This document shows, one piece after another, positions 1 through 64,000 of a stretch of DNA of 64,000 nt. The translations under genes and the position numbers were made by a program. This DNA comes from Macrolepiota albuminosa. Its lineage: Eukaryota > Basidiomycota > Agaricomycetes > Agaricales > Agaricaceae. Within the stretch, counting starts at the first letter, position 1; each line of letters begins with the position of its first letter. The stretch spans positions 6,308,947 to 6,372,946 of the forward strand of contig JAMWFC010000049.1 in the NCBI GenBank assembly GCA_027475525.1, given 5' to 3'. The notes beneath the pieces were generated by a model. It was not told the origin of the DNA. It did not search any database and saw only the letters and a program-made list of their open reading frames with translations.

Positions 1-1901
1 CAGAGTCAGCTCTATACGGCCACCATCATGTCCATTGTGGTTTACTTTCTTGAGCATTCCATTGAAGCGCTCAAATGCAAAGAGCCACCAGCCATAGACA
101 GGCTGTCATGACCCCTCCCCTCCGGATCCACCCCAGGACACCCCCGAAACACCACCCAGGACCCTCCCTCCAACCCCACAGGACACGCCCTGCCATCACA
201 ACTACCGACACTGCCATCACGTGCATCAGGACCGCCATCAGCCACCACCAGCCCCAATCAATGATCAGATCACACGGCTCAATCCCAGCCATCACGCATC
301 ATGCATCACAGCTTCCTCTGCGCCAATTGATCGCGTGCCCCACATGTGCGATCCAAGTATACAGTCCCTGCCCGCTACTCAATGACTCCTGGAACCCATC
401 CCAGACACCCCAGAACCCCGAGACCCAGCCCCATAGTACTTATAGCATAGTTCCCCGTTGTATTCGCCAGTCTTGATATTACACTGCTTTAACTTGGTTA
501 CTTGAATTGTTGCGTGCCCTCTACTTGACTGGTACACATTGACTGGCACGCTTGACTGGCACGCTTGGATAATTGCGTGCTCTAAGATTGGTACGCACTT
601 CGCGACTTTAACTTACTGACTTGGTCACCCGAGTATCCGTAGGTCAAGTCCACATTGTAAGGGCGATTGCTTTTCCAGAAAGCCCCCGACTCAGCAGAAC
701 CTGACACAGGCCCAAAAAGCTTGATAAACTTGATGTAGTGTGTCAAAAGGTGGTTGTTAATCATCATATGTATTCCAAGCATCTTCAAAGACCGGTTGTA
801 TTGATTTAGATATTCTTGCCCCATCTGAGCCTGGTTAATTGAAATTGAACAAGATGCAAGCAGTCGTACTCCGAGAGCAAGCTTTAACCCAGCCTCATAT
901 ATAGCTCTGTAGTTTCGGTTGTGCCGAGGAGGATTAGCAGCTGTCAATGGAATTAGTGGTTCTCCCTGATGAATATTGTCATTAGCATTGCGCCAAGCCC
1001 ACCAGAGGATGACAGGAGCAATAGAAATGATACAGCGCCATTCATCTGCCTTTTTGAGTGACTGGTTTTCTCCGAGCTTCAAGTATCTTAATGTCAAAAG
1101 AGCATAAACAATTATAGCAGTATAACTCACATTCTTTGGTAATTGAGTAACATGGCTAGACCATTGTATGCTGTTAATGATGTTCTCAAATTGTTTCTTC
1201 GCAGAGTCATTGCCACCAGAGCCCGAAAGCATATATGCCTTGAACAATACATCAGTGAAGAAGTGAGCAATAATCCCTTCCAACATGTTGAGCCATCACT
1301 ATACTATAACAAATAGAAAAGCGCACCAAGGAAAACATTGTGCATGAAATCAAGCACCATTTTCGAAGAAGGAAGCCATCCAGGAATTGTATTAAAAATA
1401 GCCCATCTGATTCCATGATCACGAAGAATTGTTTGTTGTCGTGCAGTGCCAGAAACCTTTGATCGATAGGCCCATTTCAAAAGTTCATAATCGTCTTTTT
1501 CGGCTGTAGCTGTGTGATATATATTAGCCAAAAAAGAAGTGACATTCGATGAAGTTGCCTGTGTGACTCACATCCATCATAACCGGATAGTTGATTAATG
1601 TCAAGAACATTTGCATTACAATAAGGGCATGGATGAAAATCATGAGTATGCCCAGCTGATCCATTAAACTTATGTGAAGCAGGCGTATCACAATTTCCGC
1701 ATAAACAATCTGCGTAGACCATGTCTGGATCCTCACCATGTATTTCCATCTTGACTCCTGTCGACTATTTAATAAGTAGCAATACAAACGGGTGATTACT
1801 AAATGAGGTAGGGTTAGTACGCCTCGTTGGAAGACAATCAATTTTGCTAAAGCAATGGTAGATATCGGAGTATCGGTGTATGAACATGACTTGATTGCCA
1901 T
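1..1901 (-). pseudogene. CACTA/Tnp2-like transposase, broken by a solo LTR
   Basis: Minus-strand reading frames between 1901 and 1 line up with the Tnp2-like transposases common in basidiomycetes. In order I see a cysteine/histidine segment (CLCGNCDTP then HPCPYCNANVLDI, about 1690-1600), the hallmark block around DHGIRWAIFNTIPGW and DFMHNVFLGAL (1430-1325), a helical middle (1286-720) and LFGPV. After the LTR the frame resumes as YGWWLFAFERFNGMLKK (about 98-40), the conserved end of this family, and runs off the window edge. The gene is dead: frames shift near 1500 and 1310, and a 603-bp LTR sits between the LFGP and YGWW parts. Terminal inverted repeats were not located. It ends within about 35 bp of the first visible exon of the F-box gene at 1937. 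Family assignment is by motif; Plavaka-type versus other CACTA branches cannot be separated by eye. Confidence 0.75.
104..706 (+). mobile_element. Solo LTR of gypsy-type family A
   Basis: The sequence starts TGTCA and ends TGACA, and is flanked by CAGGC at 99-103 and 707-711, a perfect 5-bp target site duplication. It is homologous along its length to the reverse complements of the LTRs at 28327-29052 and 62271-62991, so its sense strand is plus. A TATA-like CTTATAGC lies near 440. It is about 120 bp shorter than the other two copies, which carry an extra C-rich block just before the CCCGAGTATCCGTAG segment. With no internal sequence, this is a solo LTR left by LTR-LTR recombination. Confidence 0.9.
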
Positions 1902-1936
1902 TCTAATCTAGTACGTTTCTGCTCTTTTTCCCCTAG

Positions 1937-3226
1937 GTCCTTTCTTCATCTCACGTGTAGTTCACCCCGTCCGACGAGAGCAAACCTGAGTGTTATTGAG
2001 ATTATTTTGGTGGAGCTGTCGACAGGAAAGCCGCATCCGCTAGCGAAGAACCCCATATTATCCGCTGGTGAAACACGGGCGTTGAAGCCCTCTGTTCTCC
2101 TCGAAATGGTTGGAGACTTCCTTGTTCTTATCATGACATGCAGACAAGTGTTCCTCGAGAATAGCCTTCCAGATATTCTTCAAGTGCACGAGTGGAAGAC
2201 CGGTGCCCTGAAAATGGTGAGCTTTTGTATAAGTCTTTGATATGCTCGCGAACCTCCTTTTAGAACATTCAGCGTCCAAATCTCACGTACCGTGAATTCA
2301 TCTTCCTATCTCCGACAATAATACTCCTACCGAATTATTATCTGAACACGCTCGACACCTGGGAACTCCCCATTGGCAAAGAGCTTCCGCCTACGCAACC
2401 CTTCCTATGCCTCGCTCTTCCCTCCTTGAGCGTTGGTTCGACAATCTTCAACTTCAGCTGTCGCTGCGAACCAAATCCAGTGCCCTGCGGTACCCCGCAC
2501 CTGGGAGCGCCATTCTACCCCGACCCTGAAGACGCTATCATGATCCTGAATACATCACTACAGTGTCCGGATGGGGTAGGCATGTATACACTCTTCGTTC
2601 ACCGTAGTGCTCTGCTCAAAGTATGCACCTCTAACCAACCTGAAGACGAAGATGATGGATCTCACTACACACCTGGCACGTTTAACGTAGAACCTATACC
2701 AGGAAAACGAGTTATAGCTTGGGATAACTGGGGGCCATCGATCACACGCATTTTTGATACTCGCTGGGGGTCTCTACACTGGATCATCACCACAGCTGGG
2801 CAGCGCGCTATCATAAGCCATATAGAAGACTCAGATGAGGAGGACGAAGAGGACGAGGGCGGCCAAGATCCACCTCGTCTTCTGGACTTTAACCCGTCTA
2901 CTGTGAAGAAAGTCATGCGAGGTAGGAATGAAGACTCAAGCCAGTTTCACTTCCATGACTTAGAATTGGATTCAACCACGATTGCCATTATCGGCATCGA
3001 TCATCCCATTTTGAGTCAGCTGCCTTATGTGGGGGTCGATATCCCCTTACAAAGCTCACGGCTCAATCGGCACAAAGGTGTCCTTCTATATGAAGATGGT
3101 TTTCTAATATTGCTTGTGCGTCTGTCTCTTCCTCATGCCGATACTATCTCACATTGATCTGCGATTCAGGATGATGATGAAAATGATGGAAATATAGAGG
3201 TCTTGCATATTGGACTCTCCACCTGA
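1937..3226 (+). CDS. F-box-family protein, 5' exon not visible
   Basis: Spliced coding region, likely 1937-2216, 2264-3115 and 3170-3226. Introns 2217-2263 and 3116-3169 have GT...AG ends and are typical in size. The first visible exon follows an acceptor (TTTTCCCCTAG) with an open frame and no convincing start codon, so the F-box-bearing 5' exon should lie upstream, where transposase sequence now sits. The product resembles the C-terminal half of the large agaric family of F-box/hypothetical proteins: VLIMTCRQVFLEN helix, FSCRCEPNP, a TLFVHRSALLK stretch, AWDNWGPSITRIFD, an acidic DSDEEDEEDEG patch and LPYVGV. Such proteins are SCF substrate adaptors when the F-box is present. The gene was either truncated by the neighbouring transposon or has a remote first exon. 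The frame is otherwise intact to the stop at 3224-3226. Confidence 0.6.
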
Positions 3227-3647
3227 TACGTATCAGGGACTTACATTTTTGTTCTGAAGCAGGACGTTACTTTTCAAATGGATGAAAGCCTTTGCTACTG
3301 TTTACACTGCGTCTAACTTTTCAGGACCAGCACTAATAAACCTGTCGTCTTTTGATTCACGTTGACAACGACACCTTGCTTGCGAGAAGAAGGGAAAAAA
3401 TTGCTTAGCATGGAAGAAGACTAAATTCGTGTGATAGCAGCATTTGAGGGAGGAAGCAAGGGTCACTGAGAGTCTGAGTGAAAAAGAACAAAAAAGAAAG
3501 GGAAAGAAAGAGACTTGCTGTGTGACTCATACACTCTTTTAGTATATAGCCATTTAGGTTCAATATACTTGGGAGAAACAAAAAGAATCGATATATTCGG
3601 CTCAAGGGATAGTTCGTCTACAAATCCCGCTTACAGTTCGAGAAAAC

Positions 3648-4924
3648 TTAGAGATGTCCAAAGGCCTCCTTCAATGCTCTCGCCGCGTCTGAAACGAGAC
3701 GTGCGCCTACTTTCAGGGCCCTTGGAAATCTTTAGACTTTGTATATGAATACGCTAGCTAGGAGAGTACTTACCCTGGGAAGTGAAAAAAAAAACGGACG
3801 TACAATCCGTCTAAAACACCATCACATGGAACTAAATGTTCACTTACCATCCATCGCCATGATAGGATGTGGCGATGCCTCATAAGTCACCATTTCCACC
3901 TTAACACCTAGTTCTTTCAACTTTTCGCCATATACAATACCTTCCTTCTTCAATATATTCAGCGCTGCGACTGCTATCCACGCGCTGGGAACCTTTGCGA
4001 GCAGCTCTGTCGGCGCAAAGATAGGCGAAGCATCCCACTTAGTTCGGTCCTCCAAGTTCGGAAGGTAATTGTTACGGAACCACAACATACGGTCGGGGCT
4101 GAGCCAAGGAGATTTCTGGTTCTCGGCCCTAAGATTATCTGCGGAAGCAGTGTTATCAATTACGGGCACCACGAGTAGCTGGAATACGAGGGGTATAGGC
4201 GGGTTGAATTCAGCAGCTTTCAGAGCGAGGATAGCCGCGAGATTCCCTCCACTGCAAATTATAATTGTCAACTCTAATCAAGATAGAAAAGACGAGAAAG
4301 GAGATAACGACCTTGACGAACCACCAACTGCAATTCTTGAAGTATTGATTCCCAGGGAGTTTGCACCATTCTGCATTACCCAGTTGAGCGCATCAACGGC
4401 ATCTTCTACAGCAGCAGGATACGGATTTTCGGGCGCAAGACGGTAATCAACCGAGATTACGATACAATGCGCACCTGAAAGAAACATAAAGACGGGTAGT
4501 AAGGACTGGAAATGGTCTATCTCTTACCAACTGCCATGTGGGTCGAGAACGACGTTTCTCCGGCAATGTCCCTCACAGTCCATCCGCCTGGAAATGAAGA
4601 CATCAATCCCCACAATTGGCAGGGATAAAAGAGGTTTTACCTCCATGAAAAAAGATGAAAACTGGCCAACCGCCCTCGGGGACGCTTCCATGGGGCGTGA
4701 ATGTCCTAATCCTCGTATGCTTCAGGTCAAAATCTTGGGTCTTTGCCACCTCGAGCGGTGGGGACCCTCCAGGAACAGCAGGTCCATCTCGGATGGCCGG
4801 ATGCAAATGTATGGGGTGGAACGATGTATTGCAACACCGCGTTATGGAACTCGACGTACTCAGGGTCAAGTCGTGAAATAACGGAAGGGTGCAAAGGTTG
4901 TTGAGGAATTCGTTCCTTGGTCAT
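3648..4924 (-). CDS. Alpha/beta hydrolase (hormone-sensitive lipase type), frameshifted
   Basis: Minus-strand esterase/lipase of the HSL (alpha/beta hydrolase fold 3) family. Start MTKERIPQQPLHPSV at 4924; oxyanion motif FIFFHGG (about 4640); SVDYRLAPENPYPAAVEDA (about 4460-4400); nucleophile elbow GGSSSGGN split by an intron (about 4310-4255); acid and histidine region with EASPHP (about 3870); final exon ending near 3648 with an ALKEAF-like tail. GT...AG introns are visible at the HGG block, before AHCIV, inside the nucleophile elbow and after MAMDG. The reading frame changes near 4800: one frame gives LQYIVPPHTF and another gives PAIRDGPAVPGGSPPL, with the expected bridging residues missing. 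This looks like a small deletion, so the allele may be a pseudogene. Substrate unknown. Confidence 0.75.
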
Positions 4925-5776
4925 ATTGTACACTTGTAGAGGAAGAGTCAGATTAATTTGCAGTAATGTGGAAGACAGATTAGCGCTGCGAAGAGCATCA
5001 CAAGTACATATGGGACTCTGATCGTGTGATGCTAATTTGGTCCCGTGGTTATGTGGTTTTTCGGTAGTCGGGTAGTCTTCTCCTCATATAGGCTATCAGT
5101 TGACATGGGAAATTTTAGAGATGAAACAGCGGCAGAAGAACTTACTAAAGTGAAGCACTGTACTATTTGAGAAAGCTTCGGCGTCGTGTTAATTATCTGG
5201 AAGTCCAAAAAAAGAGTACCAGAAAAGCCTGTCGTTTCGTTCCCGCGCAAGTAATCAGAGAAAGATAAACAGTAAGAGAATCGGGAGTAGGGCATCACAA
5301 ACTGCCTTTAATCCAGACGCATCACAAAGAAGCCTCTATCTGAGCCTCGGAAACCAATCACTGATGTCCTATTTCAGACTGGAAGTTTCGAAGTCACTGT
5401 TTGTCCAGACTCCCTCATCGAGAAGGCATCTCTGTTCGTAATTCTACGATGGATGGCCGGAACAGAAATGCGTAGTAAGACCAAGACCCAAGAGAGGGGC
5501 AATCCGCGGGAAAGCGCCTTTGGTATCGCCAATTTTGAGCTTTGGGGGTTGTTTGGCCGAGTTGGCCAAAAAAAACTCCAACTGTTCAACCAGCAGTGGT
5601 TCTGGTGCTTTCGTCAGTCACATCAGCTGCAGGGAGAGTGTTCATAAAAACATTGGCGTCTCTTCTAAAGGAGTCTGAGATAATCACCGATTATGAAACA
5701 GGCATCTGCCTCGTGTTGTCCTCTTGTCTAATTGACCATCACCTTCTCCGACGAGCTTTTCCGACATTCTATCGTC
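4925..5776. other. Intergenic, no recognised feature
   Basis: The space between the hydrolase start and the proline-rich gene. Short open frames on both strands lack recognisable motifs. It should hold the divergent promoters of the two genes; nothing more specific is visible. Confidence 0.4.
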
Positions 5777-6564
5777 ATGAATAAGAATGGTTATGGGCCA
5801 CAAACGCAGCCACCAAAGTCAGTTTTTGCCGTGCTCCTGTATGTGATGGGCACACGATCACTGATGTAAATCGCGATCGATAACCACATATTTGGATGAC
5901 TTCGGTAAAGCACTCGCAGCTGAAGTCCGAATTCTCTTAGAAGGAGTAGGAAAGCTCCGTGATGAGCGCCGTGCGCTTCAATAGCGAGTCCACATATGGT
6001 TCATAACCTTGATGAAATGACCGAAGCTGACCTCCCCAGCGAGATCGCAGAACTGATGCAAATGAAATCCAAGCACGGCGGAGGAGGAGAGTTTGCACCC
6101 GACTGGCGACCAAAGGTATATTATGTTGTGTACTGTCACTATGCATGATGTACCCCGAGTTCGTTGCAGGTACCAATTGTAGAACCACCTCCACCAACAG
6201 TTGAAGCACCTCCTCCAGCTCCACCAGGCTGGCGCGTTGTGCATAAACGTCCGGAGTGCAAGCCTCGTATGATCAAGGCGAAGGCGCCGGCGCCAGCGTC
6301 TGCACCTGCTCCACCGCCTCCGAAACCAGAATTGCCTGCTTGGGCACATTGGAGACGTATGTCTTGATTCAAGCAATAACCTATGTATTGACACTCATTT
6401 AGCGAACCCTCTGCTTGCGCCGACACCCATTTCTCCTACAAAGGTCATGTCTCCTGTGCCGCCGGCTCGCACAGGTCTCTTCGGTAACGTCCTCCTGAGC
6501 GGATGTAATTGTCTTTCCGCACTCATCTTTGTTTCCAGGGCCGTCTACTCCTCCGCCGAAGTAG
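5777..6564 (+). CDS. Small proline-rich protein with N-terminal coiled coil
   Basis: Multi-exon plus-strand gene. Well-supported exons: about 5890-5983 (FGKALAAEVRILLEGVGKL then RDERRALQ, a heptad-like helix), 6040-6115 (EIAELMQMKSKH then GEFAPDWRPK), 6170-6356 (proline-rich, PPPPTVEAPPPAPPGW and PAPPPPKPELPAW), 6403-6483 and 6539-6564 (ending PSTPPPK, stop at 6562). Introns 5984-6039, 6116-6169, 6357-6402 and 6484-6538 are 46-56 nt. The first uses a GC donor (GCGAGT) that joins TA to C as a tyrosine codon. The start at 5777 (MNKNGYGPQ) is my best guess; the join to the second exon is unresolved. I recall similar helix-plus-polyproline proteins as hypothetical in agarics. No function is claimed. 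Confidence 0.55.
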
Positions 6565-7509
6565 CTAGAGCACGTTTGAGGTCCAGGAAAACTTTTGCGT
6601 TCTTGAACTGAATACCGAAAACCGATTTTGTCTGTCTGTCCTATGTATAATTTGTATCTTTTATTTACTCTCATAGTTTGTATGACTTCACATGACTACA
6701 TTTTCTTAGTTATACGGCCCAGTCTTTGTCGGATATAACGCTTAGTTAAACATCTTTTCGCTTGACATATCCTAAATATTTATTCTTCGGAGGAATGTCT
6801 ATATCAGGGGAACGGGCATCATTGCCGGCGGGTTCTTTCCAATAAGCCAGTTTAAGAGATTGGTCGACGCTGAATTCTAACCTTCTTAGGTGATTCATTG
6901 TTCAGATCCTTTTATCTCCAGTGAGCTGGTAGAGATCTGTCCATTCATCCAATTCCCAAGTCTAAGTCGAGTTCCCAGAGAAAGATGTATCAGCCGATCT
7001 TATCAGCTCGTACCCTGACGAAGCTTATTACGTGGAACAGAGCTGCTCTCATTTGGACAAAACGAATCCTAGGTGGGTGTTGTCAAGGTCCGGTTTATTA
7101 GTGGGGGATCTGAGAAGATAATTGATCTGCGGACAATTCGGAAGCTCAGTGTGCCCCGGCTTGGCGTTGAGGCGTTGAGGCCTGAGGAACAATAGCATGC
7201 GCAATACTCCGCTGTTTGGGATTTTCATTTCGTCAATGTGTGACCATGAAAAACCAAAGTGGCAGATTAATGGATGGAGGAACAATGATCTGTCGAAGCG
7301 ACACGGCAATTGGGGCCTTGGTCTGACCCAAGTCCGGACCATTATCGTGCCAAGGCTGTTGTGGTGACAAGTAGTTCTATTTTTATCTAGACGAGAGGCA
7401 CAGCTACAAAGCTCTTTCAATATTCTTCATGTGACATTGGCAACATTGTCCAGCGTCATCTCCGTGTAAGTCAGGATCTATATACATACATAAACTAGAA
7501 CTCGAATCC
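6565..7509. other. Intergenic, no recognised feature
   Basis: About 0.95 kb with only short open frames and no repeat or motif I can support. It separates the 3' ends of two convergent genes. Confidence 0.4.
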
Positions 7510-7705
7510 ATTAATTGGGCCAAGAGGTTGATATATACATTATATATAGTTTACATATATACGTAGATGAAGAACTGGGGTGGGCCACGGGCCCGATCGT
7601 GATGCAGAACAGAACAGAAGCCATTAATTTCGGACCTGGTTCAGATTGTATATGTAGATGAATCCAAGATAAAGTTATGAGGCCTATATAGACTTCTGCA
7701 GTGAT
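7510..7705. repeat. Copy of the C2H2-gene 3' flank next to H2A.Z
   Basis: Blocks ATTGGGCCAAGAGGTTG (about 7516), CCATTAATTTCGGACCTGG (about 7621) and CCTATATAGACTTCTGCAG (about 7682) match, in inverted orientation, the 3' flank of the plus-strand C2H2 gene (20155-20287). The last block also matches 9007-9026 beside the minus-strand C2H2 gene. The repeat abuts the H2A.Z stop codon and may supply its 3' UTR. Confidence 0.6.
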
Positions 7706-8234
7706 TTAGTTGGGTTTCTTTGGTATAGCCTTGATGCTGGGTGTCAGGCTCTGGTGAATAAATGGAAGGACACCTCCGCCGGCAATTGTAGCACGAACAA
7801 GAGTATCGAGTTCCTCGTCACCACGGATAGCAAGTTGAAGATGGCGTGGGGTGATACGCTTGACACGAAGGTCTTTTGACACGTTTCCTAAACGAAAATG
7901 AGAAGAAACACCACAAAAAGCAGAAGCTGTCGGCGCACCAGCAAGTTCCAGCACTTCAGCGGTCAAGTACTCCAGGATTGCGGACATATAGACAGCAGCC
8001 TTTGCGCCAATCCGGACATTACGATGACTGTGTTGCTTCAAGTAACGATGGATACGACCGATAGGGAACTGAATGTACGAATCGAAGTTGTATGATGGAC
8101 CACTCCGAGATGACTAGGCATACCTGTAATCCGGCCTTTTCACTTTTTGACTTGACTTTCCGTCGTTGATTTTGTCCAGAACCTTCAGTAGCATCAGATT
8201 CAGATTTTCCACCGGAATTCGCAGTAGGATCCAT
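7706..8234 (-). CDS. HTZ1: Histone variant H2A.Z
   Basis: Three exons on the minus strand, 8124-8234, 7939-8068 and 7706-7887, give 423 nt and a 140-residue protein without internal stops. Introns 8069-8123 and 7888-7938 have GT...AG ends. The order is a lysine-rich tail ([14 protein letters not shown]), [11 protein letters not shown], then [21 protein letters not shown], then [20 protein letters not shown] with DEELDTL, and VLPFIHQSL. Residues DEELD and the KDL...KRITPRH segment distinguish H2A.Z from canonical H2A. The protein replaces H2A in nucleosomes flanking promoters and is deposited by SWR1-type remodellers. It is the clearest housekeeping gene here. Start MDPTANSGG is the only methionine in frame before the histone fold. 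Confidence 0.96.
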
Positions 8235-8424
8235 TGCAATTGTAATAACACACGGCTTGATGTAGCAAACAAGACCTGATAATCACTGACTCCTCAGAAA
8301 ATGGTGGGAATAGGAGTATGTGGGCTAGTTCTAAAATTTCAAAGTGCCAATGTCTACAACAACCAAAAGTGGGCAATAGTCATAAGAAAAGATGAAAAGC
8401 AGGCTGACCAACGGAACACGAAAG

Positions 8425-8432
8425 TGACGTCA
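8425..8432. promoter_or_regulatory. CRE/ATF-type palindrome upstream of H2A.Z
   Basis: A perfect TGACGTCA lies about 190 bp upstream of the H2A.Z start codon. It matches the consensus for CREB/ATF bZIP factors. A single 8-mer is weak evidence of function. Confidence 0.3.
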
Positions 8433-8528
8433 AATAAAAGTGGTGGAGGGAGGAATGAATGTTGGCGATTGTTTGCGCACACCACTCCATCCATGAAACA
8501 ACGAGATCACATGGTGACATGAGCTTTA

Positions 8529-8583
8529 ACGCGTCATGTCTCACCTGCCCTTGGTTGTCGCGCTTGACGCGTGAAGGACGCGT
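8529..8583. promoter_or_regulatory. Cluster of three MCB (ACGCGT) boxes
   Basis: ACGCGT occurs at 8529-8534, 8567-8572 and 8578-8583, about 295-350 bp upstream of the H2A.Z start. ACGCGT is the MluI cell-cycle box bound by MBF (Mbp1-Swi6 type) in fungi, which drives G1/S transcription. Three palindromic 6-mers within 55 bp are unlikely by chance. The link to H2A.Z is inferred from position. Confidence 0.45.
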
Positions 8584-9059
8584 TTTTTCTATACGTACCT
8601 TTGGGAACCAAGTTTTTCTGAGAGAATAATCAGAAGAGCCTTCAAACCAGAAATGATCGCTAACGGTTCCACTCTGTTGTATGCTGTTAATGTGATCACA
8701 AAGCTATATCAAGCTATATCGTGAATTCTTGAGAGGAAAAAGGAATTTTTTCGCTCCCGTCAGTGACTTGTATCAGCGCTTTTGATGAACCAAACAGGCA
8801 GAACCGGTGTGACGCAGCATAATGCAGAACAAGATTTATTCGTGTACGAATATATGATACAATATATCTGGAGTCGAAGATGATTTTGTTAGTATAAGTA
8901 AAGAAGAAAATGTACAGTAAGTATTCTGGAGTCAACAATCGAAGATGATTTTGACCCCAGGTGATGACGTGGATTTAACTATGCATCTAATCGAGATAAA
9001 GTTAGTCCTATATAAACTTCTGCAGTTGGAAAAACACCTGCTGAGTGGGATTCAGACAC

Positions 9060-10228
9060 CGGACTCATTGTTGTTGCAGAGCTCCATGATGCTGAGGCGA
9101 GACTGGGACCTGGACTCGGAGCCATAGTCGTAGTCGAGTTTTGCGGGGTGGTTTGGGCCTGCTGGGAAGTGCTGTAGGCGGCGAGCTGAAAAGCACACTT
9201 GCGGGGGTTGGAGGGGGGAGAGTTGGATGAGGAGTTGCAGGACTCGGGGGACGGCTCTGGTTCGTAGCGGGGATAGGAATAAAACGCGGCAGAGGACGAG
9301 GGCAGGCGAGGAGCAGTGACTGTGCAGGGAAAGGTGGGCTGCTGCTGGACGATGGGGGACAGCGGGGGAAGACGCTCGGAAGGGGAAGAACCGAACTTTT
9401 GGTTGTCCATGTCGTTCTGCCAGGCAGGGTGGAGCTCGTACGGGACGGGCCCAGGGTCTTCCTGCTCGACGGGGGTGGGGGCGGGCCGGCGGTAAGTGCG
9501 TGCAGACAGCTTGTTGGAAGCCACCAAGGTTGCCTGGAGACTGGTGAGATCGCGCATCATGCGCTCGTTCTGGTCGTGCTTGTCGGCGTGGACGTTCTGT
9601 ACATGCTGGCGGAGATTGGGGGGGTACGAGTCGCCGTTGACGATGGGCTCGGAAGGGGGTTGTTCGTAGGGGGGGTAGGGATAAACCGCGGCAGAGGACG
9701 AGGGCAGGCGAGGAGCAGTGGCTGTGCAGGGAAAGGTGGGCTGCCGCTGGATGATGGAGGAACGGAGGACAGCGGGGGAAGACGCTCAGAAGTGGAGGGA
9801 CGGGAACCGGGGGCAAAAAAGAATTTTTGGTTGTCCATGTTGTTCTGCCAGGCGGGGTGGAGCTCGTACGGGACGGGCGCGGGGGTGGGGGCGGGCCGGC
9901 GGTAAGTGCGTGCAGACAGCTTGTTGGAAGCCACCAAGGCTGCCTGGAGATTAATGAGATCGCGCATCATGCGCTCGTTCTGGTCGTGCTTGTCAGCGTG
10001 GACGGTCTGTGCGTGCTGGCGGAGATTGTCAAGGCGGGAGAACCGCCTGAAGCAATGGCAGGTAAAAGGACGCTCGCCCGTGTGCATGCTGTCGTTTGTC
10101 AGCGGGGCACAGGCAGGAGCAGCGACATACCGGATGTGGCGGGCAAGGTTCGCGTTGCGCGAAAAGACCTTGCAGCAGTCGCCATAGCCACGACACTGAA
10201 AAATCGTTGGGTGGGGGCGCTTTGGCAT
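9060..10228 (-). pseudogene. C2H2 zinc-finger protein with internal tandem duplication
   Basis: Minus-strand gene starting [10 protein letters not shown] at 10228. Finger 1 is [13 protein letters not shown]...LARHIR-H (CX5C) and finger 2 is [18 protein letters not shown] (CXC), joined by the HTGERPF linker. A 42-nt intron (10089-10130, GTATGT...CAG) falls after HIR, at the same place as in the paralogue at 19.2 kb. The region after the fingers (QNERMMRDL, then ARTYRRP, then [12 protein letters not shown]) is followed by a second copy of itself, in a different frame, ending near 9060. Finger architecture suggests a sequence-specific DNA-binding regulator. Because the duplicated copies occupy different frames and the first open frame ends at 9557, the C-terminal half is probably destroyed. 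Confidence 0.7.
9272..10035. repeat. About 410-bp tandem duplication inside the C2H2 gene
   Basis: Segment 9272-9625 recurs at about 9678-10028: the GGCAGAGGACGAGGGCAGG block at about 9287 and 9693, TTGTCCATGTCGTTCTGCC at about 9403 and 9831 (one mismatch), and GCAGACAGCTTGTTGGAAG at about 9500 and 9910. Identity is high, with small indels between copies, so the duplication is recent relative to the paralogue split. Confidence 0.85.
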
Positions 10229-10261
10229 GAATCCGCAAAAACAAAACGCGTGCCTGATCAA

Positions 10262-12109
10262 CGCACGGCGGAGTCTAGGTCTTTGACGACGTGGTTATAT
10301 TATTGTGCCGATAGAGAGCAAGCGTAATTCAGGCCATATAGTCAGTTTGATATATTAAAGTCTTGTAAGTACAAGTCAAGCCATGATATATTACAGCTTG
10401 TCGTTACAAGTACACGTGACATGACCATGCAGGACTCTGCTTTCCGACACTCTGGCAAAATATAGGTGTTCCTTGTATGTCCGCCTGCTTATAGCGCGCC
10501 CTTCCCGCCACTTCTCACGTGCAGCGGTTCCTGGATCTCATTTCAGATCAGTTGATCTCATTCTAAATCTCTAGATGGTCACAGGGCACAGATCTTCGCA
10601 ACATATGTATTCTTTGTTTTACAATGCAAATGACATGAGAAAATGACAAGCACAGCATTGGATGATGATACAGATAGTAGTAGTGCTATGTAAGAGTTTC
10701 TCCAAATAGATGACAGACAGCGAGAATGATGCAAGAGAGAAATTGTATGAGTATTGTTATTATTACCAACACTGAGGTGACTATGTATGCAAAAACTATA
10801 CTTACTTGTGATAACTCTGCTTGTTTCTGGCATTCTGAGCAAGTCTTTGTTCTTCTGAAGTGTTGTATATTGGAGGCTGAGCCATGTATTTTCACAGATG
10901 GAGGGGGTCGGAGTAAAGATTAAAGCAAAATCATGAGCAGACTTGGGCACATATTTAGCTTCGTCTGACGAAAACTCAAAAACTCTGTTTAATTTAAAAT
11001 TTCTGTCGGAATAGTTATTAGGGTACATGCACCACTCTGTAAGATTGGTTGGGACATGATACTTCAAGAGACCTATTCTCATGTCCATTGCAATACTGCA
11101 GTTGGCTATGCCCAACAACAGGTGGCTCTCGATCATATATAACATGTGAACAAAAATAGGCAGGCCTGAGCTCTCAGCTCAATATTGGCATCGGTGTGCC
11201 AAATAGAGACCAATATCATGTTGAACATCCTATGTCATAAAAACTTTTATGTTATTCTATGTTGTGAAAACTTCATGTTTTTCTAAACTATCATAAACAG
11301 TGGACATTACAATTGATAGTGACAACATTGCGATTCTCTAGCAACAATTTACGTATAATGCCAACCAGAGAAAGATGAAATAATACCGAGAGAGATAAAG
11401 TGCCTGAGATCAAATCAATCTTTGATGGATGTGTGCTATAATGGGGTGAGTGATGAGCTGAGGCAATCGGAGTAGTCTGAGCATTGTCTACCACAATGTG
11501 AGCAGGTATTTGGATGTCGCCGGAGAGCAGGTCATCAACTGTGAGAAGGATTTCAGCTATACGTGAGGCTACAAGGCTTTCATATATCAGATCGGTCTTG
11601 TAGTTCGAAGCCATAATATATCATGCTTAGCTTCTAATCACAAGTGTGTGATATATCACCCTGCCAATATCTGGTGCGTAATTTGGAAGTCTGCGATGAC
11701 GAATGTACTTACTTCTCATGTACACATATACACATGTGGTACCTAAATCAAGAAAGACATCCATTACAAACGACACCATGATTTCTGGAGATTGCTGCCC
11801 CGCTCCAACTTGAAATGCTGATCATTCCTTGGCATAAGAACCCAGCCCTTTTGTTTTCCGATACATGAGGTTTAACAGCAACTTCAAATGTTATAACCAG
11901 ACAATCCAATCAACAATCTCAAAAGAGTCGGAGCTAATCACTTTGATTAGTTGTATTGTGAACAAGGACATGAGAAGGTAGAAGTTACTCATCTTTGTAA
12001 AGCAATCAATGCTCTGTGCTATCTTGTCAGTGAGCATAGGCTATTGCAATATGTAAACTCATTATCTTTGGCTTGGCATTCAGGAATACTCCAATCATTA
12101 CCAGATACA
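10262..12109. other. Region left of the copia element, no recognised gene
   Basis: AT-rich sequence with two moderate minus-strand open frames (11291-11614, beginning MASNYKTDLIYES, and 10579-11145) that I cannot match to any family. They may be an unrecognised gene or decayed element sequence. I searched this stretch by eye for a copia 3' LTR matching anything near 17.4-19 kb and found none. The part next to 10261 should contain the promoter of the minus-strand C2H2 gene. Confidence 0.35.
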
Positions 12110-12299
12110 TCATGATCGTAAAATAGCATACCACTCTCTGCAAGGCATTTCCTCGTCATGTGAGGAGGATTTCTGAGAGATCCACTGAAAGCAAATAATT
12201 ACAGCTTGATAGCGTATAGGTCCTAGAACGGCAGCAGATTTAAAAGGATCACAAGCAAGAATGCTACAATTCCAAAGAGATGAGAGGGCTTGAAACAGC

Positions 12300-13673
12300 A
12301 AAGTTGTTTGTTGTGGCAATAACAGTCGCATGAGACATCGACATATACTCGGCCTCTGTTGACGATATAGCCACCGTGCACTGCCGGACGGAAGACCAAG
12401 AGACCAAACTGGAATATAAGTAAAAAGTGTATTCAGAGACACTTCGTCATGTAATGGAGTCCGATGCCCAATCAGCATCTACGAAGCCACAGCCAGTAGG
12501 AAGGAAAAGCTGAATTTGCAGAGTATTTGAAGGAATGGAAAAATTATATTCCAAAGCAAAATCCAAAGTATCAGCGAGATACCTGAGAACCTCTTTTGCA
12601 GCAAGTAAATGACCGCAGGTGGGATTGAAATTGAACTGGCCCAAGCTCATTGCAGTGAATGCCAGATCGGGACATGTGCATAAGCTTAAGTATAAAAGAG
12701 AGCCAACAAGGCATTGGTAATGTATCTTGATGTCTTCATCATAAATATCAGGAAAACAATTTGATGGAGGCTCGGGAATTGAGTGGAGGGGTTGATGGAG
12801 AGGAATGGCTGATGTTCTGGCGTTGATCAAGTTGTAAGTTGAAAGAAGGTCGGTCATGAAACCCTTCTGGGAAAGCCAGAGTTTGTGTTGGGATCTGTCA
12901 CAATCAATCTGAATGCCTAAATACAGGGAAGTAGCACCAGAGTCGACAACCTCAAAAAGTGCGTTAAGTTCTTTAATAAGCCACTGGTATAATGGAACGG
13001 AGTTGGTGGCATTGAGACCATCATCCACATGAATGCAGATAATGATAAATAAGGGTATGCCATCGGAAGGCATGGGAACGGAGGAGTTGGGAGATGCATC
13101 AAAATGACCAATAAAAACAGCATGATCAACGTCGCATTGTATGAGACCAAGACGCTCAAGGGCTTGCTAAAGAATTGTATACCATTCATGGGAAGATTGC
13201 TTGAGACCATATAAGGCACATAACAAGCAATATAATAAGGAGGAGTCTGCTTCAGGAAAACCCAGAATTTGTTTGCAATACACTTCATGTGACAGGGGCG
13301 CATTGAGAAATGCAGTTTTAATGTCAAATGTGAAGAGGTTTAAGTCAAATTTGGCCGCATAAGCAAGAGTGACCCATATACTTGTCATCTTGGCGACTGG
13401 AGCATAAGTGAACCTATAGTCCTCAGGATGCTGGCTGAATCCTTGGGCAACAAGACAAGCTTTCTCCTTGCCACAAATAATATCACCATTTGCATCTAAT
13501 TTGTAAGCAAAAACCCATTGAACGCCAATTGGTTTCTGACCAGGTGGTAGCAGAGCAACCTGAAAAACACCTTGTGAGCATAAGCTGTTGACTTCACGCT
13601 GCATGGCTTTCTGCCAAACATCAGCATCAGGTCTATGGATAGCTTCGGTATAGTGATCAGGTGCTTTAGACAA
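12300..13673 (-). pseudogene. copia reverse transcriptase and RNase H segment
   Basis: RT opens with DADVWQKAMQREVNSL and PIGVQWVFAYKLDANGD, then FDIKTAFLNAPLSHEVY and CALYGLKQSSHEWY, in 13673-13167. After a frame break the catalytic box reads IHVDDGL (family YVDD), followed by VGSLLYLSLCTCPDLAF and GFVDADWASD, in 13073-12447. RNase H continues in another frame with ISSTEAEYMSMSHATV (about 12370-12310) and then loses similarity. RT and RNase H copy element RNA to DNA; here they are split by frameshifts and cannot be made as one protein. Confidence 0.85.
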
Positions 13674-14418
13674 GTTGTAAGTATATTGCTACTTGAATGG
13701 GAGGGGATCAGGGCCGTAAGTGGCATATGCTTTATACTCTGCAATAGAAGCCTGTTCAAATTGAGTGAGGTCATCGATGGAACCTGGAAATGAGGCCGAT
13801 ACTAGCAGAGCCTTGAAGTCCATTACTGCAGCTATATTTTGGTGGGGTAGTACTTTCCGAGCTGCCTTATCAGAATGTAGCTTAATGAGCCTTTCATTCC
13901 AGGCTGTGACATCATCATGATACAAGCGTCCCTTTTCAGTCCGTTGAATGTTCCGAAGAGGACGAGATATAGGCAGCAAGTTTGGGGATGGTGGATGAGG
14001 TGTAGTGGAGACGGTGTCAGTTATCAAAAGCAGTGAAGCTAAAATAAGGCAGGAAGGAGTGTGAGAGATATCTGGAGTTGGTGAATGATGAGATGATGGT
14101 GATGGAGGTGGTGAGCATGATTGTCGCTGAGGAAGAGTGGTGCAAAGACCTCCAGGACTGACTCATCAAAAATAACATCCCACGAGAAAAAGTATTTTCC
14201 ATTTGAATCACGGACACGCCAACCAATACAGTTTTCATCATAACCAACAAATATGGCTGGAAAACGATGGCCTGATTCTTTTGGTCGGAGTTCAACAGGA
14301 TAGAAAACATAGCATTTACAACTCCAGACTCGAAGATGGGAAAGATTAGGCTTCGACTTCTCCATAATTTCATATGGCATTATGAGAGAAGGAAGAGTTG
14401 AAGTCGGAAGGCGATTCC

Positions 14419-15090
14419 TCAGATTGCAGTCAGAATGGCGTCGCCAAGAAAAGACATCAGTAAACCAGACCAAGCCATCATGGCTTGAGCAGTGTCTTCG
14501 ATGGTATGAATATAACATTCGGCTTTACCATTTTGCTGGTGTGCATAGGGGGCAGTATTTTGATGAATAATCCCTTTTGAGACAAAGTAATCCTGGAGTT
14601 CTCCAGAAACAAATTCCTTTGTGTTGTCGGAGCGAACAATCTTAACTCTGTTTCCTGATTTGAGCTCCCAGCTCGCTTCCGTTTGCTTGAAATGTTTTGT
14701 TGCCTGATTCTGTGTAGTAAGAAGTGCTGTACTGCCAAAATTGGAACAGTCATCGAGGATGGAATGAAAATGGTTTGATCGTCTATTTGAAAAAAGGATC
14801 GGAAATGGACCACAAGAGTCCATATGTAAAAGATCGCATACAGCCAAAGCACAATGTTGAAAATGGTCAAATGGTTGAGCCAGTCTCTTGCCCAAGATGC
14901 AGGGAATACAGTGATCATCTAAAAAAGGTCCTGTATAATCAACCTCATCTGCATAGTTCTTGGTTAAAACCGCTTTGGTTGTGTCCTGTCCTGGGTGACC
15001 AAGTCGAGCGTGCCATAGTGCTGGGGTCACATCAATGCGAGGGAATGAAGTATGTGATACTGCAGGAAAAGATGATTTGGGTGGTTGCAT
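14419..15090 (-). pseudogene. copia integrase segment
   Basis: Starts with the GAG-pre-integrase HHCC zinc region (LWHARLGHPG then HCIPCILGK). The rve core follows, with catalytic residues in LLHMDSCGP, VRSDNTKEF and NGKAECYIH (family consensus NGxAER), which preserve a D,D,E triad in slightly altered surroundings. The frame breaks near 14420, and the rest continues in other frames to about 13690 (ELRPKESGHRFPAIFVGYDE region). Confidence 0.8.
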
Positions 15091-15132
15091 GTTAATGGAC
15101 AGAAGAACAAAATCACAATATAAAAAGGAAAG

Positions 15133-15831
15133 TCATTGATGAACTGTCGCCTCAATCAGTTGTCCTTGAAGGGATGGATGAGAATCCGAGAAGAAGATAG
15201 ACGTAGAGTCCTTCTCAAACAATAACTTGAGGTCATTCTCAACCATGGAGCCAACCGAAATCAAGTTGATAGGAACATCAGGGGCATGAAGACAATCCCG
15301 AAGAGTTATCACTACATTCTTCCCATTGACGTGAGTACAAAAATGGGCTTCTCCACAAGCTATAGTAGGGAGGGTACCACAATTTGCTGTGCTGACTGGA
15401 GTTGCCCCTGCTTCATCGTAAGTCCAGAAAAACTTCTTATCCCGAAGGATGTGAATGGTACATCCTGAATCTAAGATTGCTTTGAAGTGATTTGAGAAAG
15501 AGGCAAGAGCAATTGACGGCATTGACTGAAGAAAAGCATAATAGGGAGGATTTAATGATGTAGGCGTTCTAGCAACATAAGCAGACAAATGAATATCATT
15601 GGTATTGTCAGCAGGAGCTACATCAGGTTCGTCATTCTCGTCGACAAAAGGTAATGGCGTAGATAAACGTTGAGTGTTGTCCGCAGCTAAATTCGCTTTA
15701 GGACATAGTCGTGCTGAATCTCGACCATTCTCCATCCCACCACCCTTCAACCAACAGGTCTCAATTGTGTGACTGTACATGTTACAATTTGAGCATTGAA
15801 TTCGTGGGTGTGCATTTGCAGTTGGATCCAA
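15133..15831 (-). pseudogene. copia zinc knuckle and protease segment
   Basis: Open segment with a CX2CX4HX4C nucleocapsid knuckle (CSNCNMYSHTIETC, about 15800-15755). Further on is an aspartic protease core with active-site AILDSGCTIHI (about 15475) and the typical LRDCLHAPDVPINLISV block (about 15290). It should be continuous with gag upstream and integrase downstream, but lies in its own open segment because of stops on either side. Confidence 0.8.
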
Positions 15832-16026
15832 AGGATTGGAAGATGTGATGTTCGACGAAGAGGATTGTTGATTATTGGGGATAATTGATGTTTGAGAAGC
15901 ATTTGGCTGAGGTCAAGGGCTATGGGTCAAAGAGAGACGTTGGTGTTTGGCATCCATACTCATAACACGAGTAGCTAGGATAGAAAAATTATAGGCCCCT
16001 TGAGGACCTGAGCGATCCCAAGACTG

Positions 16027-17406
16027 TCAAACTTCTTCCTCAAGCACAGACCAACAATCCCCATTTGGTAAACCATCAATGAATTTTTGAATCTTTTGCC
16101 ATGGCGTAAAGTCCCATGGCGTGCCAGCCAGTTGGTGCACCGCAGAATGCCATTGCTGAACATATGTCGAAACCGTTGTCAGAGATGCTACCAGAGTAAA
16201 GACCTTAGACTTAGTCAATTCTGCTATAGATGCATTTCCGATCCCAAAACGTTCTTGAAGAAACGCAAGTAGATCTTGAGCAGGTCGGATAGGCAAGTTG
16301 TATTGGCCACCATGTTTAGGAGCAAGAGAGTTCTGTATTTCCTGAGACAATTTGCCAACAATGACATGTTCGACAATATCATTGTTGTGCCAAAAAATAT
16401 GGTAAGTTTCAGTTTCTTCAGGGAAGGAATCAAAGTCGTAAGGTGGAGGAAGTGCCACTGGGCTTGTAGGATCCCTAAGATCGCCAATGTTCAGGATCCT
16501 GCAGATGTGTCCACGTAAACCAATGCTCATAATGACCCTGGTCACCGCCGAATACCATGAAACCCATTCAACTGATGATTTCAAAAGAGGAACAGTAGCA
16601 AGTGAAGGAAGCTTTGTATCAGATAAGGCTGTTTCATTGTTGCGTGAAGAAAAAAGAGAAATAAAAGAAGGAAGTTGAGTCGAAAGAGGAAGGTTTTGAG
16701 GAGGAATATTCAGAGCATAGTGTTGAGGTAAATGGTTGGAAGAAGTCCTCTGTGGATTAACGTATGGTGTATAAGTAAAATTTGTTCGGTGATGTTGATG
16801 ATCAAATTGAGGAGAGGAAGATTGTGAATAAGACGATGATGAGTCAGAAGAAATGTGATGAGAATGAGACGTATGAAGAACATGGTTTGTATTGGATAAA
16901 GCAGAAGAAGTACGTGATGGTGGTAAAGGAATATTGTGAGGTTGAATGTCCTCTGGGCAGACTGAATTTGCACAAAAAATATGCATAGAAGGTGGATGTG
17001 AAAAAACAGGATTTGAATGCAATGAAACTGGACGAGATAAAACTGGTGAGTCAGAGTGGTATGTGTGGATCAAAGGAGGACAAAATGGTGGCCGCTGTAG
17101 AACAGGGGCATGAAAAGTAGTAGGTGTATGTGGTAATGGAGCTGGGGAAACAAAAGAAAAAGGATTCTGATGAGAATGAAAAGGACGATTATTCTGAAGA
17201 ACGTTGGGCATATCAAGAGTATTAAAAACGTGTACAGAGGAATGAGGTCTTTGTGGCTCGGTGATCGGTGGTTCATGCGGTCGAGCTGTCATCAGAAATG
17301 TCTGAGCATTATTGCCGATGTGGGGAAAACGTCGAGAATGGTGTTCTCCCATGGAATGGCAGGACATGGTGATGAGAAAAACTAAAAACACCGTGGAGGC
17401 GGCCAC
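16027..17406 (-). CDS. gag: copia gag (459-residue open frame)
   Basis: Long open frame on the minus strand. The N-terminal half is rich in proline, serine and histidine (about residues 15-230). The C-terminal half is a copia-type capsid: LPSLATVPLLKSS-VEWVSW start, IWHNNDIV-like helix, LAFLQERFG, and TYVQQWHSAVHQLAG. The frame ends at SVLEEEV, before the zinc knuckle, which lies in the next open segment. MSCHSMGEHH at 17364 is an alternative start. Gag packages element RNA in virus-like particles. It is the best preserved part of this copy. Confidence 0.75.
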   Translation of the reverse strand: MAASTVFLVFLITMSCHSMGEHHSRRFPHIGNNAQTFLMTARPHEPPITEPQRPHSSVHVFNTLDMPNVLQNNRPFHSHQNPFSFVSPAPLPHTPTTFHAPVLQRPPFCPPLIHTYHSDSPVLSRPVSLHSNPVFSHPPSMHIFCANSVCPEDIQPHNIPLPPSRTSSALSNTNHVLHTSHSHHISSDSSSSYSQSSSPQFDHQHHRTNFTYTPYVNPQRTSSNHLPQHYALNIPPQNLPLSTQLPSFISLFSSRNNETALSDTKLPSLATVPLLKSSVEWVSWYSAVTRVIMSIGLRGHICRILNIGDLRDPTSPVALPPPYDFDSFPEETETYHIFWHNNDIVEHVIVGKLSQEIQNSLAPKHGGQYNLPIRPAQDLLAFLQERFGIGNASIAELTKSKVFTLVASLTTVSTYVQQWHSAVHQLAGTPWDFTPWQKIQKFIDGLPNGDCWSVLEEEV

Positions 17407-17479
17407 AAGTGCCTGGTATATGCACTATAAAAAGTCCAGTCATAGAGGAAGGCCCATAACCTGGAGTCCCAGACCTATG

Positions 17480-17700
17480 CAGTCTATACAGAAACTATAC
17501 AGAAACAATTAAGATAAAGCCTCAGTGTTTAGCCAATGTCGTGGTCAACGACTAAATTAGAATACCTATACAGAAACAATTAAGATAACTGAGTACAAAA
17601 CATATGAGCATGCTTGTAAAGATGGAAAAACGAATAAACTATGAATCACTCACAGCCTCAGTGTTCAGCCAATGTCGTGGTCAACAACTGAGGCTGTAAA
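17480..17700. repeat. Local direct repeats with an 11-bp inverted repeat
   Basis: A block containing GCCTCAGTGTTTAGCCAATG and GTCGTGGTCAACGACT (about 17519-17553) recurs at 17655-17691. CTATACAGAAACAATTAAG appears twice (about 17494 and 17567). In the right-hand copy ACAGCCTCAGT (17652-17662) and ACTGAGGCTGT (17687-17697) form a perfect 11-bp inverted repeat around a 24-nt spacer. Confidence 0.75.
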
Positions 17701-17719
17701 AGAAGAAACAGCAGATGAA

Positions 17720-19090
17720 GTGGTCAGTTCACGTGATTGATCGGATGCACGGAGATAAGACCTATGAGGAGTCAAATCTTGAAGCTGGAAGAGCAAATAT
17801 TAGACAGCAATTTCACGATCACATCAAAGGACCCCATGAGCTCTCCCAAGAAAGTAGATCTGGGAAGCACGGAAGCAGCTCTATAAGTGTTCATAAGTCA
17901 CGTAGAAGAATTTGTTTGTAAGTGATTGATTGGAGCAATTGTTTCAGTTTTACGCCTGATAAGCTACACTACAGACCTAAGGGGTGGGCAAAAGGCCAGA
18001 ATGTAAAATAGAGAGAAGTTTTGTCAATTTTATGTAGAATGAGATGATCCTGGGAACCGAATTCCCATCTCGGCCACCAATTGAACGAGGCTCAAACTCA
18101 GATTCCCCATTGTTGGCCGGTGACCACGAGGGTAGAGTATCACTGGTAGAGAAAAGCATCAAAAACGACAGCTGGCAGAGACTGAGCTTTGATGATTTTA
18201 AAAGTTTACGTTGCATGACAAGATGCATAGAATAGTTTGGTGGTCAGAAAGTTATGTATTCTGTACCAAGATATAGACAACATTTCCGTTCAATGAGAAC
18301 AGCGTGTAGCCTAAAAGGATCCAGCAGAGTGATGGCAGAGGTGAGTCTTTGTGAACATCAGAACTGGATAGATCATGAGGAGGGGAAGATAACAGGAGAA
18401 TCCCATAGTGCTGACGGACCTTCTGCTTTTCCCTGTGGCAAATTAATGCTTTTGTAATGAGACTGGCGACCAGAAACATAACACCGTTCAACATCGAAGG
18501 TGGGTTATCAAAAGCTTCTGAGTTATGTACAGACCAAAAGGATGGTAGAGATTGCGACACAGGGAACCAATGAAGTCTATTTGGAGATACTTATGGCCAA
18601 TCCTGTAGTCATGTATGCAAGTCGTTGCTATATGAATGGCCATCGAATTGATTGCAAGCAATATTTAGGGCACACAGGTTTGTTTCTAGTATACTTACCG
18701 AAGACGTGAACTTCGGACTTGAACATTCAAGTACCTCCTAACTTCCAAGTACTTGAACGCATATGGAAAAGATACTGTGAGAGAAGAAGGTAAACAAACT
18801 CACTTTTCTATAACTAGGTAATTGTTCTTTTTCTTGAAGACAACATCTCGGAGATCCATGCACGAACTCGACGATGGAATGATAGACCTGATACAAGGTA
18901 ATCAATTCATTTGCAAGAAGGTTACGTAGCAGTCAGTCATCAGTCAGGAAAAGTCTAGTAAACTACATAGAAACGATCAGCAGGGGCCGCAAAAGAAATA
19001 GAGTTGAGACTCCGCTTTGCCTTTGTGTTGATCAGACACGTTTGTTTTTGTTTTTGCGGACATCTCGATGGCCGCGACTGACCAGGCACA
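17720..19090. other. Region right of the copia element, no recognised gene
   Basis: Holds a minus-strand open frame (18252-18560) without recognisable motifs and may include the copia leader and a decayed 5' LTR. I cannot mark LTR ends. The last few hundred bases should include the promoter of the plus-strand C2H2 copy. Confidence 0.3.
18060..18079 (-). other. Possible copia primer binding site
   Basis: On the minus strand this reads TGGTGGCCGAGATGGGAATT, which has the form of a PBS: TGG complementary to a tRNA CCA end, then acceptor-stem complement. It is preceded in sense by ...TTCAAT, compatible with an LTR end in CA plus a 2-nt spacer. It lies about 650 bp upstream of gag, and no matching 3' LTR was found, so this stays tentative. 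Confidence 0.3.
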
Positions 19091-19091
19091 G

Positions 19092-20130
19092 GCCCCAAAG
19101 CGCCACCCTGCAAGTGTCATGGCTATGGTGACTGCCATATGGTCTTTTCTCGCATTGAGCACCTCGCCCGCCACATCCGGTATGTCGCTGCTGCCTTGCC
19201 TGTGCCCTGCTGACAAATGACAGCAAACACACTGGTGAAGGTCCATTCACTTGTCACTGCTTCAAGCAGTTTTCCCGCCTCGACAACCTTCATATACATG
19301 CACTGAGAGTCCACCCTGACGAGTACGACCAGAACAAGCGCATGATGCGTGATCTCACCAGTCTCTGTGCAACCATGACTGCTGCCAACAAGCTTTCTGC
19401 ACGCACTCACCGCTGGCCCACCCTGGCCCCATCACCCCCCGTCCTATACAAGCTTCACCCCAGCTGGCAGAACGACATCGACAACCCCAAGTTCTTTTTT
19501 TCTGCCCCCGGTTGCCATCCCACCACTTCCAAGCGTCTTCCCCCGCTGTCCTCCATCATTCAGCAGCAGCCTGCTTTTCTCTACACAGCCTGGCAGCATG
19601 ACATGAACAACTCCAAGACTTTTTTTGCCGTCCCCAGTTCTCATCCCACCACTTTCGAGCGTCTCCCTCCGCTGTCCTCCATCGTCCAGCAGCAGCCTGC
19701 TTTTCTTCACACAGCCTGGCAGAACGACGTGGACAACCCCAAGTTCTTTTTTGCCACCCCCAGTTCCCGTCCCACTATTTCCAAGCGTCTTCCCCCACTG
19801 TCCTCTATCATTTCCGCTTTTCTTTGCACAGCCACTGCTCCTCACCTGCCCTCGTCCTCTGCCGCGTTTTATCCCACAAAGCCCATTTATCCCTACCCCT
19901 GCTACGAACAACCCCCTTCTGAGCCGTCCTCCTTCTATTTTGCGCCCCCTGGCAACTCGCTGCCCTCCAGCCCTGCAAGCATGCTTTTCAGCTCGCTGCC
20001 TACAGCACCCCCCAGCAGGCCCCAAACTACCCCACACAGCTCGACTACGACTATGGCTCCAAGTCCAGGCCTCAGTCTCGTCGCCTCAGCGTCATGGAGC
20101 TCTGCAGCAACAATGAGTCCAGTGTATTGA
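19092..20130 (+). pseudogene. C2H2 zinc-finger paralogue with three 42-residue repeats
   Basis: Inverted paralogue of the gene at 9.1-10.2 kb. Finger 1 reads CHGYGDCHMVFSRIEHLARH, finger 2 FTCHCFKQFSRLDNLHIH. Intron 19180-19223 is in the same position as in the paralogue. The C-terminal part holds three tandem 126-bp units beginning WQND/WQHD (19465, 19591, 19717), each with RLPPLSSI and mostly QQQPAFL, then a proline/serine-rich tail ending TMSPVY. The codon aligned with the paralogue's start ATG appears as AGG here, and the frame upstream meets TGA, so the normal start is lost. Either a pseudogene or one using another exon. The finger residues themselves are intact. Confidence 0.65.
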
Positions 20131-20154
20131 TCCCACTCAGCAAGTGTTTGTCCG

Positions 20155-20290
20155 ACTGCAGAAGTTTATATAGGACTCATCACTTTATCTGAACCAATCC
20201 CAAATCAACGGCTTCTGTGAGCCCCTCGCTATGTATATAATGTATAATATATAAATGTATATAGACCAATTTCTTGGCCCAATTGTATTC
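20155..20290. repeat. 3' flank shared with 7.5-7.7 kb and 9.0 kb
   Basis: The reverse complement matches the flank beside H2A.Z: CTGCAGAAGTTTATATAGGA, the CCAATCCCAAATCAACGG block and CTTGGCCCAATTG occur in the same spacing but opposite orientation at 7510-7705. The first block also matches 9007-9026. Confidence 0.6.
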
Positions 20291-20608
20291 TGTACATACA
20301 TTCACAAGACAACAGTTGCCTTCCTTAACCACCTCTTTGCATATCTACCACTTATCCATCTTGTCACTGCTTAGATCTGATCTACACGACGTTACTACGG
20401 CAGTAGTCACGAACACTGTTGAGTTGTTTTCGCGGTCTTCGAGCGTGGCAGTACCAAGATAGATAAGACTGACTGCCTCGTCTGAAAATTTTCCTTCTTC
20501 TTTGATCTGTCGTGCATGTTTTACTCCCGCGAAGGCCAGGCAGCTCCAGTTCCACCCGAAGACTTCGCGCAGCCTGTGACACACTCACCAATCACTCGAA
20601 TGCGGATC

Positions 20609-20880
20609 ATGTCTGATATCCTCCATCAAGAATGGGACTCTTTGATCGGGCATGGTTATCGCCGGAGGACATGGACAAAGTTGGTCGTGCCTTCAACAGT
20701 CGGTGTCTGGCTGTTCCCGGTGGACATGACGGATACCTTGCAGAGAGGGCAAAAGGTGTAAGGAGAGTTGATTATCTGCGGGGAAAGACAAGACTTTTGG
20801 GCTTGCTGAAGGTGGGAAATGAGGATGGACGCGATACTTCCAAGTTTGTTACGGCTAAACCATACCAATCTACTCAGTGA
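20609..20880 (+). CDS. Hypothetical protein, weak
   Basis: An 82-codon frame (20632-20880) encodes LFDRAWLSPEDMDKVGRAF and VRRVDYLRGKTRLLGLLKVG with balanced composition, and ends KPYQSTQ. A second overlapping frame starts at 20609. I recognise no family; upstream exons may exist. The charged, helical character makes the first frame the more protein-like. Confidence 0.25.
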
Positions 20881-21174
20881 TGATTGATTTATGTTCGAGA
20901 TTTATGGTGTACCTCTCGTTGTGCCCCCTGGGACTTATTTCCCCTTATGTACAATCTTTCATGTGATTTGCACGTACATTCTACTTGATCTGTTTCCAAA
21001 AAGTGAGCGGCCATGATGTACGTTCATGGTGTACGTTATGGTACACTTATGTTACACATCTTAAATACCAACATCATCATGTGCGAGCAGTGTAGACCAG
21101 CGCTCAATCAGGATGCAGAAATGCCGGATCATCCTCGTTGAGAGGAGCAGACCTCCATGTCTTCTGAACCTCTC

Positions 21175-22183
21175 TTAATATCTCGCCACCGCAGCAACTT
21201 CATCGATCTCTCCATCCTCCAATACCAAACGATCGTCATCAAGCGGCAGCGGGTGTGTATTTGCCTCTATGGTAAGTTCATTATGTATGGATGGTCGTCG
21301 CTCATCATCAATGTGGCTAGCGCGTTCGGATGACCGGAGAATGAACGCGAGCGGCGTAATTGCTGTTTCCGAAGATACGCCGGAGTTGGTTTCGCACCGA
21401 GATGGTGACATGAGACCCCAGGTAACTGAGCCTGCGATGAGGAAGGAATGATTCGAGGACGAGGGGAGATAAGGGAGACCGAAGAAGATTTGAAGATGCC
21501 CAGAGTACGAAGGTTGCATAGTATCGCGAAGAGGGATTTTCTGGCGAGGCTCGATGTGCGATGCTGGGCGCGGAATTCCCTTTGTATGATACCGCTGGGA
21601 AGAGGTGCGAAACTGTGCGTCGGATAGAGCGCCAAACACGTTTTTTTTTCTTTGGGAAATTCAGGCAGGTCCTTGCTCAAGCGCAAAGGGTCTATCCCAT
21701 ATAGACACTGAGGTTTGGTTTCCTGGACACAATGGCGGGTACATGGTTCAATGTTGGACAAACGGAGGTGGTATCGCATGAGATGTCCGAGGATTTTGGA
21801 GGAGCAGCGGCGTGCGGTAGAACATACAGAGGACACGGGAGAAGTACATCGTTCGATAGGCTATCCGATCTAATACTTCCACCGTTCGACGTGAGGACTG
21901 AGCAAATGTGATCATTGTTCCGTATCTCGGGGCGAGTAGTCCGTTGTTGTGGCTCGTGCGTAGTGAGATACAACCGCTCAGCGTGTTGGTACTCCTGAGG
22001 TGTGCGCAAGAGTTTCTTTGGCGCATAGCAGTCGCCAGCGAGGGTCATTGCGACGGTGGAGATGTCTGAGGAGCAAACCGAGGTATCTGACGATGCCGAA
22101 GAAAACGTCGTTGGCTTGGCAGAGACTGGTGCACTCTCCATCAGAAATGGAGCATCAAAGAAGAGCACGGAGGGCAAGGTCAT
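21175..22183 (-). CDS. Hypothetical serine-rich protein, possibly two exons or frameshifted
   Basis: Minus-strand frames 22183-21692 (MTLPSVLFFDAPFLMES..., serine/threonine/proline-rich) and 21639-21175 (ending in an acidic LPLDDDRLVLEDGEIDEVAA tail) are close and co-directional. Between them is an A-run at about 21643-21651 (on the minus strand), where an indel or intron would join the frames. No domain recognised. It could be a rapidly evolving host gene. Confidence 0.3.
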
Positions 22184-22943
22184 GTTGGTTTCGCATGGAA
22201 TGGTGTGGAGGGAGTTCGTGGCCGATGGTGGTCAGTGGTGTTTTGTATGTCTCTCCTGTCATTGAGCCGGGTGGCAGTAGGTGGCCAGATTGAAAAGGAC
22301 TGCACGATGATTTATATATGGTCAATTATTCGAGCTGTATGCCACCAGCGGACTAGCGCGAAAGATAATTCAGCCAACAAGGTGATTGTCTATGAATAGT
22401 TCCTTCCATGGTGTCAGTACGATCATCCCAAACAGCAAGTTAACGAGAAGCATTAGCTAGAGGGAAGACGATGATCAACTTCATATCGATCAAGGCGCTT
22501 AATAATCGCTATGAAAAACACTTACCAGCCATCCTTCACCTGTGGCTACCACATGTTGGGCCTTGTTAGGCATGGAATATATATGGTAATCCACGCCTAA
22601 GTCGGCGGGTTTTTATCGCTTTCACGCTTCCTCCAATAATTCACTACTAATGTATCACTCAGGTGACCGGCCATTGCTACCGGTGGTGCCGAAGCCATCA
22701 GGCACGTTGTCAACAGCATCATTGATCGTTGATGTATGACCGACGTCGCATCACATATGTCGGGACTACCCGGAGATCATGCCGACGACTGATCCGCCCT
22801 TTGCTCGCTGTTCCGCACAATGAGCTCACTCCCCCGCTCAAAATTTATGGAAAAATTTTGGAAAAAATAAGTTGAACTACAGGGAGCATTATATAGAATA
22901 TTAATACAAATTTTCACCGTTATAGACAAATGAAGAGCATAAA
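22184..22943. other. Intergenic, no recognised feature
   Basis: About 0.75 kb without a supported gene. I see no terminal inverted repeat marking the end of the adjacent KDZ element. Confidence 0.35.
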
Positions 22944-25900
22944 TTAAATATCAGAAGAAATTTGAAGCACTTTATGTATCTTTTCAGCAAGCTGAGCTTC
23001 ATCGTCTTCGTCGTCACTGCTGTCTTCATCATCATCAGTGCCTTCGATGTCATCCACATCTACTTCCATTACATCTTCTCTCCATAAATTATCAACCCTC
23101 CTACCAGGAACGAGTGAGCCAGTGAAGCCTGGCAAAGCAGCAAGTCTTCGAAGGTGGCAGATGTGAAGCTTATTGAAGCGATGAAGCCATTCCCACTGCT
23201 GGTGGATTTGATGGCCAAGTGATTTGTCCACACTAGCAATGGCATCTCTTCTCTCTTTTAGATAGGCCTCTTCATCTTGTATGTATGTTACAAGCCATTG
23301 TATTTCAATGTTGAGCTGGTCAACCTCTTCATAAGCTTGCTGAATTTTGTAATATTCATCCATCATTATTCGTGCGGCTGGTGCAGCCCAGGGACATTGG
23401 CGTACATCTTCACGTGTATCCGATAACAAGTCAAAGTCGGCAAGAAAGGCGTATTCTACTACAAGATCCCATGAAAGCTCAGGATGTGGCGGGGAAAGGG
23501 CATGAGCAGTGGCATTATATTTGTCAAGTGTGCTCCAAACTGCTTGCGATCAAGTTTTGAGGGTGTTACCAATGTGCTTTCGTAATTTGTATCCTATTTT
23601 TGCAAATGTTAGCTACCAGCTGAAAGAATAAACACCTTGAATGCACCCATTTGCGACATATTCATCTTTGATAATTTGAACATTTGTGAGACCACCAACG
23701 CTTCCAAGTTATCGAGGCATTGCTGATAACGATACTTAGCCGTCATCTCTGCCGCAACATTCCACTCAGGGCTTGCTCTACTCCATTGTGTTGTAATTTC
23801 TAGTTTTGTTTTGAGGCCTTGAACAATTTTGAGGTTTTTTTCATGATTTTCAAGTGCATGCCAACATTTTGTCTCGATAAAATTTGTATAGTCCCGCATG
23901 TTCTGTGTTTCAGGGGTGATCACAAGCCACTTGGATTGTGCCTCATCTAATGCATGTCTGCATCTAGTCTTAGGACCGCACAAGGTGAAAAAGATTCAAC
24001 TCACTGGCTTGCTTCGAGATTTACCAACTTTTGGTAATACTCCATTTGCAATGTCTCCACTAGAGGCTCTCGTGACAGCCCCTCGAGATATGCTTTCTTC
24101 TCCGCCAACCATTGCTTAAAAGTATCAAAGCTTGGCATGCCTTGGTCCTTCATCTGTTTTTCCACCGCAGGCAAGCCACTGATAAGTTTCAGCACTTGCT
24201 GATAATTACTAATAAGAAAGGTGCCTGAAAATTTCAGTCAGTAGAGAAGGGTAAACAAAAGAAGCATGTGTGCTCAGGTTCTGGTAAGTCTCCTGTCAAT
24301 CCATATGTTTGACATATTCTTGAATGATCTGCTTCCGATGAAGACACTCGCATACCGTACAGACAAAGCTAAGGCATTAGATTTCAAAAAGAATCGTTCA
24401 CATCCTTCGAGATCCTCAAGACCAAGGCCTTCAACATATTTTGCAAGGAAGCTGAGTTGACAGCAATGATTATGGGCATGGCTGTGGAAGCTGCCGATGA
24501 GCGATTTATACCCAAGTTCATGCACATGAAGTCCAAGGGGGCTGTTGGCCAGAGTTGCACCAAATTTACAGCCGATATCATAGCCAGCCCCAATTCGTAA
24601 GCCAAATGCCGCCAGCAATTCGTTCACTATGGCCAAGAGATATTTGGCACTGTGGTAAAGAGTGCAGTAAGGGATACACAGATGATCAAGCAAATGAATA
24701 CCTACAGCTCCCCGCTTTGAACCATGTCGGCGATCAATAGGACAAAGCCATGGTGACAGAGAGAGAGGAAGATGCCAGTTTCATCAAAAATTCCCCACAT
24801 CCGTGAAGCCAGCTCATCGTTCATATTTTTCCAGCATTCTTCACAAGCATTGTGTTCTGAATCTGATGTGCCCCCTTCCTACCAAGCAAATCAACAACAA
24901 TTCAATGTGGAAATAAACACGCTGACCAGATTGTTTCCAGTGGGCAACATCTCCTGAAGTGCATCTTTTGCCCATCTATTGACTGCCTCCTTGCTCAAAT
25001 AATAGTCGCCGTTGAGGTCACAATTGTCCTGCAACTCTTTTGAAGCATCCAGTGCCATTTTCTCACCCTCATCTTCAGTGGCAGGGCCTCAACGGATAAA
25101 TCGTTTAAAGGAGTCATTCCCATCCATCGTCACCAGGATTTCGAATGTGAGCTTTTTCTCTCCCTCCAATTTGTAAGTGCATGCAGGGCATGCATGGTGA
25201 AGCCGCCATTTTGGTGTATTTTGTTCAAGAGCAATCTGGACACATCTTTCAGTCTCTTCGTGAATGGATAGATAGATGTCGTAGGCAATAGAAAACTGCT
25301 TGCTCAGGTATGATTGAAATGGCACTCCATGCAAGTCGCATAAACTCTTAATGAAAGGCTGAATGGAGAGGCAGGGGCATTGAAGGTGAGTTGTCTGATA
25401 GAGTTCCACGGTCCGCATAGCAAAAGCAACGTTGGGATGATATGGCGCAGATGGAATGAGACCATGCTCAACCAAGGCAGAAGCAATGGTCACACTATCA
25501 TCAAGCATGGGAACATCGAGGGAATAAGTTTCTGTGAAGCCATCAGAGGTGTGCAACAACATAAAGGCAAACCTACTAAAAAGGTCAACGACTCTGATGG
25601 CTCGAAACTCCTGAACAACTGCATCAGGACCCAAAGCCGCAGCAAGCCTCGCCCCTGAAACTCCACAAACCTTACTCTACTGCAGATATGCATCGACTAT
25701 GGCATCAAGTTGTGTGGCAAAGCCCAGGTTGCGACGAATGATTGCATCTTGACGTGTGCGGTATTTCCTTTGGGTTTGTGGAGACACCTCCTGCAGTAGT
25801 GCCTGAAATTCACCGCCAGCGTGTCTCAAGTTGAGCGTGGCATTGCCGTTGATGACGTGGTTGATGTCAATCCACTCGCAGTCGTAGTCGTGGTCATGCA

Positions 25901-26008
25901 AATCTTCTGGAATATCTTGTATGTTGTCCAGCACACGTTGTTTTGCTTCATTACGCACTTGGAGATTGTGGTGAGCATTTTATACATCTCCACATGACGA
26001 TTACTCAC
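22944..26008 (-). pseudogene. KDZ (Kyakuja-Dileera-Zisupton) transposase, degenerate
   Basis: Minus-strand pieces match the order of basidiomycete KDZ transposases. The N-terminal part has HAGGEFQALLQEV and FATQLDAIVDAYLQ (25850-25680). Next come PYHPNVAFAMRTVELYQ and LCDLHGVPFQSYL (25460-25320), then the conserved HHACPACTYKLEGEKK with FEILVTMDGNDSFKRF (25200-25090). Further on are IGAGYDIGCKFGATLANSP (about 24590), HSHAHNHCCQLSF and YVEGLGLEDLEGCERFF (about 24480-24380). The C-terminal part has coiled-coil IQQAYEEVDQLNIEIQWL and an acidic tail (23350-22944). Frames are broken at several points, so no intact protein remains. KDZ elements are DDE-type DNA transposons abundant in mushroom genomes. 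Confidence 0.85.
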
Positions 26009-27373
26009 CTTGTTGACACTCTCAAACTTCTTTGTTCTGACGCTTCTGAAATGCCTGTATCCCTGTGCAGTTTAACGTCTGGATGCTGGGGCCATGCAAA
26101 GGGCTCTCACAGTAGATTTTGAACTTCCCTTTACTCAACTTTCTTTGTCGAAGCATAAGTCACGTCGGCAAGTTTCACGTGATCACACCTTACTATCTTG
26201 TATTCAGACTGCAGGGTATAAGTTGAGCCATTTTCTTTTAGCTACAGCCTCCTTCTTTGCAGCACACAGGTTTCCTTTAGGAATCACTCCTGGGACCAAG
26301 GAAATTAGCATGCTGCAGAGGTGGAAGCCGTGAGCTCTCAGCAATGCCTTCAAACCTACTAACCGCCCTCCACAGGACTTAACACCACCCTCTTATCAAT
26401 GCGCTCGGTGAGTGCTATGCGCACGCATTTTTTCTGTCTGAACCAGCGATGAAAGAGTTTGAGACGGAAGATCTTGAAGGTTACAAAAATGTGTGTGCGG
26501 CTAAGTCATCAAGGTGGGAAATGGGACTGAATCTGTTGAGTAGAATTGAAGAGTTCAGGAAACCATCTCTTTAAATTTGCAGTACTTTTATACACGTAAG
26601 ATGTAGTAGAGATTCTGTTTGACAAATTCATGAGTGGATGGTTTAATGCAAACACAAACACCTATGTTGATTTGACTGATATTCTGGACTTTTTCGTGTC
26701 AATCTTCTTCTCTACCCCAGGCTATCAGAAAAAGCTGACGCTGTTGAGAGGGTCTATCTTTTCTCTGTCCGTTGACTTGACAATCACGAATCGTATGTTG
26801 GTATATTGATTGTTGCACAACATTTGAGCATGAACACAATGTATTCTTCATGTTTTCAACAAATCTTTGAACTGATAAAATCATCCTACTGACAGCAAAG
26901 ACTCCTCTATAGATTTTATATTAACACCATTCGACCTATGCCTGAGGAGAAACTGCAGGAGGATTCAAATTGCAAATTCTCAAAGAATGGTTTATAGATG
27001 GTTCCTGGGTCTCTTAAAAGCATGGACAAAGCTTTATTTAGTTTTACTGCAAGTTTTGCTAGGTACTGTGATAACATTTGTGAACATTTAACAACAATAA
27101 GATTGTGAAAAAGAGCGGGAAAAAAAGCGTCTAACAAGACTGAACGGAGAGGGATATAGTCAAAGCAGGAAGATCTCGCCTGCCATGTAACTCCATGTGA
27201 AAATCATCGCCACAGATACCAGATCTGTTGTCTGAACAACTGAAGGTTGGGAGTGGGAGCCCAATGCTGCTTCTGCTGCTGTTCTAAAGCTAATGTCAGA
27301 GCAAGTGATGGAATTAGGCTAGAAGTACTAACTGCCCTTGGTAGATGCCAGGCGCAGTGCCGCGTACAACAAC
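26009..27373. other. No recognised gene
   Basis: About 1.35 kb of mixed sequence with only short frames. It may include the 5' end of the KDZ element; I cannot place a boundary. Confidence 0.35.
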
Positions 27374-28326
27374 TCAATAACACTCTTCATCCGAAATTTT
27401 TTTCTGCGCAGAGCGAGTTGCAGAGGATGCACCAGGCCTAAAGTAGAGGTGGAAGGGCCGTGATGCAAAAGGCTGAGTAGATGGGAAAAAGTCGGGGCTG
27501 GAAGGTGAAGATGGGGCGGTACATGTTGGTGAACCACTTGCAGTAGCATCATCCGATAAGTACATGTCCTCGTTGTCTGAACCTAACTGTGCACACTTAG
27601 TGGATGCAAGGGCTCGATGGGCTTGGGCATCACAACATTTTCTAGACTGTATATAGCTCTCATTGCCATCCAAATGCAACACAGGGCTTTGACGAGATGT
27701 TGCAGGAGAACGGGGTGTAGCAGGAGAACGGGGTGTAGCAGGAGAATGGGGTGTAGCAGAAGAATGAGGCGTAGGGTTAGAAAGGTGCCAGCTACCTGAT
27801 GCAATCGAAGGCGGGTCTTGCACCAGAGATACCAGGCCATTTGCACAGGCGTGCTCCCAAGCCTGGACGGCAGCCTCGTAGCTATAGTAGCCCTGAAGCC
27901 AGCCTTTTTTGCCACTAGGCAGTTCGTCAATCTGTGGGGCAGCAGCATGCCTTCATGAAAAAAAGTTATGCAGTGGCAAGTAAAGCATCAAAAATGCATA
28001 CCATGTTTCAAATATGCCCGTCTTACGTCTACAGAATACCACATAGGCTACCTTCTTGCGCCGTGAGGGGTCATTCTGTTTGAAAACAGCAGGCTGTCCA
28101 CGTAAATGTTCTTCCTTAGTGCGCTCAAACGCGTCCTTGATGCTAAGGCTGCTGACATCAGGTACTTGAGGTTTCTTGCTCTTCATGGGGCTGGCGGCTG
28201 CTATGCTGACTGAGTTGCATACGACCATGGCATAAGTCTTTACTTACAGGCTTTTTGGGCAGATGTTGAGCAGCTAAAAGCTGTTGGGCAGGCCTTCCCT
28301 GCTGAAAGGATAAAATGGGTTCATAG
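27374..28326 (-). pseudogene. Gene with RNase H1 N-terminal-like domain, 5' end cut by an LTR
   Basis: Exons on the minus strand: up to about 28247 (ending HLPKKP before GTAAGT), about 28207-28005 (KKVAYVVFCRRKTGIFETW) and 27953-27374. Splicing joins ETW to a frame giving IDELPSGKKGWLQGYYSYEA, which completes the pattern of the RNase H1 N-terminal / viroplasmin-type domain (YVVxxGRxxGIYxTW...G...F.S..EA). After it comes a repeat-rich linker with PATPRSPATPRSP units (about 27710-27770) and a serine/proline tail. An acceptor-like TTATCCTTTCAG lies at about 28305-28294, so the preceding exon has been displaced by the LTR starting at 28327. This domain binds RNA/DNA hybrids in RNase H1; here no RNase H catalytic domain is seen. 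Confidence 0.55.
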
Positions 28327-29052
28327 TGTCAGGTTCCGCTGAGTTGGGGGCTTTCCTGGAAAGCAATGCCCTTATGAGGCGGACTTGATCTACGGATACT
28401 CAGGTGTCTGGAACTCCGGGGCTAGGACTCTGGGGTTCAAGACGCGGACAGGGGTGATCCCGGGAGAGGGGACTTGATCTGGGTTTTGGGTTTCAGGTAG
28501 CTGAGGGTTGGGTGGGAATCAAGTCGTGAACCGGGGGTTCTAAGACGAGACCAGGTTAACAAATTATAAGTCACGAAGTGCATACCAAACTTGAGCACGC
28601 GATTATTCAGGTGTGCCAGTCAAAGCATGCCAGTCAGTGCATACTAGTCAAGCAAAGGGCATGCAACAATTCAAGTTAATATCAAGACTAGCGAATACAA
28701 CGGGGAACTATGCTATAAGTACTACGGGACCAGGTCTTGGAGTTCTGGAGTGTCTGGGATGGGTTCTGGGAGTCATTGAGTAGTGGGCTGGAACTGTATA
28801 CTTGGATCGCACGTGTGGGGCACGCAATCAATTGGCGTGGAGGGAGCTGTGATGTGTGATGCGTGATAGCCAGAAGCGAGTCACGTGATCCAATCATTGA
28901 TTGGGGCTGGTGGCGGCTGATGGCAGCCCTTGATGTGCGTGATGGCGGTGTTGGTAGTCGTGATGGCGGGGCGTGTCCTGTGGGGTCAGAGGGAGGGTGG
29001 ATGGTGTTCTGGGGGTGTCCTGGGGTGGGTCTGGAGGGGAGGGGTTGTGACA
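28327..29052 (-). mobile_element. LTR of gypsy-type element A1
   Basis: 726 bp bounded by TGTCA and TGACA. It is homologous to 62271-62991 and, inverted, to the solo LTR at 104-706. Immediately right of it (29053-29065) is a C-run. In the sense direction this reads as a G-rich polypurine tract directly before the LTR, so this is the 3' LTR of a minus-sense element. A TATA-like segment lies near 28715-28705 in sense. Confidence 0.85.
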
Positions 29053-29179
29053 TCACCCCCCCCTCAGCACTGAGACCCTCCGATGCGTGCGTAGCCGGTG
29101 GTTTGGACCGGGTCCAATTGTGGGATCCGGCGCCTGACTTGCCACATATTAAAAAAAAAATTTACCATCAAACTCAACT

Positions 29180-29313
29180 ATGTCGCGTACGCCAATGCAT
29201 TTCCCGATGCCCCCACATACTAACGAGGTCGCGCCCCTCATGGCCTGGGAAGCCCAGGACGCACGGTACCAAGCTCACCTCGACCGGGAGCGTGTGGTGG
29301 CGCTTGCCCAGCA
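29180..29313 (+). pseudogene. Element A1 antisense gene, first exon (cut by element B)
   Basis: ATG at 29180, 128 bp inside the LTR, opens MSRTPMHFPMPPHTNEV and APLMAWEAQDARY, then RERVVALAQQ. The homologous copy at 63120 has the same frame and then a donor GTGAGT. In A1 the exon is interrupted just before the donor by element B; the donor (GTGAGTGC) reappears at 40614, past the right LTR. The gene runs opposite to the LTR's sense strand. The remainder is at 40612-42144. Confidence 0.75.
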
Positions 29314-29317
29314 ATGT

Positions 29318-30254
29318 TGATGACGCCCAAAGTTTGGTCAGTAACAAATGTAACAATAGTGTTACCGTACCAAGAGTTTGCGTTGGGCATGCTATAAGTG
29401 ATGAGAGGAGTCCTGGGCAGGTCCCAGAGAACGCGTCTGTAAAAATAGGGTAAAGTCAGTAACGAGGTTGGCAAGTGTAAAGCGCTAAGGTAAAGCGCCT
29501 ATGGAAAAAGCGGTAAGTGAACACGGCAATGGTAAGCAGCAAGAGCACGATAAGCTTAGCGAAGTCTAAGCATCGATAATGCCTGCCGTAGTTGCAAGGC
29601 GCGAGTGTGTCAAGTGTTGGCGAGCGTCTGTAACTGCCAATGAGTTCGACGTTGCCGACCGTAAATGAGCTCTTGAGCGTAAGGAAGGCTGAAGTAAGGG
29701 GAGTAGTGAACTCTGGTCTATTGTTTTCTTATCTATGTACAAGTCGGTAAGTACTATATATACTACAAGGAGTTCACCATCGCCAGTGACCAACCATCGC
29801 CAAAGCGCAGTAAACTGGAAAATTTCATAGGGGTAGCTCCAATGGTTTCAGATCCCTACTGTCCTTTCAAGACCCTTGGCGCCACCAGGCAGCAGATTGC
29901 GGTGCTAAACCATCAATCCATCACCCTTCTGCCTGTCAGAACACCTAAGCGACGTTGGGCGCCAAATTGAGACGCTAAGCGGTGTCAGACACCAAGGTCA
30001 AACGCCAAGCTGTCCGTCAGTTTTTGATAGATCATCAGGCTTCTCCCTAAGCGCTGTCGTCAGTGACTGATGCCATCTGTCAGTTGTCATTCTTGCTGCC
30101 GTCGGCACTATCACTGATCGGATCTGCTTCTTGCCGTGCGCGGCCGTCAAATATCGCCAAACTTGGTTAATTAGCGTGCGCTAAGGTATTTTGAGCCTGT
30201 GCCGTGTTGCCGTAGCCTGCCGTTGATGCGCTGATCCTGTATAGGGTCCTATCA
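29318..30254 (-). repeat. 3' LTR of element B
   Basis: Pairs with 39675-40611, both 937 bp. In sense it starts TGATAGGACC and ends GCGTCATCA. The adjacent polypurine tract (sense GGGGAGAGA, 30255-30263) identifies it as the 3' LTR. Confidence 0.93.
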
Positions 30255-30274
30255 TCTCTCCCCAACTGAAAAAT

Positions 30275-30290
30275 TGACTGTCTTCAGTCA
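30275..30290. promoter_or_regulatory. Inverted repeat TGACTG-TCTT-CAGTCA between LTR B and its antisense gene
   Basis: A perfect 6-bp inverted repeat with a 4-nt spacer lies 20 bp inside the LTR and 135 bp upstream of the antisense gene's ATG. Element C has GACTG-TCCT-CAGTC at the equivalent place (44414-44427). It may be a regulatory or replication element; function unknown. Confidence 0.4.
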
Positions 30291-30424
30291 CCAAATATGG
30301 TTACCGTTATCGCTTTTGTGACAGGTGGTCCGTGCGTTCTTGAGATTTTGTTTATAGTCCTGGCGCGTGAGTTTGGACTTCGTTTCTTCTCCCCATCTTT
30401 TTCCTGGCGCTCAAAAAATAAAAT

Positions 30425-32840
30425 ATGTCCTTCCGTATTCCAACTCTGCCCCCCGTCCCATCTCGTGAGGCTCAAGATGCCGCCTTCGCCTACATTGACA
30501 AGGCCAACAACTTTATTAGGCGCATCGAGGGTGTGGGCGCGGAGGCGCCTCCAAACTTGGTCGTTGCCGTGATGAAGTTGTTAGAGCGCTGGTACGAAGT
30601 TCGCGTCCTTGGCATCGGCTGGGACAGAGAAATTGAAGTGCGGAAGTGGTGCCGGGCGTGGTACGTCGACAATCGTGGCACCGACTAGTTAGCGCCGTTT
30701 TCTCGTTTTGTAAGTGGTTTTAGTCCTTGCCATGTTGCTAGCTGATTGGTCCCTAGGCGCCTCCTCCCGTCCCGACCATTGAGGATGAATTGGAGGACAT
30801 CCTCTCTGGCACCTTGCCAATGACGGTAAGCGCGCCAGCGCCTGAGTGAGTATCTCTAACTGTGGATTTCTAACTTAGCTGTGGTCTGATCTGTCCCCTC
30901 ATAGTAAGCAAGAGGTATTGGCGCCTCTCGCCAATTTGCAGGTGGACGCCAAGATGGTGGCAATTCGCGAGAGCGTGCTAGAAGAGGCCTCCCATGACGC
31001 CAAGGAGAGAACCAAGGCATTGGAGGAGCGAGAGGTCGCTGGTGAGTCCCTGGTTGCCAGCGAGAAGTTGCCAGTTGCAAGGAGGCAGATGTCTGATGTG
31101 AAGGATTCCCGCGCCGGTAGTGCCCAGAGCCCAGCACTGCCGGCAAGCAAATCGGGCTCTCCAGTCAAGCCTGGCAAGACTTTGAAAAAGAAGGTAAGTT
31201 TGAGGGTTCTTACTGCTGGCGACTTCTGCTTATCCCACTCTCAGTCTTGTAAGGCTGCCGCCCCTTGTTACACGGTAAGTTCATTACGCCAAGGTACCTT
31301 CCCTGCTAACCAAATAGTTGGCAAGCGCCAACGCAAACTTCTTTTAGCGATGCCAAGCTGAAGGGTTTGCTGGTAGCATGACGAGATGAGGCGGTTTTGG
31401 ATGAGGGAATGGAAGCGGAAGTGGTCTTGCCAGAGATGAAGGATAAGAAGACGGCAAGCCTAGCGGCAAGACGGGAGTTCAAGGACTTCCAAGGAGCAGT
31501 AAGTACTATGGCCTTCCTTACCGCTCTTGTTAACATTCTTGCAGTGCGACAAGTGCTGGGCTGACAACGACCCAGAGGGGTGTTGGTACCCCACTGGTGG
31601 CCAGCCCTGCTACCGGTGCGGTACTCTGAAGAGGGCCTGCACTCTGGATGGCGCCAAGAGTCGAGAACGCGGTGGCGCCCCAGACGCGGTAGTGGAGCGC
31701 ACCTTCAAGCACGCCGTCCTTGTTAAGAGGGCTCGGGAGTTTGTTGAAGGAGAGAGGAAGAAGAAGGCCGCAGGAGATGCGGCAACCATCAGCAAGAGTT
31801 CCCTGGCGCTGCTGACGTGTCAAGGGGATGAAAACAAAATGGTCGGTAATTGTGGCGCCGGTGAGCGCCAAGGGACTGCGGTCCCCTTAAAACGACAAGT
31901 CCCTTCGCCTGCCAAGGGGAAGGGCAAGGCCAAACGTGCATGGGTAGAGTCTCCTCCCTCTACCCCTGAAGACGTGGAGATGGAGGAGCTGGAGAAGGCG
32001 CTTGCCGCCAGTCGCCTACCGGTCAGGGATTCGGAGGCTGGGCCAAGTAAGTTGCTTTCTCCCATCTACTTGAGGGGGGTATCTCTGCCGGCTGCCGATG
32101 AGGACGACATGGTTATGGCCCTCCCACCAACGGAAGAGCAGCAGGAGGGGGAACCATCTGCAGTGACAGCAAGGGGAGGGGAAAGCCCTGTGGCGATGGC
32201 AACGACTGCCGGTGACGAGGACGCAGATGGGGAAGACGACGTGGGTGAAGAAACCTTGGTGACACAGCGCCAAGGCGACGGGGAGGAGACATCAGCAAGG
32301 GAGGTAGTGGCAGGAGTTGAGGAAGCGGCAGGAGCTGCCTGGGAGGAGCCTGAGTGGCAGTGGCTACCGCCATATGGTAACGTTGCCCCCTGGGAGGTGT
32401 CAGACCCCGAGGACGTTGCCGGGCTGGAACCAAGGTGCCCCGTAATTGCCAGGATCAATCCTGCTTGGACGCCTCAACCGCAACCGACAGTTACTGGCGA
32501 CGCCTTCCAGTGGCTGGGGCAAGACCTCGTCTACCCAGTCATGGCGCTAAACCCTCGCGACATGTTGGAGCAATATTCGAGGAGGGCGGCAACGATGGCG
32601 ACGTCCATGGAACGGGAACGGGAACGGGAACAGGTGCAGGGCCAGCTCATGGCGCTTCGCTTGCGGTATTCCAACTTGGGCCCCAGCCTGCACGTTCTGC
32701 GAGATTACCAAGATGATTGCCAAGCCGCTATGGATTGGCAAACCGCAAATAACATCTTGCCGGGTGACTTGCTTCCCCTTCGCAAATCCTCCCTGCCAGT
32801 CTCTGACGAGTCTTTGCTGATGGAGGACAATAGCAAGTAA
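30425..32840 (+). pseudogene. Element B antisense gene: Zn2Cys6-like protein
   Basis: Plus-strand gene, opposite to gag-pol. Exons about 30425-30709, 30757-30845, 30905-31193, 31245-31274, 31348-31498 and 31544-32840 have GT...AG introns of 43-73 nt. It starts MSFRIPTLPPVPSREAQDA. The fourth and later exons bring a cysteine cluster, CDKCWADNDPEGC then CYRCGTLKRAC (CX2CX8CX8CX2CX6C), close to the fungal Zn(II)2Cys6 pattern. The first Cys codon is the first codon of the last exon. After it come a basic RKKKA stretch, long acidic low-complexity regions and a helical tail (REREREREQVQGQLMALR). Internal TAG (30686) and TGA (about 31380) codons break the frame, plausibly CAG-to-TAG and CGA-to-TGA. 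Exact joins around 31275-31348 are uncertain. A role as DNA-binding regulator is inferred only. Confidence 0.7.
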
Positions 32841-33265
32841 ACGGACCTTAGCGTAGATAGGCCGTTTTTGTATATATTTTGTTGGCACCCCGTATTTGAT
32901 ATATTTTTGTTGTTTCCCTGCCGAGTGGAGGAATTGAGTCTAGTTTGAGTTGGCGAACCATCACAGGGTAAGTTAAGTAAGGTAACAGGAAGACAAGTGG
33001 TAAGCATTTGTCAAAGTAGGTGCCAGCAAGAAGAGAAGTAGATGTGGGACTTAGACAAATTTTTGAGAAAAGGGAAACGCTCAGTAAATCATCATGGCGA
33101 AAAACCCTTGGCGAGAGTTGCACAATGCGCTAAGCGTTGGCGACACGCTAGCGCTGCGGCTTGATTATGTAAGAAATTGTCTGTTGAATATAGTATAGTA
33201 AGTATCGGCAAGAAAGATAAGTACAGTAAGTAATAGAAAATGAAAGCTTATCAGTATAGTCTTTT

Positions 33266-36200
33266 CTAATCGTTTTCTTCTTCTTCCACTAAAGTCGGCA
33301 AGTCATCATCGTCCAATAATTCGGTTTCTTCAAGTTCTCTCAGCTTGGCAGTGTCAATATCTAGCGCTTCAAGCAGCAAATTGATTTGTTCTCTAGCGAG
33401 GTATGGCACTAGGTGAAAGGCGGCAACAGGTCGATGTAGTACTGAACCATCTAATTCACAGAGCACGTAAGCGCCTCCACGGTTACGAGAGATAACTACC
33501 AAAGGTCCAAGATAGCGTGGGCGCATTTTCTTATTGTATGATGTTTCAATTTTTGAGTTGCGCATAAGCACTAGCGCTCCTCTCGGGAAGTTGTAATCTT
33601 TGATGGTAGCGCTATGCTCGGTTTCGAATCGTAGGGCTGCTTGGCGACGGGCGCTAAAGACTACCTTGTGGAGTCGCTCTAAATCTTCTTTCCTTCGTTG
33701 GAGGTCAATGGCTCGTCTGGCGATAAGATCGGTAGTCGCTAAGATACTGTTGGGTGCTGGCTGAAGGTAGGTCGCTTCTATGATGTCGGCAGGGAGTAAA
33801 GGATGGGTGCCAGTAGCCGCGTAATAGGGAGAGCAACCCATGTGCTTACGAATGGTAACCCTCTCTAACCAGAACACTGAATATGTCGCTTTGCTCCAAC
33901 GAGATTTGTCGCCATCGACTGCTTTGAAAAGCACTTGCCGAACGTCAAAGTGTGGTCTCTCTACCAAGCCATTGGTGTGTTTGTTGTAGCCAGATACTCA
34001 AATGTGATGGATATTGTATTTCTTGGCGAGATATGTTAGCGCTTTGACAATGGGCGCACCGTTATCCGTGACAATTTCTCTTAGCGCTCCCCAATGGCAG
34101 ATGACGTCTTCAAATAGCCACTTGGCGACCGCGTCTGTATTTTCTCTTTGAGCATTTGAAATTCAGGCCAGTGGATTAGCGAGCAACGACCTTGGATGAT
34201 GTACTTGTAGCGACCAGATTTGGGCATGTGCATGGTATCGACGTAGATTTTGCTGAAGAGGGGAGCTGGCATTGCAACGGTTGGCAATATGAGCACTTGG
34301 CGTGTCTGTTGAATTTGGCAGAGGTGGCAAGTCCTAATGTACCAGGCGATGTTGGCACTAGCGTGTGGCCACCAGAAGCGTTCTAACAGAGAAGCTCGAG
34401 TAGCGTACAGACCTCTATGTCCTAGCTTGTCATGCATGGCACGCAGGACTCATAAGCGACTTTCTGGCTTGATGATCAGCTTGTGAGCGCCATCTCGATT
34501 TTGTCACCAAAGTCGGTTGTCGGTAAAGAAGAAACGGGTAGCGTATTGGATAAAGGTCGTGAACTGTTCATCGGTAAGGCCTACTGGTCGCTTGAGGTCT
34601 TGTATCCATTGTTCAACTATTAACAAGCGGCTGTCTTCTGCCTTTGCTTTGGCAGATCGGGGAACGGCATCGTAGGTCAAGTTTCTGCTGTCTTCTCTTA
34701 GCGGATGGGGCTCTTGTACGACTTTTATGGGAGGCGAATTTTGACTGAAAATGCTTGCCGTAGAATGTGAGGGGTGCGCTAAAGGTCTCGGGGCGGTAAG
34801 GGACAATGGGATGTAGAAGGATACTGGCAGGTTGTTGCCGTCGTAGTAGGGGGATTGGCTGTTGTATGAGGTGTACGAAACCATGTAACCGGTCGATCCA
34901 GTCCTCAAAATCGCTATCCACCTGGAGATCCACTGCCGGGTTGCCAGGCTGCCGTGGTCGCCTAGAGAGTCCGTCGGGTCCATGGAAAGAGCTCTTGACG
35001 TGTACCAACTCAAAATGAAACATGAGGATAGCGACTACCCATCGATTCATGCTAGCGGATGGCTGGATATCGGGATTCTGCAGCATGCCTTTGATGTACC
35101 TAGCGTCGACTTCAACAATCAGGTTCCGCACGCCAATCAAATACATCTTTAGCAACCGGAAGGCTTTGAAGAGTCCATAGAGCTCTAGCTTAGGCTGACT
35201 GTAGTGAGACTCTCGGTCGTTTAGCGTAATAGACTCAAAGCAGTTGTAGCGTCGCTGTTTCCGATTGTCGCTAAGGCACTGGCACAAAAAGTAGCCAACG
35301 GCAATGTACGAGGTATCCACCGCCAAGATGACAGGGTCGGCAGAGCTATAGTTGATTGGAACTAGGGGTTTGGCATCTTGTAGGGCTTTTACTAAGTCGC
35401 GTTGGGCAGTGACCTGGTCTGGCCCAAATTTGAAGGGCTCGTTGGCGTGGGTGAGTCGGTTAAGGGCATGTGCGCGATGGGCAAAGTTTTTGACGAATAT
35501 TCTAAGAACGCCAACGGTACCAAGAAAGGCGCGAACTTCCAATAAGTCGCAGCAAGGGCCCCAGCACTCAAGGAGTGCTAAGCGAGATTCGTCGGGAATG
35601 CGACCGTCGGGAGTGCAGATGTGACCAAGTATTTTGAACCTTGGCGCGCAAAGAAGGAGCTTATGGCCGCTAAAGGTACCACCGCTATACTTCATACGTT
35701 GGAGAACTCAATTGAGCAGCAGGAAAAACTCCCATAGCGCTAAGCGAATGTTGGGGTTCTCAGGATGGGTCGCCAGTAAGCCGTTTACGAGTTGCCAGTC
35801 TTTGGGGCCTTTGACGCCAACGTTGTCAATGAAGCTAAGGACATTATGCGGTATCTCGGGTTGGAGGATGAAAGTGATGTCATCATGGAATATGGGGACT
35901 GAGTTTGTCCAGCCCATCGGTAAGGTGACTAGGTGCAAGGCGCCAAACGGAGTTTGAAAAGTAGTGAGATCCCGGGAAGAGGGGTGTATCAGGCGTTCAT
36001 CGTAGCCAACGTACAGGTCAAGGGTGGTGCCACAAATGCGCCCAGCAAAGGACTCGGCAATGTGATCAGGGAAAGGTGGTACGCCAGAGTGTCGTATGGT
36101 GACTCTATTCAGCGGTTCGAGACTGTGGACTATGCGTAGGTTGCCGTTCTTTTTGAGGACACAGAACCAGTGGAAGTGGTAAGAACTATTGGAGGGTTTG

Positions 36201-37012
36201 TAGACGCCAGCCTTAATCTTAGTCCTAATGATTTGGCAGACCTCGGCTTTGATCACAGGCAGTAACGGTCAGTTGTGCTCAGTCCACGGCACGTGAGGAA
36301 TGGTCAGGATTATGACAGGCGGAAAGAAGTCAGTACGCAGGCTGCCGTGTTCGGAGTCCTCCCAAGCGAAGGCTTTATCTTGCTTAGTGACGAGATCGGT
36401 AAGGACTTTCAACTCATCTGGGGTCAAAAATCCGGTGTCGTGCTCCTTGGCGAACTGCTGCTGGCATTCCGTGGTAAAACGTCCTGTGGGCTGAAAGGGT
36501 GGCGGATTCGGTGATAGAGTTGGCATGTCGGCAAGAGGGTTGCCAATGATCTGGCGCTCGATTCTAAACGTCTCGGGAGAGTGCGTAGCGACGGGTTTTG
36601 TTTTAAGCGCAACTGGCTTATATTTCGTTTTGACTTGAACCCCTTTCCTTTTGGGAGTGTTAGCTTTGTTATATGCAGAGGTGGAAAGGGGAATCGTAGC
36701 CTGTGAAGCAGCAAGTCCAAGAACGGCAGGAGACGAGGCTCTGGGAAGAGTAGTGAGATAAGTTTCGGTAGATGCTATATTTTGAAAGGATTTGGAAGCG
36801 GTAAGGTACAAGTAGGCAAGAGAGGAGTCGGTAATGTTTTGATTTTTCTGGGAAGGCTCTGCGTCGGTAGTGGGTAAAGTAGTTAAAACGTCTTCGTCAA
36901 GAAAAGCAGTAGACATAACATTTACAAGACCAGTTGAATGGTCATATTCCAGCGTTAGCGCCACATCTCCGTGATCGTCGCCAATCACCTCCTCGATGGT
37001 CTGTGAAAACAC
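33266..37012 (-). pseudogene. pol: Element B pol (RT, RNase H, integrase), multiply interrupted
   Basis: Sense order: a linker with ESFRIERQIIGNPLADM-like residues; RT with KAGVYKPSNSSYHFHWF, VHSLEPLNRVTIRHSGVPPF, LPMGWTNSVPIFHDD and the catalytic box SFIDNV, where family YIDD has lost its second Asp (35845 region). RNase H has ILAVDTSYIAVG and VEVDARYIKGML. The integrase HHCC zinc region is MHDKLGHRGLYATRASLLER to TCHLCQIQQ, with core DTMHM, IVTDNGAP and NGLVERPHFDVRQ. In-frame stops at 36269, 35708, 34504, 34450 and 33998 are all TGA, and frameshifts lie near 34750 and 34140. Similar throughout to element C's intact pol. The switch from protease to this frame is -1 in direction, without an obvious slippery heptamer. 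Confidence 0.9.
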
Positions 37013-37770
37013 CGGTGTGGAGGCTCGTTGGCGTGTTGGTCGGTAAACTCCGGGGGCTTAGCGCGGGCGCCTTTTCGTTGTCCCCTAGGGAACGTTGGCA
37101 CCGTTCGTCGGATTCCGGAATTGGGGTCGCTAATGGTTAAAGTCGTCTCGTCGTCGGTAACTGTCTTGACGACTGATCGCGCCAAGACGTCGAAGGGTCT
37201 GCCAAGTAGCAGGTCATATGCTGGGGAGCGTAAAATGTGTATTTGAAGATAAAACGTGATGTTGCCAAGGGTGCACGGCACATTCTTGGCGAGGCCTAGG
37301 GATCAGTCTACTGTGCCGTTAGTGCTCTGCATGTTTAGTATCACTGTAGGGTCATAAATTAGGCCCAGATTGTTAGCGACTTTGGCTGCCATAGAAATGA
37401 TTTGAGACCCGCTATCCACGATTGCCTCTACCTCGTGCTTATTGTCTACTGTTAGCGCTACTGAGCGGATAGCGTGCGATTCTTGAGCGACGGTAAGGAT
37501 TGCAGGGTCTTCTCCATGGTCCACTGACCTAAGGTAGGTCTCCACTGGGTCCACAGAGGTGGCGTTAGCGATGGGGTCGGCAGGAGAGTCTTCAGCGTCC
37601 AGCGAATCGACGGTAACAGAAAAACCAGGGAGCGCGTCGTCAAGATCCTCGACCTCAGCAACGGTCATCACCAAGGGTCGTCGAGGAGTGACTGCCGTCT
37701 TGACTTGGTTGCGGACGTCTGGAGCAATACTGCAAAGCTCTTCAACTGATAAGGTAACGGCAGTTTTCAT
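36985..37770 (-). pseudogene. Element B protease domain
   Basis: Aspartic protease with active site AIVDSGSQIISMA (about 37420) and YDLLLGRPFDVLA (about 37210). It is in the same frame as gag upstream, separated only by TGA codons at 38143 and 37825, and interrupted by TGA at 37303 between TNGTVD and SLGLAKNVP. Element C has the equivalent NESLGMAKNVPFKF. The ancestral product was therefore probably a gag-protease fusion. Confidence 0.85.
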
Positions 37771-38142
37771 GATGCGGTTAAAGACGTGGTTTGATTTCTC
37801 TATATCGAAAATTGGCGCGGTAGGTCAGTAGCCACCCTCAGGACGTTTCTCGGGAGCAGCAAAGTTTTGTTGTGCTGGTGTGTGATAACGGTCGGGAATC
37901 CCTGAGTAGGGATGGAGAGGCGGCAAAGGCGGTTCGGGAGCGGTAGCGGACGACGATGGTTCTGGAGTAGTAGCAGGGGTAGTGGCAGGCGGTGTGGCAG
38001 GAGCAGGAGTTGGTAGCTTGCTAGCGGGAGGCATTGGCTTGTATCCTTTAAGAGGTTGTTTAGGCTGCTTAACTTCAACCCCATCAAAGACCTGATTCTT
38101 GAGCGAATCTAATTCCTGCTGTAGCTTGGCGATACGTTCTTC

Positions 38143-39432
38143 TCACAAGAATGTAGGGTGGTCGCCAACGCTGTCGAAGTGTAAGACCTCGTGAACCATT
38201 TGCTGTTGGGTCGCCTGTTCAGGGTCAGGGTTGGCGTTGCCAGAAAGCGTGCCAGTAGCGATTTGTCCTGGGTTGCGCCTATGCCATTCATCCACCCGCT
38301 CCTGGAAGGACTTCTTGTCTGGGTAGTTGGGAATGATGGCACCAGTGGTGAGAACTATCTTGCCGTCGATAGCCCGTCGAATCCTTCCTTGCCAAATGTA
38401 GTTTTCTAAAGTTACGCAGCGTCCTCTAGTCATAGTATGGCCAATCTCCCCACAGAAGTGGCAAGGGCCATTAGCGGGTACATTAGCAGGTTGGTTAGCG
38501 AGATTGGTGGTAATCATAGTTTTGATATGCGTCATAGTGGAAGTGACAGCGGCGGTAATGGCAGCATTAAGGTCCTCCTTCTTAACGAAGTCGGCAACAG
38601 GAGGCGGGATGGGAATGATACTGTTAGTTTGCTCAGGTGGTGGGCTCATCCTAGCGCGTTGTAGCCCAACGCCAGTGTCCGTCCCCTTGAGAACCCATTT
38701 ACCGGCTTCAAAGATGTCGGCAATGTTATAGGGCTCGTCTGGGTGGTGGGCTTGATGAACAATTTCTAGGCAACGAGCAATACAAGTCCAAAGCGAAGTC
38801 GGGATGCCTTGTTGGAATAGACGACGTTCCTCGTTAATGTATAACTTGCCGTTCTGTACTAACCACCTAGCAATTTTCTGGAATTCACGGTAATATGTGG
38901 AGAATGCGCCAAGAGACGATGTGCCGCTGTCGAATGATTCCTGTACTAGTTTCTGCAACTCGTTTACCGTGTATTGGATAGCCTCCTCTGCGCCAGGGTA
39001 CAGCTGGATCACTGCCATCTTCCAGTCCTCATACAAAGCGCCTTGGGCTGGGACGGGTGGGGCGGCAGGAACAAAGGCAGCAAACTCGGTCAAACCTGTC
39101 CATGTCTCTGCCGTGTCATACGATACGTATCTTGCCGCATACTCCTTCATCTGTGTGTGGTCGGTAATGTTACAATCTCTGAATAAATACTCCAACTCCT
39201 TGAAATACTGGGAGAGCTCCCGTGGCTTGGACTCGTCCCATTTTGGTGCCGAGAAGTGGTTACGTGGCGGCATGCGCTGAACTTGTTGTTCCATAGCGAC
39301 TGTGTTGGCGAGTTTGGTTAGCGGTAGTGGGGAAGGAGTTCTAGAGATTGGCGACGGGGTAAGAGAAATGAGTTGTGAAAGAGGCGTTAGCGGAGTAATT
39401 GGGGTGATTGGTTGCGGTACGGTAAAGGGCAA
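38143..39432 (-). CDS. gag: Element B gag
   Basis: 429-residue frame. The N-terminus is proline/threonine-rich, and the capsid-like region begins RNHFSAPKWDESKPRELSQY, with FKELEYLFRDC and TAETWTGLTEF. A CX2CX4HX6C zinc knuckle (CHFCGEIGHTMTRGRC, residues about 323-338) is longer than the usual CX4C spacing. The frame ends at a TGA after HPTFL that is best read as a mutated CGA, because coding continues in frame (EERIAKLQQEL) towards the protease. Gag forms the particle that packages element RNA. Confidence 0.85.
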   Translation of the reverse strand: MPFTVPQPITPITPLTPLSQLISLTPSPISRTPSPLPLTKLANTVAMEQQVQRMPPRNHFSAPKWDESKPRELSQYFKELEYLFRDCNITDHTQMKEYAARYVSYDTAETWTGLTEFAAFVPAAPPVPAQGALYEDWKMAVIQLYPGAEEAIQYTVNELQKLVQESFDSGTSSLGAFSTYYREFQKIARWLVQNGKLYINEERRLFQQGIPTSLWTCIARCLEIVHQAHHPDEPYNIADIFEAGKWVLKGTDTGVGLQRARMSPPPEQTNSIIPIPPPVADFVKKEDLNAAITAAVTSTMTHIKTMITTNLANQPANVPANGPCHFCGEIGHTMTRGRCVTLENYIWQGRIRRAIDGKIVLTTGAIIPNYPDKKSFQERVDEWHRRNPGQIATGTLSGNANPDPEQATQQQMVHEVLHFDSVGDHPTFL

Positions 39433-39653
39433 CGCTAAGGGGTCGTCGGCGCTATAATTGAGGGAATGCGGGAAGAGATCAGGAAATGCGTCTACAGTGG
39501 CGTTCTGTAGTTCCTGTGCAAGAGAGAGACCCAGTAAGGCACCAGGTGGTTGTGGGGTTGATGGGTGGGAAGGAGCTATGCCTTCTGCCGACTGGTCTAG
39601 CAGGCGGCGCCTACGCTGGAGACGGGTTTCTGGCGGAATTCTGCCCTAGAGAT

Positions 39654-39671
39654 CCCTCGCGGTGGGCTCCA
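39654..39671 (-). other. Primer binding site of element B
   Basis: In sense TGGAGCCCACCGCGAGGG follows the 5' LTR after a 3-nt spacer. It begins with TGG and is therefore complementary to a tRNA 3' end (...GGTGGGCTCCA). The same 18 bases occur in element C. The tRNA is not identified. Confidence 0.8.
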
Positions 39672-39674
39672 ATT

Positions 39675-40611
39675 TGATGATGCCCAAAGTTTGGTCAGTA
39701 ACAAATGTAACAATAGTGTTACCGTACCAAGAGTTTGCGTTGGGCGCGCTATAAGTGATGAGAGGAGTCCCAGGCAGGTCCCAGAGAATGCGTCTGTAAA
39801 AATATGGTAAAGTTGGTAACGAGGTTGGCAAGTGTAAAGCGCTAAGGTAAAGCGCCTATGGAAAAAGCGGTAAGTGAACACGGCAACGGTAAGCGGCAAG
39901 AGCACGATAAGCTTAGCGAAGTCTAAGCATCGATAATGCCTGCCGTAGTTGCAAGGCGCGAGTGTGTCGAGTGTTGGCGAGCGTCTGTAACTGCCAATGA
40001 GTTCGACGTTGCCGACCGTAAATGAGCTCCTGAGCGTAAGGGAGGCTGAAGTAAGGGGAGTAGTGAACTCTGGTTTATTGTTCTCTTATCTATGTACAAG
40101 TTGGTAAGTACTATATATACTACAAGGAGTTCACTGTCACCAGTGACCAACCATTGCCAAAGTGCGGTAAACTGGAAAATTTCATAGGGGTAGCTCCAAT
40201 GGTTTCAGATCCCTACCGTCCTTTCAAGACCCTTGGCGCCACCAGGCAGCAGATTGCGGTGCTAAACCATCAATCCATCACCCTTCTGCCTGTCAGAACA
40301 CCTAAGCAACGTTGGGCGCCAAATCGAGACGCTAAGCGGTGTCAGACACCAAGGTCAAACGCCAAGCTGTCCGTCAGTTTTTGATAGATCATCAGGCTTC
40401 TCCCTAAGCGCTGTCGTCAGTGACTGATGCCATCTGTCAGTTGTCATTCTTGCTGCCATCGGCACTATCACTGATCGGATCTGCTTCTTGCCGTGCGCGG
40501 CCGTCAAATATTGCCAAACTTGGTTAATTAGCGCACGCTAAGGTATTTTGAGCCTGTGCCGTGTTGCCGTAGCCTGCCGTTGATGCGCTGATCCTGTATG
40601 GGGTCCTATCA
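39675..40611 (-). repeat. 5' LTR of element B
   Basis: Partner of 29318-30254. It adjoins the PBS, which marks it as the 5' LTR in sense. About 35 mismatches to the partner were noticed by eye, mostly C/T or G/A. Confidence 0.93.
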
Positions 40612-42144
40612 ATGTGAGTGCTTCCCACGTTGTCTGCTTATCTCAACTGAACTTCCTTTTCCAGAACAACTCAATAATCCTGTCCCGGAAGCGGGTCCCA
40701 GCCGGCTCCTGATGCAGGTCCTGGGGGTCCTTCGGGGTCAGGCCCCAGCCATCCTGCGCCCATCTTTGCACGGATGACCATGTGTCCCCCCCGTCCCCCA
40801 GACTGGTCGCCCCTTGTTTCTGCCGTTCTGGGATGGTGGTGGGAGCCATTTCCAAGGTCCTGGAGATTCATCACGTTGCGTGGGCGAGCGCAATGCAAGA
40901 GGCCTTTGAGAGGGCGTTGGTGAGGCCCCGGGGCTTGCCTCCCCATGCTTGGTGTGTTAGCAATGGGCTGGTAAGTAGTTTTGTACCTCTGGTCCCGCAG
41001 CTAACCTGGATGCCTAGTGCCTTCACTGCGTGCGTCGCTTGGTAACGTGTTCATTCGAGGCTCTGTCCGCCTTGTTCCAGCGTGATACTTCCGTGTGCGA
41101 GGCCTGTCGCTTCAATCACAAGCAATGCTCCGTTTCAGCCCTTTGGAGGGCATACTGCATTTCGTGGGAGCAGGGTTGGCCGTTAGGGGGCATCACCTGG
41201 AGAATGGAGGTGGAGGAGAGGGATTGGGTTGCAGGGGTGGTTGAGGTCCAGGAGGAGGTGCTGGGGGAGGCCCCTGGAGGCAGGGCGGAAGGACGGGGGA
41301 TTGTCCAGGTGGGCAGCTGAGGCTGGCCCGTGGTCTTGATCATGTGCTGGGTGACCCGGTCTGGTGCCCCAGGGTGCCCCGATAAGGGGAAATGGCGGGC
41401 GTTGCCTAGCTCCTCCCCAGGGCCCTCCAAGAGGGCACATTTGCCCTCTGGGACCCCGCCCCCGATTTCCCCTCATGTCTCTCCCCAGCGGTGTTCTTGC
41501 CTCTGTCGGGGCGGCCCCTGGGGGCGGACGTGAAGGCCTTTCAGGAGCGTCTGGGGGAGTTCAAGGAGGGTAGGGGGGAGGCTGATGTGCAGAGGGAGTT
41601 GGAGGTGGGTCGGGAGGCGCTTCGGCAGTTGGAGAAGGCCCGAGTTGCTCAGGGGGAGGTGGAGGCGGAGCTGCAGGCGTTGCGGGCAAGGCTGGGGCAG
41701 GGAGTGGGGATCCCAGAGGGGGTCCCCTTGGGACAGGAGTTGACGGAGGGGCTGCACCACAATGTGGTGATTGCGCGCATGGCATCTTTGAGTGAGTCCC
41801 CTGTCACTTGCTCACCTCTTTTGCTAACGTCTCCAGGCTGGGCCCGGGAGCACCATCTGCTCCTAGATGGGGCTGCCGCAGCACTTGCTGTGCTGCAGGA
41901 GGGGCAGCACTCGGAGGTGACGACCCCCAGGGTGGAGCGTGGTCTTGACCTCCTGGGGTGACTGGTGGTCGCACATTGGCGGAGGAACGTGCCTGCCCTG
42001 GGATCCTGGTTTGAGCGCGTGTTGGACAAGGGTGAGCCCCTGGCCAAGGAAGTGTGGCAGGAGCATGGTCCAGAGGGAGTGGGGGAGGATTTCCGGGGTT
42101 GGCCAAGGGAAGGGGAGGGCGAGGGGAGTCACAGTTTGGGGCCC
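40612..42144 (+). pseudogene. Element A1 antisense gene, remaining exons
   Basis: Continuation of the exon at 29180. After intron 40614-40664 an exon 40665-40970 aligns with the copy at 63307-63641, but small indels put it out of frame until RSGMVVGAISKVLE and AWCVSNGL. Intron 40971-41017 is followed by an exon whose first codon is the first Cys of CLHC; it continues through VCEACRFNHKQCS. The third cysteine of the 63.7-kb copy aligns with a Gln here. Downstream is a coiled-coil stretch (QRELEVGREALRQLEKARVA, EVEAELQALRARLG, 41578-41695), a 45-nt intron near 41790-41835 and a last segment to about 41961. Sequence to 42144 may be untranslated. Confidence 0.6.
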
Positions 42145-42572
42145 CAGCGTTAGAGGCGGTGTCTTGCTGTTTTCTTTTTTTCTTTTTTGTTTGTTATGTT
42201 TCTTGTCCCGGCCTGGTACTGTAGATAGTGTAGTCATAAGAAAAAATGTATATACTTGGTCTTTTGGAGCCAGGGGAGTAAGTAAGTAATATCAGAAACA
42301 TGTCGAGGAGTTAGGGGGAAGCAGGGAATATACGTGGGAGTTAAAGTAAGTAACATTGGAAATGTGTCGAAGGGTTAGAGAGGGGAAACAGAAGGTATAC
42401 ATGGGAGTTGAATCCCTATTAAGCCCAGAGGCAGGGGTTACGCCCACTACTGCCGTCTGTGGGTCCTATGCCCAGAAGGGTTGTTTCCCAGGTGCTGTTG
42501 CTGGAAGTCTCGGAGTTTGTCGAGGGCGCCTTCATTTGGCCGTCTCTGATCAAAAGACAAATTAACCTTCAA
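42145..42572. repeat. Remnant of element A1 with two imperfect 68-bp tandem units
   Basis: AGTAAGTAATATC...CGTGGGAGTTA (about 42271-42338) is repeated imperfectly at about 42339-42407 (AGTAAGTAACATT...CATGGGAGTT). No pol sequence of A1 follows, and F-box-gene sequence begins by 42573, so A1 is truncated in this region. Confidence 0.55.
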
Positions 42573-43545
42573 TCACAAGCATGAACGCCTCTGAGTCCAA
42601 CTCAATATGCCGAAGAAGAATAGAATGTGTTCCTTGATCAAACTCTCTATCTGTATCCTCTTCTCCGAGAGATCAATATCAACATCCATATTGTGCTCTT
42701 TGTAGAGTGCCTTGATCTCGACATCAATGTGTAAGGCCAGTCCATGAAGGTGAAGAAATTGTTCTGACTCTAAAACAGAATTCAAGCAGTCCCATCCATC
42801 ATACTCCTTCAGAGACTCCATGACATCGTTAAGGGTTAAGAAGTTGAACCTGAAATAGACTGTTGTCTTGTTCAATTGTCTGAAGAAGCAAAAGAAGCCC
42901 GTCAAAGTGATCTGGACGATTAACTTCTTCATCCTCATCGTTCGGATATATGCTGACTTCATAGCTGATTTCACATAGCATTTTCAGCATGCTAAGATTG
43001 AGAGGTTGCAAGCTCAGTGGTTCTACTAATTTATTTGGTGAGTCATGGAAGGAAGAAAATATATTAATCGATAAGCATACCGAGCCTTGTTCCACCAAAA
43101 TATTCCCAAAAAAACGTGTTATAGATGCTCTTCCTGCTTGCGCAAGTTCCCAAAGAGGGACCACCTCATCTTCATCTGTAGGGCTGATTGATAGCGATTC
43201 TAAGCATGGAAAGAGGGGTAGATTGTGTTCTTGGATTGGGGCAGGGATCCACACATCAAGGAGGATCTTGATACTCTTTTGGTCAACGTCTTCAAGGCAT
43301 AGCCATCCCAGGCTGGGAGGAGTGATGGCCTGCACCATAGGAAGATCAGGATCCACACTATTGCTAAAGCTGACCTGTAGCATGTTAACGTTTCGAATAT
43401 GGTACCCAATGGCAGCACAACATGCCCTAGGCATGTTTTCTAGACCAGCCAGAGTCGTGGCTTGAAGATTTGGTGAAGTAAAAATGCTTATGAGAGACAA
43501 CTTGAGACTTTTTGGCAAAGTATTCCAGTCATAATCACCAAGTAT
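42573..43545 (-). pseudogene. F-box/LRR-like gene, 3' part (left of element C)
   Basis: Minus-strand coding sequence beginning at the LTR edge with ILGDYDWNTLPKSLKLSLIS, then IFTSPNLQATTLAGLENMP, leucine-rich LPMVQAITPPSLGWLCLEDV and FPCLESLSISPTDEDEV, typical of agaric F-box proteins with irregular LRRs. A short intron or frameshift near 42860 leads to a last segment DGWDCLNSVLESEQF and IDVEIKALYKEHNMDVD, ending at 42573. It is the downstream half of the gene whose F-box lies at 54659-54530. Confidence 0.75.
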
Positions 43546-44393
43546 TGTAGTACTTGGTTGCAAGTAGTACTGATAGTTCTGGGGCTTGATGGTGTAGAAG
43601 GTTACTTGCAGTGCACACTGACTTGATGATGAAATTGATATATTTGAAGGCTTTCAATAATCTTCCTGAAAGCAGAGGGTTCTCAACAAACTCCAGCCTA
43701 AGTGATTCACTCCCTGGGAACCACCGAGCCTTTGCCTATCAATTGCCTGTCTATTCTCTACTAAACTTGGGCTATTTATACTGTTTTTCTGGTGCACAGA
43801 CCACTATCTACACATGACTCTTTTGTTGTCAACTCCCCAGCCTCCAGAACATATTTGATAGTCCAATTTCCCTTTTGGGAGGCATGTTTCGGTGCCACCA
43901 GTTCCACCATTCAACTTCTTGTTCCATCATTCCTCTGGATGTCTCTGATTGCCACTTCCCCATTTGCTTCAGCTCCATTTAGCACGATCCCATTCATAGA
44001 TCCTTCTTTCCCCTTTTAGCGCTTCCCTGCATTCCATGCTTCTTTTGACATCCCTCCATGCTTCTTTTCCTTTCCCCTTTCAGTCATGACAAATTGGGCA
44101 TTGTCAGATCTGATCTTGATCTAGATCATCACAAATTGATCCCATTTCGTCACTTCTGCCAGCTCCCATGCTTCCCCTCCCCATTACAGTGGTTGGACTA
44201 TTGTTGTGTTGATAGCTTGAGCTGGTCCCTGCCCTTTGTTCTGTACTGTCTGTGTATTTATTGGGGTGTTTTTGGAGATATAATTTGTTGAGACTGCTAC
44301 CAGGAGGCTTACAGTTTTCAGCCTTATGATTAAATGTTTATTTTGACTTCTGGTGCATGTTGTGTCCCTGACTGCTGGTACAGCGTCGTATCA
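43546..44393 (-). repeat. 3' LTR of element C
   Basis: Identical by eye to 53441-54288. In sense it starts TGATACGACG and ends GTACTACA, preceded by the polypurine tract GGTGGGGGGGAGA. Confidence 0.95.
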
Positions 44394-44413
44394 TCTCCCC
44401 CCCACCAAATAAA

Positions 44414-44427
44414 GACTGTCCTCAGTC
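44414..44427. promoter_or_regulatory. Inverted repeat GACTG-TCCT-CAGTC beside LTR C
   Basis: Lies 20 bp inside the LTR and 180 bp upstream of the antisense gene's ATG. It is the counterpart of 30275-30290 in element B, with the same 4-nt spacer length and one base difference in the spacer. Confidence 0.4.
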
Positions 44428-44606
44428 ATTCACAGTTCCAGATTAGGTTAAGTCCCATTTCTTTGCCATAATGTCAACATTTTTGTCTGAACCTCCTGTA
44501 ATGTTGTGAGGTTTCTTTTGCATGTTTTTGCTGCCTCCCCTGTCGCTCCAAAGGCCATTTAAACCCTCCTTATTGTCCACCACATCCTCACTTCACCATT
44601 CCCCCC

Positions 44607-45876
44607 ATGGCTCCTCCTACTGGTCCTAAAAAAACCCTTGGTCCTGACCCTTATTCTCTCCTTGAAAGTGCCATCATCCGGGACAAGGATCAACAAATAA
44701 AATCCGTCAAACATATTGCCGCCTTTAGCACTGCTGTCACACGTCTCTGTGAGGAAGCTCTTGCCAAAGATGTACCGGTTCTAGTATCCCGGCATGTCGG
44801 AGCAGCTGAACTTGTGCGTTGTTTCTATTTTCGGAGCTTGTTCCAAATTTAACTTTGCATGCATTGCCCCAGAACTTTGTGGATCACTCCGACTTCCCCC
44901 TCATTGCTGAGCAGTCTGGCCTTTACAACATTCTCTACAAGGTCCAGGCCCGCATCGAACGTCGACTTGCCCAGTCTTCTTCCAACGTCAAAAATTGGTG
45001 TATTTTTGCGGACACGATCCTTAAATTAATCACTGATCGCCGTGCCGAAGAAGCTGCCAAACAAGCTGCACACGAAGCCAAAGAGCGCGCTGAGGTCACT
45101 CTTTGCTTTGTCCATCACCATTCCCTTCTCACCTTCTCCTTTCTCTAGACGCGCCGCCGTGAGGACGCTCGCCGTGCCCGTGACCGTCGCCAGGAGCGTG
45201 ACAGCGACGTAGAGATGATGAGTGCGTCATCTCCTCGTCCTGTCAAGCGCAAGGCTAATGATGTGAGCTCTTTTTCTGCTCTCAGAAACTCAAATTGACG
45301 AGTTGTTCACGCGCTTTGCACATTTTTTGCTCTCTCTCCAGCCCACGCCTGAGGCGGCACCCGACTCCAAGAGGCCACGGTTTCAAGCCTCTGTCGGTGC
45401 GTCTCTTTTTCCCTTCTCACACAAAACCAATTTCATTTTTGGCTATCTTAGCCTCGTACCGTCCCGACGGCTCTTGCGCACAGACTCTCCTCGACGAAAC
45501 CGACCGCATTCTAGGCAAGGACGGCAAAGTTTCTTGTACTACGCTACGCGACTATCTTCAGGTACTCGATGACGCCGCGTGCCAGCAACTTTTTATGCTG
45601 GATCTTGCCCAGCAACGCTTCAAGCAACTTGTTGCGCGTCGCGAGGCCGTACGGACCGCCCTTGATAATCAGGCCCTTTCCGATGTGGAGATCCGCATCG
45701 GAGAGCTCCAAGTCGGCTCTCCCTCCAAATTGGTTCGTGCTCTTTAGCTTGCTCTGCTCCGTTTCGCACTCATTCCTTCCATTTCCCAGCCAGCCGTCGA
45801 AAGCCCGGATGTTGAGATCCCTGGGCCGGATTCCAAAGAGGACGAGGTAAATAATGCTATTGAGGCAGCCTTGTAG
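44607..45876 (+). CDS. Element C antisense gene, spliced, coiled-coil protein
   Basis: Plus-strand gene opposite to gag-pol. Exons 44607 to about 44812, about 44872-45092, 45149-45262, 45341-45395, 45452-45733 and 45792-45876 join in frame, with GT...AG introns of about 55-80 nt, and end at TAG 45874. It starts MAPPTGPKKTLGPDPYSLL. The middle is helical and alanine/arginine-rich (AEEAAKQAAHEAKERAE then TRRREDARRARDRRQE), followed by basic nuclear-localisation-like PVKRKAND...SKRPRF. The C-terminal part is helical (LYMLDLAQQRFKQLVARRE-like) with an acidic end. No cysteine cluster is seen, unlike the A and B antisense proteins. No internal stop was found, so the gene may be functional. Role unknown. 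Confidence 0.7.
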
Positions 45877-47023
45877 TTACACGGTATATTCGTTACTACT
45901 ACGCAGCCCAATAGACTTAATTTCCTCGCGCAATAACTTGAGTTCGACGCCTTTAATTTGCGTGACGTATGAGTGACGCAAGGCTTCTTGATTGATCATG
46001 ATCAGCCCTGCTGATCCGCTGATCCGAGCTTCCAGCACTTCTTTTCGGCTCACTATTTTTGGTCTCAGCTTCCAATCACCCGGGGAAGCCTGCTTCTTTT
46101 CGCTTCCCTTACCTCGGACCGTCGTTCCCACTACTCGGTTCCTCTTTTAGCCGATCGTGTGGGGTAACTCTTTGTTTTTCCCCCACACTGACGCTTCTGT
46201 GTGCGTCTCTAGCTTCACTCCCTGTCTCCCTTACTCATCCTCTATTGCCATGGGGTGCCTTGCCAGGGAGACCACCCCTTACTCACACCTCCCACTCAGT
46301 TCCTCTTCAGTTCTTGGTCCTTGCCACAGGGTTCTTCCAATCACACGGAACAACGGAACTTTACTCTGTTCCATTATCCGGACGCATCTGAGACATTACA
46401 GCTGTCTCAGAACTCTTTTGCCTCCCCTGCACCTCTTCTTATCCCCTTTTACTCGCTTTCGACGTCTTGTGGACGACATCTCCTTCAGCTTTTTACGGCT
46501 TACTGCACAAAGACCCCATCAGTAGATCTGCGGACCGCGCGTTCGATTCTGACTTAGCGCGTTTTCGTGCGCAAGTCCTCAATTCTTTTGCGCTACTCTG
46601 TAGACACAGGGTCTTGTCCCGTAGTTCAACCAATATATTCCTTGCCCTGTTCCCTCATTCAGAGTCCCTGCACTGGCAAACCTTGACCATACATTTATCC
46701 ATTCATATGTGCCCAACGTGCCGCCGTCAGTACGCGTGATCACGTTACATAAGCAGGTGCACCGACAATTTGATTATCAAATCAGGAGCATCCGCTGACG
46801 TTGATGTGACCAGCACGCGGTCACGTTTCCAAGAACGCGCGACTTAGCACGTCAGCAACGCAACAACGCGTGCCCGTTGTGTCAACCTTCTTCTCACTCC
46901 TACCACCTCTGTCCACAACCCATGTAGTTGGTTTGTAACAACTGTACTAGTTATTGTACAATGCCAACACATGTTTTCTGCACTTCCTCACTCTAGTTCT
47001 GCCAGAACCTAAGGAAGACTGAG
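45877..47023. other. Spacer between antisense gene and pol of element C
   Basis: About 1.15 kb between two convergent genes inside element C. Open frames on the plus strand are short and motif-free. It could hold the antisense gene's 3' UTR. Confidence 0.4.
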
Positions 47024-50000
47024 TTATTCTTCCTGTTCTTCTCCTAAGTGTACACCCCTGAGATAGAGGTCTTCCTCCACTTGTCCTTCCTGTTTCTCCT
47101 CCCTTAACTCTTGTAGTTTAGAGGGAGTAATATCAATCCATTCCTCAATACTGGTAGGCAGAGTGATTTGCTGCCTAGCCTTGTAAGGTATAACCCTAAA
47201 GGCAGCCACCCTCTCTTGCCACACAGTACCATCCAACTCTGCCACTATATAGTTCCCTCCTTTAGTCCTAGTCAACACTACCATAGGTCCCCAATAGCGA
47301 GCAGACATTTTCCCACTCAGAGATTTAGCTGCCACTATATTTCTAACCAGTACCAAGTCTCTTGGTTTGAACTTGTACTCTTTAATAGAAGCTTCATTTT
47401 CTCTTGTGAAGTTCTCTGCCCATCTCAACTTCTCCTTGCTAACTCTAGTTCTCATGTCCTCCACATGCTGGTAATGCTTTGCCAGTGCTTGAGCCCTTAA
47501 GCCAATTAAGTCTTCTGTAGATACTGGTCCATCAGGCCAGTCTACCAACCAAGTGGCTTCCACTAAGTCCAAGGGTAGTATAGGATGTGCTCCAGTCACT
47601 AAGAAGAATGGGGAGCACCCAAATCTCTTTCTAACTGTAATCCTGTCTGCCCACATTACATGCCAGAAGAACCAGTACCACTTGGTTCTGTCTTCACAGG
47701 CTTTGTACAAGGCCTGCCTCACATCCCAATGTGGTCTCTCTATCCTCCCATTAGCTCTAGAATTATAGGGAGCAATAGTTATGCCCTGTATCCCATACTT
47801 CTTAGATAGCCAATGTACCACTTTTGTGAACTGCCCAGCATTATCTGTTACAATGGTGCTTATACAGCCCCATCTACAGATCACTTCTTCAAACAACCAC
47901 TGCCCAATCAACTTGTGGTTATCCTTCTTCAAAGGTCTACCCTCCATCCATGAGGTTAAAGCACACCTCCCATGTACAATATACTTGCACCCATTTGAAC
48001 TTGGTGTCATATGCATGGTATCCAAGTGTATGGTTTCAAATATACTGGGAGTGTAGGCTACCACAGGCTGCCTGCATACTGCAACTTTCTGCCTCACTTG
48101 GCAAGCATGACAAGTGTCTATATACCACTTTACATCAGCTTCCATCTCTGGCCACCAAAACCTCTCTTCCAGTAAAGCCTTAGTTGCAAAGGTCCCTCTG
48201 TGACCAAGTGCATCATGAGCAGACTTTAGCATATACATCCTCCTGTCCTTCTCTATGACTAGCTTGTGCTTCCCCTCTTCTCCTCTCTTGTAAAACCTTC
48301 CCTTGAGATCAAAGAAGAACTGCCTTGCAAATCTAAGGAATTGACCTTCTTTCACCTCTCTGGGTACCTTTCCAGGATGCCTAAGCCAGTCCTGTACTAG
48401 GGGTAAGAGGTTATCTAAGGCTTTCCCCTTCTCAGTTCTCCTCTCTTCCTGGTACTCTTCTATAGTAGAGGCAGAGGGCCTTTCTGGCAGCAAGAGTGTA
48501 GATAAAGTTAAGACTGCTACTGGATTCAGTGTAGTCCCTGCTTTAGTACTCTGCTCTTGTAAGCCTAAGGCTATCCCTTGCTCTCTGTCTCTACCCAATC
48601 TCACTTCCTCCTGTACATCCTCTGGAGTGACTGCTAACAAGTAGCCTCCTCTTGTATCAATCTCATCCATGAAGTCTTCTAACTTGAGGGGCACATGTTC
48701 CTCCCAGCCAGGTACTTTGTTAATCTCATCTGGATACTCAAAGGACATTGGCTTTGGATCATCCAGTAAAGATGAGTCCACAGGAGGATACTCTTCATCT
48801 CCTGGTTGCTTCTCCCTGCGAGATAGACCATCCATACTGAAAGTCTTTCCTGGCACATGCCTCAAGGTGAAGTGATACATAAGTACAGCTTCTACCCAGC
48901 GCATTATAGTAGCATTAGGTCCAATCCCTGGGTTGCTCAGCATGCCCTTGAGGTATTTAGCATCACTCTCAATGATAAGCTTTCTGCACCCTAGTAACCA
49001 ATAGCTGCTAACTTGTAATGCCCTCATAAGACCATACAACTCTCTCTTAGGTTGTGAAAACCTAGCCTCCCTCTCATTCAAGGTAATGGACCCCAGTCTA
49101 GCACAAGTCCTCTGTTTTGGATTTGTACTGTCTTCTTGGAAGATCCCAAACCCAACAGCCATCCAAGAAGTGTCTACTGCCAAGATGACAGCTCCTTCAG
49201 ACTCATAGTCTATAGGTCTTAGAGCTGCACAACTTGCTAACCTCCTCTTCATCTCCTTCATGGCCTCCTTCTGTTCTTCCTCCCAGACAAAAGCCACATC
49301 ATCTTTAGTGAGCCTATTGATAGGCTCTGAGATCTTGGCATAGTCCTGGATGAACATCCTGAAGGTACCACAAGTTCCCAAGAACTTCCTAACCTCAGAG
49401 ACATTGCGGCAGTCTCCCCAACTCATGACCACTGCATATCTCTTTGTCTCTGGCTTGCGCCCCTCATAAGAACACAAGTGACCCACTACAGTGATTTCAT
49501 CTGCACATAGCACAGACTTAGTCCCTGAGAAGGTTCCTCCAGCATACTTGATGCGCTGAACAACTCTATTGACATTGTTCAGGTGCTCCCATACAAAGCG
49601 CCTAATCCCTTGATTCTCTGCAATAGTCTCATACCCTCCTCCTTCCAACTCATACCTAGTCTCAGGTCCTCTTATTGGAACATCATCAATATAAGGCCAA
49701 GTGACATGAGGTATCTCATCTTGCAAGATATAAGTAACATCATCATGGAAGATGGGAACTGAATTAGTCCATCCCATTGGCAATGTCACCAATCTCAGAG
49801 CTCCATAAGGTGTCTGAAAGGTAGTATAGTCTCTGGACCTAGGGTCCAAAGTCCTCTCATCATATCCAACATAGAGATCACACATCCCACCACATGCTCT
49901 TCCAGCAAAGTGGTTGGCCAGTTCTTCTGTAGCAGGAGGTACTCCAGAATGAGCTATAGTGACCTTGTTTAGAGGTTCTAAACTGTGCACAAGCCTTAGA

Positions 50001-50781
50001 CTTTTCCCATCCTTCTTCAGAACAGCAAACCATTGTGATCTATATGAGGAGTTTGACCTCTCATAAACCCCTGCTTCCAACTTCCTCTTAATCTCCTTGC
50101 ACAGATCATTGTACTTCCCAGGAGGTATGGGTCTGTTTTTCAACACCCAAGGCTGGTGAGGTACTACTGGCATAACAACAGGTGGAAAGTATTCCTCTTT
50201 GAACTTTCCCTTCTGACTGTCATTCCATGCAAAGGCCTCATTCTGCTGCATCATCAACTGGTGCAGTAACTTCCTCTCTTCTGGCCATAGAAACTCCCCT
50301 TCATGTGCTTGGTCAATAATCTGTTTGCACTCCTCTGTGTACCTCCCAGTAGGTCTGAATTCAGGTGGATGTGGACTCAAAGGTGGCATATCCTTTAAAG
50401 GATCACCAGTGATATTCCTCTCTATCCTGAACTCCTCTGGTGTAGTACCCAACACAGGTCTAACTTTCTTGGCAACAGGCTTATATTTCCCAAACACTTG
50501 TACAGTTTCCTCCTGGCTTTTCTCCCCCCCACTCTTTAACTCTTCAGGTAGGTAGCCTAGCTCTCCATTCAGGTAAGCTCCCAGCAACTGCCCTGTCCTT
50601 TCTCCTTCTCTTCCAGTAGCATGGTAAGCAGCCAAGTACACATCTCTGAGTTCTTGCTGCTCAAAACTCTTCTCCTTGACACAGTACCCCTTGATCCAGA
50701 AACCTTCCTCCTCACTCCCCTCTATCATTACTGCAGCCTCTCCTTGATCTGGGATCAACTCCTCAAGGCTGAAGCTTTTCC
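47024..50781 (-). CDS. pol: Element C pol polyprotein (RT, RNase H, integrase)
   Basis: One uninterrupted frame of about 1250 codons. RT spans about residues 210-400 (VYERSNSSYRSQWF, VHSLEPLNKVTIAHSGVPP, LPMGWTNSVPIFHDD, catalytic YIDD at about 356-359). RNase H is about 520-650 (VILAVDTSWMAVGFG, IIESDAKYLKGML, HVPGKTFSMDGLSR). The integrase HHCC region is AHDALGHRGTFATKALLEER to CHACQVRQ. The rve core has IHLDTMHM, IVTDNAGQF and NGRIERPHWDVRQ. The C-terminal GPMVVL...AELDGTVWQERVAAFRVIPY segment lacks a chromodomain. Translation probably enters by -1 slippage from the protease frame at GGGAAAA (50775-50781), since the frame has no convincing ATG at its start. Intact catalytic residues suggest recent activity. 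Confidence 0.95.
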
Positions 50782-51534
50782 CAACTCCTCCTTGTTGCCA
50801 CTAGGGGGTGCCTTGCCTCTCTCATAAGTTGGTAGTGCAGTCCTCTTCCCAGTATTAGGATCCCTGATAGTGATAATTGCACTACCATCCTTCAAGTTCT
50901 GCACATTACTCTCAGTGGCTGTATCAAATGGCCTCCCCAGTAATACTGTATAGGCAGGTTTCTCAAATATATGCACTTGCAAGTATATTGTAAAACCCTC
51001 AGCAAACTTGAAGGGCACATTTTTGGCCATCCCCAAAGACTCATTAACCTGTTGATTGGCACTCTCCATGCGCAACCTTATATCAGGATCCCAAGTCAAT
51101 CCCAAACTTAGTGCCTTGTCCAATGCCATGCACACAATCTGGGACCCACTGTCCAATATAGCCTCTACCTTAGCTTGGTCATTCACACTAGGGTACAGAG
51201 ACCTCAACACTTGTAAGTCTCTGGCCACATAGACCACTTCTGGCCTATTCCCTGGTGGAAGCTGTTCCAAGAAGGTAGCCACACAGTCCTCATGAACCAC
51301 TGATCCCTTTGGAATCCCCTCTTCTTCACTCTGAGAGATATGGTACCCTGGTTGAGGCAAGTCATCTATGTTGACCTGGCCCATTACAGAAGCACTTCTA
51401 TCCTCTTGTGCAAAGACCTTGGCTGCTGTCCACTTGGTAGCACCTTCTCTCCTTCTCCAAGTCTTCTCCATAGCCTCCTGCAAGGCTGGCACCTTCAACA
51501 ATTCCCTTGTAGAAATTGTCACCTCATTGTCCAA
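50755..51534 (-). CDS. Element C protease
   Basis: 259-codon frame with aspartic protease motif AILDSGSQIVCMALDKAL (about residue 127), NESLGMAKNVPFKF and the flap/C-terminal YTVLLGRPFDTATES, ending KASALRS. It overlaps pol by about 20 nt. Upstream it should be continuous with 51836-51621, but a 77-bp tandem duplication puts the two parts in different frames and introduces a stop. The protein would process Gag and Pol. The listed start at 51534 is only the first possible codon, not a real initiation site. Confidence 0.85.
   Translation of the reverse strand: MDNEVTISTRELLKVPALQEAMEKTWRRREGATKWTAAKVFAQEDRSASVMGQVNIDDLPQPGYHISQSEEEGIPKGSVVHEDCVATFLEQLPPGNRPEVVYVARDLQVLRSLYPSVNDQAKVEAILDSGSQIVCMALDKALSLGLTWDPDIRLRMESANQQVNESLGMAKNVPFKFAEGFTIYLQVHIFEKPAYTVLLGRPFDTATESNVQNLKDGSAIITIRDPNTGKRTALPTYERGKAPPSGNKEELGKASALRS
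50775..50781 (-). promoter_or_regulatory. -1 ribosomal slippery heptamer GGGAAAA (pro-pol)
   Basis: In sense the 0-frame codons are TTG GGA AAA, so G GGA AAA fits X XXY YYZ. Shifting back one base continues AGC TTC AGC directly into the long pol frame; the 0-frame stop TGA follows 17 nt later. Confidence 0.75.
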
Positions 51535-51543
51535 TATTTTGCT

Positions 51544-51697
51544 AACAATCTCATCCTCCCTTCTCTGCCAAACTCTGGGCTGGTACAGCTCTTTCTTGTC
51601 ATTTTGAAATTTTACTATTTTACAATCTCATCCTCCCTTCTCTGCCAAACTCTGGGCTGGTACAGCTCTTTCTTGTCATTTTGAAATTTTACTATTT
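51544..51697. repeat. 77-bp perfect-looking tandem duplication in element C
   Basis: Segment 51544-51620 is repeated at 51621-51697 (for example CTCATCCTCCCTTCTCTGCC at 51550 and 51627). 77 is not a multiple of three. Removing one unit joins the 51836 frame to the protease frame without a stop. Confidence 0.92.
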
Positions 51698-51836
51698 TCT
51701 CTCCATTGACAGCAGGCACCTGCTCAAAGGGCAGGTTCCCTTTGCCTACTTCTATAACTCCCCTTTGCCTTTTCAGATCACTCTCAGGTGGTAATGGTGT
51801 CCTCAATTCAGGCTGGACTCTTCCATCTGCCACCAT
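51621..51836 (-). pseudogene. Gag-protease connector of element C
   Basis: Frame beginning MVADGRVQPELRTPLPPESD and running to WQRREDEIVK, then a TAG at 51615-51617 created by the tandem duplication. It is reached from gag by a -1 shift and, without the duplication, leads into the protease. Confidence 0.75.
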
Positions 51837-51847
51837 CCTTGAGTTCT

Positions 51848-53281
51848 CTAAAAACCCTCCTGCTTCTGCTGGGTGTTCTTCTCATAAGTCTGAGTCCTAG
51901 TGGTTATCAGACTGGACACCAAGTTCTGCAGCTCCTCTATCTTCTTCTCTAAATCCTCTTTCTCCTTGGGCACTGCCTGTACATAGGTAGACACACTAGG
52001 CACCATAGTGACTGGCTCTTCTACCCAGCCATAGAAGGCAGCAGCCTTAGGATCCATGATAGCATTGACCCTCTCTTTGGGAGACACATTAGGTGGACTC
52101 CTGGGAATGGGATCCCCAGAAGGTAGCCTAGGCCTGCCTTCAAAGAGGATGAGCTTGCCTTCTTGGACTTGAGTCTTGAGATATTCACAGTCATTGGTCC
52201 TGTGTCCCAACTCCCAACAATGATAACAGTTTATTCCTGCTGCTGAACTGTTGCCTCCTTGAAACTGAACAGTCTGCAAGGCCTGAGTAGGCATCCCCAT
52301 CCTAGTCTGCAGACCTCCCTGCATAGGAACCTGGCTCTTTGCCTTCCACTCATTGTTCATAGTCTGCATGAAACCTCTCAGACTGCTCATCTCCTTCCCC
52401 AGAGCCATGACTCCATCCTGGAGGTTAGCTAACCTCCCCTCAGTCTCCAAATCTGGCTCTTGCTTGACCTTGATCACCCCTGGGACCTTCTCCTGTGGAC
52501 TGTCATTGTCCCTGAATGAGGTTCCAGAATCAACCAAAATAGCCACCACATTGATGATTTCCTTCAGATCATATCTATCATCCTTGTGTCTCCTCCTGGT
52601 TATGTCACTATAATGACCATATTTTTGCAAGGCCTGGGCCAGAATAAGTTCCCTGAAGGCTGGGGTGAAGCACTTAGTGAACTTCTCAACCAGTGCCCCA
52701 TTCCCAAGCACCCCTTTCAACTTCTTGGCTTCAGCCCTAAACTTCCTGACCAGTGCATGGATCTCTTCTGTGTCATTCTGTCCCAACCTTGCATGCTCTC
52801 TACAGATCCTGTCAAGTACTGCCACACTCCCCTCATCAGAGATTGCCTCTGGGTAGGAATCTTGGACCTCCTTGACAAAGACCTCCCAACTTGACTCATC
52901 ACTAAAACTGTCCAATCCCCTCCACTCACTGTCTGTCTCTGCATCCACATACTCTGTCACCCTCTCCTTTCTCTCCCCAGCATCATTAATCCCTGCAGCC
53001 TTGAAGAGACTCTCCATCTTTCTGAGGAAGCGCCTGACTTCAGTGGGCTGTGTGTGGGTGAACCTAGGTGCATCTCTGCTTGTAGACAGAGGCAATTTTT
53101 GTCTTGTAACTTCTGGCATTTTTGATAGATTTGTACTTGTAATTTTGATAGTTTTGGATGTTGGCTTTCTTGATCTCAAGACTTGTTCTGGGTCCCCAAC
53201 ACTATTGAGTGTGGTGGTCTTGCTGCTCCTGGTAGTGGGCTTGTGTGCTTGCTCCCTAGGACTGACCTTTTGCTTGGGCAC
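51848..53281 (-). CDS. gag: Element C gag
   Basis: 477 residues. A basic N-terminus (MPKQKVSPREQAHKPTTRSS) is followed by a capsid-like region with RFTHTQPTEVRRFLRKMESLF and DSEWRGLDSFSDESSWEVFV, FRAEAKKLKGVLGN, and a CX2CX4HX4C knuckle (CYHCWELGHRTNDC, residues about 350-364). The C-terminus is a coiled coil (KEKEDLEKKIEELQNLVSSL). The stop is embedded in GAG GGT TTT TAG, part of a slippery site. It forms the particle and binds element RNA. No internal damage. Confidence 0.92.
   Translation of the reverse strand: MPKQKVSPREQAHKPTTRSSKTTTLNSVGDPEQVLRSRKPTSKTIKITSTNLSKMPEVTRQKLPLSTSRDAPRFTHTQPTEVRRFLRKMESLFKAAGINDAGERKERVTEYVDAETDSEWRGLDSFSDESSWEVFVKEVQDSYPEAISDEGSVAVLDRICREHARLGQNDTEEIHALVRKFRAEAKKLKGVLGNGALVEKFTKCFTPAFRELILAQALQKYGHYSDITRRRHKDDRYDLKEIINVVAILVDSGTSFRDNDSPQEKVPGVIKVKQEPDLETEGRLANLQDGVMALGKEMSSLRGFMQTMNNEWKAKSQVPMQGGLQTRMGMPTQALQTVQFQGGNSSAAGINCYHCWELGHRTNDCEYLKTQVQEGKLILFEGRPRLPSGDPIPRSPPNVSPKERVNAIMDPKAAAFYGWVEEPVTMVPSVSTYVQAVPKEKEDLEKKIEELQNLVSSLITTRTQTYEKNTQQKQEGF
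51851..51857 (-). promoter_or_regulatory. -1 ribosomal slippery heptamer GGGTTTT (gag-pro)
   Basis: Sense 0-frame codons GAG GGT TTT TAG contain G GGT TTT, which fits X XXY YYZ, immediately before the gag stop. A -1 shift continues TTA GAG AAC TCA into the connector/protease frame. Confidence 0.75.
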
Positions 53282-53420
53282 TGTCCTCTTTAGCTTCTCT
53301 GGGGTAGACCCTCTTGGTGCAAATGAAATCTTGAATTAAGCTTGAGGTGAACCTGACTTGCTGGTCCACAAATGAACTTGATGACAGTGTTTCTTGTTGG
53401 TAAACTTTCTAAGCCAAAGC

Positions 53421-53438
53421 CCCTCGCGGTGGGCTCCA
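53421..53438 (-). other. Primer binding site of element C
   Basis: In sense TGGAGCCCACCGCGAGGG lies 2 nt after the 5' LTR. It is identical to the PBS of element B. Confidence 0.82.
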
Positions 53439-53440
53439 GA

Positions 53441-54288
53441 TGTAGTACTTGGTTGCAAGTAGTACTGATAGTTCTGGGGCTTGATGGTGTAGAAGGTTAC
53501 TTGCAGTGCACACTGACTTGATGATGAAATTGATATATTTGAAGGCTTTCAATAATCTTCCTGAAAGCAGAGGGTTCTCAACAAACTCCAGCCTAAGTGA
53601 TTCACTCCCTGGGAACCACCGAGCCTTTGCCTATCAATTGCCTGTCTATTCTCTACTAAACTTGGGCTATTTATACTGTTTTTCTGGTGCACAGACCACT
53701 ATCTACACATGACTCTTTTGTTGTCAACTCCCCAGCCTCCAGAACATATTTGATAGTCCAATTTCCCTTTTGGGAGGCATGTTTCGGTGCCACCAGTTCC
53801 ACCATTCAACTTCTTGTTCCATCATTCCTCTGGATGTCTCTGATTGCCACTTCCCCATTTGCTTCAGCTCCATTTAGCACGATCCCATTCATAGATCCTT
53901 CTTTCCCCTTTTAGCGCTTCCCTGCATTCCATGCTTCTTTTGACATCCCTCCATGCTTCTTTTCCTTTCCCCTTTCAGTCATGACAAATTGGGCATTGTC
54001 AGATCTGATCTTGATCTAGATCATCACAAATTGATCCCATTTCGTCACTTCTGCCAGCTCCCATGCTTCCCCTCCCCATTACAGTGGTTGGACTATTGTT
54101 GTGTTGATAGCTTGAGCTGGTCCCTGCCCTTTGTTCTGTACTGTCTGTGTATTTATTGGGGTGTTTTTGGAGATATAATTTGTTGAGACTGCTACCAGGA
54201 GGCTTACAGTTTTCAGCCTTATGATTAAATGTTTATTTTGACTTCTGGTGCATGTTGTGTCCCTGACTGCTGGTACAGCGTCGTATCA
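53441..54288 (-). repeat. 5' LTR of element C
   Basis: Identical by eye to 43546-44393; adjoins the PBS, so it is the 5' LTR in sense. Confidence 0.95.
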
Positions 54289-54659
54289 GTATCAAGCCAA
54301 AATTTTCAAGATGTAAACCAATGAGAGAGAGAGTCTCGTAGAATTGGACATTTGTTATGATCCAAGGCAATGAAGCATAACTCAAAGAATGTGTCCTATC
54401 TTCTACAAGAAGTTCTCAAACATATTCTGCAGTTCAGGGTTCCCTGTCAAGAATAGAAAGAAATTGTTTGTGATGCTCTGCCAGAGCATCTTTGCCACTC
54501 TGTGGAAAACCTGATGGAACGGAAGATGTGCATCTGACACCAAGGTATACAGCTTCTTGAAATGATGGATAAAGATTTGAGGGTCTCCATGTCACAAGCG
54601 CTGGTGTCGATTATGGCTTCAATGAGCTCGGCAGGAAGCCTTTGATGAATTTGATACAT
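54289..54659 (-). pseudogene. F-box gene, 5' part (right of element C)
   Basis: Starts MYQIHQRLPAELIEAIIDTS then LKSLSIISRSCIPWCQMHIF, the typical agaric F-box (LPxELxxxIID...L...S..S..W....HLFRxI). After an intron or frame change, NVQFYETLSLIGLHLENFGL reads into the LTR edge and continues on the other side of element C as ILGDYDWNTLPKSL. The gene has been split by the 10.7-kb insertion. F-box proteins recruit substrates to SCF ubiquitin ligases. Confidence 0.75.
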
Positions 54660-56760
54660 GGTACAATGCTTGTGGTATTGAAGCTAGAAACTGTTTGAAA
54701 TGGGGAAAACAACCTCTGTTTATTAACATCGGCCCCTATATCTGCTGTAAATTAGATACCGGTGTGGTAGTGGGGTGGGCTACCTGATCGATTGGATACA
54801 AAGTCGAAGAAAGGGAAACAAATAGAGTAAGCGTAGAGGTCGATTTGGAAGTGGAAAGATGAGATATGCAGAGTGGTTGTGGAAGGTCGTTAGTAGCGTA
54901 TAACACAGATAAAAGAGGAGTGTAGCAACGTAAGCCTCAATATAGGCCCAGGTAAAGCAAGGATGGTGAAATTGACAAAGCTAAGATACCAGGGGTTGTA
55001 GTGCCGAAACTCGAACAGAGATGCCGATCCGCTGAATGTGCTAATAACAGAGTCAAGACAACCAAAACTGACTTGGAACAGTTAGAGACAGGACCAGAAC
55101 AGACAGATAAAGAGCCGAGACTGAGAAGCAACAAAACTGAGAAGCCGAGAAGAGTCGAGTACACTGCTGTTGACAGCATCAAGCTCTGCTTGACACCGGA
55201 TCAGATGATGTCCAAGCCAGAAATATAACAGCCAGGTGATATGAAACTAGCAGAGATACAATACATATAAAAATGAGCCAAACTCAAAGTCAGAAAATGT
55301 GGGGTGTAAAAAACCTGTCTATTGGTATGTTTTCCTCTCTTTTTATACCTAATCGTACATATACTCCAGATTGATGATCTACTCCGGAAACTGTTATTAT
55401 TGCTGATTCCTTCCCCATTCTGATTTTGATCGCTGGTTGGTCTTGCAATCCTAAAACTTTATTTTTCTTCTTCTCCATTCATACCCTCAATTACCCGATG
55501 TGACCTTTTTGTCTTCTGCTGTAAACCTAACTGACCGTTTTCCTGTTATTTTACTTGTGTCTGCCGTTTTCCTTGTCGAAGCTAATTCTTCCTTTCAACC
55601 TCCCATCCTCTCCAATTCTATCAGCAATTCTTCCCTTTCTACCACACCAGTACAAAGAAATCAAGCTGAACAATGGAAAAAATCTTTTTTTTTAACAATG
55701 ATGAGGTTGCCACAACAAAATCATAATTGAGTCAGAAATGTATCTGATATCTGAGAAAGGAAGGTTATGTCAGTGTAAACAATTGCCTTTCAATGCATAA
55801 CAAATTGTGGGCGTACATGCTTTTTGTTAAAATACTCTGCAACATTAGCATTAAAGCCTAACAACTAATGTGGAATGAATCCTTTGAGACAAGCATTCAA
55901 CAACAGAGCTAGAGCTAGACAGAAAGAATAATAACTTCACAAGATCAAAAATAACACAGAAACTATGACTCACCAGTTGTTCAGGAAATAACGAAACAAT
56001 CAGTTCCAACTGATAATCAGTGTTATCCATTACAAAGGCCCTATGGTCATCGTAGTTTTAGAGGTCAATGGCAGTAAAGTAGAAGCTATCCCCCAACATA
56101 CCAAATAACAAATGTTCGCATGAAAACTGACAAGCCTGACCGCCAAATATGTTGGAGTCCTGAAGGGACACCCCAACCTTGCTTTGTCCCTTTGTGTGCT
56201 TATGGCCAATGTTATGGCCACTGGCCACCTATCATCATTCATCCATTGTTCGAAACATATATTGACCCTTACGCAGTACATATATATATACTACGATACT
56301 CTACATGAACCCTCAGTCTTTTATACACGACTGAGGGTGAGTTGTCACCTACATATTTGCTATGCGTGTCCTGATGATGTACACATAGAATTAAACTAAT
56401 ACATCGTCAGGTACTAAAATATAGTCTTTTATACATGACTGAGGAATTAAACTAACACATCGTCAGGTTAAATAGGACTTAGGTTCTAACAAAATGGAGA
56501 GTGAGTAGAAGAAAGGACAGCAAGAAGTCCTCAGTGTGCTACCATGCACAGCAAGTGGGTTTATTGCTGGCATGGATGTTTCATAAATGGGGAGAGGTCC
56601 GAAATATACTGGCCATACGTGGTACAGGTAGGTCCTTGAACCATGTCGCAAGACAAAAAACAGCAGTCTATAAAAAATAGAGGAAGGTGCCATGCAGCAG
56701 CCCTGCTTAAGCAGAGAGTTAAAAGCAGTGTATCCCACAGAGCTGCCATAACCTCGATGC
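54660..56760. other. Intergenic region with a hairpin and direct repeats
   Basis: No supported gene. At 56309-56338 ACCCTCAGTC and GACTGAGGGT form a perfect 10-bp stem around TTTTATACAC. The segment CAGTCTTTTATACACGACTG recurs in part at about 56424 (GTCTTTTATACATGACTGAG). ATTAAACTAATACATCGTC is likewise repeated (about 56390 and 56446, one mismatch). Upstream of the F-box start should be its promoter. Confidence 0.5.
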
Positions 56761-57085
56761 AATGTCCCCCCTGAAGGCTTAGGAAATGCTTTCACCCTGA
56801 GATAGCATGGTTGGCTACTCGGTAAGTCTTACCAACCACGTCTACATTGAATTATACCCAACAAGGTCTGATAATGTCTGTTAATGGCTCAAGCCTCCCC
56901 ATTTCTGGAGGGCTAGGAGAGCCTGCCACCACTCATGCCCAAACCACCAGACATGGGGAGTATGGAGGCGGATCACCAAATACCCCCAATACAGTGCCTA
57001 GAAATTGCTGGGCACAAAACCCTGATTCAAGCCTGATAAACGCTACCCTGAATAGATCATCACCCAAACGCACAAAAGCAGTGCT

Positions 57086-57905
57086 ACACATAGGATTGCT
57101 GAACATACAAGGTTTCAGAACAGCTGGAATGTCAAAGAATGAAAGCAAATGGAATCACATAAATCAAGTAATTAGAGACAAGAAAATAGGAGTGCTATCT
57201 GTACAAGAAGCTCACTTGACAGATGAAAGAAAAGAAGGAATTGAATGACTGTTTGGGAAGAGAATGAAGATATTCCACTCTCCTGACCCTGAAAACCCAT
57301 CAGGAAAGGGAGGCATAGCAGTAGTACTAAATTGGAACCTCATAAATGTACAAGGCTCAAAGATAAGTGTGATCATTCCAGGCAGAGCAATTCTAGTCAC
57401 ATTAAACTGGCACAAAAGCAAGGTTCTAAACCTCTTAGCCATCTATGAACCAAACATAACTGAGAGCAATGGGGAAGAAAATAGGGAATTTTGGACTACC
57501 CTAAGGAGTTTTTTCCTGACAAACCCAAGGACCAAAGTTGACATCATGGCAGGAGATTTCAACATGGTAGAGGATGTCCAGGATAGAGCACCATCAAGAG
57601 AAGACCCTGTGGAGGCAACAGAAGCATTAGACAACCTGAAACAAACCCTATATCTGAGGAATTCCTGGAGGGATGCCTTCCCAACAAAAAGGTTGTTTAC
57701 TTATATACAAGATGTGACAGCATCCATGTCAAGAATTGACCGAATCTACATGACTGACACAATAACCATCTCAATAAAAAACTGGTCAATATTACCAACA
57801 AGCATATCAGGCATGGATAATCAGCTCATGACAGTACAAATATCTCACACAGATGCACCTGCCATGGGAAAGGGCAGATGGACCCTTAAGGGACACATAA
57901 TATGA
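57086..57905 (+). pseudogene. LINE endonuclease domain
   Basis: Exonuclease-endonuclease-phosphatase fold motifs: LLNIQGFRTAGMS, VLSVQEAHLTDER, a TGA near 57246, then VDIMAGDFNMVEDVQDRAP (about 57538) and SRIDRIYM (about 57731). The final active-site motif, normally SDHxxV, reads SGMDNQLMTV, so the catalytic His is replaced by Asn. This nicks the target DNA in active elements. Confidence 0.8.
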
Positions 57906-57926
57906 GATGAAAAATTTAGAAAATAT

Positions 57927-59537
57927 GTGGTAGAAGAAGGGTCAACAGCAATAAATGAAATTGAGAGAATTGGTGTAGGTCGAACAGAAGCTATGAACCC
58001 CCAAACAATATACATAAAGTGGAAAAAAGATATTCTCACCTTTGCAATAAACAGAGAAAAAACCTTAGTCCCTAAGTTCCTTGCTGAAACAAAAGCCACC
58101 AAGCAAGAGTTGAACACATACCTAAAAGGGACCAATCTAGATGAGAAAGAGAAAAGGAAACAAGTAAAGGACCTTACAAAAAAGTTGGAGTCTCTAGAAA
58201 GAAAGTACCACATGGAAAAGCACAAGAGGATTGCAATAAAAAATAGGCTAAAAGGCAAAACAATGTGTAAATACTGGATGACATCAAGCAAGCAGGTACA
58301 ACCCCATGACATGATCTATGCACTGAAGAAGAATAATCAGGGGCAAAATGAACCAGAATATGAAAATAACTCAGTGAAAATGGCAGAGATCACTAGGAAC
58401 TATCATAACAACCTACAATATAGGCATAGAAATATTTCAAACTATACAAGGGAGGAGAAAACCCAAGACGTTCTAAGCAAAATCTTGCCAAAGGTGTCTG
58501 AACACCAAAGTGAAGAACTGATTAAAATAATGGAACCAAAGGAGCTATTAACAGCACTAAAACTATCAAATAACAGTTCAGCACCAGGATCAGATGGAAT
58601 CCTCTACGAGTTCTAGAAGTCTTTCAACAACTAGTTCATTGATGATTCCAAACAAAACCAAAGTAGAGGTACGCAAAAGCCTATGTGCAACATCATGGAG
58701 CTATTAAGATTGTTATATGAAGATATCCAAACCTTTGGAGTAATAAATGGGTTGCCCTTTGCTGAAAGATAGATGTGCCCACTATATAAAAAGAATGAGC
58801 AAACAGATATTGCAAACTATAGACCAATAACATGCCTGAATACAGACTACAAAATCTTCACCAAGGCTCTAACCACCAGACTGTCATTTGTCATCAAAGA
58901 TTTAATTTACCCAAGCCAGGCAGGGTTCATACCAGAATGGAGCATCACAGATCAGACCAAGCTAATAAGAATGATGATTCAATATGCCAAGGCAGTGGAA
59001 CAAAATAGACTCATAGTTGCCTTCGACCAGGAAAAGGCATACGACAGAATAGAGCACGACTACTTATAGAGAACCCTTGAGGTTTTCAAAATTCTGCAAG
59101 GCTTTATCAACATAGTAAAAGCCCTATATGCAAATGCAGAAACTAAAATCATGATAAACGGGATACTAAGCATGCTGTGGAAGGTGGTAAGAGGAGTGAG
59201 GCAAGGAGATCCACTATCATGCTTACTCTTTGATTTGGCCATTGAACCTCTGGTGGCCTCACTCAGAGAATCTGATCTGAAAGGTTACAAAATTCCTGGC
59301 TGTGCAGAAAAATTAATTGCAAATCTATTTGTGGACAACACTTCAACTTTTCTATTCAAGGATGACAACCTTGAATACCTAAACCAAATCCTTGATACCT
59401 GGTGTATTGCTTCCAGGGCAAATTTCAATGTGGACAAAACTGAGATAATTCCTATTGGGATGCCAGAATACAGAGGCTTAGTCCTGAGCGAGAGAGCAAC
59501 CAGACAGAGTGGCCCAGTAATTCCAACAAACATCTGA
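57927..59537 (+). pseudogene. LINE reverse transcriptase domain
   Basis: RT motifs in order: ALKLSNNSSAPGSDGILYEF then TAG (58614); LYKKNEQTDIANYRPITCLN (about 58779); LSFVIKDLIYPSQAGFIPEW; IVAFDQEKAYDRIEHDYL then TAG (59067); VVRGVRQGDPLSCLLFDLAI (about 59190); and LIANLFVDNTSTFLF, in which the catalytic FADD box has become FVDN. At least five stops lie in the domain, so it is non-functional. Confidence 0.85.
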
Positions 59538-59793
59538 ATAGCAGGAGAGGGCATCCTGATATGAATCCTAGGGGCCTGGTTTGGAAATAAGGTAGACTTG
59601 AATGCACCCATGGGCAAATGTTCTGGAAAAGATTGATAAGAACCTAGCAAACTAGAACAAGAGCAACCCCACCATGGAGGGAAAGCGCCTGATAGCCCAG
59701 ATGGTAGTGGCAGGAATGTCACAGTATCTGGCACAAGTACAGGGAATGTTCCTGCAAATAGAGTAACTACTGTCTAGAAGGGTAATAAGGTTC

Positions 59794-61552
59794 ATGTGGA
59801 GGGGCAAGAGCTCACTAGTAAATGAGAATACGATGTTTGAACCCTTTGAAAAGGAGGGCCAAGGACTGATAGATATAAAGTCAAGGAACAAGGCAATAAA
59901 CATTATGTGGTTAAAATCCTACCTTACATTTGGAAAAGACCGCCCACTGTGGGCCCAGATAGCAGATGCTCTGATGGCAGTGAGGGCAACAAAAGCAGAA
60001 GAGAAGGTAGACAACAGAATCAAAGTCTTGCCCTTCCTTCAGACCTGGAGAACAAGGCTTTCACCCCAAAAGGAAATAAGCTTAGACATCACAAATCTAT
60101 TCAAAACAGCCACTGAATTCAAAGTACGGGCAGAAGGACTTGCGTTTAGCAGGACAATCCTTAGGGAGATGCCTATTTGGTACCACCTGGCCACTGACAA
60201 GAAGATAAGGAAGCTGAATCATGGCAAAGTAGCAGAGTGCCTGAAAAGCAACCATAAGACATTCCTGGTGGGTGAGATGGAAGAACTGGCAGACAGAATA
60301 AAATGCACTAGCCACCTTGAGTCAGATGAATGCAAATGTACAGACTGCATAGAGCTAGAAAACCTATACGGGTGCCAATATCCAAATGTGTGTGTGACGA
60401 GAGCCAAGGAAATGCTGAGACCTCTCTCAGAGAAATGGGACCCAAGAGCAATGCAACTGGACAACAGGCCAAACAATGAAGATCCAGGAAGAAATAACAC
60501 TAGCCACAGTGACATTATGTTCAACACAAAGCTGGCAACTGTGGACACATTATCAGACATCTTTAGGGTATTCACAACAGGACTCACAAATAACAACTTA
60601 TATTTCCTGACACCCTGTGTTGAAGGGCAAGAGCCCCTAAGGGCTACTGTAAAGTGCAGGTACAGCCTGAGAAAAATGTCTGACTCCACTCAAATTGGGG
60701 CTGGAGTGGCATTTAGTGAAAGGGTAGACATAAACATAGGCAGAAAATGGCCATCAACCTCACCTGACAGAAGTGGTGGAAACCTCCTAGCCATAATCTT
60801 AGCATCTCTGCAGGTGGGTACAAGACGCCCCCTAAAAATCTACACCAGATCCCATGATGATATAGCTGCCCTAACTGTAGATATGCAGAAGAATAAGGAT
60901 AGAGGCTATTTGGGTGCAAAGAATGCAGGCCTTTTGAGGATGACTGTAGGGCGCTTAAGGATGCACGCAGCTCCCATAACCTTTGAGGAACTAAAGGATT
61001 TCCCACACACCAAAGAAGAAAAAGAAGCAAGCACCCTAGCAAGATCCACACTAAATGAGAAGGAGTTAATGACCCTCCCCCCCATACCCACAGAGCTGCA
61101 CCTTACCAGGGTGAAGATATCAAAAATAACAATAACTCAAGCAATTGCATATAAGACTATAAAACTCAACACATCTACTCCGACAAGGGCTAGGACAAAA
61201 AAGATGATTGAGGACGTAAAGAGTGCAGTGGCTAGAAGCCACAGTGGTCAGCCAGATGAGAAGCAAATCTGGAAAAGCATTTGAGATGATGACCTAGCAA
61301 GACCAACCAGGGTTTTCATTTGGAAATGTATGCACAATGCTTACAAGATGGAGTCATACTGGGATAAGCCAACAATGAAACCGACCCCAAAGGAAAGAGT
61401 GATATGTAAACACGATGGAGAAATAGACTCCCTGAATCACATAATTCCAGAGTGTACCAGCATAGAGCAAGGGCAGTATGGGAAAGTGTACGTAGCATAT
61501 AGAGAAACAGGACCAGAAAGATCCTGCCCAGACAAGATATTCCCACCATACT
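59794..61552 (+). pseudogene. LINE C-terminal part with RNase H and zinc region
   Basis: 496-codon open segment (59794-61284) followed, after a TGA, by a 74-codon segment. RNase H-like core: SDSTQIGAGVAFSERVDINI (about 60685), NLLAIILASLQV (catalytic Glu of family ...AELxAIxxAL not conserved) and LKIYTRSHDDIAALT. The tail has IWKCMHNAYKMESYWD and CKHDGEIDSLNHIIPEC, a Cys/His pattern seen at the end of Tad/I-type polyproteins. A last short frame (61626-61934, IIEAAHFIWAIRCDRMI) completes it. Confidence 0.75.
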
Positions 61553-62020
61553 GAGCAGCCTACTGACAAAAGTCAAAGATGAAAATGGAAAGTTGTCACC
61601 AGGGCTAACTTGACTGCATAAAATCATGATAATTGAAGCAGCCCACTTTATCTGGGCGATACGGTGCGACAGGATGATCAATAACAATGGAGCCCAGTAC
61701 ACACCACTGGAAGTGATAAATAAGTGGAATAAAGTCCTCAGGAATAGGGGTGAACTGGATGTCAAACTGGCAAAGATAAGGCTGAGCAGAAAGTCAATTC
61801 CCCAGCCATTAGTCGTAGAGACCTGGAGAGACACAGGAATAGTTGACCTGACTGAAATATTGAACCCAGAAGGCACACTACAAGGCAGGGTTTTAGTGGG
61901 TAATAGGCCTGACTTGAGAAACGGAATCGGATAGTAAAGTTATGCATGGGCCTGTAGTCCCACACACGTGCATAAATGCATTTCCTTGCAGAGAAAACAT
62001 AATAAAGCTACCCCTTTGGA

Positions 62021-62125
62021 AGTGGAACCTGGTTTTGATTCCAGGTGTGTAGCCCAGCAGGCACGAGAGCCTCGCCTAGGGCACCGGCTTCAGTGCCATC
62101 ACAAACGCTACTCCAAAAAAAAAAA
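62021..62125 (+). repeat. Structured 3' tail of the LINE
   Basis: ACCTGG (62027-62032) pairs with CCAGGT (62041-62046) around an 8-nt loop; GGCAC (62080-62084) pairs with GTGCC (62093-62097) around another 8-nt loop; AGGC and GCCT form a short stem between them (about 62060-62072). The poly-A follows at 62115. Such tails are recognised by LINE reverse transcriptases in some families. Confidence 0.45.
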
Positions 62126-62270
62126 CTGATGATCAGTGGTTTTTCATGATCCTGAGCATAGTCACCATCCACCAGCATTTTAGCTATGGACGGCTAGACG
62201 TCCCTCGTTTTTCGCAAGGGTGACATGTTTAATCTTGAGGATGCAGGTTCATGGCTCCTTTGGCCTTTTC

Positions 62271-62991
62271 TGTCAGGTTCTGCTGAGTCAGAGGCTTTCC
62301 GGGAAAGCAACGCCCTTACAATGCAGACTTGATCTACGGATACTCGGGTGTCTGGAACTCCAGAGCTAGGACTCCGGGGTTCAAGACGTGGACAGGGGTA
62401 ACCCCGGGAGAGGGAACTTGGTCTGGGGGTTTTGAGTTTCGGGTAGCTGAAGGTAGGGTGGGGGTCGAGTTGTGAACTAGGGGTTCTAAGACGAGACCGG
62501 GTCAACAAATTAAAAGTTGCGAAGTGCGTACCAAACTTAGAGCACGTGGTTATTCAAGCGTGCCAGTCAAAGTGTGCCAGTCAGTGCATACCAGTCAAGC
62601 AGAGGGCACGCAACAATTCAAGTAATCCAAGTTAATGTAATATCAAGACTAGCGAATACAACGGGGAACTACGCTATAAATACTACGGGACCGGGTCTCG
62701 GGGTTCCGTGTCTGGGATGGGTTCCAGGAGTCATTGAGTAGCGGGCAGGGACTGTATACTTGGATTGCGTGTGTGGGGCATGCGATCAATTGGTGCAGAG
62801 GGAGCTGTGATGCGTGATGCGTGATGGCCAGAAGCGAGTCGCGTGATCCAATTGTTGATCGGGGCTGGTGGCGGCTGATGGCGGTGTCGGTAGTCGTGAT
62901 GGCGGGGCGTGTCCTGTGGGGTCAGAAGGAGGGTTCCGGATGGTGTTCCGGAGGTGTCCTGGGGTGGATCCAGAGGGGAGAGGTCATGACA
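62271..62991 (-). mobile_element. LTR of gypsy-type element A2
   Basis: 721 bp from TGTCA to TGACA, homologous to 28327-29052. It is followed on the right by TCACCTCCCCCTC, the complement of a polypurine tract, so this is the 3' LTR of a minus-sense element that continues beyond the window. In sense a TATTTATAG box lies near 62680. Confidence 0.88.
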
Positions 62992-63001
62992 TCACCTCCC
63001 C

Positions 63002-63013
63002 CTCAGCGCTGAG
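63002..63013. promoter_or_regulatory. Palindrome CTCAGCGCTGAG beside LTR A2
   Basis: Perfect 12-bp palindrome 10 bp inside the LTR. Element A1 has CTCAGCACTGAG (29063-29074) at the same place. Analogous in position to the inverted repeats of elements B and C. Confidence 0.4.
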
Positions 63014-63119
63014 ACCCTCCAAGGTGCACGTAGCTGGTGGTTTGGACCGGGGTCCAATCGTGGGATCCAGCACCTGACTTGCCACATATTGAAAAAAAAT
63101 TTTACCATCAAACTCAACC

Positions 63120-64000
63120 ATGTTGCGTATGCCGACGCATTTCCCGATGCCCCTGCAAACTAACAAGGTCGCGCCCCTCATGGCCTGGGAAGCCCGGGAT
63201 GCATGGTACCGAGCCCGCCTGGACTGGAAGCACGTGGTGGCACTTGCGCAACAACGTGAGTGCTTCCGGTGCCGCTCGCTTGTCGTTACTGACCTTCCTT
63301 TTTCAGAACAACACAATATTACTGCCCCGAAGGCAGGTCCCAGCCGGCTCCCGGAGCCTGTTCCTGATGCAGGTCCCAGTGCTCCTCCGGAGTCCTGTTT
63401 GAGTCGTTCTGCGCCCACCTTTGCGCGGATGACTGTTCGCCCTCCCCATCCGCACCCCCCTCCCTGCCCTAGGCTGCCTGCCCCCCGCTTCCGTCATTCC
63501 GGGATGGTGATAGGGACCATCTTAGAGGTCCCAGAAGATCAACGCATTGCGTGGGTGGCCGTGACACAGGAGTTGTTTGGGGAGGCCCTGGAGAGGCTCT
63601 GGGGTCTACCTGCCCATGCCTGGTGCGTGAGCAACGGACCGGTGAGTGGTCTCCTACCTCTGGTCTTCCTTGCTGACTTTGGTGTAGTGCTTGCACTGCG
63701 CCCAACGAGTGGTCTCAGGCCCCTTGTCCTGTCGGGATATGTCCGTCTGCGAGGCCTGCCATCTCAACCATGAGCGGTGCTCCGTGTCAGCACTGTGGGT
63801 CAGGGGGCCGGGGTGCCATTTGGATGGGGGGCTGGGGCTGGCCCGTGGTCCTGATCACACGTCGGGCGACCCAGGCCAGGACCGGTGGTCACGAGGGTTG
63901 TGGGGGGCGCTCCGACAAGGGGAAGAGGCGGGCATCGCCTAGCCCCTCCAAGAGGGCATGTTTGCCCTCTGGGACTCCGCCCCTGGTTTCCCCCCCACGC
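63120..64000 (+). CDS. Element A2 antisense gene: Zn2Cys6-like protein, runs off the window
   Basis: ATG at 63120, 129 bp inside the LTR, opposite to the element's sense strand. Exon 1 63120-63255 (MLRMPTHFPMPLQTNKV, APLMAWEARDAWY), intron 63256-63306, exon 2 63307-63641 (proline-rich, then GMVIGTILEVPEDQRIAWV and AHAWCVSNGP), intron 63642-63687, exon 3 from 63688. Exon 3 begins with the first Cys codon of CLHCAQRVVSGPLSC, RDMSVCEACHLNHERC: CX2CX10CX5CX2CX6C. The last half, CX2CX6C, matches Zn(II)2Cys6 proteins. No frame damage is visible to about 63942. Compare the A1 copy at 29180/40612 and the element B gene. Likely nucleic-acid binding by inference from the cluster. Confidence 0.7.

Follow-up and report, generated by a model that had tools for sequence, protein, structure and literature searches.

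Intron-containing genes antisense to gag-pol in Ty3/gypsy-type elements of the fungus Macrolepiota albuminosa

Do the LTR retroelements of a basidiomycete carry intron-containing genes on the strand opposite gag-pol, and what might such genes do? The question is raised by a 64,000-nt stretch of the Macrolepiota albuminosa genome (assembly GCA_027475525.1, contig JAMWFC010000049.1, positions 6,308,947-6,372,946 of the forward strand), here called the window; all copy counts and comparisons were made within this one fungal genome. As a first-pass annotation of the sequence had proposed, an intron-containing gene antisense to gag-pol is present in each of the elements B, C and A (Table 1). The sequence analysis makes it almost certain that these are real spliced antisense genes, where splicing of the antisense transcript is inferred from the conserved introns.

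Table 1. Features of the A, B and C elements, in window coordinates.
Feature	Position	Strand	Remarks
A element, 3' LTR	28327..29052	-	
A polypurine tract	29053-29064		
Gene A, exon 1	29180..29315	+	separated from remainder by element B
B target duplication ATGT	29314-29317 / 40612-40615		4 bp
B element, 3' LTR	29318..30254	-	96.6% to 39675-40611; element sits inside gene A
B polypurine tract	30255-30263		
Conserved palindromic motif GACTGTCTTCAGTC	30276..30289	+	beside B polypurine tract
Antisense gene B	30425..32840	+	6 exons
Gene B, exons 1-3	30425-30709, 30757-30845, 30905-31193	+	
Gene B, exons 4-6	31245-31274, 31325-31498, 31545-32840	+	
Six-cysteine cluster CX2CX8CX8CX2CX6C in gene B	31545..31640	+	
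B gag-like ORF and broken pol pieces	33266..39432	-	integrase end, RNase H, RT, protease
B primer-binding site TGGAGCCCACCGCGAGG	39655..39671	-	beside right-hand LTR, read from sequence
B element, 5' LTR	39675..40611	-	
Gene A, exons 2-4	40665..42153	+	decayed; 40665-40970, 41018-41791, 41837-42153
C element, 3' LTR	43546..44393	-	848 bp, 100% identical to 53441-54288
C polypurine tract GGTGGGGGGGAGA	44394..44406	-	identical across 19 aligned copies
Conserved palindromic motif GACTGTCCTCAGTC	44414..44427	+	at C
Antisense gene C	44607..45876	+	6 exons, 321 aa, intact
Gene C, exons 1-3	44607-44813, 44873-45094, 45149-45262	+	
Gene C, exons 4-6	45342-45396, 45452-45732, 45790-45876	+	
C pol	47024..50800	-	RNase H, integrase H2C2
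C protease ORF	50755..51627	-	
C gag-like ORF	51848..53281	-	zinc knuckle match only below cut-off
C primer-binding site TGGAGCCCACCGCGAGG	53422..53438	-	beside right-hand LTR, read from sequence
C element, 5' LTR	53441..54288	-	pairs with 43546-44393
Second A element, 3' LTR	62271..62991	-	
Second gene A	63120..64000	+	exon 1 63120-63255; leaves window

The B and C elements have the LTRs, primer-binding site, polypurine tract and pol order (protease-RT-RNase H-integrase) of Ty3/gypsy elements, and both run on the minus strand, as first annotated. Protease, RNase H and integrase zinc-binding domains lie on that strand in C, together with the primer-binding site, and a 4-bp target duplication (gtat, read from the sequence) flanks the element. 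Pfam gave no RT match in C pol at E values up to 1, and comparison of C pol and a conserved RT pattern with viral contigs found no relative. In B, the primer-binding site is accompanied by an RNase H above the Pfam cut-off, a protease below it, an RT piece with a sub-threshold score (15 bits, cut-off 29.6) and an integrase end recognised solely through its similarity to C pol. The orientation of A, for which the earlier reading had the polypurine tract alone, is now supported by a minus-strand chromovirus pol adjoining a related gene A copy (L054/L059); the L059 pol comprises RT, RNase H, integrase and chromodomain.

Genes B and C each consist of several exons and exist in many copies; they occupy the interval from pol to the 3' LTR, on the strand opposite gag-pol. 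Re-measurement from LTR edge to ATG reproduced the distances first given: 128 bp in A (29052 to 29180), 129 bp in the second A (62991 to 63120), 171 bp in B (30254 to 30425) and 214 bp in C (44393 to 44607). The genes had been described as starting inside the 3' LTR, which holds in the sense of inward of its inner edge; the ATGs are not within the LTR itself and lie beyond the polypurine tract, in the internal part of the element. The introns had also been called intact, and for the window this is true of C, whose gene is intact between identical LTRs with no intron lost. The window's gene B is broken by two in-frame stops and has lost one splice acceptor, and gene A is decayed, its first copy (at 29180) split by insertion of element B at the end of the first exon. 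Gene A has three introns, compared with five each in B and C.

Aligned copies of genes B and C bear clear sequence signs of purifying selection on the protein. Across 19 C and 9 B copies, 94/95 and 44/45 introns, respectively, keep GT/GC..AG ends. Most indels in exons have lengths divisible by three (12/14 in C, 28/32 in B), compared with 18/125 and 0/11 of those in introns. Median dN/dS is 0.157 in C (169/171 pairs) and 0.122 in B (36/36 pairs), the pairs not being independent because the copies are related, while four other reading frames give 0.92-2.42. The fifth, the codon-phase mirror frame, gives 0.27 in C and 0.22 in B, yet contains a median of 10 and 12 stops per copy; an overlapping sense gene as the cause of the low dN/dS was rejected since this frame is closed by stops. 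The spliced frame is intact in 16/19 C and 8/9 B copies. Retention of introns 1-5 would break it in 16, 16, 16, 11 and 5 of the 16 intact C copies, and in 8, 8, 1, 8 and 8 of the 8 intact B copies.

These intron, indel, dN/dS and frame tests refute chance ORFs with splice-like sites as an account of B and C, for which nothing speaks in its favour; decay leaves it partial room in A, where 22/27 introns in nine copies examined have GT..AG ends and 0/9 frames are intact, all copies being decayed. Overall, its probability is practically negligible. The same data bear on the idea that the antisense RNA is itself the active product, affecting copy number through dsRNA, siRNA or interference, with coding secondary. 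Roles for antisense RNA are discussed for plant elements in parts of PMC7264820, but low dN/dS (0.12-0.16), indels that preserve the frame and unbroken spliced reading frames show selection on the protein, and we regard this idea as improbable.

The persistence of introns fits the explanation first offered, namely their position on the strand opposite the genomic RNA: with reverse transcription confined to the sense RNA, they would escape removal. No intron loss was found in the 19 C and 9 B aligned copies.

Five families (A, B, C, D and E) in two pol groups, chromovirus and B/C/D/E, carry such genes. For region B, 40 places were scored out of 584 candidates, the window's own among them, and region C was found at 30 loci, some of which are pieces of one element. 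Among the 38 C-like pol places listed, gene C lies antisense within 3.5 kb downstream in at least 24 and within 15 kb in at least 26, so that most family copies have the gene between pol and the 3' LTR. Lineages D and E have homologous genes at the same position in the element, with the first intron position matching within one residue, and kinship of the antisense genes parallels that of pol, C going with D and B with E. No homology was detected between the B/E and C/D genes. The ORF set searched also yielded none to gene A; a single gene B match within an A locus remained sub-threshold (E 0.06). A profile HMM built from exon 1 of B/E picked up no C, D, A or additional E exons at E values under 1.

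Such unrelatedness would be expected of captured host genes carried as passengers, and the multi-exon structure does resemble an ordinary fungal gene. The agreement of gene and pol relationships, the many copies, purifying selection and the same place by the same motif all count against this explanation, to which we assign only a small probability; recent capture is already unlikely.

Some C elements with an open pol have lost the antisense gene by deletion, indicating that gene C is dispensable in cis. The first-pass annotation had reasoned that copies lacking the gene would point to chance capture; gene-less C copies do exist, yet each of the four identified arose by deletion. The start codon survives in L061 and L063, L064 has the same remnant, and all three share one junction; the junction of L060 differs. 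We count these copies with open pol as a point for action in trans, although the gene could simply be superfluous.

The antisense proteins have basic KR-rich stretches, as judged by eye, and no domain above cut-off in Pfam scans of proteins or pieces (E up to 1 and up to 10); neither TRP28 (PF04195) nor bZIP was matched in these scans. A PDB sequence search with protein B found no relative. The fungal Zn(2)-Cys(6) cluster (PF00172) has six cysteines in two CX2CX6C-like halves. In B and E the spacing is X2, X8, X8, X2, X6, and the six cysteines are invariant in 7 aligned sequences of the 11 seen (window plus 10 loci), without a PF00172 match. A looser cluster (X2, X6, X15, X2, X6) occurs in 4/8 gene A loci, a piece of which scores 13.5 bits against PF00172, below the cut-off of 21. 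A shared biochemical role of the proteins is consequently only putative, with a cluster seen in B/E and A and none in C and D.

The upstream region contains a conserved cis motif and promoter-like boxes. The 14-bp palindrome adjacent to the polypurine tract, with the inverted repeat GACTG-N4-CAGTC, has 724 sites in the genome (control: 0), and an antisense-gene first exon follows 18/20 sampled sites. Upstream of gene C, TTTAAA is present in 19/19 copies; B-type samples have TTATAG (12/12, positions -70 to -73) and E-type samples TATAAA (3/3, positions -56 to -58), the counts for these two types referring to samples with a recognised start.

The sequence comparisons establish genes B and C as multi-exon, with conserved introns and purifying selection, a fixed place, pol-matched homologues and loss in derivatives. 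We give about an even chance to the reading that they are inherited accessory genes, antisense between pol and the 3' LTR, that act as trans-acting nuclear regulators with their own promoter; the regulatory role itself we place slightly below even. The antisense RNA would begin close to the TATA-like box, located some 50-73 bp ahead of the start codon; this would place its origin in the leader that separates polypurine tract and ATG, outside the LTR itself. After splicing, the RNA would yield a nuclear protein, as the KR-rich stretches and the Zn2Cys6-like cluster (B and E; looser in A) suggest. This protein may work in trans across the element family; its likeliest task would be to regulate sense LTR transcription, much as HTLV HBZ/APH proteins do, perhaps via the inverted repeat next to the polypurine tract.

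Alternatively, this repeat might just as well form an RNA hairpin that assists the polypurine tract. The sense RNA may fold a short hairpin just upstream of the tract (-7.5 kcal/mol in B and -5.5 in C for 38-base stretches, raw values), and the 25 bp that adjoin the inner edge of the LTR are the most conserved of the 25-bp bins checked (100% identity among copies in C, 99% in B). Together with the cysteine cluster, this would suit a role in replication, in which the protein binds hairpin or inverted repeat as nucleic-acid chaperone, in nuclear import of cDNA or in Rev-like export of unspliced sense RNA. Polypurine tracts are, however, constrained in any case, gene-less C copies retain the motif, and separate antisense transcription would seem an odd supply route for a particle protein. 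We consider a replication role rather less likely than regulation.

Precedents for antisense genes exist in plant elements, in Boty of Botrytis and in HTLV, and the present case is a variant on that theme. In plant Ty3/gypsy elements, aORF-3R includes the TRP28-domain gene of the Retand lineage, Grande gene23 and RIRE2, and the Grande gene has its own promoter and a nuclear protein, according to parts of PMC7264820 and PMC11963269; the word 'intron' is absent from the main text of both. The fungal genes differ in lacking TRP28 and any other Pfam domain that reaches the cut-off, in their five (B, C) or three (A) introns, and in belonging to a fungal-type host and other pol lineages. The first-pass annotation knew of no description in basidiomycetes, and our literature search, with subscription papers mostly outside it, found no spliced antisense genes of basidiomycete LTR elements in titles or abstract openings. 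A fungal case is nonetheless on record: the antisense gene brtn of Boty-like elements in the ascomycete Botrytis cinerea (Zhao et al. 2011, Virology 417:248, as cited in PMC7264820, PMC8365987, PMC4227169 and PMC5987419), alike, by description, in being an extra antisense gene of a fungal LTR element.

HTLV-1 HBZ and HTLV-2/3/4 APH are spliced antisense genes expressed from the 3' end, whose mostly nuclear proteins act on the virus's own LTR transcription, as described in parts of PMC10186651. HTLV antisense transcription begins within the 3' LTR, whereas in the fungal elements both the ATG and the TATA-like box are on the inner side of the LTR, and the fungal proteins, known here from sequence alone, have no bZIP or other Pfam domain seen. 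More speculatively, and with a probability well below that of the accessory-gene reading, the fungal genes may be independently evolved HBZ counterparts across a large Ty3/gypsy lineage: intron-rich antisense genes for a DNA-binding regulator of the inverted repeat at its 724 sites, such that one family's protein could govern others and gene-less derivatives could spread as satellites using or evading the regulator.

Little work has been devoted to the antisense accessory genes of LTR elements, and PMC7264820 describes their function as unknown. With several introns, clear purifying selection in B and C, five families, a conserved cis motif and natural gene-less copies, the role of antisense genes in retrotransposons becomes testable here. 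The genes also exemplify how a retroelement can retain spliceable introns, and call for caution in annotation, where they may be called multi-exon host genes.

The antisense genes of families B and C evolve as spliced protein-coding genes. Gene C was aligned from the window and 18 loci (L010-L013, L015-L028) of 30 returned; the incomplete loci L014 and L029-L038 were excluded, and L009 is the window itself. The gene B alignment comprises the window and 8 places out of the best 40 scored. GT/GC..AG borders are kept in 94 of 95 intron instances in C and 44 of 45 in B, where the single exception lies in the copy within the window. Indels in exons come in multiples of three in 12/14 (C) and 28/32 (B) cases and intron indels in 18/125 and 0/11, all scored against the window copy so that shared events are counted repeatedly. 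Spliced frames are intact in 16/19 C copies, including the window's, and in 8/9 B copies, the window's gene B having two internal stops. Pairwise dN/dS by the Nei-Gojobori method has a median of 0.157 in gene C (169 of 171 pairs, dS >0.03) and 0.122 in gene B (36/36 pairs), the pairs being non-independent because the copies are related. The five other frames give 1.30, 1.83, 0.92, 2.42 and 0.27 over gene C and 1.78, 1.92, 1.44, 2.24 and 0.22 over gene B. The low fifth value belongs to the sense-strand frame whose third codon positions coincide with those of the antisense gene. This frame holds a median of 10 (C) or 12 (B) stops per copy, so that a sense gene does not account for the constraint.

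The genome searched comprises 100 Mb in 129 contigs, one of which (C114) contains the window at 6308947-6372946. An older A element hosts B, its sequence being interrupted by B and flanking the insertion with a 4-bp target duplication. The orientation of A, previously inferred, is now borne out by locus L059, where an ORF encoding RT, RNase H, integrase, SH3 and chromodomain on the minus strand adjoins a related gene A copy, making A a minus-strand chromovirus. The ATG distances of the plus-strand genes, measured inward of the 3' LTR edge and given by the first-pass annotation, 128/129 bp (A), 171 bp (B) and 214 bp (C), also hold. Its explanation for intron persistence fits the alignments: no aligned B or C copy has lost an intron, the window's C with its identical LTRs included, as expected if sense RNA, in which the introns are reversed, is the only template.

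Repetitive elements and motif sites in the window
Feature	Position	Strand	Remarks
A LTR fragment	104-707	minus	
A element hosting B	28327-29317, 40612-42153		continues from 40612
A2 (second A copy)	62271-64000		starts 62271
B LTRs	29318-30254, 39675-40611		96.6% identical; PBS same as C's
B coding		minus	gag-like ORF, broken pol
C LTRs	43546-44393, 53441-54288	minus	100% identical; PBS adjoins right LTR, polypurine tract left LTR
C coding		minus	gag-like ORF, protease, pol
14-bp motif	30276-30289, 44414-44427		
Inverted related blocks, internal repeats	8994-10261, 19113-20190	minus, plus	C2H2 zinc-finger matches slightly below cut-off in one block
Ty1/copia-like element, decayed	12447-17406	minus	Pol_BBD, rve, gag_pre-integrs above cut-off; RVT_2 below
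Non-LTR element, LINE-like by eye	56840-62110	plus	endonuclease-like ORF, Exo_endo_phos below threshold; many stops; adjoins an A LTR

Gene A is decayed. Among the window copy and 8 loci, taken from the best 40 scored candidates and omitting A2, which runs off the window, no frame is intact (0/9) and 22 of 27 introns are GT..AG. Variable columns are purely transitions in 766/956 cases, 46% of these in CpG context, compared with 531/848 (35% CpG) in B and 974/1712 (29% CpG) in C. This is the pattern expected from deamination or RIP-like decay and suggests methylation-driven or RIP-like mutation of family A, all tabulated stretches included.

The antisense proteins and the pieces scanned match no Pfam domain at cut-off, and a PDB sequence search found no relative of the gene B protein. 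B and its homologue in lineage E share six invariant cysteines arranged as two halves, a cluster resembling, though not identical to, that of fungal Zn2Cys6 proteins. Gene A has a looser cysteine version with a Zn_clus match below threshold. By eye, all three gene types contain basic stretches resembling nuclear localisation signals.

Related elements elsewhere in the genome carry homologous antisense genes. A search with the integrase end of C pol, in which the best 99 of 3310 candidates were scored, listed 100 matches. The matches listed include at least 38 C-like places at ≥90% identity (one extra row, a second piece of one place, was dropped), lineage D at ~70% and lineage E at ~47%. Intersecting these 38 places with 48 rows chosen among the gene C matches listed, approximately one per gene copy, puts gene C downstream of pol and antisense to it in at least 24/38 within 3.5 kb and at least 26/38 within 15 kb. 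D (2 copies, L055-L056) encodes a collinear homologue of gene C and E (L057-L058, plus L065) one of gene B. In small custom ORF sets, the C profile matches D by piece at E = 4e-6, 0.001, 0.008 and 0.1, and the B profile matches E at 4e-15, 1e-10, 4e-34 and 1e-19; the same kind of comparison detected no homology between the B/E and C/D genes. First intron positions agree to within one residue for B and E and for C and D, and B and C pol share 109/180 (RT), 131/283 (RNase H piece) and 98/223 (integrase end) residues. Collinearity, intron position and pol kinship together indicate that the genes appear, on sequence comparison, to have been inherited along with their elements.

Two further observations concern these lineages. 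In E, two more plus-strand exon-like ORFs (L057, reverse complement, 2579-2917 and 3375-3653) sit between the B-type gene and pol and are possibly additional antisense genes; they do not match the B/E exon-1 profile. Four C copies (L019, L020, L026, L028) are 91-94% identical to the window's C at the pol end (47012-47600) but only 75-80% across the antisense-gene stretch (43546-46852), so that the gene side either evolves faster or was swapped between elements by recombination.

Elements of B, C, D and E have in common GACTGTCYTCAGTC, two inverted arms separated by a 4-bp spacer, which lies just inward of the 3' LTR and adjoins the polypurine tract. Identity among copies over the first 25 bp inward of the LTR edge is 100% (C) and 99% (B), exceeding neighbouring bins. 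The window contains two sites where 0.05 are expected with one mismatch allowed, and the genome 724 versus 0 for the reversed pattern, a count that owes much to copies of the same families. When every fifth of the first 100 listed sites was sampled (n=20), in 18 the next 0.5 kb held the first exon of a B-, E- or C-type gene, decayed at some sites. Of the other two, one (L077) is the place of L064, a gene-less C copy. The second (L085) has motif and polypurine tract yet no exon of the B, C, D or E types after them, and represents either a different type of element or a copy that has decayed. L070 likewise falls on a C place already covered. In A this spot holds a different inverted repeat, CTCAGCGCTGAG, which is perfect in 2/10 copies. 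A TATA-like box precedes the ATG at a fixed distance: TTTAAA in 19/19 C copies and, among the 15 sampled sites at which a pattern identified the start, TTATAG 70-73 bp upstream in 12/12 B-type and TATAAA 56-58 bp upstream in 3/3 E-type sites. This suggests a putative antisense promoter in the leader and not in the LTR.

Some C elements have lost the gene. Twelve of the C-like pol places listed lack a gene match, and five were examined (L060-L064). L061, L063 and L064 share one deletion, which brings the pol end up against the gene C start, L060 lost the gene through a different deletion, and L062 shows no LTR within the 4 kb examined. The pol open frame spans 1265 (L061), 636 (L063), 531 (L064) and 1257 aa (L060) compared with 1258 aa in the window's C; two or more of the gene-less copies therefore retain a pol of that length. 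Recurrence of the junction at three places points to multiplication of this form. Copies without the gene had been proposed as a sign of chance capture; such C copies do exist, but as deletion derivatives they imply that the gene was ancestral there, secondarily lost and dispensable in cis. Dispensability in cis would fit a putative trans-acting product without proving one.

Antisense genes are on record for plant Ty3/gypsy elements (PMC7264820, PMC11963269) and, as brtn, for the Boty element of the ascomycete Botrytis cinerea (PMC7264820). Spliced antisense genes are present in HTLV-1 to -4, where their products are described as reducing LTR transcription (PMC10186651). As far as our literature search shows, what is new is that several lineages of fungal elements within one genome conserve an antisense gene with multiple introns, together with a motif common to them next to the polypurine tract and naturally occurring derivatives that lack the gene. 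The 14-bp motif marks the B/C/D/E group and provides a usable handle for counting and orienting its elements.
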